NCBI GenBank assembly: GCA_951799425.1
Contig: OX637394.1
Span: 6,583,501-6,647,500 of the forward strand
From: Ilex aquifolium
Taxonomy: Eukaryota; Streptophyta; Magnoliopsida; Aquifoliales; Aquifoliaceae
Direction: 5' to 3'
DNA length: 64,000 nt
Shown in pieces: positions 1 through 64,000 of this stretch. Made by a program: the position numbers and the translations under genes. The notes below the pieces were generated by a model. The model worked only from the letters and a program-made list of their open reading frames with translations, was not told the DNA's origin and searched no databases. Within the stretch, counting starts at the first letter, position 1. Every line of letters starts with the position of its first letter.

Positions 1-504
1 ATCATGAACTCATAAACAATATAGAGTAATATATTCCTTCTTTGGGCTGAAATCTAAAGATGATGCTATCGTTCCAAAGGAATAATCAATATTCATTCAA
101 CCTAATTAGTAATTCTTTTTAAGGAAAGGAAAACAATTAGAGAAATAATTAAATGGGTCAGCCGAGGACAGTGCGACACATTATTTTCATCGATGACACT
201 TGGAAGAAACACATTACTGCTGCTAGTATTGGTGGTACGACCAATAATGAATTTTATTATGTTAGATTTATATTTGTCTTAATGGTGTCGTATTAAAATT
301 TATTCAATTCATACCCGATTCAAATAATTGGAATATCCTCAAGATGAAGATTTGTTCATCTCAATAAATTCAATTCAATTTGAAAATTAGAGATGACTCT
401 AACCCTGTTGTTATTCACAGTCTCAGCTCTTCAAACTAAACCCATGACGTATATTTGGGGGGTGTTGCATGGGCAGTTCAATCTTTATATCATGTACCAT
501 TATT

Positions 505-790
505 AAATCTGATTTTCTAAATCTTTTATGTCTTGGTGGTTTTGTTGACAACGGTGACACCACGTCTTCAATGTCACGTGATGTCACAATTCAATTACAA
601 AATTAAAAATGGGCAAAGTGAGCTCCTCTATATTTATAACTACTCGTAACCACCGCTTTTAATCATCAACACATAAGATTAGTGAGGTTCATTTTATCTA
701 CATGTTATTTTTTAATTAAATAGTGATATCACGTAACATTGATGACGTAATATCACCGTTACATTGAATATTTTCTCGAGTACCAATGAA
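505..790. repeat. MITE-like repeat of the intronic P450 family
   Basis: The segment opens with paired GTGACACCACGT / TCACGTGATGTC words and closes with ATATCACCGTTACATTGAAT followed by ATTTTCTCG. Similar words recur at 12910-13050, 14140-14295 and in the CYP79 introns. In copy 2 the partner (about 17205-17335) lacks roughly 105 internal bases. The ends are not sharply defined. Confidence 0.5.
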
Positions 791-2289
791 AACAAATTTA
801 ACGGTTTGTATTGTATCCAATGCACAACAATCATACCTGTTTTGCAATCTAAGAATAGTAAGTGGCAAGCAACTTTTGTATTGGAAAGACTAATTCCTGA
901 CTCAATCTCGTGAGGTAATATTTTAATGTATAAGCACTTACTAAAGAAGTTCGATCTTACAGAAAAAAAAAATTAAAAAAAAAAAAAAAAACTGTGCTCA
1001 ATGGAGGGGTTCCGCCATAGGAGATTACCAACTTCATTGAAGATATTAGATTCTACGCCAAATTACTAAACCTTTAGTTTTTCCTCAAAAACATAGACCC
1101 TCGAATAGGGCAGCTCATTAGATTGTAGTTACTTCCAATTCTCTTTTCCAAATCGAGTTGGACCTGCTGTCCTCCTACTGCATTACAGGTTAGAAGAATA
1201 TCTGATTGTAATGTTTCTCAAAGTAATTGAATGAAATTTTCATCTAGTGCAGGTGAAAAAAAAAACCTCCCACAGTAATCACATAATAGGTTGAGTGGAT
1301 GGAAGCTGCCTATTAAACAGTAACATTGCAGGCAAGACATTTTTGTATAGATTACCCACGAGTGACCTGTTTGTCTTAATAATATATCATGTTTGTCCAT
1401 CGATTCATCCCACCAAGCAAGACAAATGAATCGACCATAAGACCATAAAAATCATATTTATAATGCTTAGTTAATGATCAGTCCGTCCAGAAACTTGTTT
1501 GTTTATGTAAAAACATATACAACTGTTGAACTAATCGCTTCGATAAGCTTAGCTGGCTAATCCCTGTATACTTGAGTTTTGGGTTTCTCTCTTTCTTAAT
1601 TAAAAATTTAGATTAATGAACCAACATTCCTAACCAGTTCAAAAAAAAAAAACATTCCTAGGGAATCTCATTAGTTTTATGGGATGTCCCCACAAGGGGT
1701 GAGCAACATTTACCCTTAATTGAGATTACAAAAACTTAATGTTCTAATTTAGTTATTTTGATACGTTCTATTTTATTTTTTTCATAACCCGATTGTGTAG
1801 ACAATTATTTTAAATTTTTTTTTTTGACAGATGAAAATTTTCTGCAGGACCAATTTTGTATAAAACATAAAGATCAATTAAGATGCAAAGCTACACAGTC
1901 ATATTTAAGAGCAACTAAAATTAGCTATTATTGCAAAAAATTTTAGAAAATTTTTCATTTTTTCGTAAATATTTCTAAATTTAAACACTATACATTAATT
2001 ATATAAACTGGCTATACATATCTTAAAGGAAAATGTCATATTGACATAATCTGGAGACCTAATTCAATACCCTAAGGTCATGTTTTTTTGAAGGATAATG
2101 GTGGTATAAAGAGATGGATTAGGGAAAATAGTATGTGAGGCCCGTAATATTTTGTTTGTTTACCTTTTTTCGTATGGTAATATTTTTTGGGTTTTGTCCA
2201 CCAATGGTATTAGGGAGATTAATAACTGAATTGCCTTTCGGCCTTTAATGTTAGTATGAGATTTTGGCCACTAATGGTTTTTTGTTTTT

Positions 2290-2520
2290 TAATTTTTTTC
2301 AAAAAAAATCTGATTTTGAATTTTTTACTTGTATTATGTTTAAGTGTACGGTGTCATTGGTTTTTTTTTTTATTAATTTTTTTTAAAAGAATTTCTGATT
2401 TTAAATTTTTTTCTTGTATTATGTTTAAGCGTACTGTGTCACCGGTGTTTTTTTTTTTTTTTAAAAATATTTTGAATTTTTTCCTTATATTATGTTTAAG
2501 CGTACAGTGTCACTAATTTT
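2290..2520. repeat. T-rich tandem repeat, about three units
   Basis: Units of about 80 bp each pair a T-rich run and TCTGATTTTGAATTTTTT-like sequence with TATTATGTTTAAGCGTAC and GTGTCAC. The same array in copy 2 (about 18800-19030) differs in unit content. Reading frames across it are low-complexity and not credible genes. Confidence 0.6.
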
Positions 2521-2913
2521 TTTTTTTTACAATTTTTTTTTGTACATACATCTGGAATGGAATAGAGAAATGGAATGAATGATAAGGGTAAAATTATATA
2601 TTTGTTATACAAGATGTGATAGAATATATAGTTATTTATGGGACCTACAATAATACCTATTGAACTAATAAACATGAGAGGGAATTGAAATACTTTCTAT
2701 TATTGATACTAATTTTCATGAATATTAAAAATATAAGAAATATATTTCTCAATACCTTCTATAACAATTCTCAAAACAAACATCCCCTTATTATAAGAGT
2801 GATGCATCTGATCTGTATAAAAAAAGCAATTTTCCTCTTCGATGGATCGTTGCACAAGCTGAAATTAATATATTTGGTTTCCACTATTCATATGACTTTT
2901 TTTTCTTGTTACA

Positions 2914-5348
2914 GAACCTTGAGGACTAATGGGGGACTTAGCAACATTGGCAAAGGCAAGAAGGGGGCTAGAAGACCTGTATCTAGGAGTCCCAGATGAT
3001 TCGGTGAACCTCACCTTTCAAGACCTTGCTCAAGTGCAGCAACAACAAATCATCTCTTTGGAAAAGAAAAAGTCTGCCAAAATCGAGCTCATTTCTCAGG
3101 TGAACCCAAAGTAATTAAAGTGATTACTGATTTGATTCATTTTATGGTATATAGATGTCAACACAAGTTACTATTATGTAGTTTGTTTACGAAATTATGT
3201 AATATTGAAATCTAATTGTACATGTCAGTTGTTTTTCGAATGAACCCACAGAACGAAAATTCTGGCTTTGACATTGGTTGTTAAGAATCATAAAAGTAAG
3301 GAAGGAAGAGGCATATTGGAGAGATGCTGCGGTTTTGGTTTCATTCTTTTCTTGTTACTTCAATTATTTCATTTTTTCATGTGTTGTTTATCATTTCCGC
3401 TGGTTCTAGTGACATGAAGAATGAACTAGTTCTTACTGATCCTCTTGACTTCCTGTGCTGCACGTTTGAGAAAATTAGGATCACCCACCCTCTCAGTTGA
3501 GTTTCATTATTTCACTTGGAATATGCATTTACTGCAATTATCCAGGGAACAGGAACAATGGGCTCAGTGTGATGATTGCTCGAAATGGCGAAGGTTGCCT
3601 GTTGATGTTCTTCTCCCTCCAAAGTGGACATGTTCTGCTAACAATTGGGACTCAAATAGGTATTTAGCCTTTTATTTACTTACTTTTGGCCGACTTTTGG
3701 GAGATGATAAGATTGTCAATTAATCTCCATTTTCTATATCGATGAGCTGTATAATGTGCCTTAGGTAGGTAGGTTTATGTCCAGATGCTCATGTTCTGCT
3801 CCTGATGAGATAAGTCCAACGGAAGTAGAAAGTTTTTTCAGAGCTGGGAAGGGTATGAAAAATTCTGTTTAAAACATGATTTTGATTTTTGAGGATTAAA
3901 CGGTGGAGACAAGTCCAATGCTGGCGTCTATTAACGGATCTGAAAGCATGCTGGTTGCATTATTGATGCTTAATGCATACCTACAATGTGAAATAGGATC
4001 TAGGACATCAATTTTGTGAATAGGTGTTTAGGTGATAATTTGATGCCAGTTCTACACTACAGGACATCTGGTAAAATAGTTGGATTTGCCCAGTTATTTT
4101 CTTCCATATTTTCAGGGGAAATGAATTCCCTAATTTTATGTTGAAGAAGAATTATTTCCATCTTTGTTACTTGATGTGTTACATAAATGTTCTATCCTAG
4201 GTGTGTCTCACATTTACTATATCCACACCCAATTTACATCCCATGAACATAGCCCATGTGTCGTTTTAAACATATTCTTTGGGCATTTGTTTATACATGT
4301 TCTAGAAAAGTGGTGAGACGAAGTATGAGAATCTAATTAACTAGCTTTTTCATAGATGTATGAGCCAGTTCCAAGACGAGTTCACGTCAAAATCGCCTCA
4401 ATTTTCAAAATGCCATAACTGCGTGTCAGACTAATAGACCAGATATCAAAGTTGTCTCATCATCACAAAAGTTGTTCATCTCTCGATTACACTCACCCAT
4501 CAATTTCTTTGTTCCATGAAGCTTTTCATTTTTTCTTGTCCAACTTTCTACCCCATGAGATTCAAAAAACATGGTGGTAGTTCTCTAACTTCTCTATTTT
4601 TCCCCAGATTCTAAGAAGCGAAGAACCACAGGAAATAAGGTAGCCCAAGAATACGAGCCTTCTGGCTTAGACGCATTGGCCATTGCAGCAGTTCTTGGAG
4701 ACAATGTTGGTGACCCCGGTGAGCATTCAGTTGGAGCCACTACCAAACATCCCCGACATCGTCCTGGCTGCACTTGCATTGTGTGCATTCAGCTCCCAAG
4801 CGGAAAGGGCAGGCACAATCCCACTTGTATATGCAACGTGTGCAAAACTGTGAAGCCGCTTTAAAACCCTCATGCTGCGCAAGAAGAAACGCCAATCGGA
4901 ACGCGAAGCAGAAGTCGCCCAGGGAAAGGACCAGAATCACCCTAAGGACGAGTTAGAAACGGATGTTGCATCTGGACTTGCATTACTGCATATGAATCAT
5001 TCCGAAAATGAAAGAAGCCCGAGTGGAGTCCAAATGGAGGTTGTTGAAACCAGCAAGGGACAATTAGACTTGAATTCCCATCCCAACCGAGACAAAGACA
5101 TGTTTACAGAACCAACTGGACTTAGCATGACAAGCCTTGCTCATTCCCCGAGCCATCAGTTGGAGATGTATTTGCAGCGGAATGGGCTTGGAAATTTCAT
5201 CTCCCGTTTAGTCTCAACAGCTGGTGGTGAGAGTGAAGGCCGCCCACCTGATGATGGCCGGCGAGCAGCTGTTGCCAACGAGCAGCAAGACAAAGGTGAT
5301 CATATGAGACCAACTAAACTGTACGAGTTTTGTCTTTTCTTCGTTTGA
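2914..5348 (+). pseudogene. VAL/HSI2-type B3-CW transcription repressor, 3' part, copy 1 (broken)
   Basis: VAL proteins bind RY DNA elements through a B3 domain, read histones through a CW zinc finger and repress seed genes in the nucleus. Only the C-terminal half is here. A CW exon lies at 3546-3659 ([16 protein letters not shown], then [12 protein letters not shown]), flanked by a CAG acceptor and a GT donor. An exon at 3785-3852 encodes CSCSAPDEISP. A long last exon from 4608 encodes SGLDALAIAAVLGD, the Cys/His-rich KHPRHRPGCTCIVC and PTCICNVC motifs, LMLRKKKRQSEREAE and an EAR-type LDLN motif. An upstream exon-like stretch (2914-3099, GLEDLYLGVPDDSVNLTFQD) is of uncertain family. Near 4855 a 2-base loss turns the expected VKRRFKTL into VKPL-stop, so the last exon is frameshifted. 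No B3 or PHD-like exons are visible. The family call is firm; loss of function is inferred. Confidence 0.85.
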
Positions 5349-5384
5349 TTACATGTGTATTCTTATTTTTTTGATGTGAGCATA

Positions 5385-5516
5385 TCTATAATATAAAACA
5401 GAGCAGAATTTAATAAATATATCTGACGGTCTTAAATAGACTCATCTAATTGCCATCAACATCTTTCTCAAAATAATTCACATTGTATTGTGCCTTCAGA
5501 CACGGATTACCCCTAG
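5385..5516 (+). mobile_element. Mini-Helitron, 132 bp
   Basis: It starts with TC (TCTATAATATAAAACA) and ends in CTAG. A short hairpin (GTGCCTTCAGACAC) lies just inside the 3' end. It sits between A (5384) and T (5517) without target duplication, as Helitrons do. A second member with the same ends lies at 53218-53392. It is too short to code and must have been moved by an autonomous relative. The matching host region is lost from copy 2, so its age relative to the duplication is unknown. Confidence 0.82.
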
Positions 5517-5519
5517 TCT

Positions 5520-6130
5520 ATATATAAACATACCACATGGTTGATGATTTACATCCTCACAGTTAGGGAGTGCACTCAGTTTCTGTCTGTAAAAATTTCA
5601 GCCACTATCCCTACTAGATTTCCATAACTTCGGGTACACCATATACATTTTCCGAAATTTCTTCGACACTCTCGATTAGTGTTTTTCTCTTTACTCACGT
5701 GGTAACAGAAATGATTGTTTTATATATTTGACCAAGCAATGTTTATATGTTTACATTATATTGGTTTTTTATATGGTTGCATTATATACATGATGCACAC
5801 ACATGCCAACTAGTAAGAAAGAGTGGGGGAGAGAGAAAAAGAAAGGATCTTATTATTACTGAACAAGGCCCTATGTAATCTTTTAGTCTTGCCGGTTATA
5901 TTTGATGGGCATAAGGTAGAGTAGAGAGGTTTCTTCTTGAGAATTGTCAAAAGCTAGATTTCATCCACCTTTGGACATCATCCAATGAGAGGTTTTATAC
6001 CAAATTTGGTGCCCCATTCAATGGGGATGTTGGATTGGGTGAACTAGTACGACCCTAGCCTACCTAATTCAACATCCAGCATTTTTCGTTTAGAACGACG
6101 GTTAAAAAACACCAGACTCGTTAAAAAACC
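5520..6130. other. Intergenic DNA unique to copy 1
   Basis: This lies between the mini-Helitron and the MULE. No gene or clear element is seen. Part of a host stretch (4790-6130) that has no counterpart in copy 2, where the Ty3/gypsy element occupies this place. Confidence 0.6.
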
Positions 6131-6359
6131 CACCGCATCATAAATAATTGAGTAAATTACACTAACATTCTCTGACATTTAGTTTTTTTACATGAACACC
6201 CCCTCACATTTCAAAAATTACACTGAAACCCCAGTAATTAGACGTAGTTAACGGTTTTGATAAAAAGACTATTTTTACCTTTTCTTTAACACAAATTCAA
6301 ATCCAAACCCCAAATCTTATCCCTAACCCTAATCTTCGTTGTCGTCTTTGCCCCCAATG

Positions 6360-6360
<1 letters not shown>

Positions 6361-6452
<92 letters not shown>
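6361..6452. repeat. TC/TA compound microsatellite
   Basis: An uninterrupted CT/TC run is followed by TA repeats, inside the MULE. The partner in copy 2 (43328-43506) is about twice as long, with a greatly expanded TA part. Confidence 0.95.
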
Positions 6453-6455
<3 letters not shown>

Positions 6456-6456
6456 T

Positions 6457-6678
6457 ATGCCCAAAACGAAGAATCAATCTGAAATAGCCAAGGAATCGAT
6501 GAAAATTGATGAGGTTTCAATGGAAGTTAAAGACAAGATGAACATTGAAGAGGGTATGGAGAAAAATGTCGTGGTGATGCCGTTTATAGAGCAAGATGTG
6601 GAGACAAAAACAAAGGTGGAGAATAGTTTATCCTTCATGTCTGTGAAGATGGTGACGGATGGGGTTTGTGCACAGTAG
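6457..6678 (+). CDS. Unrecognised short reading frame inside the MULE
   Basis: The frame of 73 codons has a charged, Glu/Lys/Met-rich product (for example MKIDEVSMEVKDKMNIEEGM). The frame is partly kept in copy 2 (about 43507-43635), with most changes conservative, but the copy 2 start is replaced by the microsatellite and it ends early. I do not recognise the family. It lies between the TIRs, so it may be a host gene fragment picked up by the MULE or a chance frame. No promoter or splice evidence supports expression. Confidence 0.3.
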   Translation: MPKTKNQSEIAKESMKIDEVSMEVKDKMNIEEGMEKNVVVMPFIEQDVETKTKVENSLSFMSVKMVTDGVCAQ

Positions 6679-6930
6679 TGTCAGTGCAGTGGTGGTGGCG
6701 TGCGTTACGGTGGATGGCGGAGGCTTGCGTTTCAATGGGTTCATTGTAGTGGTGGCGTGCGGTGTAGTGGTGGTGTTTTGCAGTGCAGTGATAGTGGTGG
6801 CAATGTTATAGAAGGGGAATAGATAGCCGAAGGAAGGGGATTTTGACCAATTTTAAATGGTGGAACCGCTGGTGAAGGCCAACGGGAGGATGATGGCTAG
6901 TGGTGAAAATTAAATTATTAATTTGATATA

Positions 6931-7290
6931 GGTTTTGGGGTGTTTGACTAATTCTGACTATTTTTTTTTTTTTTTTGTAAATTCATTAGTAATTACTTGA
7001 AATTGAATAAGTAGTTGATTAAGTAATTAATGACTTGAGTGGATAATTTTTTTTTTTTGGCCCACTTAAGTGGATAATGACATTGATAAATTGTAGATGA
7101 AGTATTCCAGAAAAAAGGGGTTTGGTGGTGTATGACTAATTTTAACCATTTTTTTTTTTGTAAATCTATTGAAATTGAATAATTAGTTGATAAATAATTA
7201 ATGACTTGAGTGATTAATGACATTGGTAATCTATACATTACTTGGAATTAAATAATAATTAAATTTTAATTAGTAACTTATTGAATTTGG
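6931..7290. repeat. Tandem duplication inside the MULE
   Basis: Two units of about 180 bases share TTTGACTAATT or TATGACTAATT, a poly-T run, GTAAAT, TTGAAATTGAATAA, AGTTGAT and AATGACTTGAGTG in the same order. Copy 2 has the same arrangement (about 45680-45970), so it predates the segmental duplication. Confidence 0.75.
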
Positions 7291-8119
7291 TGATTTGTAG
7301 ATTATTAGAAATCAAATAATAAAATTTTAAGAATTTCAAAATCATAATTCGTATAATTCTAGCTAATTATTTAAATATCGTAAGGTGAGAAGATATTCTT
7401 GCCCTTTCACCTTTAGTTAGTGGATTAATATAGTCTTCCACTTGGGAGAAGTGTATGTTGGGTATTTTTTAAAATTTGTTGATGATGCGATCTTTTTTTT
7501 GTACTTGTTTTGACGTCTATTATGTGGAAGAGGTGTGGCTGTCACACGCGTTTAAATGTCGAGGGTCTCAATATAATTTTTAAAACGTGATGGGATGTTC
7601 GTGTAATAAAATTAAATGTAAGAAAATGTGATTGTAATTTATCCTAAATAATTTTGAGCTGCAGTTGGACTATGGGGCAGGTGTTTTACCTGTACGTGGC
7701 CAGGCAGTTTTATAGTGCAAACTTGGGCCAGGCAGTTTCATATATATATATATATGAAATTTCAAAATTCAAATGATACACAAATATTAAAAGGAATCTT
7801 AAAAATCTTACATTCTAATATTTAAATATTAGAAATATAAAAGTTGTCAATTAGATATACACTATTTATGGTAGGGGTAATTATGGAATACATTTTAGAA
7901 AGAATTTGAAAATGATTTAAAATGTGTACTTATTGACAACTATTTAATGAAAAAAATGACTTAAATAAGGATAAGTTTATAGGTGATACTTTAAGCCAAA
8001 TAAATTTTGAAAAATATCCTCATATCCCATTATCTATAAATAGAGATAACTTAACACGAGCACGACCTTTATATGTTGTTTGGTGAGATGATGGATACAT
8101 GTTGTTGGCTCCTTGGCTA

Positions 8120-8262
8120 AGCCTAGCATGACATAAATGCAGTCTTGATAATCGAGGTTAACGATCGGCCTAATATTCACCGTCTAATTGTTGAATTTGA
8201 AAATCGTAGCTTTGAATTTCATCGTCCTCCTCTCTATAATAATGTCTAACAAAAAAAAAAGT
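8120..8262 (+). mobile_element. SINE-like relic with A tail
   Basis: The segment ends in TAATGTCTAACA followed by ten A residues, preceded by a degenerate Pol III B-box-like GCTTTGAATTTC. Related copies are at about 46570-46710 (segmental duplicate) and 53545-53648 (independent, with a better box). Exact 5' ends are not resolved. Confidence 0.4.
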
Positions 8263-8384
8263 CTGGATGATTGATGTTGGCTTAGCTGGATCTTGGCTTA
8301 GTTGGATCAAGATGTTCATCAAGTAGTTGGGTTGCTGTGAATGAAGTATTTAGAGGGTCTCCAACAGTGCTATCTTTTTAATCT

Positions 8385-8640
8385 TCATGGGTGGTCCAGT
8401 AGTTGGGTTTGTCTTTTGGTAGCCCAAATGTCTCATGTTCAATCTCTTTTCACACATCATAAGGGCTGGCCACCCCTTACCCCTTTGGAGATATGTTTTA
8501 GACCAACTCAAGCTACGGTGGTCAGCGCTGAGGTCGAGAGAGTAGTCGGCGCAAATCTGGACAACCTGTAGCAGACCATCCAAGTCAAGACTATAATATT
8601 TATGAGGACGTCTCAATTTACAGCTCGTCTGTATTATCAC
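8385..8640 (+). mobile_element. SINE-like repeat, second family
   Basis: It begins GGTCCAGTAGTTGGGTTTG and contains a B-box-like ATGTTCAATCTC. It then runs through GACCAACTCAAGCTACGGTGG and on toward GGACGTCTCAATTTACAGC. A diverged independent copy lies at about 15005-15190 and the duplication partner at about 51345-51545. The internal promoter boxes are weak, so the SINE label is tentative; the repeat itself is clear. Confidence 0.45.
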
Positions 8641-9082
8641 TTGAGCTACTCTTGAAATTGTAATATTAATATTTTATAAATGAAATATGTAAATAAAATT
8701 AAAAAGAGATTTAAGTGTAGTAACTTAAAAAGAGATAAAAGGTATTATAGACATTTTTAAAGTGGACTCCAAACGCCTTGTTTCTCTTTGATTATCATTA
8801 GTTGCATGCATTGGCAAAATGAGCAAACCATTCTTCTTCTTACATTCTGACGTGTTACTGCATCTCTCTATATCTCACTAACTACCTAACTACCTATATA
8901 TTTATAAGAAAATCTTATTTATACCTAATTTAATAATTTTATTTAGTAACACAATAAATCATAGTCATTGAATTGATAGTGAATTTTAACTAATAATTTT
9001 ATTTAGTACCACGATGAATCATAGTCATTGAATTGATAGTCAATCTAATAATAGAGAACGATAAGATCACCAAATAATATAA

Positions 9083-11415
9083 CTAAAAAAGCTTATATTT
9101 ATAATATGCATAGATCAAACTAACGAGTACAAATACATGGGACTGAAAGTTACAACTACAAATCAGATTCGGTATGGTACTGAAATAGTTTTTAGTGCAT
9201 ACCATAGCCTTATTCATTTGAGTAATGCTACATGTACTTAAAAAATAGACTTGATAATCACAACTACTGATTAAATAGTAGGTCTGTGCTACAGCTAGCA
9301 GTGGGTGAGCTAGAGAGAGATCAGTCTGTGCCTCTCTGAGGTCAATACTAGACACAGAGGGTGGCAACTTCCAAGTGAACCCTTGAAGAAGCCTAGCCAA
9401 AAGCATGGCAGTCAGGGTAGAACCCAATGTCACCCCTGCACACCCACGCCTTCCTGTGCTAAACGAAAACATCTTCAGCTCTGGGTCAGAAAGCCCCACC
9501 TCCGAGCCACCGTCCTTCAGGTGGCGCTCCGGCTTGAACTTGAGTGGCTCCTCCCAAACTCTCGGGTTGCGGCCGAGTCCCGGCCGGCTCAGCAGCACGT
9601 GACTACCCTTAGGGATGAAGTAACCGGCGACTGTGGTGTCTGCGACGGACACGTGTGGAACATTGAAGGGTGCAAAGGGGTGAAGCCGAAAGGCTTCTCT
9701 GGCGCATGCTTTCACGTAATTGAGGTGTGGCAAATCGGACTCTTGGACTAGTCTCTCTTTTCCAACCACTCTGTCTAGTTCTTCTATGGCTTTTTCAATG
9801 GTCTGGGGCTGATTTATCATCTCTGCAAGTACCCATTCGACGGCATTTGATGGATTGTCCACTGTTGCTATCATTAGTTCCTGTGAAGTACACCAACTAA
9901 TTAACGCTATTTTGTGAAACCATTATTCTTTAAAGATATTGCACCAATGCAAAAGCAGCACAACAATACTCTTTATTTTTTTTTTGACCATGAAGTATGG
10001 GATCAATGATAAATATTGGGTGTAATCGACACCACGTCAGTAGTGTCACGTGGTGTAATTGTCCACTAATGACGGTCACATGGTGTAATCGTCCACCAAT
10101 AAGTAAGCAAGTCAGTAAACGAGCTCCACAAACATTCATAACAACTTGTAATGCATAACTACATCCATGATAGAAAATGAGTTTTAATTTATCCATTTTT
10201 GTAGTGTTTTTATTAGATTGTTACACCACATTAATATTGTTGAGATAGTGTAACCGTTACACCTAATATTTACTTAAAAAGAATATACAATATTAAGTGC
10301 TCATAGTTAATTTCCAATGCCATGTTTAACATTACTACTCTCATGTGAGAGGGTGTGTGTTTGTATGAGAGAGAGAGACTTACAACAATCTGGCCTTTGA
10401 TCTCTTCAGCTGACAACACTGGTCTACCATCTATATCCTTGAGAGTAATCAGAACATCAAGCAAGTCTTCTTTTTCCTTCTTACTACCTTCCATCCATTG
10501 CCCAATCCTTTGGTCAATTTCAGGATCATGATATTTTCTTACAGTCCCAAGAGCTTTCTTCATAATCTTCTCATGCCCATCTATGTCAAACCCTCTTAAA
10601 CATGGTAAATAATCAGAGATACAAAATGCATAAAGGTACGCAAGAATGGTGAAAAGCCCGGCGACATGCTCTTCCTCTTCAACCCCTGGTCCTCCATCTT
10701 CCATTCCTTTTCCGAAAAACCTCTTTCCAAATATCATTTTCCTTATCACATTACCACAGTAATGCTGAGTGGCAATTCTCAAGTTCACTACTCCGCCTTC
10801 CATGGTGGTTTTGCACTGGTTATACACGTAACGAACAAGGTGATCGGCTTCTTCGTCTCTTTTGCCGTGAAGCCACCGGTGTTTCGCCGGAGAAAGCACC
10901 TCTGAAGCGAGGATTCTCCTCATTTTTTTCCATTGTTCGCCGAAAGGAACAAGAATTGCTGCCAAGTAACCGTTGCTAGCAAGTTCAGCAGCCATGCAAA
11001 TGGGTCTAGATGAGAAAATGGCATCTTGATTCTGCAGGAACTCTCGTCCCAATTCAGGACTAGTAACTGTGATAACATGAACGTTTCCTAGACGAATACA
11101 AGCTATTTCAGTGTTCATTTCATCCATAAGGTTGTGTATCCATTGGGATATGGGTTTGTTTGTGAGCATTTCGGGGAGATTTCCAACTATCGGCCATGGT
11201 TTTGGGCCAGGAGGAAGTGGTAATTTGTTCTTGTTACCAATGTGTTTGGATTTGTTCTTGACAAAAAGAAAGAACAACAAAGCCATGAGAAGAACAGTAG
11301 AGAAGGAAAAGCTTAAAAGAATTAATGGTGATTCAATTGAGACCATGTCTTGAGAACCCTGAAATAGGGTTGAGGAGTAGAAGGAAGTGACTAAGGTGTT
11401 ATTGTTGATCTTCAT
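9083..11415 (-). CDS. CYP79-type cytochrome P450, copy 1, altered C-terminus
   Basis: CYP79 enzymes are ER-anchored P450s that N-hydroxylate an amino acid twice to give the aldoxime. Exon 1 is 11415-10384 (344 codons, donor GTAAGT) and exon 2 is 9880-9083 (acceptor CACAG). Residues 30-52 form a membrane anchor, followed by a [16 protein letters not shown] hinge. Exon 2 carries the CYP79-specific DNPSNAVEW, the EAFR of helix K, FKPERHL and the heme loop [11 protein letters not shown] (Cys491). After AVAQ (residue 543) the frame leaves the family: about 170 bases present in copy 2, including the final [10 protein letters not shown] codons and stop, are missing near 9283. The frame then runs on for 66 unrelated residues to 609. 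The core fold is complete, so activity is possible but doubtful. A TATA box lies about 95 bp upstream. Intron 1 carries a MITE. Substrate unknown. Confidence 0.88.
10009..10274. mobile_element. MITE in the CYP79 intron, copy 1
   Basis: The terminal inverted repeats read TAAATATTGGGTGTAA on the left and, inverted, GTAAATATTAGGTGTAACG on the right. The interior repeats CACGTGGTGTAAT and CACATGGTGTAATCGTCCAC. It sits between exon 2 and exon 1 on the minus strand and is also in the copy 2 intron (56840-57074), so it predates the duplication. Confidence 0.78.
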
Positions 11416-11508
11416 GATCTTTTGTGCTTTGTGTGATTGCCTGCTGGCTCAGAGAGGGGTGTTGTAATGGTGCTTGTGTGCTTGCTGGTTCGTAGTATTG
11501 GCTATAGC

Positions 11509-11518
11509 CTTTTTATAC
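11509..11518 (-). promoter_or_regulatory. TATA box of CYP79 copy 1
   Basis: On the minus strand TATAAAAAGG lies about 95 bases upstream of the ATG at 11415. The same motif at the same distance is kept upstream of copy 2 (58309-58318). Confidence 0.6.
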
Positions 11519-11519
11519 T

Positions 11520-13070
11520 GGTTTGTGCATGAAAAGAACTACGTGAATCAATTGTGAAACATGAGATCCTCAAGTCACTTGTTAAATGCCATTGGACCTT
11601 TACATACCAAGTAATGATAATGCGACCTACAAGTTTAACATAATTTGCTGATCTAATAATGCGTTAGTTGATATAATGTAATATTTGATTTAAAAATAGG
11701 TTAATTGTCGTGCCTTCAAAACACAATAAAAAGCCAAAAAATAATAATATAAACAAAATAAGTCAGACTCAAAATTCAGCAATACCAATGGTGTTTGATC
11801 CAAATCGGACCAACGATCAGGACTCATTGTTTTGCCATGAACTCTTTCAACTTTGGGCTGAATTCCATCATTTAAACTCTCAAAACTTCATTTTTGTCGT
11901 TTTAAGAAAGATTTCGTAAATTAATAATAAATCATAAAAAATTTTGAATTCAGCCCCATTAATTTTGTTAAGCTCTAGACGACACGTGTTTTTATGTTAA
12001 TTCGGAAAATCACATATTTCTATTTTTGATAATTTTCATAATGTTAGAGATTTTGCTTTATTTTGTGTGAACTATTAGGGTTTTGACCATTCCTATTTAT
12101 ACTACTCATTTGTCCTACAAATTATTCATTCAATAAAATCATATTTTAGAGTTTTATCTATTATCTATGCGGATTCATAGTTTTCCTTTTGACTCGATAG
12201 ATAAAGAACAATAATGTTCTTTGTGCTCCCCTATTCCTCTGCGTTAGTTATTGTTGTTATAATTGTCAGCGTTGTTCATTCTAAGTACGTATATTACTTG
12301 ATACATTACTAGATTAGATATTTAAATCCAAAAAATAATATTCTTAAAAGGAAAATACTAAATAAACTTAAAAATCTGACCAAAAATACTAATTTAATGA
12401 TGATATGCTAGTTGATATGATTCATTTGTAAAATAACATTAATATTATTTAGACCTATTTTGCTGAATAATTTTGTTGACTTAATTTAACACAATTATTT
12501 CAATAGTACTAAGTCTTACCTAATATTTGGATTTACTATCAATTCAATATGTGATTGATTAAGTCAATAAATTAGATTAATAAATTAAATTTAAGTAATA
12601 TTATATTACTTTTTTTAGGGTAAATAATAACATTATATTATTGCATTCTACAAAAACAATTAACATAATGACAAGACTAATTGCTGACCTAATGATAAGG
12701 GAGCTGACACCATTCAATAGCATTATTTTACTTGTAATTATTAACATTTTTTTATAGAGATTATGTCACTCGACACATCATTATGTTAATTAATTAGGTT
12801 AACATTTTAAATTATATAAAAGTATTATTTATAATTATAATTATTAAAAAAATTTAAGAGAATTATATCACTCGACACATTCTTAAATTTAACCTACTGA
12901 TCAGATTTTTAGGCTAATATTATTTATCAAATAACCACCACATTCAATCATCAAAACATAGGATTAGTAAGGTTTACTTTATCCATTTTGTCATTTTTTA
13001 ATTGATAATAATATTGTGTCACCGTTGTATTGAATATTTTTTCCATTCTCAAGGGGTTTTAAAGAGTTAC
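11520..13070. other. AT-rich intergenic DNA upstream of CYP79 copy 1
   Basis: No gene is seen. It matches 58320-58587, 60025-60928 and 62733-62925. Copy 1 lacks about 116 bases found upstream of the copy 2 gene (about 58383-58500). Position 12635/12636 is the empty site of the Helitron found in copy 2. Bases 12910-13050 contain a relic of the MITE family described at 505-790. Confidence 0.7.
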
Positions 13071-13149
13071 CATATTTAATCGGGTCTAATTACGATACTG
13101 AAATAATGATATTTTTCAGTACCGTATTTCAAGACCCAATATGATTTGT

Positions 13150-13556
13150 GGCTTAAAAGAAAACTAAAAAGAGGCTTTTATTTTTAATATTGATATTTTT
13201 TATTTAAGATTTATTCTTCTTCTTATTTTCATTTTAAATTGATAGTATCGTTAATTCATTTTATATTTTTTGTGATAGTTGATCTTAACTAAGATTTTAT
13301 TAATTTTAATATTAAAATACTTTTTCTTGGCAGAAGCAATTGTTGGAGGAGTTGTCAATAATTTTGAAAGCGATGCATATCTGAAAATGAAATCTAGCCT
13401 TTTATATCAATTGAATTGTTTTCTTCTGTTTGTAAAATTTTCTTTAAAAAGTTATAATTTTAAAAATAAATCTAAATTAATCACTATAAAAAAACTGTCA
13501 CATTTTACAAAACATTCAAGAATAAGATAAACAGAAACCAGAAAAGGAAGGATTTG

Positions 13557-13588
<32 letters not shown>

Positions 13589-13860
13589 TATGTTTTAAGT
13601 TTTGTGTTTTGACAAGAAAGAGAGAATGAGTGGTGCATATTTGATTGAGATTTTGCTCTCTTTTTTCCCAAAAAATTTATTTTTCTGAGTTTTTAATTTT
13701 ATTGGATAAATTCATGGGCGCAAACTACCCAAATTTATTTTTGATGGGATTTAAATTTTCATAAGATTTTTTTTTGGGGAGGGGGGGGTCTAAAATTTGT
13801 AGGGTCGTCTTTGAAAATTGGGTTTAAAATCCGAATTTTATTGGCCTTACATATCTCTCA
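13150..13860. mobile_element. Decayed hAT relic
   Basis: The stretch parallels the hAT at 43839-45495: GAGGCTTTTATTTTTAATAT, then ATTGATAGTATCGTTAAT, a GTTGATCTTAACTAAGATTT segment and AGCAATTGTTGGAGGAGTTG. It closes with GGGTCGTCTTTGAAAATTGG near 13820. Clear CAGGG termini are not kept. It lies in the copy 1 tail, where copy 2 gives no comparison. Confidence 0.5.
13561..13590. repeat. GA microsatellite
   Basis: A run of GA dinucleotides lies within the hAT relic. A GA-rich stretch stands at the comparable place in the hAT at about 45150. Confidence 0.85.
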
Positions 13861-16663
13861 TTTTCAACTAATCAGAGCATGACTAGTGTAAAGTGTTGTA
13901 TATTTTATTATTTTATTTTACTTCATTATTTTCAATATCAATGATTACAAGTAAAATAACCTAAGATCTCTACATAGGATTCATTTTTCCATATGGTGTT
14001 AACCTTTTCTGATGCCTTACGAATCATACGTCTTCCTAGACTCAATGAAACTCTCTACCAAACCTTAATCCTAAATGTCAGATATTTCAGAACATCTAGT
14101 GGATGAAAAATAATGAAGATGGTCATCACTATGAGGTGTTGTAATCGACTAATTATGAATAATTATGTACGACTAGTGGGTGGACTTAATCACTAATAAT
14201 TTTTACATTCAAAAGTACCATGCAAGAATGAGTCAGTTACATTTGACGATAGTGACGTGATATAACTAATACATTGAATATTTACTCGTAAAAGATAAAA
14301 GTGTAACCAATGTTTACTTTCGTATACGTTACCAACACTTGGGTTTCATCCTTCTAAATTGATTCTTGACTCTGTTATGTGTATATATGGAAATAGATTT
14401 TATATGGGCAAACTTAAAATCTCTTCCATGGGATTCTAAATAATTTCGATTTTTTTCCTACCACACAAGGCAGATAATTTGATGATCGATCTATCACGTG
14501 GTTCAATTCACATGGAATGTCCGAACAAAAAAAGGGGTACTTGCATGTCTATTTTCTTCAATTTCCTATTCATGTTAAACGTTTTTTTCGAAGTATGTGG
14601 TGGTAGTGTAACGGTAATAAGCGACAAGCTCTATGCCAAACTTCCACGCTAAGACCATTTTCAGTGGAAACTTTCATTGGTCTTCAATGGAGATCTATAC
14701 CATTACCTAAATTTGAGTAAAAAAATAGGCAAAAAAGCTTAATTTAATATAGACCTTTTTAATTGAGAAATTCAAATTTAAATGAGGGCAAATCCAAATT
14801 TAAAAGAGGATAAAATATGACAAATTGATCTTTAAAAAAATTTGGGTATGAATTTGAAAGATATTCATTCATTAGGAATGTAAAATATTTTACTGGTGAT
14901 GTACACCATCAGACATTGACACATGGTGTGTTAATTTCACACAATTTCTCACAAAAAATAAAAATTATGAACACACATAGAAAGATACATATAAAACTCT
15001 TAGAGGTAATCCAGTAATGGAGATTGCTTTTTGGTAACCAAGAGGTCTTAGGTTTAATCTCTTTTCACGCCCTCCAAAGGCTAGTCACCCTTGTCTCTTT
15101 AAGGACACGTCCTAGACCAACTCAAATTATAGTGGTCAGTTACTGAATTCGAAAAAATAATTAATACAAACCTAAATATATTGTAATAAAGAAAAATATA
15201 TATATTTTTTGAACATATTTTGCAAAATGTACCGTTATTTAGACAGTCATTGTCTGTTGCTTCAAATAGCCTGCCAAACCCCAGTCACAAGCCCCCACAG
15301 CCAACCACCCCACCACCGACGCTCATTCTCCGCCACACACAGATAGTCCCAAGAGTCCCTACCTCAGAATTAGTGATATATTCCCTGATGATGTAACAAA
15401 GTTGTGCATTCGTATCCATCAGCTGTTAGATACACGAATCAAATTTTTCAGAACCAAGAACAAAAATAAAAAGATGAAAAATGAGAGCAATAAACCTTTT
15501 TTTTTCAAGGAGGAATTATTTTTTTCTTTCATTGTGTTAGATAAGAGGAATGAAAAATAAGAATGATTAATTCTTTTGTATTTCATAATATAAAAAATTT
15601 AAAGGATGAAAAGATATGTAATATATAAACAGAATATATGCGTATATTAAAAGATATAACTGTAAATAACACATATTTAAACATACATAATTAATTTTTC
15701 ATCCACTTCCCGTTAGCAAAGTTTTTATCTATCCTTCCAACTTTTCATCTTTCGATTTTTTCATCATACCAAACAAAAAATTAAAATTATAGTTACTTTT
15801 TTGCCCTTTGGGTGTATCTACTTAGTAGCTTTGAATAGATTCAAATTCAAATTCAAATTTGAAAAATTTAATCTGGATTCAGTTTGATTATATGAGTGAT
15901 TTTACTGTTATGATCTACATTCGAACCTGTCAAAAATTAGATATTTGATTGCATATCAGATCCAATTTGATTTTATTAACTTAAAGTTATATTAGCAAAT
16001 TGCAACTAAATTTTAACTACTTTATCAAATAAACACTAAATTACGTAATATATCCATATATATAATTATATATTTAGATAAAATTTTCACGTAAGATAAA
16101 AGTCAAATATTATATTGATAATTCTGCATTTAATCCATGAAGTATAATACAACATATTCAAATTTTCATATTTGATTAAAAAAATTAATTCATATTTGAC
16201 TAATTAAATACAAATTCAGATTACAATTACTCTGCCCATCCCCCCAGCCCATTTCAGTTGTCCTTAAAACTAACTGGACTACAAAAGTGAATTGCCTCTA
16301 GGGAAAAATGTACACAAGGTGAAGGAGAAAAAGTTCTCCCACGTCAAGTTTGCAGGCCAACGGCCAATACCATCAAATCATCTTTTGATAATATCTATCT
16401 AATTTTCCAAACAAAACTATCGACAATCAGACGCAGCATAATTTTTTTATGTTAAAAAAAAAAATTATTAGCACATAGCAATTTAGTATTGTTTTTCATA
16501 ATTCTCAGTTGAGGGTTGATTCTTTTCTTCAGGTAATATGTTGATTCATCTCTGACTGCTAATAATTCTAGTATTCAGGCTATTATGTCTGTTACTGCTA
16601 ATAATTCCAAATTTTAATAATTCTTGTATTCAGGTTATTATGCCTATTATCTCTCAGTCTGAT
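13861..16663. other. Copy-1 tail: AT-rich non-coding DNA
   Basis: No gene is supported. It contains a MITE relic at about 14140-14295, a SINE-like copy at about 15005-15190, and an imperfect tandem repeat of about 60 bases near 16550-16645 (GCTAATAATTC, then GTATTCAGG and TTATTATGYCT). No B3-domain exons are found here, so the copy 2 VAL fragment is truly 5'-truncated. Confidence 0.6.
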
Positions 16664-17204
16664 CATGAACTCATAAACAACGTAGAGTCTATTATATCCC
16701 TTCTTTGGGCTGAAATCTAAAGATGATGCTATCATTCCAAAGGAATAATCAATATTCATTCAACCTAATTAGTAATTCTTTTTAAGGAAAGGAAAACAAT
16801 TAGAGAAATAATTAAATGGGTCAGCCGAGGACAGTGCGACACATTATTTTCATCGATGACACTTGGAAGAAACGCATTACTGCTGCTAGTATTGGTGGTA
16901 GGACCAATAATGAAATTTATTATGTTAGATTTATATTTGTCTTAATGGTGTCGTATTAAAATTTATTCAATTCATACCCGATTCAAATAATTGGAATATC
17001 CTCAAGATGAAGATTTGTTCATCTCAATAAATTCAATTCAATTTGAAAATTGGAGATGACTCTAACCCTGTTGTTATTCACAGTCTCAGCTCTTCAAACT
17101 AAACCCATGACGTATATTTGGGGGTGTTGCATGGGCAGTTCAATCTTTTTATCATGTACCATTATTAAATCTGATTTTCTAAATCTTTTATGTCTTGGTG
17201 ATTT

Positions 17205-17335
17205 TGTTGACAACGGTGACACCACGTCTTCAATGGCACGTGGTGTATCTACTTGTTATTTTTTAATTAAATAGTGATATCACGTAACATTGATGACATA
17301 ATATCACCGTTACATTGAATATTTTCTCGAATAAG
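17205..17335. repeat. MITE-like repeat, copy 2 (internally shortened)
   Basis: Partner of 505-790. The interior of roughly 105 bases found in copy 1 is absent between GGCACGTGGTGT and ATCTACTTGTTATT. Confidence 0.5.
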
Positions 17336-20300
17336 TGGTCCATGTGAATTTAAATACCAATGAAAACAAATTTAACGGTTTGAATTGTATCCAATGCACA
17401 ACAATCATGCCTGTTTTGCAATCTAAGAATAGTAAGTGGCAAGCAACTTTTGTATTGGAAAGACTAATTCCTGACTCAATCTCGTGAGGTAATATTTTAA
17501 TGTATAAAGCACTTACTAAAGAAGTTCGATCTTACAGAAAAAAAAAAAAAAACTGTGCTCAATGGAGGGGTTCCGCCATAGGAGATTACCAACTTCATTG
17601 AAGATATTAGATTCTACGCCAAATTGCTAAACCTTTAGTTTTTCCTCAAAAACTTAGATTCTCTTTTCCAAATCGAGTTGGACCAGCTGTCCTCCTACCG
17701 CATTACAGGCTAGAATAATATCTGATTGTAATGTTTGTCAAAGTAATTGAATGAAATTTGCATCTAGTGCAGGTGAAAAAAAAAAAACCTCCCACTGTCC
17801 CATGGGTGGTCCAGGATGTTAATCACATACTAGGTTGAGTGGATGGAAGCTGCCTATTAAACAGTAACATTGCAGGCAAGACATTTTTGTATAGATTACC
17901 CATGAGTGACCTGTTTGTCTTAACATATCATGTTTGTCCATCGATTCATCCCACCAAGCAAGACAAATGAATCGACCGTAAGACCATAAAAATTATATTT
18001 ATAATGCTTAGTTAATGATCAGTCCTGCCAAAAACTTGTCGGTTTATGTAAAAACATATATAACTATTGAATTAATCGGTTCGATAAGCTTAGTTGGCTA
18101 ATCCCTGTATACTTGGGTTTCGGGTTTCTCTCTTTCTTAATTAAAAGTTTAGATTAATGAACCAACATTCCTAACCAGTTCAAAAAAAAAAAAACATTCC
18201 TAGGGAACCTCGTTAGTTTTATGGGATGTCCCCACAAGGGGTGGGCAACATTTACCCTTAATTGAGATTAGAAAAACTTAATGTTCTAATTTAGTTATTT
18301 TGATACGTTCTATTTTATTTTTTTCATAACCCGATTGTGTAGACAATTATTTAATTTTTTTTTTTTTGACAGATGAAAATTTTTTGCAGGAACAATTTTG
18401 TATAAAACATAAAGATCAATTAAGATGCAAAGCTACACAGTCCTATTTAAGAGCAACTAAAATTAGCTATTATTGCAAAAAAAATTTAGAAAATTTTTCA
18501 TTTTTCGTAAATATTTCTAAATTTAAACACTGTACATTAATTATATAAACTGGCTATACATATCTTAAAGGAAAATGCCATATTGACATAATCTGGAGAC
18601 CTAATTCAATACCCTAATGTCATGTTTTTTTGAAGGATAATGGTGGTATAAGAAGACGGGATTAGGGAAAATAGTATGTGAGGCCCTGAAATATTTTGTT
18701 TGTTTATCTTTTTCGTATGATACTATTTTTTGGGTTTTGTCCACCAATGGTATTAGGGAGATTAATAACTGAATTGCCCTTTGGCCTTTAATGTTAGTAT
18801 GAGATTTTGGCCACCAACGGTTTTTTGTTTTTTAATTTTTTTCAAAAAAATTCTGATTTTGAATTTTTTATTTGTATTATATTTAAGTGTACTGTGTCAC
18901 TGGTTTTTTTTATTATTATTAATTTTTTTAAAAAGAATTTCTGATTTTGAATTTTTTTTCTTATATTATGTTTAAGCGTACGGTGTCACCGGTATTTTTT
19001 TTAATTTTTAAAAAAAAAATATTTTGAATTTCACCGGTTTTTTTTTTTAACAAATTTTTTTTTGTACATACATTTGGAATAGAGAAATGAAATGAATGAT
19101 ATGGGTAAAACTATATATTTGTTATATAAGATGTGATAAAATAAATAGTTGTTTGTGGGACCTACAATAGTGGAACCTACAATAGTACTTATTGAACTAA
19201 TAAACATGAGAGGGAATTGAAATACTTTCTATTATCGATACTAATTTTCATTAATATTAAAAATATAAGGAATATATTTCTCAATACCTTCCATAACAAT
19301 CCTCAAAACAAACAGAGTGATGCATCTAATCTGTATAAAAAAAGCAATTTTCCTCTTTGATGGATCATTGCACAATCTGAAATTAATATATTTGGTTTCC
19401 ACTATTCAATATAGAAATGGAAAACTAGTCATATGACTTTTTTTTTTCTTATTTAATAATTAGGTGTGTTTGGATCAGTGTACACGCACTTAAATTAATA
19501 CCCTATTCGATTTGATCAAAGATAGATCATTCACACTAAAATTAAGATATTCACCAACGATAAATGAGTTATGACCTTGCTCAAGTGCAGCAACAACAAA
19601 TCATCTCTTTGGAAAAGAAAAGGTCTGCCAAAATCGAGCTCATTTCTCAGGTGAACCCAAAGTAATTAAAGTGATTACTGATTTGATTCATTTTATGGTA
19701 TATAGATGTCAACACAAGTTACTATTATGTAGTTTGTTTACGAAATTATGTAATATTGAAATCTAATTGTACATGTCAGTTGTTTTTCGAATGAACCCAC
19801 AGAACGAAAATTCTGGCTTTGACATTGGTTGTTAAGAATCATAAAAGTAAGGAAGGAAGAGGCATATTGGAGAGATGTTGCGGTTTTGGTTTCATTCTTT
19901 CCTTGTTACTTCAATTATTTCATTTTCTCATGTGTTGTTTATCATTTCCGCTGGTCCTAGTAACATGAAGAATGAACTAGTTCTTACTGATCCTCTTGAC
20001 TTCCTGTGCTGCACGTTTGAGAAAATTACGATCACCCACCTTCTCAGTTGAGTTTCATTATTTCACTTGGAATATGCATTTACTGCAATTATCCAGGGAA
20101 CAGGAACAATGGGCTCAGTGTGATGATTGCTCGAAATGGCGAAGGTTGCCTGTTGATGTTCTTCTCCCTCCAAAGTGGACATGTTCTACTAACATTTGGG
20201 ACTCAAATAGGTATTTAGCATTTTATTTACTTACTTTTGGCCGACTTTTGGGAGATGATAAGATTGTCAATTAATCTCCATTTTCTATATCGATGAGCTG

Positions 20301-21831
20301 TAAAATGTGCCTTACCGTAGGTTTGTATCCATTTGGTATAATGAGATTATCATGTCAGAAAAGAAAAGAACACTATGGGAATATTCCTTACGCTCTTTTC
20401 TTGTGATGTCCAGATGCTCATGTTCTCTGCTCCTGATGAGATAAGTCCAATGGAAGTAGAAAGTTTTTTCAGAGCTGGGAAGGGTATGAATCAAGTTTCT
20501 TTTTTTTTTTTTTCCCTCCACATTATGATGAACGTGTCTCTCTTTTTCCCGGGAAAAAATTCTGTTTAAAACATGATTTTGATTTTTGAGGATTAGACGA
20601 TGGAGACAAGGCCAATGCTTAGCGAGTCCTTGCATCTCTCAAGAATGCCTGAGTGCGTCTATTAACGGATCTGAAAGCATGCTGGCTGCATTATTGATGC
20701 TTAATGCATACCTACAATGTTAAATAGGATCAAGGACGTCAGTTTTGTGAATAGGTGTTTAGGTGATAATTTGATTCCAGTTCTAAACTACAGGACATCT
20801 GGTAAAATAGTTGGATTTGCCCAGTTATTTTCTTCCATATTTTCTGGGGAAATGAAGTGTCTGCATCCTGTTGTTGTTCATTGACAATTCACTGACATTT
20901 GATTTTTCTTTTGTCAAATACGTGTTGCACAAGCAAAAATTTGGAAAGAATTCCCTAATTTTATGTTGAAGAAGAATTATTTCCTTCTTTGTTCCTTGAT
21001 GTGTTACATAAATGTTCTATCCTAGGTGTGTCTCACATATACTATATCCACACCCAATTTCATCCCATGAACATAGCCCATGTGTCATTTTAAACATTCT
21101 TTGGGCATTTGTTTATACATGTTTTAGAAAAGTGGTGAGACGAAGTATGAGAATCTAATTAACTAATTTTTTCATAGATGTATGATCAAGTTCCAAGGCG
21201 AGTTGACGTCAAAATCGCCTCAATTTTCAAAATGCCATAGCTGCGTGTCAGACCAGTAAACCAGATATCAATGTTGTCTCATCAGCACAAAAGTTGTTCA
21301 TCTCTCGATTACACTCACCCATCAATTTCTTTGTTCCATGAAGCTTTTCATTTTTTCTTGTCCAACTTTCTTCCCCTTCAGATTCAAAAAACTTGGTGGT
21401 AGTTCTCTAACTTCTCTATTTTTCCCCAGATTCTAAGAAGCGAAGAACCACAGGCAATGAAGATTGAGCAGTTGAGATTTGCCAGTTCTTGATTGGTGAG
21501 AGAACTTGGGGTGCGGCGACCATGGAGATCCAGCTCTCTCTTCCTCCTTGACCCAGTAACCTCGTCCTCTCCTTCTCCTTTTCCTCTTGTCTACACTCTT
21601 CTTTCTTCGCTCTTCTCATTATTGCCATCAATGCAACCCCAAATCTCACCAAACCCATTTGTACAACCCACTCTGTTCTCCTCTACATCTGTCATGTTCA
21701 CAAAACCCAGCAACCCTTATTTACTCCATCATTTCAACTTGTATTAACTTCCCTTGGCCTAATTTCCCCTGATTCCATCCTATATACATAAATCCAGCTT
21801 CTAATTTGCATTTACCCCAACCGTAGATCAT

Positions 21832-23117
21832 ATGGATTCCCTCCAAAAGATAACAGAAGCAACAATTGATTGTGGTAGCCATAACAACCAACTCAAGAAT
21901 GTGGAAACAACAAAGGCAACAACCCCCAATGGAGCAATTGCGGAAGCAGGGGCGAGTGAAAAACTGTGTCTCCAAAATCCATCCGATTGTCAAAGCAAGG
22001 ATCCCAATAACCCTGCAAAGAAGCTTGACTTGCCTAGGGATGCACAAAGAAAGGATAACCCAACGTCGAAAAAGGTGATAGCACACCACAAGTCTGAGGA
22101 GCGGGTTAGCAACCAACAGAGTAGTGGAAAACCCACTGAATCTTGGAGCCAAGTCTTGAAGAAGCGACCGAAAGCAACATTTTCTTCTTCTAGGCTGAAT
22201 GAAAATCAAAACCAGGTAATGAAGCTGAAATTCATTGAACCTAGCAGAAAGAACAATAGAATTGTTGTACATCCTCCTGTTGATGTTGGTAAAAGGGGTA
22301 GCATTGATTGGCAATTCACCCTAGTTGGCTATTTCATTGAAAGAAAATTGCCTTTTTCAACTGTTAACTTTATTGCTCATAGGGTTTGGGACAAAATAGG
22401 ATTACTTGAAGTATTAGCAAATGAGAATGGTTTCTATCTATTCAAATTCATGAATGAGGAAGCTAGAACTAAAGTTGTAGAGGATGGACCGTGGTTTTTC
22501 TCTGGTAGACCACTTATACTTAAGAAGTGGCAACCAGACTTTAATTTGCTAACGAAAACCACTCAACTATAACAGTTTGGGTGAAAATTCACAACATTCC
22601 ACTGTAGTTTTGGACTAATGAAAGACTTAGTTATATTGCGAGTGCAATAGGAAAACCCTTATATGTTGACACTCTAACTGCGAGTAAGAAGAGGGTAAAC
22701 TTTGCAAGAATATGTGTAGAAGTAAGTGCAAATTCTGATATTGTGGAATCATTTGACTTAGAAATGGAGTTGAATGATAAGATTGAAATGGTGGATATCA
22801 AGGTGGAATTCCAGTGGAAGCCAAAAATTTGTAATGTGTGCCAAGTGTTTGGACATAATAACACCACGTGCCCCAAAGTGGTTATGAATCCTAACTACAT
22901 ACAGAAGGAGGTCTCCCCAAGTGAAGCTCCAGAGAGTATAGACAAAGGCAAAGCAATAGTGTCAACTGTGGTAATTGAGGAGAGACATGAGCAAGTTAAC
23001 CAAATGCATCAGCTTGAAACCTTACCTAAAGCTGGTACTTCTACTGGTAGAACTCAAAGCAGTAACCAAGAGCCCAATTCTCAAGATGAAGCTCAGGTGA
23101 CTACTATTGTAATTTAG
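21832..23117 (+). pseudogene. LINE ORF1 (DUF4283-like, zinc knuckle)
   Basis: The first frame (21832-22572, 246 codons) has a polar N-terminal half and a DUF4283-like fold with FIERKLPFSTVNFIAHRVWD and VVEDGPWFFSGRPLILKKW. These are typical of plant L1 ORF1 nucleic-acid-binding proteins. The family next shows a CX2CX4HX4C zinc knuckle; here CNVCQVFGHNNTTC is encoded at about 22828-22870 in another frame. A break near 22570-22745 therefore separates the two parts. ORF1 protein coats the LINE RNA. It is non-functional as written. Confidence 0.85.
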
Positions 23118-23379
23118 GACACTAACCTCTCTAAGGTTCCTGAATTGGTTCATTCACCTAACAAATTTGAGACACTTAGTTTGGAAGGGGGCATATTGTG
23201 GTTAATTTGAGTCCTGCACAACATAAGAAATGAAAAAATACACAGGTGAACACTCAAAATGTTGAAAGAGTGAACAGAGGAGAAGAACACAACAAGAAGA
23301 AGAAAGCCAGAAAGAAAGCCTCAGACCAGGGGAAAACAAAAGGCACTAGGACCTTGAATCTCAGTAGAAATATCCTCTC

Positions 23380-26300
23380 ATGATCATGATAGCTGTCTGA
23401 ATGTTAGAGGATTGAATAAATCCTCTAGACAAGGAGAAGTTAGGAAGCTTATGTTGGAAAATCAATTAAGTATGGTGGGAGTCCTGGAGACCAAAGTTAG
23501 AAGTGTAAATAAAAATAGAATTATGCAGAATCTGTTCTAGCAATGGAGTTATTTTGATAATTATAGTAATCATTTTTTTGGTAGAATATGGGTGGGGATG
23601 GAACCCCGATATTTTGAAAGTGAGAAAAATTTCAGAGAGTGATCAAGCTATTCACTGTAATGTACAACATTTGGACAGCAAAAAGGAGTTTTTTGTCACT
23701 TTTGTTTATGGATCAAATGATGATGCTGAAAGAATGTTTTTGTGGACCAACCTTAGGTATCATGCTGGTCTGTTCTCTACCCAGTCATGTGTTATAATGG
23801 GTGACTTCAATGCAATAAGAAGCTTAAGTGAATCAAGGGAGTGCAGCGGTAGATGGACACAAGCTATGGAGGACTGTGATAATTGTTTTCAAGACTTTGA
23901 ATTGGTGGGCTTAAGGTACTAAGGTATTCAATTTACTTGGTGGAACAATAGGAGGGAAGAGGGAGAAATATTCAGTAAGCTGGACAGAGTCCTTGTCAAT
24001 GAAACCTGGAACTTGAACTTCCCTCAAGCAATGGCAGAATTCCTTCTCCCAAGTGTATCGGACCACTCCCCTGCATTGGTGAAGATTGGAATGATGACTC
24101 AGAAGAGAAAATCCCCATTTAGATTCTTCAATCATTGGGCAGACATGGAATATTTCCTCAATATTGTTTCTCAAGCTTGGGAGGAACGGATCTTTGGGAC
24201 ACTTCAATTTCATGTATGCACTAAACTAAGAAGGCTCAAAGAAGTTTTCAAGAATATGAGCAAAGAGATGGGAGATATATCTACTAGGGCTAGAGAGGCC
24301 AAGGTGGCCCTAGAATGTTGTCAAAGAAAGTTGGATCTGGACCTAAATAACTTCAACTAAGGCAGAGTGAAAAACAACTGCTGGAAGACTACATTAGTGC
24401 GGCCAAAGTTGAGGAGGTATTCTACAAGCAAAAAGCTAGGATCCTATGGCTAAAGGAGGGGGACCAAAATACATCATTTTTCTTCAAGACCATGAATAAC
24501 AGAAGGATCAGGAAGAAAATTGTCTCACTAAAGAAGGTTGATGGCTCATTGGTGGATGATGAAAGAGGCATCAAGAAGGAGGCTCTCGATTTCTTTCAGC
24601 AATTACTTTGTAGTAACAGTCCCTCTATAGATTCTAATGAGAGGAAAATACTACTCCAATCAGCGATACATGCTAGAATCCTTGATCACAAGGCAACTGA
24701 GATGGCTAGAGAAGTGACAAATGAAGAAATTAGAGAAGTTTTCTTCTCTTTTAATGACCCAAGGCCCCAGGTCCCGATGGTTTTAATGGCTACTTCTTCA
24801 AGAAAGCTTGGTCTGCAATAGCTGATGACATTTGTGCAGCCACAAAAGAGTTCTTTACTTCTGGGAGATTACTTAGGGAGATGAATGCCACAGTCATTGC
24901 TCTTGTTCCAAAGGTCCCAAATCCTTCTACGATGGGAGAGTTCCAACCTATCTCATGCTGCAATCTACTATACAAAGCTATATCAAAGATAATAGCTAAT
25001 AGATTGAAGGGGTCTTTAAACTGCATTATCAACTCTAACCAATCTACTTTTGTTTCAGGAAGAAGCATTGAGGACAATATTCTTCTGACTCAAGAACTCG
25101 TGAGGGATTATCACAGAGACAAGGGTGCACCTAGGTGTGGTATCAAGGTCGATTTGTAGAAAGCCTATGACACTATGGAGTGGAATTTTTTGATGGAAGC
25201 TTTAGAAGCCTTCAATTTCCCCGCCGCTATCAAGAAGTGGATTCAAGCCTGCATCACTACTCCAAAGTTTTCAATCAATATAAATGGTGAAATGGAGGGA
25301 TTCTTTGCTAGCTCTAGGGGCCTAAGACAAGGTGACTCTATATCCCCTTATCTCTTTGTGGTGGTTATGGAAATTTTCTCACTGATTACCAAAAAGAATA
25401 TTCAATCAAATAAGCAATTTAGGTTCCATTGGAGATGTAAAAAGGTCAATCTCATTCAATTATCTTTTGATGATGACTTATTCATATTTTGTTATGGAGA
25501 CCTACAATTTGCAAGGGTCTTGAAAGAATCATTGGTCTAGTTCCAAAATGCATCAGGCCTCCAGGCCCACACAAACAAAAGCAGTCTTTTTTTCAGTGCT
25601 GTCAGTCCACAAGCAAAAGATCAAATCAAAATGTTGTGGGGATTTGAAGAGAAACTACCAATCAAATACCTTGGGATCCCTCTTATTTCCTCCAGACTCA
25701 GAGTTCAACAATGTGCTCCTCTTATTGAAAACATTACCTCTAAGGTAAAGTCTTGGACTAATAGGTTATTGTCCTATGCAGGTAGGCTGCAACTCATCAA
25801 ATCTATCCTTAGAAGTTCCCATATTTATTAGGCAAGCCACATGACCATTCCAATGCAAGTGCTCGAGAAAATTGACCAAGTCATGCGATCTTTTCTATGG
25901 AAGGGTCCTGAATTAAATAAGTCAGGTGCTAAAGTTGCTTGGGTGGAAGTTTGTCAACCTAAAGAAGAAGAAGGACTTGGAATCAAACATCTCAAGACTT
26001 GGAACACAGCTTTGATGTTCAAACATATATGGAAACTCTTTAATGACAAAGAGAACCCATGGTCAAAATGGGTACACTCTTACCACTTGAGAGGTAGAAG
26101 CTTATCAAGGCCACACAAGTAAGCTCTTGGAACTGGCAAAATCTATTGAAATAGAGAGAGTCATTTAGGCCACATATGGTTCACATTATTGGCAAAGGGG
26201 CTCAGACTAGTTTATGACAAGACAATTGGCATCCTAGTGGACCCCTCTTGGTCAATTGGAGTCAAAGTATTATGTAGGAATCCAGGTTTCTTGAAGAAGC

Positions 26301-27030
26301 AAAAGTTAGTGATATAGTCGACAACAACCAATGGAAGTGGCCAAACATTACGTCCCCTGACATTCAGGTTATTGCCAATGCTATGCCAGCTTATTCTCCT
26401 GATCAAGCAAGGGAAGATAGAGTGAAATGGAGACTAAATGAAAATGGTATTTTCACCTCCAAATCTACATGGGATTCCCTAAGAAACCGTGGCCCACATG
26501 TCCCTTGGCATAAGATTGTGTGGTTTAGAAACTCAGTGCCTAAAATGTGTTTCATTTTGTGGCTTGCAATCAAACAAAGATTAGCTGCAAAGGATAGATT
26601 GGTAGTTTATACTGGTCAAATCAACACTGATTGTATATTATGCAGGGAGTTTGGAGAGTCACATGAGCACTTGTTCTTTGATTGCAGATACTCTAAGAGC
26701 TTATGGGATAGTGTTGATGATTAGTGGGCAACGCTGGCAAGCAAGACGATGGCCTGAACTAATTGAGTGGGTCTCACAAAAATGGAAAGGAAAGACCATG
26801 CTTATTGTTATTCTTAAGCTTAGTCTTTCCATAACTGTGTACAGTATCTGGCGAGAGAGGAATAACAGGATCTTTACCAACCAGTTCATGGATGTTAATT
26901 CCTTACTTAGGAGTATGAGGCTAACTATGAGAGACAGGCTGGCTTCTACGAAGTTCCAAAACTCTCCTCAGAACCAGCACTTGGCACAAGTCTGGAGCCT
27001 TCCAAATGACTGCCTTATTCCAACTTAGAT
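23380..27030 (+). pseudogene. LINE ORF2 (endonuclease, reverse transcriptase, zf-RVT)
   Basis: ORF2 protein nicks target DNA and copies the LINE RNA into it. An apurinic-type endonuclease spans about 23400-24090, with RGLN, ETKV, MGDFNAI (about 23800) and SDHSPALV. The reverse transcriptase spans about 24760-25640, with ALVPKVPNPSTMGEFQPISC, FVSGRSIEDNILL and RGLRQGDSISPYLFV. The usual FADD is FDDD (near 25467). A zf-RVT domain follows at about 26480-26720 (WLAIKQRL, CILCREFGESHEHLFFDC), then a C-terminal WRERNNRIF segment. Stops and frame changes occur in the endonuclease (near 23537), at 25157, 25829 and elsewhere, so the gene is dead. Confidence 0.87.
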
Positions 27031-27600
27031 GGTTTCCTGCTACAAATGGAGTTATTAGGAGAAGGGGCTAAGGTGTTAGCTGGTACAAGCTAGTTTGGAA
27101 TATCAAATCTATTCCTAGATATAACTTCATCCTATTGCTTGCCATTGGATGCAAGTTGAACACCTTAGAAAAAATCCAATCTTATGCTGCTCACAGGGGC
27201 TCTCAATGTACACTATGTGAAGCTGCAGAGGAGTCTCGTCGGCCTTTTTTTTTTTGATTGCCCCTATTCTACTAGAGTATGGAGTTCTGTTCTTGCATTA
27301 TCTAGAGTCACTCTACATTCTAAACCCTAGGGTGTGTTGGTAGATTGGGCTGTAGCAAACTATAAAGGAAAATCCATGGCTGAAGTCCTGCTCAGACTGA
27401 GTCTTGCTACTTATGTTTATCACATAGGGATGGAGAGAAATAATAGGATATTCAGGGCCAAAAGTATGGACACTAGCACTGCTTCAAAGGTCATCCAATT
27501 GGCTATCATAAGCAAAATGGCTTCCCTCAAGTTTATATCTTCTAAGTCTAATTTGCAGCTGGCCGTTCAATGGAATCTTGTTCAAGAATGTTTTGTATAA
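27031..27600 (+). pseudogene. Second zf-RVT-like C-terminal segment of the LINE
   Basis: After the first zf-RVT and tail domain a second, diverged one follows in the same orientation. It has LVWNIKSIPRYNFILLLAIG, CTLCEAAEESRRP, FFFDCPYSTRVWSSV, then VYHIGMERNNRIF and a C-terminal segment. The two run in parallel with the same internal order. This is either an internal duplication of the ORF2 end or the 3' end of a related LINE joined by template switching. Confidence 0.7.
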
Positions 27601-27930
27601 ACTTCATATGATGCTTCTCTTTTTGGAATTCACTTGGAAGTGAGTTTAGTCTATCTCTTCCTCTTGAATTCTTTGTCTGGTATTTCCTTGTTTCCTAGTA
27701 TGTCCTTGCTTGTTTGTGCATACCTTTTATTTTCCCCTGTTTCAATATGTACATTTACGTTCTGAAAGAAAGAAAAAGAAAAAAAAGAATACGAGCCTTC
27801 TGGCTTAGATGCATTGGCCACTGCAGCAGTTCTTGGAGACAATGTTGGTGACCCAGGTGAGCATTCAGTTGGAGCCACTACCAAACATCCCCGGCATCGT
27901 CCTAGCTGCAGTTGCATCATGTGCATTTAG

Positions 27931-28162
27931 CCCTCAAGCCTGATATACCATTGTAACCACCATAAACTCGGTTAATATACCTCCAAGGAGCAGAGAACTC
28001 CTTTTCAGTGGATGCAGCTTTAGTCTCTCGACTGAAGTGAACCACTTACATCGCGTTATTGTCTTCCTCGTACAGTCTTATTCATTTTACTGTCCCACAC
28101 ATTCACTCTGAGGTAACAGGTTCACACAGTGGACTTGGGCATTTATTTTTTAGAACCCATCA
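27931..28162 (+). repeat. Left LTR stretch of the Tat element
   Basis: Matches 42866-43092 from AAGCCTGATATACCATTGTA to GAACCCATCA. It is shorter than the right LTR. Confidence 0.88.
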
Positions 28163-28164
28163 AT

Positions 28165-28182
28165 TGGCGCTGTCTGTGGGAA
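28165..28182 (+). other. Primer-binding site of the Tat element
   Basis: TGGCGCTGTCTGTGGG lies three bases after the LTR end, the usual position and sequence type for plant Tat elements. Confidence 0.7.
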
Positions 28183-28219
28183 TGATTTTCATCGTTTTCA
28201 TTCAAATTCTCTTATATCA

Positions 28220-29700
28220 TTGATTACTTTGATGGTTTCGACCCGGAATATGAGTAAATCTCACGCCTATCCCCAAGTCCACCAAAACTTACATGAGAAC
28301 GTCCCGGCCCCCGAAGTGGACGTCGAGGATTACCCCCCAGCGGTGAACCTCCCTCCACTCAATGAATTGGAAGCCTACCATCAAACCACGATGCAACTGA
28401 TAAAGCAGAACCAGTAGCTGATGGCATGGATACAGACACCTCAGCTTCCTCAGTTCCCACCAACACACCAAGAGCCTCCTCCACCCCCGGCAGAACACGA
28501 CGCCCCTCCTCATGAGCGCCAAGCCCCGCCTAATGGAGTCACGGAGCTCCATGAACATAGCCATTCTGGGGAGAACCTCCCAGAGGAACATGACGAAGAT
28601 GAGGCCCACAGTCGGGCCAGAGCAGCCTACAAAGAAGATAGACCCCACCCCCCCGCTAGACGTCATGGATCACTTATTGGAGCAAAGACTTCGCGAGCTC
28701 CAACGAGAGGTGGGTAACATGAAAGAGGCAGTTAAGGGAAAAGCCCCCGATACTATGGACACTCTAGTCCAACAAACCGAGTCACCATTCGTTCCCGAGG
28801 TCCTCCACTTCCCTCTCCCACAGAAGTTCCGGATGCCATCAGTAGAGGCGTTCGACGGAACTAAGGACCCGGTTGACCACTTGAACTCCTATAAAAATCA
28901 GATGGAACTTCAACGATACCTAGATCCAATTTGCTGCCGAGCTTTTGTAATCACCCTTAAGGGGTCGGCAATAGCCTGGTTTAATAGGCTATAACCAGCA
29001 TCGATTTCCTCCTATAGAGAACTCTCTATACAATTTGTATCCCATTTTATCGGAGCAATGACATACAAGAAGTCGTCCTATCACCTTCTGTGTGTCAAAC
29101 AGGGGCCTAGCGAATCCATCCGAAGTTATGTGCAACGCTTCAACCAAGAGCGTCTGAAGGTGGAAAGCGTGGACGACAAGTTCGCGCTGACCACTTTCAT
29201 GTATGGGCTCGGAGCACAGTCTAAGGACCTCCTCTTCTCGATAGCAAAAAACCCCCAAGCCACAATGGCCGAAGTGCTGGCAAAAGTCGAAAAGTACATC
29301 AACGGCGAAGATGCCTTCCACTTGAAAGGGGGTTCAACGCCGGCAGAAGGAGACAAGAAAAAGAGGGACCGCAATCCCAGGAAGGAGAGAAAACACGAGC
29401 GGACCCCGAGAAGAGACCGCTCACCAAGGAGAGGGAGAGAGCCTTCTCTTAAGAGAAGATGCAACGTTCGAGATCGCCTGGGACCCCCGCCACAGGAACT
29501 ACAGCCCCGATACGCCTCTGCACGGCTTTTGCCTCTAGTCACCTCCATTACTCAGGTCCTCCACGAGGTCCAAAACTAGAGGTTCATCCGGTGGCCGCCT
29601 GGGATGAAGTCCAATCCCAAGAAGAGAGATGCCTCCAAGTAATGTGAGTTCCATAAGGACACGGGCCATGAAACGAATGTCTGCATCTAGCTTAAGAGGG
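28220..29700 (+). other. gag region of the Tat element (fossil)
   Basis: A proline-rich start is followed by the retrotransposon gag core (FRMPSVEAFDGTKDPVDHLN and ITLKGSAIAWF near 28830-28990). The second half of the core follows (FNQERLKVESVDDKFALTTF near 29140-29200), then a highly basic Arg/Lys/Glu tail near 29340-29460. Gag forms the virus-like particle. It is not intact. Confidence 0.85.
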
Positions 29701-29741
29701 AGATCGAACATTTAATCTAGAGGGGACACCTGCGCCACTAC

Positions 29742-30407
29742 GTGGCGGGGGAAGGAAGAGCGCAGAACGACCAAGGACGGGACACCCGAGCGGCTGTTGT
29801 GCCTCCTCAGCAGCACCAGCAAGCTCTTGGTGAAGTCCGAGTCATCTCGGGAGGATTCGCTGGAGGAGGCGAATCCAGCTCAGCACGGAGGGCATACGCT
29901 AGGAAGGCTCAGTCAAAAGATTTTCTTGAAGTCCAGGAAATCCAAAAGGCACCTCGCCGCAAAGTGGAGATTACGTTTTTCGATGCGGATCTCAAAGGAT
30001 GCCAACACCCGCATGATGACCCCCTGGTCATAAAGGCAATTATCGCGAATAAAACCATACATCGAGTGCTCGTCGACAACGGGAGCTCAGCAGATATCAT
30101 TTTTATATTGGCCTTTGATCAGCTCGGTATAGAGAAATCGAGGCTCGAACCTGTAAAAACACATCTTTTGGGCTTCTCGGGTGAAAAGGTCTTGCCAATT
30201 GGCTCTATCCAACTCGTCCTCACCATAGAAGACCAACCTTGCCAGGTTACGAGCACTGTCCGCTTCTTAGTGGTGGATGCCCCTTCTGCATACAACGTCC
30301 TGTTGGGGAGACCATCTATCAATTCCATCAAAGCAATACCCTCGGCGTATCATTTGGTGATGAAGTTCCCCACTGAGAATGGGGTCGGCATGGTCAGGGG
30401 AGACTAA
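29742..30407 (+). other. Protease region of the Tat element (fossil)
   Basis: An aspartic protease motif, VLVDNGSSADIIF, lies near 30066-30105. As in other plant Tat elements, DNGSS replaces the DTGA/DSGA form. FLVVDAPSAYNVLLGRP follows near 30265. Confidence 0.85.
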
Positions 30408-30639
30408 CGCCTCGCTAGAGAATGTTACGTGGCATCAATAAGGCGGAAGGAGGTAGAGTCAGTCCAACTGGAGGATTTAGACATGAGGGACGAATTGGAG
30501 ACACGACCTACCCCCACCAAGCAGCTGGAGCCAATACAGTTGGATGAAGACCCATAGCACGTGGCCTTCGTTAGCTCCATGCTGCTCTCATTCATTAAGG
30601 AAAGCTTATCTCGTTTTTGAAGGAGAACGCTGACGTTTT

Positions 30640-31800
30640 CGCCTGAAAACAGGAGGATATGGAAGGAATAGACCCCACAGTGATTATACACCGACTTAGC
30701 ATCGATCCAAACTGTAAACCTGTGAGACAAAAGAGAAGGAGCTTCGCGCCATACAGGCAGAAAGTTATTAATGATGAGGTGGCTAAGTTGTTACGAGCCA
30801 AAGCCGTCAGGGAAGTCGATTACCCTACCTGGTTAGCTAACGTTGTGCTCGTGAAGAAGGTGAACGGCAAATGACGACTTTATATCGACTTCACCGATCT
30901 GAACAAGGCATGCCCCAAGGATAGTTTCCCTTTACCACGGATCGACCTAATAGTCGACGCCACAGCTGGTCATGATCTCTTCAGCTTCATGGACGCCTTT
31001 TCAGGGTATAACCACATTAGGACGGATCCGAACGACCAAGAAAAAACTTTGTTCGTCACAGAACAGGGGATCTTCTGTTATCAGGTTATGCCCTTCGAAC
31101 TGAAAAACGTCGGGGCCACCTATCAAAGGTTGGTCAACAGAATGTTCCATGAGAAGCTCTGCTCGACTATGGAAGTATCATAGATGACATGTTTGTAAAG
31201 TCGCTAAAAGCCGAGTCTCATATTCAACACATCGGGGAGTCGTTCGAAATTATGCGGCAATATCGAATGAAACTAAACCCGGCAAAGTGTGCCTTTGGAG
31301 TATCGACAAGAAATTTCCTGAGATTCATAGTCAATAGCAGGGGTATCAAGGCGAACCCCGAGAAGGTGAAGGTCGTTCTTGAAATGAAACCACCCACCAA
31401 CACTCGGGAGATACAACGCCTAACTGGAAGAATAACGGCACTCAATCGATTTGTTTCGCGCTCCAGCGACAAGTGCCGACCTTACTTCAAGGTCCTAAAG
31501 GTGGCCTTGCAGTGGGATGAAAAATGCGAAGAAGATTTCTAGTCCCTGAAGGCTTATTTGGCTTCGCCACCAGTGTTGGTAAGTCTTCAAGAATGAGAGG
31601 TTCTGACCCTTTACCTGGCCATATCGGACTTCTCAGTCAGTGCCACCCTTGTGAAGGACAAGGAGAGAGTCCAACAACCAGTCTACTTCTGCAGCAAAGC
31701 CCTCCGAGGAGCCAAAGAAAGATACTCAAAAATGGAGAAGCTCGTGTTAGCCCTTTTAGTGACAGCTCAGAGGTTAAGACCATACTTCTAGGCGCACACC
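30640..31800 (+). other. Reverse transcriptase and first RNase H of the Tat element (fossil)
   Basis: RT landmarks in order: KLLRAKAVREVDYPTWLANV near 30785, LPRID, FMDAFSGYNHI near 30986, FCYQVMPFELKN near 31073, and a thumb-side NPAKCAFGV near 31275. RNase H sequence follows. The region is broken. Confidence 0.88.
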
Positions 31801-31979
31801 ATTGAGGTCCCAACGGACCAGCCGATGAGGCAGGTCCTGCACAAGCCGGAAGCGTCTGGAAGGCTGGTCAAATGGGCGATAGAGCTTTGCGAATTCGACA
31901 TCAAGTTCAAGCCCAAGACGGTGATCAAGGGACAAATCCTGGCAGACTTCCTTGCCGAGTTTACCTCTCCATCTGAAGA

Positions 31980-32410
31980 GAACACAGAAGACCAAGACGG
32001 TGTCCTCGACGTACCTACGTGGAAACTGTATGTGGATGGAGCTTCAAACGCCCAGGGAAGTGGGGCCAGACTCATCCTGACCTCACCAGAGGGATATGAT
32101 TTGGAATATGCTTTGAGATTTAACTTTCAAGCATCCAACAATGAGGCAGAGTATGAGGCCCTGATAGCGGGCTTGAACCTGGCCTTTTCAATGAAGGTGC
32201 AGCAGATCGTGGTCCATAGCGACTTGCAACTGGTGGTGAGGCAGGTCGAAGAGGAATACGCCGCCAAGGACGAAAAAATGGCACTCTATGTGATAAAAGT
32301 GCACAGCCTGCTAAGGAAGTTCATCCTAGCTCAGCTGGTCCAATTCCCTCGAGAAGCCAACGCCCGGGCTGACGCCCTCGCTAAGTTAGCAACCGCCACC
32401 GACCGCGACT
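31980..32410 (+). other. Second (archaeal-type) RNase H of the Tat element (fossil)
   Basis: WKLYVDGASNAQGSGA, NNEAEYEALIAGL and VHSDLQLVVRQV are the catalytic blocks of the additional RNase H known from the Tat lineage of plant Ty3/gypsy elements. It lies between the first RNase H and the integrase, the order expected for Tat. Confidence 0.88.
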
Positions 32411-32639
32411 TACCGGGACAGGCACCCGTCAAAGTCTTGGCCGAGCCTAGCGTACAGCTCGATGAGGAACCAGCCGAAGAAAACCAAGTCATGCCACTTG
32501 AAGATAGCGATTCGTGGATGGATCCTATTGTGTCTTTCCTACATGACGGAACGCTCTTTAACGACCCGAAGGATACATCAAAGCTGAGGGCCAGAGCGGC
32601 GAGATTCACGCTAATCCAAGGTAACCTATACAAAAGAGG

Positions 32640-33765
32640 TTTTTCTTTTCCCTTAATGAAGTGTGTGTCTAGAATGGAGGCAGATTATATTCTAAGAGAA
32701 ATTCATGAAGGCATGTGTGGAAACCATATTGGCGCAAGGACCTTGGCGAGCAAGGCGCTACGGCAAGGTTACTTTTGGCCGACTATGTCCAGGGATACGA
32801 AGGAAGTAGTGAAGAAGTGCCAGGCTTTCCAGATCCATGGCAACCTGCTGCGCGACACTGCCCACCCGAGTAACTCACTCCCGTGGTCAACCCTTGGCCC
32901 TTTCAACAATCGGGTTTGGATATCTTGGGGCCCCTGCCCGTCGGGGTCGGACAATGCAAATTCGTAGTGGTCGCAGTGGATTATTTCACCAAGTGGGCCG
33001 AAGCCGAGCCGTTGGCTAGGATCACCGCACAGAAGGTTAAAAACTTTATTTGGAAGTCTATAATTTGCCGCTTCGGCTTCCCCAGGGCGCTGGTTTCAGA
33101 TAACGGGAAGCAGTTCGATAATCCGATATTCACGAATTTTTGCGTCGAGTTGTGGGTCAAAAACTACTTCTCGGCACCTGCACACCCACAGTCCAATGGG
33201 TAAGCTGAGGTGACCATCAGAACCATCAAGCTTGTGCTAAAGACTAGGTTGGAAGCATCTAAGTCTCAATGGGTAGATCACCTCCCGGCGGTATTATGGG
33301 CATATCGAACAACTATTCGAACCGCAACCGACGAGACTCCTTTTAGCCTTGCATATGGGACAGACACGATGGCCCCCGTTGAGGTTGGCCTGCCCTCCGC
33401 GAGAGCTGAACTCTTCAACCCAGAGCAAAATGAGAGGTCCTTGTTAGTCAACCTTGATTTCCTGGATGAAAATAGGGATGAAGCGCTGCAGCGGATATTC
33501 TCTTATCAGAGGAGCACGGCCAGATTTTATAACAAGAGGGTGAGGAGAAGAACTTTCAAACCAGGCGACTTGGTGCTGAAAAAACTACTCCTGGCCAGGA
33601 AGGACCCAGCCCATGGCAAGCTCGGGACCAACTGGGAAGGGTCATACATAGTGAAGAGGATAATCCGACCTGATAACTATGAGTTACAGACAGAGGAAGG
33701 AAGAGATTTGCAACATTCTTGGAACGCTGATCCCCTGAAGCGTTACCACCAATACAATTTTTGAA
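32640..33765 (+). other. Integrase region of the Tat element (fossil)
   Basis: An HHCC-type zinc domain (EIHEGMCGNHIGARTLASKA, then KKCQAFQ) is followed by the catalytic core (GLDILGPLP, VDYFTKWAEAEPL, VSDNGKQFDN). The C-terminal part has KPGDLVLKK and the LKRYHQYNF end. No chromodomain is seen, as expected for Tat. Confidence 0.87.
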
Positions 33766-33867
33766 AAACCTGTGTAAATGACAAGAGGGAGAGCTATTGT
33801 AAAACCCCATTTTTTGGATCAATGAAATTTCTGAAGTTCTTATAAAACAAAGAGTTTGCGCCAATTT

Positions 33868-34900
33868 TAGCCTAAGAGCTCGGAAGCTCGAAACTGCTAG
33901 GCTTTTCAGCCTAAGGGCTCCTAAGCTCGGAACGACCAGACTTTTCAACCTAAGAGCTCATAAGCTCAGGACGACCAGACTTTTCAACCTAAGAGCTTGT
34001 AAGCTCGGGACAACCAGGCTCTTCAGCCTAAGGGCTCGTAAGCTCGGGACGACTAGACTTTTCAGCCTAAGAGTTCATAAGCTCAGGACGACCAGACTTT
34101 TCAGTCTAAGAGCTCGTAAGCTCGGAACTACTAGGCTTTTCAGCCTAAGAGCTCGTAAGCTCGGGACTGCTAGGTTTTTCAGCCTAAGAGCTCGTAAGCT
34201 CGGACTGCTAGGCTTTTTTGCCTAAGGGCTCCTAAGCTCGGGACGACAAGACTTTTCAGTCTAAGAGCTCGTAAGCTCATGACGACTAGGCTTTTCAGCC
34301 TAAAAGCTCGTAAGCTCAGGACAACCAGGCTCTTCAGCCTAAGGGCTCGTAAGCTCAGTACGACTAGGTTTTTCAGCCTAAGAGTTCGTAAGCTCAGGAC
34401 GACTAGGCTTTTCAGCCTAAGAGCTCGTAAGCTCGAGACAAATAGGCTTTTCAGCCTAAGAGCTCGTAAGCTCGGACTACTTGGATTTTCAGTCTAAGGG
34501 CTCGTAAGCTCAGGACGACCAGACTTTTCAACCTAAGAGCTCGTAAGCTCAGGACGACCAGACTTTTTAGCCTAAGAGCTTGTAAGCTCAGGACGACCAG
34601 GCTCTTCAGCCTAAGGGCTCGTAAGCTCAGGACGACTAGGCTTTTCAGCCTAAGAGCTCGAAAACTCAGGACGACCAGGCTTTTCAGCCTAAGAGCTCGT
34701 AAGCTCGGAACTACTAGGCATTTCATCCTAAGAGCTCGTAAGCTCGGGACGACTAGGCTTTTCATCCTAAAAGCTCATAAGCCTGGATCTACTAGGATTT
34801 TCAGCCTAAGAGCTTTTTCAGCCAGGAATCTGCTAGGCTTTTCAGTCTAAGAGCTTTTTCAGCTCAGGGATCTACTAGGATTTTCAGCCTAAGAGTTCTC
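33868..34900. repeat. Tandem array of about 39-bp units in the Tat element
   Basis: About 26 head-to-tail units of the form CCTAAGAGCTCGTAAGCTCG followed by GGACGACTAGGCTTTTCAG lie directly after pol. Because 39 is a multiple of 3, some units read as an Arg/Leu-rich peptide repeat on either strand, which is an artefact. Unit variants (GGGCTCGTAAG, CTACTAGG) are mixed, suggesting ongoing unequal exchange. Confidence 0.93.
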
Positions 34901-35249
34901 GCGTCTCTCTGCAACCTACTTAGACTTCTCAACTTATCGGCCAAAATAAAAAAAAAAGAGAAAGAAGAAGAGAGAAACAATCATGACACAATTAGAAGTT
35001 GTCATTACAACAAAGACAGAAAGTTCGCTTTTTGGTCATAGAAGCATCCGGTTTACATGTCCAAAGAAGAAACACCCTAAGACCCCCTAGTAGGCCCTTT
35101 TAACTTGCAGTCAGCTCTCTCTAGTTGAGCATCAGAGCTCTAAGGCGAGCATTTTCCTCCATCAGGGCATTCTCTCTCCGTCCACCTCAACAAGCCTCTT
35201 CTTGAGGATCTCCACCTCAGCACTCAAAGATTCATCAAAAGAAGCCGGC

Positions 35250-36145
35250 GACTAAGATCCTGAGTCGCCCCTTAGCCTTTTTCTCTTGGAAGTAGCCTTC
35301 TCCGGCTTAGTAGAAGAGGTATCAGACTCGGGGAAGGAAGAAGGCACAAACCTAATCCAGCTCGAGCTGCCCCCTATCCCGAACAAGATCAGGTTCTGAG
35401 GGGTGACAAGGGCAGAATAGGGAATTGGCTTGGCTTGCTCCACCTAGATGACATTGAGCGCCTCGTCAAGGGTGAGGCTGGGGGTACCTGCGCAACGAAA
35501 CACAAACTCATTCGAAGTCAGTACAGTAGTTGTGAGTCAAGGTTGACAATCTTGAGATCAGTAAAAAATTTTAATACATACCTCTATTGCGAAAGCTCCT
35601 CCAAGAATGGGGAACCCGAACGCGCCAATTTTGCCTCTCAGTAGACTCCCATGAGTCTCCAGAGACAAAAAAGAAGCGTTGAGCCCACCCCTCAGGAGAG
35701 CTAGGGATGCCAAAAATCAGAGGAGGACAATAAATCGCCTCCAAGTGAAACGACCAAAGATAGGAGGAAAGTCGTGAGAGAGTTCAAAAAAGTAGAAGAA
35801 TTCAACAACAATAGGGAAGTCTTCGAAACCTTGAAGACGCCAGAAAATGAAGAAACCAATCAGGATGGCCCACCCCTCAAGAGAAAGGCGAGAAGGGCAC
35901 AACCCATAGAAAGAAATAACCCAGGCAAAGTCTTGATGGAGGGGAAAGTGGAGGCCCATCTCGAATGAGCCCACGAAGAAGGAAATCTCCCGTGAAGAGG
36001 AAATGTTGCAGGGTTCGTCAGGAGTAGAAGCCCTAACCACCAAGTCCTTAGGGAAGTCATATCTTCTCTTCACCTCCTCTACGTCAGAGGCAATGAGTAG
36101 TGAAGGAAGGAAGAAGATGGAGTACCAAAAATCATTCAACATGTC
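35250..36145 (-). other. Antisense reading-frame block 1 of the Tat element (fossil)
   Basis: The minus-strand frame at 36142-35717 has the order DFPKDLVVRAS, then LHFPLHQDFAWVISFYGL and SLEGWAILIGFFIFW. This resembles the N-terminal domain of plant retrotransposon-associated extra ORF proteins. A short basic block follows at 35443-35252. Extra antisense ORFs are known in Tat elements. Not intact. Confidence 0.55.
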
Positions 36146-36739
36146 TCAAGCACGTTGCTTAAACAAGGCAGAAGGAGATGAAGCCATAAGTCTCGAGAAC
36201 AAGAAGAATGAGAAAGCAGAGCGCAAAGGGTCTCCAAGCGCGAGCCAGGAACAAGAAGATCTCTGAGGAACAGTAAGAACATGAAGAGTTCGATGTACCA
36301 GAAAATAAATAAAGTGAAAAGGTGACTGTTAAACTTTCGCAGTCATGATAGCAATAAATGATAACGGCGCGAGGTAGGTGGAAGTTGTTGAGCCACCAAT
36401 TATCTCATTTATAGATTTGTAACCTATGTTAGCACAATTCATCTAGAAACGAACAGTCACAAAAGAAGTTTCCATAAAATAGCACAAGTATGAATAGACG
36501 AGCAGACCCGACTAAGAGCCCAGTCCAAGACAAGACTGCTTGGGATCATATAGAGCAGGCCGGGAGAAAGAGGCAGTACAAGTGAAAACCTTACTCCAAA
36601 CAGGCCAAGACCTCTTTCGAGTAGGGGGCAAGGGAACATGCAATCAACAACACAACATCACAAAAAGAAACCTTCATTGCAGAAAGAAAATTGTTTACAA
36701 GTATCAAAAAAAAAAAACTTGGTCTTCAAAATCAAGGCT

Positions 36740-38745
36740 TCAAGTGGAAGGAGGCGCAGCTGCATCAGGAGGACCACCTCCCAAAGAACCAGCTGGAGGA
36801 CAATCAAACTGCGGCACAAATTGATCAAGATCCAGATCAGGAAACTTCTCGATCGCCTGATCGACAAAGTTGAAAAAGTTATCCACAAAATCCCTAGCCG
36901 CCTCTAGCCTGGCTTTCTCAATCGTTTTGCGCTGCTCCTCAACCAAGTGATGCTCAGCAGTCAAGGCATTGTTTAGATTAGTAATCACGGCCTTAGACTC
37001 TTTCAATTGTCCCGCTAGCACTGTCTTGGCAAGGTCAGAATGGAGCAAATCGTCCACCTGGGCATCATAATCCTCCCGCGAGCGAGCTAGCTCTTCCCAA
37101 AGAGAGACCTCGAAGTTGGTACTGGCAATCAGCTGTCGAAAGACTTAAGCTCGCTGACCAAGGGTATTCTCCAGCTTGTTCTCAATGGCTAGACCCTAGT
37201 TCAGGAGCTTGGTATTCTGACAACGAACCTCCCGAAGCTCAGTCGCCCTCTGATGAGCATCATTCCTCAGGTGATAAATCTATCTCCCAAGAGTACAAAC
37301 GTGCCTCGCCGACTGAAGACAAAGAGAAAAATCACGATATTGAAAAACTGACGACAAGGAGAAATAAAGGGAAGGGCAAAACTTACCTCAAAAAACGTGT
37401 GGAGCACTTCTCGGCTCCGAGCTCGGAAAAGAAGGTCTACAGAACGCTGCAGGTCTGCCTATGGGATCAAATCCATTAGCGCACGGCTGCTCAAGCTCAC
37501 TTCTCTCTACAAACTTCCCTCAAGATCAATAACTGGGGTTGAGAGGGAGTGACCCGAGCTCGGACCCACGACTCCAACAGAAGAAGAACCTAGCCGAACT
37601 GGTCCACCCACCGGGTTAACCACAACCGTGCCCACTGTGGTTTCCCCGACACCAGTTCCCGGTTCCGCCAACTGCACTTCCCCAGCCAATATTGCAGGCT
37701 CAGACACCGGCATCCCAATAGCAATAGACGACACCTCGAGCACAGGAGTGGAGCTCAGCATCGACAAAACCTCACCAATAATGGAAGAAACCTCGGTCCC
37801 AGCACCTACACCTACGATCGGGTTTGAGCCTCCCTCCCCCAACCTAGCCCTCTTCGCCAAAGGCTCAGAACTCCTCGCTCGCCTCCTTTGACTTACATGT
37901 TCCATTATCACACTTCACTGGTTGACCAGGTATGTAGGAACTGCACAGTATAAGCAAAGAAGGGAATAAGGTTTTCTGAGCCCATTAAACGTAAGAAAGG
38001 AAAAGAGGAGAGCACCAAATACTTATGACCACTTGGCGTTGAGGCAAACTCAGGGTACATCAGCTCGATGTAATAAATGGCAAATGAGCTCGGACTTGGT
38101 TGACCCGAGCCAACTACTCGCCAGATAAAAGTGAGAGCTCGCCTACAACGACAGAGAGAAATAAATACTACTACTAGAAGAAAGAACAACAGTAAGCATC
38201 GCGAAAGCAAGCCAATAAATGAAAACTCACCTAGGTTCCTACGCTGTCCCCAAACCGTGAGAACCCTGGCCGACGCCGTAACATGGAACCCAAACTCCCA
38301 TCCATCTCCAGCAACAAAGAAGTATCTTCTCCTCCACCCTTCTGGCTCTGGGGGAAGATCAAAAATGGGAATTTCTCCCCCCCCCCCGCCCCCGCCCCCG
38401 CCGTCGCCTGGGGACGAAATGATAGAACTCAGACACTTCTTCTGAGCGAAAAAAAGTGGAGAAATTCAGCCACTGTGGCCCTAGAATTGGGAAATAGCTT
38501 TTCCTCTATCGCCATGAAAGCCAGCAAGACCGCCCAACCGGATGGGAGAAGCATGGCGGGACAAAGCTGAAGAAGTGTAAAACCCCTCAGAGGAAAGAGG
38601 AAAGTGGAAACCGAAGCCCCAACAGGAGCGGGGCTTCGAAGGATCAAACCTCGCCCCTGACGAGACTGTAAAATCGGCGTCAATCGGCATGGCGAACAAC
38701 CACCCCGGGAGGAAACTCGAAACGACTGGTGAGGTTTTGAACATC
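36740..38745 (-). other. Antisense reading-frame block 2 of the Tat element (fossil)
   Basis: Minus-strand frames include a low-complexity basic segment (37911-37507, starting MIMEHVSQRRRARSSEPLAK) and a coiled-coil-like segment (37057-36740) closing with FPDLDLDQFVPQ. The same closing motif type occurs at 39547-40134. It belongs to the 3' region of the element, not to a host gene. Confidence 0.55.
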
Positions 38746-39546
38746 TACCGCGTTAATTTCACTGGCTTCCAAATCAGGGAAAACTCACTCCATAACGTCG
38801 TAAAAAGAAGAAGGGATCCTGGCCATGGAAGCAGAAGGCAAATGGATCTTTCTAAAACACTGTGGAAGATGAGATACTATGTCTGGAAGAGGGAGTAAGA
38901 AGTTTTGGCGCCCAAAGTAAGGCCATCATTTCTCAAGAGTGGCCTATTTATAAGCTCAGCAAACGTGCACCCGTCACTTTCGCCAGGCACAGTTAATACA
39001 TGTCCTTCGCATTGAAAGAGGTGGGACACGTGGCGTCTTCGGGGCTTCTTGAACACTACTTTTGAGGAGCCATTAAACCCACTGATGGTGCACGTTCTCA
39101 ACCGAACGAAACTGTCAAGGTTGGAGTACATGAAAAGAAACTAGAAAAGTCTAAAATAACCTTTGAAAATTAAAACAAGGTTGTCTGGCGTTAGACAAGC
39201 TCGGGAAAATAAGCTATTGAAGTCAGCTCAGGTTAAGAATGGAGTTAGCCCGGATAGACCCACTATTTTTTAGGTTTACCCAACTACAACTCGGCCTCCA
39301 TAATCTACTGTCATCAGATATAACAATGACTTATGCAGCAACACGGCTCCAAATAAACATGTCTACCCATTGGCACCAACATAGGGGTGGAACAAATCGC
39401 AACACCATCATAGAGGAAAAATGTATGCCAATTCAAGTACATTACAAGTCAAGTACATTACCATTGAAAGAGGAAAAGGTAGTGCAAAAGCACGAGTCGT
39501 CAACATATTACAAAGTAAAGAAAAAGAAGCAGTTGCAAGCCAGTTT

Positions 39547-42245
39547 TTAATGAACATAACCTTCACCACCATCGACGCCTCCACCAATCGTCTCAATCTG
39601 AACATTGGGCTCCCTAGACTCAACTACCTCGACCGTAGACCCCTTCTCGGCATCAAATGTCTCAGTTTCCTCGGCCACCCCAACCTTCTTCTTCTTAAAC
39701 CTAAGCAGTGGCACGAAGGAATCTAGGTTAAGATCAGGATAGGCATCCTCAACCTGCTCCCGGAGGTTCAGAAACCCCTTCACAAAGACAGAAGCGCTTT
39801 CTTTCAGAAGCTTTGACACCTTGACCTTCAGATACACCAGTTCGGAGTCCTTAGCCGCCAGTTCGGAGTCTTTAGCTTTAAGCTCGGCTTCTTTGGTTTT
39901 TATTTGAGAGTCTTTGAGCCTGATAAGGTCTTGGTGGCGAGCGTCCATCTCATCGTAAATCCTCTTCAGCTTATTAGTCTCAGTGGACAACATCTTCACT
40001 TTCTCCTTGGCAGCCTCTTTGCCCGCCACCATGATATCGAAAGATTCCTTGGCCTTCAAGAGCTCTTGCTCATGGTGAAGTCTATCATCTTCATACAGAC
40101 AAGAGACTAGAAAGGAAAAGGAGTCAATCAACACAGGGAATAACGGGAAAAGTATTCTGGGGAAAAAATACGAGTAAAGACAGGAAGTACCTCGGCCAAG
40201 CCCTGGATAACGTGCCCAATTTTCTTCTTCATAGGAACCTGCATGGCCACCCCAAGGTCTGACGAGACCAGTTTCGGTAAAGCGGTCACGACAGCCTCAG
40301 GATCAAGAAGGAAGCCACTCCCTTGGGTCTTGGACTTGGAGGAAACAGATTTCTCTTTTTCGCCTTTCTGGGACACAGGCTGGGGGGGAACGTGAGGGAA
40401 CGCCGAAGCCCCGGGTCACCCCGCTGGAGACCCCTCGGGAGAAGATTTGATCTTAAGGAGCTCAGGGGGAACGAGGATGGGACCGCACCTTCAAGTGAGG
40501 CAAGGCCCTCACGCTTCTGCTCCGAGGAGGTAGGCACTAGCCTAGAAATCGATGCCACCTTGGATGGCGGAATTAAACCCTTCACCAACTTCCTTTTCTT
40601 CCTTGTCCGGTCGGTATCTGAAAAAATGCCATGATTAGATCTTGATCCATGGATTCAGGTTGGGAGGCAGGCAATAGCGCTATTTCTACAGTGGGGTCAA
40701 CGGACGGTCCGAGCCTGAACTTGGCAAGGTTCTCTTCAGTCGCCAGATCAAAGAAGGATTGCAACCCTAAAACCTCGGCTTTAGAGACCCTGACAGCCTC
40801 CTCTGTGTTAAGCACCGGACAGAAATCTGCGAGACGGATCAAAAGTTAGCAAAACATAAAAGCGCGAACAAAAAAGAAAGCACAGCCCATCAATTGGCCT
40901 TACTAGTATTCCTCAGAACCCCCCAAAACCTGGGGATGTCAGGAACATCGCCGAGCTCCCCTGCTAGCTCCCAGGAATCACCCCTAACAAAGAAAAATCT
41001 TGGCTTCCACCCCTTATTGGAGGAAAGGAGCCCAGAAACTAGGTTCTTCGCCTTGACCCTTTTTTATGAAATATAAAAAGCCCAAGGAAGGGGAAGACTT
41101 GAGCTGGAAGAGGGAAGAAAATTCCCGAATGGTGGGGTGAGAGTCGTTCCCAGTCAAAAACCAATGGACGAGGAATTCAATTAGAAGGCCCCAACCGTTT
41201 GGGAAAAGTCGAGCTGGACAAACGTTATAAAAACCAAGGACATTCCGAATAAAAGGGTGGACAGGGAACCAGAGACCAGCTCAGAATGCAGACTCAAACA
41301 AACAGGTCAACCCGGGAATGGAGGAATTGCACCTCTCATGTTCTTTGGGAGAATACAAGAAAATGAAATCTGAAATAATATTCCTGCCTTAGCTCCTCCA
41401 GGTCTTCGTTAGTAAGACAACTAGGAGTCGCTTCTGCACAACAAGTCAGGTCGGTTTGATCGCGACGGGTTTTCGTCCTGGGAATATAAGGCGGAACCGA
41501 CTTAGATTTTCTCTTCTTCGACTGGCCGGAGGGAATAGAAGGTAAAGTAGGAGCCCGAGCCTCTGCTAAAGGAGCCGAGGTTGAAACTTCAAGGGCGGAC
41601 CCTGAAGCCTCCCCACCAGCAGTAAGAGAACGGCCGCTGAAGGAAGCCGCAGTGCCTTCTCCGGCCTCTTCGTCGACCCACTCCTCGAATTCAGACTCAA
41701 AAGAAGAAATGACAAACTTCCCCATCAGTGGTTCGGGTCGTAAACTAGAATGTAGAGGAGGCAAATGCAAGGCACAATCCATCAAGAACAAAGGTCTCAA
41801 GCACCAGGTCCTAAAAAAGGATACCCTTAACAAGGAAGAGTGGTCTACGAATTGCGAAAGGGAAGAGAGATCGTCGGAATGACTCCTGAAATAACTAAAC
41901 CTTCAGATTAAGAAACAGAACCCAAAGCCCGACCAAAGAGGGTTGAAGGGATCTAGGACGAGCAAAAAGAAGGAGGAAAAGAAAACGTACCTAGTAGGAC
42001 GCTAGAAGCAGAAAGGAACCAGAAACGCAAAAGCCCCGAATCGCCGTAGAGCTTGGAACAAGACGCCTCAGAAGCTAAAGGAGGAGAAGATGCGAAGGGA
42101 AGAGGATTCAAAAGTACAAAGTGGGAGAGACGAAGGGATTTTTTTCGTCTTTTATATGTAGCATTTATGTCGTAACAGGCAAGGGACAGGACACGCAAGA
42201 AAAATCGTACCAAAGGCCTCACCCACAAGTGACACGTGCCCACAA
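39547..42245 (-). other. Antisense reading-frame block 3 of the Tat element (fossil)
   Basis: Minus-strand frames include a Ser/Ala/Glu-rich segment with a basic SKKRKSKSVPPYIPRTKTRR run (41833-41336) and a short frame at 40842-40582. A strong heptad-rich coiled coil at 40134-39547 (KDSQIKTKEAELKAKDSELA) closes with YPDLNLDSFVPL. It parallels block 2, so the antisense cassette appears to be present more than once. Confidence 0.6.
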
Positions 42246-42394
42246 CTGTCTCGTCACAACTGGCAAAGGATCACCCCGCACAACTCAGGTCAGAATCGGC
42301 CATCAAGCACAACCGCCGCATAGAGAAACCATGACCGGATTTTGAAAGACATTTCTAACCCCAGGTCAGAGGTAGACACCATCCTCGTGACCTA

Positions 42395-43092
42395 GGGCTG
42401 AGGGGCAACTAATAAGGATGGAATCCTGAGTATGGGCCGCCACAATTCAAGAGCCCAAAGGGAAGGGCCCAACGATACCTAAGGACCTAAAAGCCCCGGT
42501 CCAGCTCAGCCATAAGCCATTCCAAGAAGGAAGTTCAACCCAATGCCTGTCTTAAGGCCTCTTCGTCGTGCCACGTGTCCAAAGGACAAGGAGACCATTT
42601 CTGAGGTTTATAGCAGACAAGCATTCCTGGATACTGAAGAGGTTGGTGCGCGTAACCGATCAGAGACGACGAGGTTAGTGGCATCGCATGGCAGAGACGG
42701 ATGCAAAATCGATGGGGGCCCATATAATCAACATAAAGGGGAAAGGAGCCGCATGAAACCCTAGGAGTCGCCACTTGTATAAATAGAACAATGTTCCATT
42801 GCGGATGAGGGATCTCTTGCCTTGGCTTGATCAGACACTCAACACACTAAAACACTACAAAGGCCCTAAGCCTGATATACCATTGTAACCACCATAAACT
42901 CGGTTAATATACCTCCAAGGAGCAAAGAACTCCCTTCCAGTGGATGTAGCTTTAGTCTCTCGACTGAAGTGAACCACTTACATCGCGCTACTGTCTTCCT
43001 CGCAGTCTTATTCATTTTACTGTCCCACACATTCACTCTGAGGTAACAGGTTCACACAGTGGACTTGGGCCTGTATTTTCGAGAACCCATCA
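42395..43092 (+). repeat. Right LTR of the Tat element
   Basis: The right end is fixed at the CCCATCA before host DNA that matches copy 1 from about 6131. The left end is placed near a purine-rich GGGCTGAGGGG stretch and is approximate. Confidence 0.7.
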
Positions 43093-43327
43093 CACCTCAT
43101 CGTAAATAATTGGATAAATTACGTTAATACCCCATGACATTTAATTTTATTACACGGACAACCTCTTACATTTCAACAATTACAATGAGACCCCAATATT
43201 AGACGGAGTTAACAATTTTGATAAAAAGACTTTTTTGCCCCTCTTTTTAACACAAATTCAATCCCAAATTCCAAGCTCTATCCCTAACCCTAATTTTCGC
43301 TGTCATCTTTGCTCCCCAACGCCCCTT

Positions 43328-43510
<183 letters not shown>

Positions 43511-43838
43511 CAGAATTGCTGAAAATTGACGAGGTTTCAGTGGAAGTTAAAGACAAGAAGAACATTGAAGAGGGTGTGGAGGAAAAGGCCGTGGTGATAC
43601 CGCTTCTGGAGCCACAGGCGAAGACGAAAACATAGGTGGAGAATAGTTTATCCTTCGTGTCTGTGAAGATGGTGACATATGGGGTTTGTGCATAATGGTG
43701 TAAGTGGAGTGGTGGTGGCGTGCATGGTGGTGGGTGGCGGAGGCTTGCGTTTCAATGGGTTCATTGTAGTGGTGGCAGCGTGCGTTGTAGTAGGCTTATG
43801 CGTGCGTTGTAGTAGGCTTATTGTAATGGTGGCGTGTG

Positions 43839-45495
43839 CAGGGGTGGCTGAAGATAATTGGGCCCTAAATCGGTACTTTTAAATGAGGTCTTCTATGTTT
43901 AGTATTAATATTTTTTATTTAAAATTAATTTTTCTTATTTTTTGAGTTGCAAAAGTATTAATTAAGTTTTTATATTCAAGTTTTGTTACCATATTTTTTT
44001 CAATTGATAGTATCGCTAATCCAATTAATCTTTCTTGTGACATAGTCGATTTTAAGTAAGATTTTATCAATTTTAATTTGAAAAATCTTCTTTCCGCAAA
44101 AACAACTGTTATAAGAATTGTTAATAATATTCTGTAAGCAACGCATGTATTTGAAAAATAATCTAACATTTTTGTATAATTTAGTATCTCAATTGGAGTG
44201 TTTTGTTTCGTTTGTCATTTTTTTTTTAAACATGTAATTCTAAAAATAAATCTAAGCCATCAATTTTGGTAAAATTTTCGTGTTTTAAGAAATATTTGAG
44301 ATTCAAACAATATTATTTTAAATTATCATCGGTCAATGATTTTAATTTTTCTAAGTTAAATCAAAAATCAAAAATATTTTCGTACTTGAACCATTTTCTA
44401 GAGAGTTCATCCCGAGAAAAATCTAAATTATTATATCTAATTGGATCATTTTCTACTAATAAATCTCTTAATTTTGTATCAATATTTTTCCATTGACTTG
44501 GATCATAAATATTTATATGACTATAATCACTTGTTTTATTAAGATTTTGATTGTCTTCTATTTCATTATCTTTTATTTCACTATTTTCTTTTTTAGTATT
44601 TTCTATTTCAATATTTTTTATTTTATTCTCTTCTATTTCATTATCTACTTGTTCATTTTCAAAATTTTCATCTAAACTTTTTGTTACATTATTTTTGTTA
44701 TTATTAACAAATTTATCAGGAGATCCTTTTTGAGATTTTATTAGTTGGTCCATTTTTCTTTTTCTTTTTTTTTAATTTTTCGTATCCACTTGGTTGTCTT
44801 CTAGGTGCCATAGTATTAATATATTATAGCTATATAACAACCAAACAATCACAAATAAACACAAACAAATACAATATATAGTATAGTTAAACTATATAAC
44901 ACAACCTTGAAGTTAAGACATAAATTTTTTTTTCAAAAAGTAAAAAGAAAGCAAATAATACAAAAAAATTTAAAATTATGAAATAATAGAACCTTAGATA
45001 GTCTCAGATGTTGATTTTTGATTCTAAATCATGTCCTTTATGTTGCAATAGAGTCAGATGATGGATCATGGATGGTCTCAAACTCTCAAATGTTAAAATG
45101 AAGACTTGGCTATGACTTTACTGTGAGAGCATTACCGTGAGAGCACTGAGATAGAAAGAGAGAGAGAAAAGGAGTTGGCTTTTTGGTTTTGGTTTACACA
45201 GAGTGAGTTGGATTTTGGTTTATCGAGATAGAGAGAAAAATGAGTGGCAGCCTCAATTGTAATGATTTGACTTATGATTTTTTTAGTTTAATGTGACTTT
45301 TGAGTTCAATTTTCTTTTTTACTGTTAATTTTTTTTTTTTTTTTGATATTTAATATTTGAATTGGACTATGGACCTAAATAATTGATTAGGCTTATATTT
45401 TTATAAGGCCTTTTTTACACGGGCTATTTAGGGTCTTCCTTATAAATGGGGTCTAAAGCCCAAGCTTTTCTAAATATGTTGTTGGGCCGGCCCTG
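43839..45495 (-). mobile_element. hAT element with truncated transposase, inside the MULE
   Basis: The ends are CAGGGGTGGC on the left and, inverted, CAGGGCCGGCCC on the right. They are flanked by GGCGTGTG (43831-43838) and GGCGTGCA (45496-45503), a decayed 8-bp duplication. Copy 1 is unoccupied here. The remaining minus-strand coding part is the transposase N-terminus only, so it is non-autonomous. The related relic at 13150-13860 shows the family's age. Confidence 0.87.
44361..44811 (-). pseudogene. hAT transposase N-terminal fragment (ZMYM1/TTF-like type)
   Basis: The reading starts at about 44811 with MAPRRQPSGYEKLKKKKKK, the Lys-rich opening of this plant hAT group. A frame change at the A-run leads into the frame at 44753-44361 with QLIKSQKGSPDKF, an Asn/Glu/Lys-rich linker, INIYDPSQWKNIDTKLRDLL, then NNLDFSRDELSRKWF. 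The TTF-type zinc finger, DUF4371-like region and C-terminal dimerisation domain are absent. The protein cannot be active. Confidence 0.75.
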
Positions 45496-46362
45496 GGCGT
45501 GCAGTGTAGTAGAGATGTTTTGCAGTATAGTGGTAGTAGTGGCAGTGTTATGGAGGGGGAATAGGTAGTCGAAGGAAGGGGATTTTGACCAATTTTGAAT
45601 GGTGGAACCAATGGTGAAGGCCGGCAGGAGGATGATGGCTACCAGTGAAAATTAAATTATTAATTTGATAGATTATAGGTGTTGGGGTGTTTGACTAATT
45701 CTGACCAATTTTTTTTTTTTTTTTTGTAAATTCATTAATAATTACTTGAAATTGAATAATTAGTTGATTAAATAATCAATGACTTGAGAGGACATTGACA
45801 TTGTTAAATTGTAGATGAAGTATTCCAAAAAAGGAGTTTGGTGGTGTTTGACTAATTTTGACCATTTTTTTTTAAATCTATTAGTAATCAATTGAAATTA
45901 AATAATTAGTTGATTAAATAATTAATGACTTGAGTGGTTAATGACATTGGTAATTTATAGATTATTTGGAATTAAATAATAATTAAATTTAATTAGTAAC
46001 TTACTGAATTTGGTGATTTGTAGATTATTAGAAATCAACTAATAAAATTTTAAGAATTTCAAAATCATAATTCGTGTAAATCTGAATAATTATTTAAAAA
46101 TAGTAAGGTGAGACGGTATTCTTGCTTTATCACATTTAGTTAGTGGGTTAATGTATTCTTTCACTTGGTAAAAGGGTATTTTGGATATTTTTTTAAATTT
46201 TGTTAATGATGTCATCTTCTTTATATACTTGTTTTCATGTCTATCATACGAAAGTGGTGCGGCTGTCACACGTGATTAAATGTCAAGGGTCTCAATATAA
46301 TTTTTAAAACGTGATGGGGGTTTCCATGTAATAAAATCAAATATCATAGTGTAATTTATCCT

Positions 46363-46810
46363 AAACTTTTGAGCTGCAACTGGACTATGTGGCAGGTGTC
46401 CTACCTGTACGTGGCCAGGTAGTTTTATTAGCGCAAACTTGGGCCCGGCTGACATGGACCTTCCGGCCCATGGACAGCCCTAACCTGAGAGTTAAATATA
46501 GATAACTTACCACGAGCACGGCCTCTATATGTTGTTTGGTGAGATGATGGATAGCTGTTGTTGGCCCCTTGGCTAAGCCTAGCATGACATAAATGAAATC
46601 TTAATAATCGAGGTTAATGGTCGGCCTAATTCACCGTCTTGGATCTTAAAATCATAGGTTTGAATTTTGTCATCCTCCTCCCTGTAATAATGTCTAACAA
46701 AAAAAAAAAATAGTCTTGATAATCTGGTGTTAGCCTAATTGGATCAAGGTTTTCATCAAGTAGTTGGGTTGTTGTGAATGAAGTATTTAGAGCATGTCCA
46801 ACAGTGCTCT
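46363..46810. other. Copy 2 host DNA between the two MULEs
   Basis: Matches 7654-7740 and 8036-8375. The copy 1 segment of about 300 bases at 7740-8035 is absent; GACATGGACCTTCCGGCCCA and following bases stand in its place. A SINE-like relic ends at about 46710 with an A run. Confidence 0.7.
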
Positions 46811-47055
46811 CTATTTAATGGGGAAATTGGAAGGGGTATACCAAATTAGACTTAATTGTAAAAAAATACACAGAAAAAAATGTTGGGTAATTAAGTCTTT
46901 AATTTTGATACTTATTTGTATCTAAGTACATTATTTGAATTTTATTGATTTTTTTGTGACATTTTTGTCCTCCATTGATCCATGTGTATTTTCTTTGGAA
47001 AGTGGTGCATTAAACATCTCCTAATTTTATGGGAAAGTGGTGCATTAAATTCGTG

Positions 47056-47093
47056 TATATACTTGTTTGAATATATATATAAATTCAAACAAG

Positions 47094-47129
<36 letters not shown>

Positions 47130-47266
47130 TATATATATATATATTCGTACACACATATACATATATACATATATAAATTCGTGTATATGTGTGTACGAAT
47201 ATATATATATACACGAATTTATATATGTATATATATATATAGACACACACACACACATATATATAC
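47056..47266. repeat. CA/TA microsatellites and small palindromes
   Basis: AC and AT dinucleotide runs are interleaved with ATTCGTGTATA / TATACACGAAT palindromes within the second MULE. Confidence 0.85.
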
Positions 47267-47278
47267 ATATATATATAT

Positions 47279-47995
47279 GAGAACTTTAATATTCTATATT
47301 TGTATATCCTCCCTTGATTCATGCGAATTTTTTTTAGAACTTTAATATTCTATATTTATATATCCTCCCTTGATTCATGCGAATTTTGTTTGGAAAGTGA
47401 TTTTGTTTTCAAATTATATTTAATACACCTTTATTCATGCGGTTTTTTTTTTGGAAAGTAATTTTATTTTCAAATTAATTTAATATCCGAAATAGTATAA
47501 TAGTGTAACAATAACAGTGTAACAATAAAAGTGTAACAGTGTAACAATAACAGTGTAACAGTTATTGTTACACTATTACACTTTTATTGTTACACTTTGT
47601 GCATGTAGTAATAAATTCTAAACGGAGATGGACTGTTTTGAATGAAATTATGTGAAAATATATGTTTAACAAAATGTAATAGTACAATATTTTGTGTATA
47701 TAGCTTGTTACACTGTTATTGTTACACTGTTACACTGTTATTGTTACACTGTTATTGTTACACTATTACACTATTCCGGATATTAAATTAATTTGAAAAT
47801 AAAACCACTTTCCAAAAAAAAAAAAACGCATGAATCAAGATGCATTAAATATAATTTGAAAACAAAATCACTTTCCAAAAAAAATTCGCATGAATCAAGG
47901 GAGGACATACAAATATAGAATATTAAAGTTCCAAAAAAAAATTCGCATGAATCAAAAGAGGATATACAAATATAGAATATTAAAGTTCTCATATA
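47279..47995. repeat. Long inverted repeat (foldback core)
   Basis: The left arm (about 47279-47600) reads GAACTTTAATATTCTATATT, CCTTGATTCATGCGAATTTT, TTGGAAAGTGATTTTGTTTT and then GTGTAACA-type units. The right arm (about 47690-47995) carries the same in inverted order. The loop near 47600-47690 has only AT-rich DNA. RNA from either strand would form a hairpin with arms of about 300 bases. Confidence 0.88.
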
Positions 47996-48041
47996 TATAT
48001 ATATACTTGTTTGAATTTATATATATATATACATTTATATA

Positions 48042-48079
<38 letters not shown>

Positions 48080-48654
48080 TCAAGGTGCATTAAATATAAG
48101 AAATTTTGAATTGTTAATACACATGAATCAAGGTGCATTAAAGATAAGAGATTTTGAATTAAATGACCCTAAAGGGGGTATTTAAGTTTTTGTATCCATG
48201 TAGTGTATTTTTTTCTAAGACAGTTTTTAATGTGTACTTTTTGCCAAATAACTCTAATTAGGTGTACCGTGTAAAACCCGGGAAAAATTGAACTTTTTCT
48301 GAAAAAGGGCAAAATGGTAATTCTCCACCCTTATGCGTATTTGAAATAATCATGTTCTAGACTTCGGATGAGGAAACAGAGTGCGCCATTGGATTCGCAA
48401 CGCGAAATCTAGTAATCACTAGAAATTTCGTCAAATTCCGAGATAGTCGGATTTTTGCACGTCGTTCGAGGCGACTGCGTGACGAATGGCATTTTAAAGG
48501 TCCCCAAAAACATTTTTTATAAAATTTCCTTAAAATTAAGTTAAAGTTCAAATAAAATTAATTTGAACTTAATTCGAGGTATAATGAATCGTTTCGGGAC
48601 GAAAAACGGACCCGAAAGTCGAAAATATGCGGTGCGATGTGGACCACACATTTT

Positions 48655-48668
48655 TGCCTATAAATACC
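48655..48668 (+). promoter_or_regulatory. LTR TATA box
   Basis: CCTATAAATACCC lies about 390 bases into the solo LTR, the expected place for a U3 promoter, and sets its likely strand. Confidence 0.55.
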
Positions 48669-48831
48669 CTCAAAAATCAGCTTTTTGGGGAAGAAATATC
48701 TCCTCCTTTGACTGAAACCAGCCGGCCAAGCAAAGAGAGAAAAGAAAAAATTTTCTTTAGCCTTCCCGCTTCGATTCCGGGAGTTCCGTCGGTCGGAATC
48801 CGTCGATTCAAAAGGCAAAGTTCATCTACGC

Positions 48832-49025
48832 GACGAGGGCTACGCGTGGGTACCAAAAACAATAAGTTTCACCGAAGGTGAACGGGTGGGGGTGTACGAT
48901 AATCAAGATTCGAGTTGTATTTCTTTGCTCGGATTCCGTCGAGCTAGAAGGGAGAAGTGATCACGTCGACGAGGGCTACGCGTGGGTACCAAAAATGAAG
49001 ATTTTCACCGAAGGTGAAAAATCGG
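48832..49025. repeat. Short duplication within the solo LTR
   Basis: GACGAGGGCTACGCGTGGGT followed by ACCAAAAA and TTTCACCGAAGGTGAA occurs twice, about 134 bases apart. Confidence 0.85.
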
Positions 49026-50319
49026 GATTTGGAAAAATCAACTTCGAGTTGGGTTTTCAGGTCTTGGGAGCTTCCTACGGGATTCTCACGCTACAAGAGG
49101 TAGGGGTTCTCCTACTTGGGTTGATTTCTTACCTAAAATGCCTATGATTATGGTTTGGTATATATATAGATATGTGTACATATTTATATGGATATAGTTA
49201 TGGAATAATGAAGAAAATGGGTAGGTTGTTTGAAAAATTACACTTGCCTATTGGTGGAATTTAGGTAAAATAATTTTATCCTAAATTGGTATGTAGAAAT
49301 TGCCTATTGGAATTTCTTGAATTATGTGGAAATTGGGCATGATATGTGTTACCATGTTGTTTGCCTTGAAGGTGTTTGACAAAATACCTAAATGGATTGA
49401 AATTGTTATATGATAAATAACATGTTATGTCTTATGTGGTAAATGAAAATCATATGTGTACGATATGATTTATGTTGAAATTGTGAATGTCAGATATATA
49501 TTTTGATATATCAATTGTTGTGATGAAGCATGAAATTTATACGTTTATAATGTAAATTGCCATGGAGTGGAATTGATTATGTTAGTTTAGTCCATATGGC
49601 ATGCATTACATATGTGACATAATGTTATTGCAATGATACATCGCATTGCATATGCACGGGGAATTCACATCATGAGTGGTGTGTGTGTGTGCATGATTGT
49701 TGTTAATACCATATGTTGGAATGTGGTAGAGATAGTTCATATGACATTCATTACATATGAACCTTGCATGAGAGAAGCAATGGGTCATTACATTGCATAT
49801 GTACGGGAACATCACATACATGGACATTGTGTCATAAGGATGTTGTGCATGGGTGTTTGTACCACAATCTATGTGGTATTAAATGCATGTGGTTACGGGA
49901 ATTGCTCATTGGCATTATCGCATATAGAGCATGACAGTGGTAACTCCATTCATGAATATTAGCCGTGAGTGGAAGCATGTGTGGTTGGTGCATGGTTAAA
50001 TCAACACCTTGTTTGGTGCTTGATATGTGGACTCGGGAGAAAAGTGGATCGACGATCCTTTTTGAGTCGCATGGTTGCATTGCATAAGTAAAACTTGTGT
50101 CTGGGTATAGCAAGAAGGGGTATGGCGACTTCCTCGGGTGAAAGACCCGAAATCACTTGGTTCAGTTACTCCCCTGAGGTGAAATTCCGGAAAAGTGACA
50201 TGGTGTACGGAACCAGCGGTGTGACTCCGAGAATCCGTTGCCCAACAAAGACACAAGAGTTTTGATTTATAAATTGTCATTGAATGTATAACATCAACGG
50301 CGGATTTTACAACACACTG

Positions 50320-50690
50320 ACATCTCATTGTGTGTGTGGGAGCCGGGAGGGCTCGGGTTGTGTTATATGATTGAGTCTCATCTCACTCATGGCATGTTAT
50401 ACACATTGACATTACATTGTGTTGTCGAGCCGGGAAGGGCTCGGGGTGAGTGCATAAATGAGTCACATCTCATTTCATGATACATCAAACACGTTGGCAT
50501 TAGCATTGTGTTGAGGAGCCAGGGAGGGCTCGGGTTGAGTACATGAGTCCCATCTCATTTCATGGGGCTTAGGTAGCCCGGTTTAACATACATGGCATTG
50601 ACATGTAAAGGGAGTCAGAGTGGACTCGGGTTGAGTGCACATGGGTGGGTCTCACCTCATTCATGGCATGACATTATAGCATTACATCAT
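50320..50690. repeat. Tandem repeats of about 100 bp within the solo LTR
   Basis: Four diverged units each carry GAGCCGGGAGGGCTCGGGTT-like sequence, a TGAGTCTCATCTCA-like stretch and CATTGACATTACATTGTGTTG. Confidence 0.8.
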
Positions 50691-53217
50691 TTAATTGTAT
50701 ATTATTTGATGGAATGATTACGGATTTATGGATGTTGCATGTGAACATTTCATATGCATATAGGTTGAGGAGTAGCCTCTGTAGGAAATACTCTACTGGG
50801 CGTTGGCTCACCCTATACGGGAACACATTTCAGGTGGGAGAGATATACCGGCGGATGGCTCCATTTTGGACCCTCGTGCTTGAAGAAAGCCGCATGTGGC
50901 TTTACTTAATGTTTTGTGTAATTACATGTTAGAAACTATATTTTGGGGCATGTAATGCGTAAAATAACTGTAATAGAACTTATAAAGACTATTGTTAGAT
51001 TAGCCTTTCATGTTTTGATTTAAGTATGGTTAATTGGACCCAGTGTGGCCAATGTTTATTTATAAATGGACCCGGTGCGATCATTGCTTTATATTGGGCC
51101 TCGGATGGGTCATTTGAATATATATTGCATAGGTTGAGTTTTGGGTAGAGCTCCCCGTACAAAGGAGACTCTGCCCGATTTTTTGTTCAATTATGGACCC
51201 CGATAAATGGGGTATAACGGAGCGATATCGAGTTACTCGGTATCCACGGGTATTCCGCAGGTTGATGGGTAATCAACGGACCCCCGGATTTTGGGGCGTC
51301 ACATACCGGCTTCCAAAAACCCCATATTTAATCCTTATGAAGGGTCCAATAGTTGGGTCTATCATTTGATAACCCAGAGGTCTCAGACACTGTGGTCGGT
51401 CGCTGAGTTTGAGGAAGTAGTCGGCGCAAGTTTAGACAACCTATAACAGGCTATCCCTATCAAGACTAAGGTATTTATAAGGACGTCTCAATTTACAGCT
51501 TGTCTCTATTATCACTTGAGTTACTCTTAAAATTGTAATATTAATAGTTTATAAATGAAATATGTAAATAAAATTAAAAAAAGAGTTACGTGTAGTTACT
51601 TACAAAGAGATCAAAGGTGTTATAGACATTTTAAAATTGGACTCCAAACGCCTTGTTTCTCTTTGATGATCATTAGTTGCCTGCATTGGTAAAATGAGCA
51701 AACCATTCTTCTTACATTCTAACGTGTTACTGCATCTCTCAATATCTCACTAACTACCTAACTCAATATTAGAGGTGACAATCTTAACTCATTACTCATT
51801 AATCCGCCCAACTCACTCATAAATAAGTGGGTTGGGTACCTATATTAATTAATACGTGTTTTAAATGGGTTGGGTAATATGATTCATTTTAATTAAGCGG
51901 GTTAATATGAATTATAAATGGATATCCATTGGGTTGATTATTTATATTTCTATTAAATAACACAAGTAATAAAATTAAATACACACACTAATATACCAAA
52001 AAATACACATATATACACTAATATACCAAAACACACACACACTAACATATCAAAAATACACACACAAACACACCACCCATGACCACGCTGTCGACCTGCA
52101 ACTCGTGACCCATAGGTTGGCTCGCGATCCATGGGCCGGCCCATGACCCGTGGATGGACCTGTGGCACACAATCGACCCCAACCCAATATGTGTGTGTAT
52201 TTTTTTTATTAATGTGTTTTAGTTTTTGTATTAGTATATGTTTGTGTATTTTTGGTGTATTAGTGTTTGTTTTAGTACACTAGTAGGTGCACACATGCGT
52301 TGCACGTGAATAATATTAAATTATTCGTTGTTAACATTTTTTGTTATCATTTTGCAAGTTAATTTGTTGTGGTTTATATTTTTACTAATGAGATGTGAAC
52401 GAAAAATAAAAAAACTAAACAAATATACTAAGATTTGAAGGACAATATTAGTTCATGGTTGAGTGACCATAAAAGATGGAGGATGGATGAATTAAAGGGA
52501 AGAAGTAGTCATTCCCTAATGATTTGTACATGGCCCCAGTTAGCAGGTGTCACAAAACTTCATAGGTGAACATTTCAGTGGTAAAAGTACACATATTTAC
52601 AGCATACAATCCGCATGGTCATGACTTTTCTCTTTTGCATTTGAGCCACATGAAATGCATGCATCATTTTCATGTCCACTGAATTGAACTGATTGTCATT
52701 ATAATTCTATGTAAATTGATTATAATTATCATTTAGCCAGTTAGGTACATGCCAAGACATGGTATTAACAAAATTGATAGTCTAACACATCAAAAGTAAC
52801 CTAAGGAAAAACAAACTAACCTGCACACATTATAAACCCACTAAAATTTATCAAATCACCATTGACCCAACAAGAAGACCAATAGAAGACCCCCCCAAAA
52901 AAAAAACCTACTGAGTCAATAGAAGGGTGAGTAACAGCTAAAATTATCTAAATCACTCAAGGTCCAAAAGAACTCATTTAGGGTCTTGCTTATGCTTCTT
53001 TGCTTAGTGCTTGTTGGATTCGCTTTTCATCTTAATTTCCATGCACTGCTCCATCTTTTTTCCCTTGGATTTTCAAGTAGAAAAGATAGATAATGTCATT
53101 GTATCTAACTTAAAAAGAACTTCTTATGATCAAAAAGAAAAAAATTTAAAGAGAACTTCATAATTGTAACCTAAGACACAAATATGGATACACCACCATT
53201 ATTTACATATGGTTTAA

Positions 53218-53392
53218 TCTATAATACAAAACATGACAGACTTTAATAGACTCATCCGACAGACTTTAATAGACTCATCCAATGGTTATCAACATCCCTC
53301 TCAAAACCATTCACATTGAATTTCTCTTTCCCTCCAAATTCATCACTTCTCATTTATGTTGCACCGTGTCTTCAGGCACGGATTACCCCTAG
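53218..53392 (+). mobile_element. Mini-Helitron, 175 bp, nested
   Basis: Starts TCTATAATACAAAACA and ends GGATTACCCCTAG with hairpin GTGTCTTCAGGCAC, between A and T. Same family as 5385-5516. It contains a short internal duplication, GACAGACTTTAATAGACTCA, that the other copy lacks. Confidence 0.82.
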
Positions 53393-53544
53393 TTTGTCTA
53401 TACATATAGACACAAAAATACATACATATGTATGCATATATGTATATCTAATCTCTCATTGAAATCTACGCTTTCTAGAACTAAAGTCCAAATCATTTTG
53501 AGCATATACAGAGATTAAAGGCGGCAATAATTATGGGTATGGTC

Positions 53545-53648
53545 CCCAACAACCACATAAAACAACTAGCAAGTTGTTAATCTTTAATGTCGTGGATTCG
53601 AACTTTGTCACATTCTCTCCGTAATAGTTTTTGATTAAAAAAAAATAG
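53545..53648 (+). mobile_element. SINE relic with Pol III boxes and A tail
   Basis: It has TAGCAAGTTGT (A-box-like), GTGGATTCGAAC (B box) and a tail of A residues after TTTTTGATT. Related to the relics near 8120 and 46570. Confidence 0.5.
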
Positions 53649-54030
53649 AAAATATGGTAGGTGGCTTAGGGTAATGCAATAAAAAATTCAATTCATTTCA
53701 AGGGACTCAATGATCCAAGACAATATTAATTATGGATTAGGTCACCAAAAAATAATATAATGGATAAAGAATTCATTTGCACATGTAAGGCATAAAAAAT
53801 TCTTAATAAGTCTGTATGTTTACCAACAAATAAAAAAGACTTGGAAAGAAACAAATTATAAAAAAAGACTTGGTGAGGATGTTCATTTCTTGATCTAATC
53901 CTTTGATATTAAATTATCCAAGTCAAATTTGGATTTTTTTATGGTTGTTAGAACAACCGGATTTATTTTTTTTAATCCCAAAAAAAAGTAAATTTTTTCA
54001 TTTTTCGTGGGTACCATTCATATTTTTTTA

Positions 54031-54128
54031 GGAGGGGGAAGCGGGGGAGAGGGAGGTGATGAGGTTTGAACCTGTAATCACTTGGGGGCGAGAGTAAACT
54101 CTTTTCACTGAGCCACTCCCCCACCTCC
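54031..54128 (-). mobile_element. SINE head with tRNA-like promoter
   Basis: On the minus strand it has AGTGGCTCAGTG (A box) and, 34 bases on, CAGGTTCAAACCTC (B box), the spacing of a Pol III promoter. Purine and pyrimidine runs flank it. It does not fold as a tRNA. The 3' end is unclear. Confidence 0.55.
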
Positions 54129-54336
54129 CATAAATACTCTTGAATTCGTATACGACACGATTAATAAATTTGTCGAATTAGTGTCAAGACATTTGTCACG
54201 TTTAATAAAATAGATTAAGTTAGTATTAATAAATATATTTTTTCACTTAAAATAGCATGACATGAATATGATACTATGTAGTCTAGATGCTAGTCAAACA
54301 CTATGTAGTCTAGCTGCTAGTATATATATATATATA

Positions 54337-54590
54337 TAACAACCATACTTGCATTAACAGGGATGCACCAGGATATACCCAAAAAATTTATTGGTAAGTG
54401 TGGACTCACACATACACACATATATATTCTATTACCAGAAGTCCACACTTACCAATAAATTTTTTGGGTATATCCTGGTGCATCCCTGTTAATGCAAGTA
54501 TGGTTGTTACAAGGATGCACCAGGATATACCCAAAAAATTTATTGGTAAGTGTGGACTTCTGGTAATAGAATATATATGTGTGTATATGA
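54337..54590. repeat. Three-armed perfect palindrome (plus, minus, plus)
   Basis: Arm 1 (54337-54406) is repeated exactly, inverted, at 54440-54509 over 70 bases. The middle arm, extended leftward to about 54413, is again exactly inverted at about 54513-54584, with continuation GGACTTCTGGTAATAGAATA. The middle arm can therefore pair with either neighbour but not both. It lies inside the Helitron. Confidence 0.92.
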
Positions 54591-56078
54591 GTGTGTGTGT
54601 GTGTGTGTAAAGTTACAAGGATTTGAAATATAGTACCAATCCTACCTTGTGATGAGTATGCAAATTGGGAGGTAAGAGCACCCAGAAAACTCTCCGTCTT
54701 TGTCTTTCTTTCATTTCAGTTTGTCAATCTATCATTCTTTATCACATACTGGTAACGTTCAGAGTTTATAGTGATCCAATGTCTTCCTTCCCCATATATT
54801 AGGGACATGAGTGATAAAGTTGATGTGACGAAGTTAAAGCAGAAGATTGGAAAAATAAGGAATCAGTTTTTAAACTATATGCAAAGTTACTGAATTTGGG
54901 AAAAGAATCTAAAGAGTTGAAATTACTAACATTAACTAAAGAGATGAAGAGTTGTAACAGCCAAAATAACAATTATTTACGTAAAATCAAAAGACATTTT
55001 CCTTAATGAAGGAACTCGGGTAGGTTATCTGCCACTCAAATATAATCTCAAATTGTATGATGCCAGCAAAAATATTAACTAAAATAATCATCAACTAATA
55101 GATATGCCGTATTAGATTGCATATATTGCATCTGTTGAGTTTAATACATAATTGTGTTATTATGTCTAATCACCCCCACATTTCTACTATCAATGGAGTA
55201 CAAATGTCATAATTCCTAATATTAATAGAATTGTTAATTGGTGTTTTGAAGGATAGTGCTGTGTTTATATAATTTTTTAAGGGTATAATAGTCATTTAAA
55301 AGTAATATAGATTAGTGTGTGTATTTTTAGTATATTAGTTTTTATGTTTTGGTGTATTAGTGTGTGTGTTTGTATTGTCTATTAAGAATTTTAATTATTT
55401 TATGGGTTAATGGATTTAACCCAACCCGTTATAAACTCAACACATTATAACCCATTTAATATGTGAGTGATAAATAGATTGGATTTATTTTAATCCAAAC
55501 TAATTTAACCCAACCCAACCCACCCATTTGCCACCTCTACTAACTATATATTTATAAGAAAATGTTATTTATACATAATTTAATAATTTTATTTAGTGAC
55601 ACAAAGGATTATAGTCATTGAATTGATAGTGGGTTCTAACTAATAGTAGGGTCTATTATCAATCTAATAATAGAAAAATGATAAGGTCACCAAATAATAT
55701 CACTAAATAAGCTCATATTTATAACATGCATAAATCAAACTATCGTACTAAAAATTAATTTTACTTAATTATTTTTATAACCAAGGAGTACAAATACATC
55801 GGACTGAAAGTTACAACTACAAATCTGATTCGATATGGTACTGAAATAATTTTTAGTGCATACATAGTCTTATTCATTTGAGTAATAATACATGTACTTA
55901 AAAAGTAGACTTGATAATTACAACTATTGATTAAGTAGTAGATCTCAATAAATATTGGGACCCACAGTAAAATCAATATTTGTAATTATCAAGTCTATTT
56001 TTTAAGTCTAGTTTTTACATATATATATTTATATATAACTCTACGTATTATTACATACTTATTTGTATATAAGAAGAT

Positions 56079-58216
56079 TCAAGCTGCAACATACAAATTT
56101 CCAGCCAAGCGTGGCTGTGCTAGAGCTAGCAGTGGGTGAGCTAGAAAGAGATCAGGCTGTGCCTCTCTGAGGTCAATACTAGACACAGAGGGTGGCAACT
56201 TCCAAGTGAACCCTTGAAGAAGCCTAGCCAAAAGCATGGAAGTCATGGTAGAACCCAATTTCACCCCCGCACACCCACGCCTTCCTGTGCTAAACGAAAA
56301 CATCTTCAGCTCCGGGTCAGAAAGCCCCACCTCCGAGCCACCGTCCTTCAGGTGGCGCTCCGGCTTGAACTTGAGTGGCTCCTCCCAAACTCTCGGGTTG
56401 CGGCCGAGTCCCGGCCGGCTCAGCAGCACGTGACTACCCTTAGGGATGAAGTAACCGGCGACGGTGGTGTCTGCGACGGACACGTGTGGAACATTGAAGG
56501 GTGCTAAGGGGTGAAGCCGAAAGGCTTCTCTGGCGCATGCTTTCACGTAATTGAGGTGTGGCAAATCGGACTCTTGGACTAGTCTCTCTTTTCCAACAAC
56601 TCTGTCTAGTTCTTCTATGGCCTTTTCAATGGTCTCGGGCTGATTTATCATCTCTGCAAGTGCCCATTCGACGGCATTTGATGGATTGTCCACTGTTGCT
56701 AGCATTAGTTCCTGTGAAGTACACCAACTAATTAACGCTATTTTGTGAAACCATTATTCTTTAACGATATTGCACCAATGCAAAAGCAGCACAACAATAC
56801 TCTTTTTTTTTTTTTCGACCATAAAGTATGAGATCAATGATAAATATTGGGTGGTGTAATTGTCCACTAGCAACTGTCACATGATATAATCGTCTACCAA
56901 TAAGTAAACAAGCCAGCAAGTCAACTACACAAAAATTCGTAACAACTTGTCATGCATAACTACATCAATGATAGAAAATGAATTTTATTTTATCCATTTT
57001 TGTAGTTTTTTTATTGGATTGTTACACCACATTAACATTGTTGATATAGTGTAACCATTACATCTAATATTTACTTAAAAAGAATATGGAATATTAAGTG
57101 CTCATAGTCAATTTCCAATGGCATGTTTTACATTACTACTCTCATGTGAGAGTGTGTGTGTTTGTATGAGAAAGAGAGACTTACAACAATCTGGCCTTTG
57201 ATCTCTTCAGCTGACAACACTGGTCTACCATCTATATCCTTGATAGTAATCAGAACATCAAGCAAGTCTTCTTTTTCCTTCTTACTACTTTCCATCCATT
57301 GCCCAATTCTTTGGTCAATTTCAGGATCATGATATTTTCTTACAGTCCCAAGAGCTTTCTTCATAATCTTCTCATGCCCATCTATGTCAAACCCTCTTAA
57401 ACATGGTAAATAATCAGAGATACAAAAAGAAAAAAGGTACCCAAGAATGGTGAAAAGCCCGGCGACATGCTCTTCCTCTTCAACCCCTGGTCCTCCATCT
57501 TCCATTCCTTTTCCGAAAAACCTCTTTCCAAATATCATTTTCCTTATCACATTACCACAATAATGCTGAGTAGCAATTCTCACATTCACTACTCCGCCTT
57601 CCATGGGGGTTTTGCACTGGTTATACACGTAACGAACAAGGTGATCAGCTTCTTCGTCTCTTTTGCCGTGAAGCCACCGGTGTTTCGCCGGAGAAAGCAC
57701 CTCAGAAGCGAGGATTCTCCTCATTTTTTTCCATTGTTCGCCGGAGGGGACTAGAGCTGCCGATAAGTATCCGTTACTAGCAAGATCAGCAGCCATGCAA
57801 ATAGGTCTAGATGAGAAAATAGCATCTTGTTTCTTCAAGAACTCTCGTCCCAATTCAGGACTAGTAACTGTAATAACATGAACGTTTCCTAGACGAATAC
57901 AAGCTATTTCAGTGCTCATTTCATCCATAAGGTTGTGTATCCATTGGGATATGGGTTTGTTTGTGAGCATTTCGGGGAGATTTCCAACTATCGGCCATGG
58001 TTTTGGGCCAGGAGGAAGTGGTGATTTGTTCTTATTCCCAATGGAATTGTATTTGTACTTGACAAAAAGAAAGAACAACATTGCCATGAGAAGAAGAATA
58101 GAGAAGGAAAAGCTCAAAAGAATTAGTGGTGATTCAATTGAGGCCATATTTTGAGAGCCATGAAATAGGGTTGAGGAGTAGAAGGAAGTGACTAAGGTGT
58201 TATTGTTGATCTTCAT
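56079..58216 (-). CDS. CYP79-type cytochrome P450, copy 2, intact
   Basis: Amino acid N-monooxygenase family, ER membrane, needing NADPH-P450 reductase. The reaction is amino acid to aldoxime. Exon 1 is 58216-57185 (344 codons, phase 0, donor GTAAGT) and exon 2 is 56711-56079 (acceptor CACAG, 210 codons), giving 554 residues, normal for CYP79. Landmarks: membrane anchor about 30-52, hinge [16 protein letters not shown] 68-83, DNPSNAVEW about 352-360 (the CYP79 change in helix I), ExxR at 406-409, FKPERHL 459-465, heme loop [11 protein letters not shown] with Cys491, C-terminus [11 protein letters not shown] second Met at residue 24 is a possible start. The usual VPFGEQW is VPSGEQW (Ser158), unlike copy 1. 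The pair differs at about 30 residues in all. Substrate (aromatic or branched-chain amino acid) cannot be told. Confidence 0.93.
56840..57074. mobile_element. MITE in the CYP79 intron, copy 2
   Basis: Partner of 10009-10274, with the same TAAATATTGGGTG and inverted ends. It lacks about 30 bases of the internal CACCACGTCAGTAGTGTCAC region found in copy 1. Confidence 0.75.
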
Positions 58217-58308
58217 GATCTTTTGTGCTTTGTGTGATTGCCTGCTGTCTCAGAGAGGGGTGTTGTAATGGTGCTTGTGTGCTTGCTGGTTCGTAGTATT
58301 CGCTATAG

Positions 58309-58318
58309 CCTTTTTATA
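58309..58318 (-). promoter_or_regulatory. TATA box of CYP79 copy 2
   Basis: TATAAAAAGG on the minus strand about 95 bases upstream of the ATG, identical to copy 1. Beyond it, about 116 bases (58383-58500) are present here but not upstream of copy 1, so the two promoters differ. Confidence 0.6.
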
Positions 58319-58587
58319 CTGGTTTGTGCATGAAAAGAACTACGTGAATCAATTGTTTAACATGAGATCCTCAAGTCACTTGTGAAACACGGGATCCATC
58401 GAAGACGTGACCAAATGTCTCGACTGTTGACTTTCTATAGTTATGGTCGTTTACAAATTGGATTGAAATTACTTACACCCCATATACACCATTTTATCGA
58501 AGTTAAATGCCATTGGACCTTTACATACCAAGTAATGATAATGCCACCCACAAGTTTAACATAATTTGATGATCTAATAATGTGATT

Positions 58588-59690
58588 TAGTTCTAGGGTG
58601 ATGCATCAACTGTGTTGTTGTGCAGGATGCCAATTCTCTCTCTGGCAACTTATTTGTTAATCTTACATACTTCTTGATGATTAGGTCACGTTGAATTTGG
58701 AACATATTTATCTATTGTCTTTTTGTTTCTTCAGTTCTGGATGGCTTGTTTTATTTTAATGTGTTGTTGCTTGTTCTTTCTCTTTGCTTCTGTTTGGTGT
58801 GACAGACTGACAGCATACTCGTGGCTGCAGCTTAGATTATGAGGTTTTAAGTTTTTCCCATGTCTTTTTTTTACTTCTATTTTTAGCCAACTGTTGATTT
58901 TTTATGCTATTGTTGCTGATGCTTTTTTTATGGATTGGAGGATGTTGTTGAAGCTTGTTTTTGGAGGATGCTACTGAAGCTTATTTTTTGACCCTACCGA
59001 GCAGGTAGTTCAAGGTTGGATTCAAGTAATTGCTGTCTTGTTCTTTGAAATTTTTGATTGGCTACATACATTTATGATTTGGAGTTCAATTTGTCAGGTA
59101 TTGTGTTTAATAAGAGATGATGCAGAGCTTGCCAACAGGAAAGAGATATTGGGAATCTCATGTATAGCTCAAATTTGAGTTTTGATTTTCTGTTTTGCCT
59201 TGTTGGAATTTTGCTATGCTGTAGCAGTCACTGCTTTGCTGCTAGGCCTGTACTGTTGTGCAGGAGTTAGGCTGCTGCTGTTGTGGTGCCTCTGATCAGC
59301 TGGGAGTATTGTGCAATTTTGGAGGAGTAATGTGGAAGATTGGAGATGATTTTGAAGGATTAAAGCCGTTATTCATTGTAACAGATTTTCTATAACTCTT
59401 GCGAACTGAAAATCTGTTTTTTGGTAACAGAATTTTTGTTGGCTTGTAACAGTTTTCTGTTTTGAGTTTAAACAGTTTTTTCTGTTTTGTTAAAAAAAAA
59501 TGTTAATGGCATAATTTTATATACCGTTAAAATTTTCTAGCTTTGATTTTAATGGCATAGTGTTGACTTTGCTGAGAGTAGGGGTGATGATGGGTGAAAC
59601 AATGATTTTAAACAGCAAAATTTTCTGTTTTGATTTTATAATTTTATTCATTTTATAATTTTCTGTTTTGATTTTAAACAGCAGGCGTGT
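58588..59690. mobile_element. Unidentified insertion
   Basis: Not present in copy 1. It is TG/T-rich, with repeated CTGTTTTGATTTTAAACAG and GTAACAG words towards its right side (59380-59680). No coding domain, clear ends or target duplication was found. About 45 host bases at the left junction are also different. Confidence 0.45.
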
Positions 59691-59691
59691 A

Positions 59692-60024
59692 TGATGCAAA
59701 AAAAAAAAAAAAAAACCATTACCGGCGTTTATTTAAACGTCGGAAATAATTTGCAGAGAAGTAATAATTACCGGCGTTTATTTAAACGCCGTAAAATAGC
59801 TCCGGTCACCGAAATTTTAAAACGAAGTCGTCGATTAAATAAACGTCACTTAAATGTTTTGTAAACGTCACTTTAATTTTGTGGCGTTTAATTATACGCC
59901 GGTAATTTTTCCGACGGAGGTTTCGGCGTCGTTAATAACAAACGTCAATAATAATATTTTGTGGCGTTTATTTACAATTACCGGCGTTTATTAAACGCCG
60001 GTAAATGTCTTTTTTCTTGCAGTG
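59692..60024. mobile_element. CACTA-like MITE with subterminal palindromes
   Basis: The right end, inverted, reads CACTGCAAGAAAAAAGACAT, a CACTA-type terminus. The left end (TGATGCAAAAAA, then ACCATTACCGGCG) is a degenerate version. Inside, units built on CCGGCGTTTATTTAAACG are repeated at least five times in both orientations, typical of CACTA subterminal transposase sites. Copy 1 sequence resumes directly after 60024. No matching 3-bp target duplication was seen. Confidence 0.65.
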
Positions 60025-60928
60025 TACCGTGCCTTCAAAACACAATAAAAGACCAAAAAATAATAGTAAAGTCAAAATAAGTCAGACTCGAAATTCAGCA
60101 ATACCAATGGTGTTTGATCCAAATCGAGCCAACGATCAGGACTCATTATTTTGCCATGAACTCCTTTAACTTTGGGCTGAATTCCGTCATTTAAGCTCTC
60201 AAAACTTAATTTTTGTCGTTTTAATAAAGATTTCGTAAATTAATAATAAATTATAGGAGATTCTGAATTCTGCGCCATTAGTTTTGTTAGACTCCAGACG
60301 ACACATGTTTTTATGTTAATTCGGAAAATCACATATTTCTATTTTTGATAATTTTCATAATGTTAGAGATTTTGCTTTAGTTATGAGAACTATTATGGTT
60401 TCGACCATTCCTATTTATACTACTCATTTGTACTACAGATTATTCATTAAATAAAAATCATATTTTAGAGTTTTATCTATTATATATGTGGATTCATAGT
60501 TTTCCTTTTGACTCAATACATAAAGATTTGTAATATTCATTGTGCTCCCTATTCCCTTGCGTTAGTTATTGTAGTTATAATTATCGGCGTTGTTGATTCT
60601 AAGTGTATTACTTGACACGTTACTAGATTAGATATTAAATCCAAAAAATAATATTCTTAAAAGAAAAATATTAAATAGAATTAAAAATCTTACCAAAAAT
60701 ACTAATTTAATGATGATATGCTAGTTGATATGATTCATTTGTAAAATGACAATAATATTATTTAGATCTATTTTGCTGAATAATTTTGTTGACCTAATTC
60801 AATACAATTATTTCTATTTGGATTTACTATCAATTTAATATGTGATTGATTAAGTCAATAAATTAAATTAATAAATTAAATTTAAGTAACATTATATTTT
60901 TTTTTTTTGGGTAAAAATAATAACATTA

Positions 60929-62732
60929 TCTATATACTACTAATAAAAGTACCTTAGATGAAAAACTTTTGAATTCCTCTTCTACCCTTAAACAAAATTA
61001 TAAGGACAACTATACCTCACACTAATAATTTCATTTAAAACTTTTGAGTTTCTATTTTGTCCTTAAATAAATATATGAACACTTATGGCTTAAATCATAA
61101 AAAATTGACATTGTGTGTACCCTTAAAGAAACCTACAAATTCAATTATTACCAATATATAATTCATAAAAGTCACTAATAAAAAAAAATTATTTTCTAAT
61201 TTTATCCTAACAAAATTTAATAAAGTCCATATTATAATTCTATAACTATGATTTAACAATAATATAAAATCAATATTATCCTTAATCCAAATATTACTCT
61301 AATTGGTTTCTCTTTTTTTTTTTTTTTTTTTATGAATTCATAATATAAAACTAAATTTTTTCATTGGTCTAATATGTGTTGTAACTTATCTAAATTGTAG
61401 ATCTTACATATTCAAAAAATAGTGTAAACAAGTCCTAAGAGTTCTTGAGAGTAAATATCAAGTTATAACAATGACTTATGAAATTTATACGGAGTCAAGC
61501 CCTTTAAAAAATAGACTTTTGAACTTTCCTTCAGTTACTAATATCTTATATATTTAGATAAATCTAACAATGAATTTAGAATTAAATTTCTTTAACTATA
61601 GATAAGTTAGTTCTAGGGAATTCCCAAAATTCTAATCCCTTAAGATAAATGTTGCAGAAGAAACAAGTCTTTGTAGTTAAAACATGTACATCTTCTATCT
61701 ATTAGTTTGTATGAAACTTAAAGCTGCAGCTCGCTCTTGATCTATATTTGAAGGCGCGTTATGACGATTTACTTGATTATTCTGTTATCTTGTGTTCTAT
61801 TATAAAATTATAATATCTTTTATGGTGATTTTATCAAATTTTTCTCTCGCAAAATTTGTATCACCATGATTCATGCAGCCAATGATTATGAACTCTTAAC
61901 AAGTATAGTAGATTTATCACACACAAAATGTATAGTCTCAACCAGCCTTCCAATATTCGTGGGGTGATCAATCAATCTTGAAGTAATCAATTTAGCATGT
62001 AGTCTAGCTTTTTAGATGATTATTGTGGTTGGAACACGTAGTAACATATAATATATCTAGACAACAAGTATCAAATGGCATATACTTTGATTCGTAAGTG
62101 AATATTTAATTATTTCAACATAATGATAAGAAATAACATCACCACCATAAATTAACCTTGTCCACGTGTAACGCACATATGTACCAATGTGTCAAGTGAT
62201 ATCTTCACATTAAAAAATATTGTTGATAAATAAAATGGAGTATTCGTTTAATAGGAATATGTATTGATAAATCAATGTTATAGGTTTAGCACAATGCATC
62301 TATATAAAAGAACAAGGAATTTACAGAGAGTTAAAGAAAAATTCGAAAGATGACATAATAGAATCTTAAAAAAGTGCGACATAAAAAAAAAAGTATTACA
62401 TTTGGGAAGAACTGCCTGCTTGACATCTTAGCTGATTTAGTTTTAAGAGATCGAAGGGTTGTCAATTAAACTATACCAAATTGGTTTGATCATTAATTAT
62501 TTTTAAACTTTGAAAGAGGATATTATTATGATAGGTATGTGGCCAATATGTTTTACCATATTTACAATTAAACTATAAAATAAGACTCATAAATTACAAA
62601 AATCACATTTTGAGGCAATTTTTGATAATATTATTATTTTAAATAAATTAACCTATATACCGATATGATAAATATAAAATCAAAACTATTGTTAAAAATA
62701 ATTTACGTGCAACGCACGTGTGCAATAACTAG
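60929..62732 (+). mobile_element. Helitron, 1.8 kb, non-autonomous
   Basis: Starts TCTATATACTACTAATAAAA and ends GTGCAATAACTAG with hairpin ACGTGC-AA-CGCACGT just inside. It is inserted between A (60928) and T (62733). Copy 1 at 12635/12636 reads AACATTA-TATTATTG without interruption, an exact empty site. No Rep/helicase reading frame was found. Copy 2 also lacks about 50 host bases shortly right of the insertion. Confidence 0.93.
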
Positions 62733-62929
62733 TATTATTGATAAGGGAGTTGACACCATTCAGTAGCATTATTCTACTTGCAATTATTAGCATTCTTTAT
62801 AGAGATTATATCACTCGACATATCATTATGTTAATTAATTATATTAAAATTTTAATTATATAAAAGTATTATTTATAATTATAATTATTAAATTTTTTTA
62901 AGAGAATTATATCACTTGACCAGTGTTTT

Positions 62930-64000
62930 AAAACTCGGTCCGATTCGGCGAGTTGACCTGGTGAACCGGTACTCAACTCGGGCCAATTCGAGCAAAAGAT
63001 TGTTTGTGCATGAAAATCGGGATCAAACTGCTGAATCGGTTAAAAACCGGTGAACCCGTGCGAACCAGACGAGTTGAACCAAACCGGACAGTTTAATTAA
63101 ATTTGTATAAACCTCAGATTTTTTGCACTTTTTGGGCATTTTGTGTTTTTGCCCTTTTTGGGCACTTTGTGTTTTTGCCCTTTTGTTTTGCCCTAAATCG
63201 CTTCAGACGGACCGGACCAAACCAGATCAGCGGCTGCCTCCCACCAGCGACTCCAGCCTCCACCCCAGCAGGCAGCACTGCAGCGACCCAGTCCAGCCTC
63301 CACCCCTAGCACGCAGACAGCATCGACTCCAGTCCACCCTCCAGCCAGCACCAGTGGTCTAATCGTGTCCTCCAGACTCCACCGAGTGACCTTCATCGAG
63401 TCGCATCGAGCAGCAAGGTCCACCAATGTTTTGCTGCTTTTTCCTAGATATTGTGCTGCAACTGCCACGAATCATCAGCCTCTTTTAGCTAGACTGAAGA
63501 AATTAAAATATTAGTGATGTGGTAGTTTGTGAAAAAGACGTTAGGCTTCTTCTAATTTAATTTAGTGCGAACATGGTGTGGATGCCTTGACTATTGACTC
63601 CACCATAGAAAACACTCTCTATCTCTCTCACTTTTTCCTTTTCTTATCTTCCTAGAAAATTTAGTAGTGGTTTCTGATTGACCCCAGTCAAGGCAGCCGG
63701 TGGCTCTATCTTTCTGGGAAAGTTCTTCATCACTTAGGTTGGGACTTTTGTAAAGACGAGATAAGGGGTCAAGTAGTAATCATAAATAATTTCTGTTTGT
63801 TGAGAGATCTCATTTGGAAAGAGAAAGAAGATCTCAATTAATCAAATATGTCTATTTGATCCTAACGCTCTTAATTTGTATTTATTTGATTTGCAGAATT
63901 CTAAATTAAGTGTTTGATTATTTTACTAGCTGTGATGCAATTTGATTTGTAGAAGCTATTATCTTTTAAAATAAGCTGCAACATTGTGAACTTGTGGATT
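62930..64000. mobile_element. hAT-like element, left end only
   Basis: Homology to copy 1 stops after TATATCACTTGAC and CAGTGTTTTAAAACTCGGTC begins, followed by GGTGAACCGGT / ACCGGTGAACCCG words. This is a common form of plant hAT terminus. A GC-rich stretch (63200-63400) stands out from the AT-rich surroundings; frames in it look spurious. The right end lies outside the window, so the class is tentative. Confidence 0.5.

Follow-up and report, generated by a model that had tools for sequence, protein, structure and literature searches.

The two collinear gene segments in the 64,000-nucleotide stretch of Ilex aquifolium DNA analysed here (the window; contig OX637394.1, positions 6,583,501 to 6,647,500) are neighbouring members, units C (copy 1) and D (copy 2), of a head-to-tail array of eight units, A to H. 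The contig is very likely chromosome 4; the array spans its positions 6,532,458-6,755,261 and all units have the same orientation. The difference in insertion load between the two copies is ordinary in kind, as they are the lowest and the highest of a graded range. With a probability of roughly 70%, we interpret the locus as a birth-and-death array in which units that have ceased to exchange sequence (B and D) keep their insertions and exchanging units are cleaner.

The initial annotation of this DNA, made from the window alone, described two collinear copies 16.66 kb apart. Self-BLAST confirms this description, with positions 1-12876 matching 16662-62920 in a collinear series. The features that define the units within the window are as follows.

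1..12876, plus strand: copy 1, unit C (contig 6,583,501-6,596,376); the spacer on its left is beyond the window
2923..3111, plus strand: fragment of the first exon of the gene flanking the array on the right, which stops at the founding tandem junction
3112..3115, plus strand: founding tandem junction, where the first-exon fragment is fused to VAL upstream of its CW exon, with about 2 bp of filler
12877..16661, no strand: spacer between C and D, homologous to the B-C, D-E, E-F and F-G spacers and in part to the G-H spacer
16662..62920, plus strand: copy 2, unit D, collinear with 1-12876 and expanded by seven insertion sites

An array unit contains VAL 3' exons, a CYP79 gene on the opposite strand and a spacer. 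Units A and H are partial and form the array ends, which adjoin different genes: the sequence left of unit A runs into VAL exons that include the B3 domain, and unit H passes on into the right-hand flanking gene. One founding duplication joined the exon-1 fragment of this right-hand gene to VAL upstream of the CW exon, in what we read as an intron. Five units, C to G, have this junction in common, at 98-100% identity over 122 bp; no match was found at the junction site in unit B. The presence of at least three head-to-tail copies, a common junction and mosaic relationships among units identifies the locus as a tandem array. No published description of it was found among the matches listed in the literature on Ilex CYP79, tandem CYP79 clusters and Ilex menisdaurin.

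The genes recognized in the two copies are the following.

3430..3720, plus strand: frame with the VAL CW zinc-finger exon of copy 1 (Pfam zf-CW, 1.7e-09)
4589..5345, plus strand: VAL 3' coding frames of copy 1 (4589-4861 and 4854-5345)
9086..11346, minus strand: CYP79-type P450 of copy 1 (exon 1, 10384-11346; exon 2, 9086-9880)
56079..58147, minus strand: CYP79-type P450 of copy 2 (exon 1, 57185-58147; exon 2, 56079-56711), with an open frame and a normal end

What had been annotated as a VAL-CYP79 segment includes only the 3' part of VAL, namely the CW exon and the 3' exons that follow the junction, and not a complete VAL gene. A VAL repressor carries B3 and CW domains in one gene, and the units in the window do not show this combination. 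The B3 exon sits left of unit A (VAL1 structure 6fas, 5.7e-33; Pfam B3 27.4 bits, under the cut-off of 30.1), and copy 1 has no match in the 12.5 kb left of unit A except for a 106-bp repeat. In copy 2 an insertion interrupts the first of the VAL 3' frames, and the second is absent; VAL fragments in units B, E and F contain stops. Membership of the other gene in the P450 family is supported by Pfam matches of the copy 1 exon-1 frame (5.5e-24) and the copy 2 exon-2 frame (3.4e-53). The best matches in a PDB search were other P450s, and the assignment to CYP79 is a prediction from the translations, in which we find what we take to be the hallmark motifs of that family. In copy 1 a deletion private to unit C has removed the normal last 11 codons, and the gene ends in a new tail instead; the unit B gene contains a stop, and exon 1 of the unit A gene ends in a slightly different motif. 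The array also supplies the plant with several open CYP79-type genes. Members of the CYP79 family usually start cyanogenic-glucoside and other nitrile pathways.

Compared with copy 1, copy 2 contains at least 500 bp of extra sequence at seven sites.

21459..27784, plus strand: 6,326-bp insertion in a VAL exon, a LINE-type retroelement with DUF4283 and RVT_1 frames and an A-rich 3' end
27940..43092, plus strand: 15,153-bp insertion, an LTR retroelement with 221-223-bp terminal repeats (K2P 0.047)
43792..45495, no strand: 1,704-bp insertion, a high-copy interspersed repeat
46820..51326, no strand: 4,507-bp insertion with an 864-bp palindromic stretch inside
51764..55538, no strand: 3,775-bp insertion ending in short inverted repeats, AGAGGTGRCAA
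58593..60027, no strand: 1,435-bp insertion with a putatively CACTA-like right end
60930..62735, plus strand: 1,806-bp insertion with ends TC...CTAG, sited between A and T

These sites sum to 34,706 bp, and copy 1 has no insertion of at least 500 bp relative to the other units, so that the gain of about 35 kb reported for copy 2 stands as far as the large sites are concerned. Several smaller apparent gains do not: a number of 64-170 bp sequences are absent from copy 1 and present in most other units covering the site, and are therefore more likely losses from copy 1; one such loss took away the normal end of its CYP79 gene. In the other units that cover these sites, none of the seven insertions was found at the corresponding position. 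Unit B does carry an insertion of 6.75 kb at a distance of 10-20 bp from the 4,507-bp site, with a sequence unlike that of copy 2, and unit G has 272 unaligned bp over the 1,806-bp site that do not match the copy 2 sequence.

Two of the seven insertions are identifiable retroelements, one by a reverse transcriptase domain and the other by RNase H-type and integrase-zinc domains; of ten insertion frames searched against Pfam, six had no family assigned, that of the 1,704-bp insertion included. A target duplication was looked for around the 15,153-bp element and none was seen. At this site copy 2 also lacks a 1,329-bp stretch of host sequence that contains a VAL coding frame; units A, B, E, F and G retain it wholly or partly. 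An LTR query from the element gave 40 listed genome matches, its own two included. The 1,704-bp repeat had 1,513 first-look candidates in the genome, and of the 40 that were scored most match its first 540 bp only; we take it to be hAT-like by resemblance alone. The 4,507-bp insertion is probably composite and shares a segment of about 1.45 kb, at 88% identity, with an insertion at a different site in unit A. With a composite at this site, the earlier count of at least eight insertions in six classes is plausible, and the present data bear it out in part. Part of the 1,435-bp insertion (338 bp) matches part of a unit B insertion at 88%; its right end is presumably CACTA-like, and the ends of the 1,806-bp insertion are presumably Helitron-like.

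We counted large insertions, defined as at least 500 bp (a threshold picked after seeing the data), in every unit and obtained 2 in A, 3 in B, 0 in C, 7 in D, 1 in E, 2 in F, 3 in G and 2 in H. One unaligned gap was taken as one insertion even where it looked composite, and units A and H were counted only over their covered part. The total of 20 leaves out insertions below the threshold (417 bp in E, 418 bp in F, 379 bp in H, and still shorter ones), all spacer sequence (reference positions below 1), the part of unit B to the left of reference position 3835, where the chain is unreliable, and a remote copy at 16.377 Mb. The statement that one copy absorbed nearly all later transposons is therefore wrong for the array: there are six more units besides the two copies, copy 2 accounts for 7 of the 20 large insertions and the other 13 are elsewhere, and every unit but C is loaded. 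For the same reason we rejected a two-copy binomial test (7:0, P = 0.016) as a frame. Over eight units the overdispersion of load is borderline (P = 0.075 at 500 bp, P = 0.13 at 1 kb), and the argument that two equally exposed copies should carry similar loads gives way to a graded series in which C and D are the extreme pair. LTR pairs differ in age (K2P 0.047 in D, 0.044 in B, 0.007 in G and 0.0065 in F), which indicates that insertion continued over time and in several units.

Judging by their sequence divergence, units C and D did not arise as sister copies in a single duplication. Non-coding blocks differ between them by 1.7% to 12.0%, an approximately sevenfold range (9/537 versus 38/317, Fisher P = 5e-10), and block divergences too different for one duplication were the outcome that the initial annotation had itself named as telling against its single tandem duplication. 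Unit C is a mosaic whose nearest relative switches by block among F, G, E and B. In block P1 it differs from B at 4 of 574 positions, whereas in the adjacent block P2 it differs from B at 107 of 1277 and from E at only 4 of 1301 (P = 2e-11). Divergence from the nearest relative correlates with insertion density across seven mutually non-independent units (Spearman 0.82, exact permutation P = 0.017), and the coefficient stays at 0.79-0.93 when any one block is omitted. Single blocks give 0.47-0.88, with P > 0.1 in two of five; P is 0.051 without unit D, and with inserted kilobases in place of density rho is 0.71 (P = 0.07). In a grouping made post hoc, B and D hold 10 insertions in 21.9 kb versus 6 in 51.5 kb for C, E, F and G (P = 0.010).

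These observations are consistent with the following course of events. Unequal crossing-over would have multiplied the founding unit, and further crossing-over or gene conversion, which we infer from the mosaic similarity, would have reshuffled the units while transposons entered seven of the eight over a long period. Most of the units that still exchange sequence (C, E and F) have few large insertions, and those that are most isolated (B and D) retain theirs; the correlation is observed and the cause inferred. The low load in C, E and F would probably come about when segments free of insertions overwrite others or persist longer than they do, and chance would account for a good part of the gap between copies 1 and 2. 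The causal direction may also be reversed, with insertions blocking exchange. More tentatively, and with odds that we place well below even, loss of exchange and transposon load could be paired unit by unit, possibly with relaxed protein constraint in addition, which would make gene conversion or crossing-over a transposon-clearing force and the array a small natural experiment. If the pattern of exchange and isolation holds in other individuals, such arrays would make it possible to measure whether inter-copy recombination clears transposons. The apparent anomaly becomes an ordinary array, and a comparison of two copies within one window can mislead.

Further observations run against the birth-and-death reading. 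Unit G exchanges sequence yet holds 21.7 kb of inserted DNA, and F holds 14.1 kb. In block X3, too, unit C has no large insertion, although it differs there by 4.8% from its nearest relative.

Chance alone, that is, random insertion over equally exposed units with the window having caught the lowest and highest neighbours, is the strongest competitor, and we give it about half the weight of the birth-and-death reading. Besides the border-line dispersion, the probability that some full-length unit has at least seven insertions is 0.11 and that some full-length unit has none is 0.19. However, both extremes occur jointly with P = 0.035, unit D alone (7/20) has P = 0.021 uncorrected and 0.17 corrected, unit C alone (0/20) has P = 0.039 uncorrected, and load tracks isolation from exchange.

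Relaxed constraint on copy 2 alone, whose dispensable genes would tolerate insertions, is unlikely. Private changes in the CYP79 gene of unit D number 16 non-synonymous and 5 synonymous (ratio about 0.9) compared with 18 and 21 on the other branches pooled without B (P = 0.03), the copy 2 VAL fragment is disrupted by the LINE and has lost a coding frame, and unit B, with its CYP79 stop, is also loaded. However, P rises to 0.065 once unit B is pooled in, and half of the non-synonymous changes (8 of 16) fall in the first 42 residues, without which there is no excess (P = 0.52), so that this cause, proposed earlier, retains weak support. The unit D gene is open to its normal end, which the unloaded copy 1 has lost. 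The junction that severs VAL from its B3 exons is also found in copy 1, and VAL stops occur in the lightly loaded unit E; VAL constraint therefore does not separate the units.

A chromatin difference that makes copy 2 a preferred landing site is quite improbable: elements of several types do lie together in unit D, but B and G also hold more than 20 kb each, which argues against any single preferred unit. Least probable of all is a haplotype or assembly effect, with alleles or mis-joined contigs set in tandem, since, although some blocks are close (C-D spacer 1.7%, E-F 0.1% in P2) and curators took seven haplotypic duplications out of this assembly (PMC11109700), there are eight units with one common junction and unlike flanking genes at the two ends, C and D diverge by 11-12% in X2 and X3, and 250 kb around the array is free of N bases in an assembly from 36-fold HiFi coverage with a contig N50 of 15.2 Mb (PMC11109700).

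Tandem P450 clusters, CYP79 clusters among them, show birth-and-death evolution. The holly array resembles these in having tandem copies of a P450 of specialised metabolism, one with a stop codon, and differs in that its unit also bears a fragment of an unrelated transcription-repressor gene. In fungal mating-type chromosomes transposons build up where recombination stops (PMC10502011). The holly units likewise carry more transposons where exchange has ceased, but here each unit is an array member of about 16 kb and not a chromosome region, and n = 7.

A close precedent is the maize P1-wr cluster of head-to-tail 12-kb gene units, described as eleven nearly perfect repeats and attributed to unequal crossing-over and gene conversion (Goettel and Messing 2009, PMC2686159). 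Hybrid genes are reported at both of its edges, one made by end-joining with filler DNA, and one edge member is expanded by 68 kb through nine LTR retrotransposons, which according to the authors may suppress nearby recombination. The two loci share the head-to-tail arrangement, the processes invoked, filler at a junction and a member expanded by retroelements. In maize the retroelements described are those of a single hybrid gene at the edge; holly units are more diverged, large insertions are spread over seven of the eight, and the most loaded unit is internal.

Self-alignment of the window bears out the two collinear copies described in the initial annotation, since positions 1-12876 (copy 1) and 16662-62920 (copy 2) form a collinear chain. 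When the genome (800,232,872 bp, 103 contigs) was searched with a CYP79 query, more loci were found both left and right of the window, plus one 10 Mb off. A 250-kb region around the window contains eight units (A to H), each composed of VAL 3' exons, a CYP79-type gene on the opposite strand and a spacer, arranged head to tail between 6,532,458 and 6,755,261; the pair first taken for the whole comprises two of them, C (copy 1) and D (copy 2). The genome note for Ilex aquifolium reports an assembly of 800.0 Mb in 104 scaffolds and 20 chromosomes, with a chromosome 4 of 53.23 Mb (PMC11109700), and the window (contig C4, 6,583,501-6,647,500) very likely sits on this chromosome.

Reference position 3114 (copy 1 numbering) is both the start of A and the end of H. 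Left of A there are further VAL exons, including a B3 exon that matches VAL1 in the Protein Data Bank (5.7e-33) and, scored alone in Pfam, falls below the curated cut-off (27.4 vs 30.1 bits); right of H the exon runs on in the open frame of a different gene. VAL and this right-hand gene meet at 3113/3114 across about two filler bases. C, D, E, F and G have this junction in common, so that the array goes back to one duplication; B has no match to the junction at that place. Unequal exchange would then have multiplied the units. VAL is severed from its B3 exons in the junction-bearing units, copy 1 included. The junction also sets 61 codons from the start of the right-hand gene upstream of the VAL 3' exons (window 2923-3720; same place in E, F and G), and a spliced chimeric transcript across it is conceivable; in copy 1 a stop directly follows the 61-codon segment. 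Reference 2920-3780, containing the junction and the CW exon, diverges by just 0.5-1.4% among C, E, F and G, with neighbouring blocks reaching 5.8% (V1) and 3.8% (V4).

Relationships among the units change from one alignment block to another. C is closest to F in the spacer, V0, V1, V3, V5, X1, X2 and X3, to G in V4, to E in V6, P2 and Q, and to B in P1. Compared with B, C has 4/574 differing positions in P1 and 107/1277 in P2; compared with E, it has 13/591 and 4/1301, respectively (P = 2e-11 for the switch). Divergence between C and D ranges from 9/537 (spacer) to 38/317 (X2; P = 5e-10), too wide a spread for the single duplication from which the pair had been derived, and an outcome that the initial annotation had itself named as contradicting that origin.

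Copy 2 carries at least 500 bp more than copy 1 at each of seven sites, 34,706 bp in total, including:

21459-27784, LINE-type element (DUF4283 and reverse-transcriptase frames)
27940-43092, LTR element of 15.15 kb (RNase H-type and integrase-zinc domains)

Searched against the genome, the LTR matched at least 40 times, counting the two repeats of the element itself (40 of 129 candidates scored). An insertion of 1,704 bp is a repeat in high copy number, with 1,513 candidates at first look, of which 40 were scored. Two other insertions have ends that we take to be CACTA-like in one and Helitron-like in the other. The LTR element contains a 39-bp tandem repeat of 26 copies (33865-34895); beyond it come open frames on the opposite strand, one of which had no match in a Pfam search. 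A perfect (TA)61 microsatellite lies at 43384-43506; its copy 1 equivalent (6405-6453) has about 24 units.

The gain of about 35 kb attributed to copy 2 thus stands for the large insertions, but several smaller differences are more likely losses in copy 1. C lacks a 74-bp segment at 3777 (present in A, D, E, F and G), one of about 64 bp at 3858 (present in A, D, E and F, absent from G, ambiguous in B) and one of 86 bp at 4117 (present in A, B, D, E and F, absent from G). Also absent are about 110 bp at 11581 (109-114 bp in D-G, 74 bp in A, at least the right part in B), 128-206 bp found in D-G at 9284, and, in the spacer to its left, about 2.5 kb found in E, F and H (2.0 kb in G, 1.4 kb in D). 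C has likewise lost the final 11 CYP79 codons, which A, B and D-G encode, so that the altered CYP79 end belongs to copy 1 and not copy 2. Since other units kept these segments, the compactness of copy 1 is, judging from the alignments, partly the result of deletion. A 303-bp segment at 7734 is present in C and F and absent from A, B, D, E and G.

Over reference 1-12876 (86.3 kb of covered reference, summed over the units) we counted 20 insertions of at least 500 bp: A 2, B 3, C 0, D 7, E 1, F 2, G 3 and H 2. Under random placement, the spread over units has P = 0.075 (0.13 at a 1-kb threshold); at least seven insertions in some full-length unit has P = 0.11, none in some full-length unit P = 0.19, and both together P = 0.035. 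The imbalance is therefore at the border of chance. Comparison of A-H found no large insertion common to two units at one site; E and F share a 417/418-bp stretch, below the 500-bp threshold. K2P between paired LTRs (D 0.047, B 0.044, G 0.007, F 0.0065) points to insertion at different times. The value for D is well under the C-D divergence of X2 (12.0%), X3 (11.3%) and Q (8.6%) and close to that of V1 (4.2%) and V4 (4.4%; block adjoining the insertion). As the 15.15-kb element is in D alone, it arrived after D separated at that site.

Insertion density increases with divergence from the nearest relative, averaged over the five blocks present in all of A-G (B 5.5%, D 5.5%, A 4.4%, G 2.6%, C 1.6%, F 1.2%, E 0.8%; Spearman 0.82, exact permutation P = 0.017, n = 7). 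The coefficient is 0.79-0.93 with any one block dropped and 0.47-0.88 for single blocks; without D, P = 0.051, and against inserted kilobases it is weaker (0.71, P = 0.07). The most isolated units, B and D, hold 10 insertions in 21.9 kb vs 6 in 51.5 kb for C, E, F and G (P = 0.010, for a grouping made post hoc). From this correlation and contrast we read the load pattern as birth-and-death evolution, in which units outside the exchange pool would retain insertions and drift, and units inside it would be renewed. G fits this reading poorly, as it exchanges sequence and yet has 21.7 kb inserted. Insertion may have preceded isolation, or the other way round. The maize P1-wr cluster consists of head-to-tail units with unequal crossing-over and conversion, hybrids at the edges, one of them end-joined, and one member with nine LTR elements (PMC2686159). 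The holly array has largely the same feature set, and by this analogy it would be of an already known kind.

Relaxed constraint, one of the explanations offered initially for the load of copy 2, is only hinted at. Of the units A-G, B alone has a stop in its CYP79 exons, a single one; the exons of the other six are open. D has 16 non-synonymous and 5 synonymous private changes, vs 18 and 21 in the other branches pooled without B (P = 0.03); however, P is 0.065 with B pooled in, and half of the 16 fall within the first 42 residues, without which the excess vanishes (P = 0.52). The CYP79-plus-spacer segment occurs once more some 10 Mb away from the array, elsewhere on its chromosome (C4:16375931-16384432), and a reversed CYP79 fragment, 84% identical, lies right of the array (C4:6791657-6792018). 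At C3:56819143-56863599 there are two CYP79-like genes of lower similarity (70-73% identity), oppositely oriented and separated by about 41 kb.
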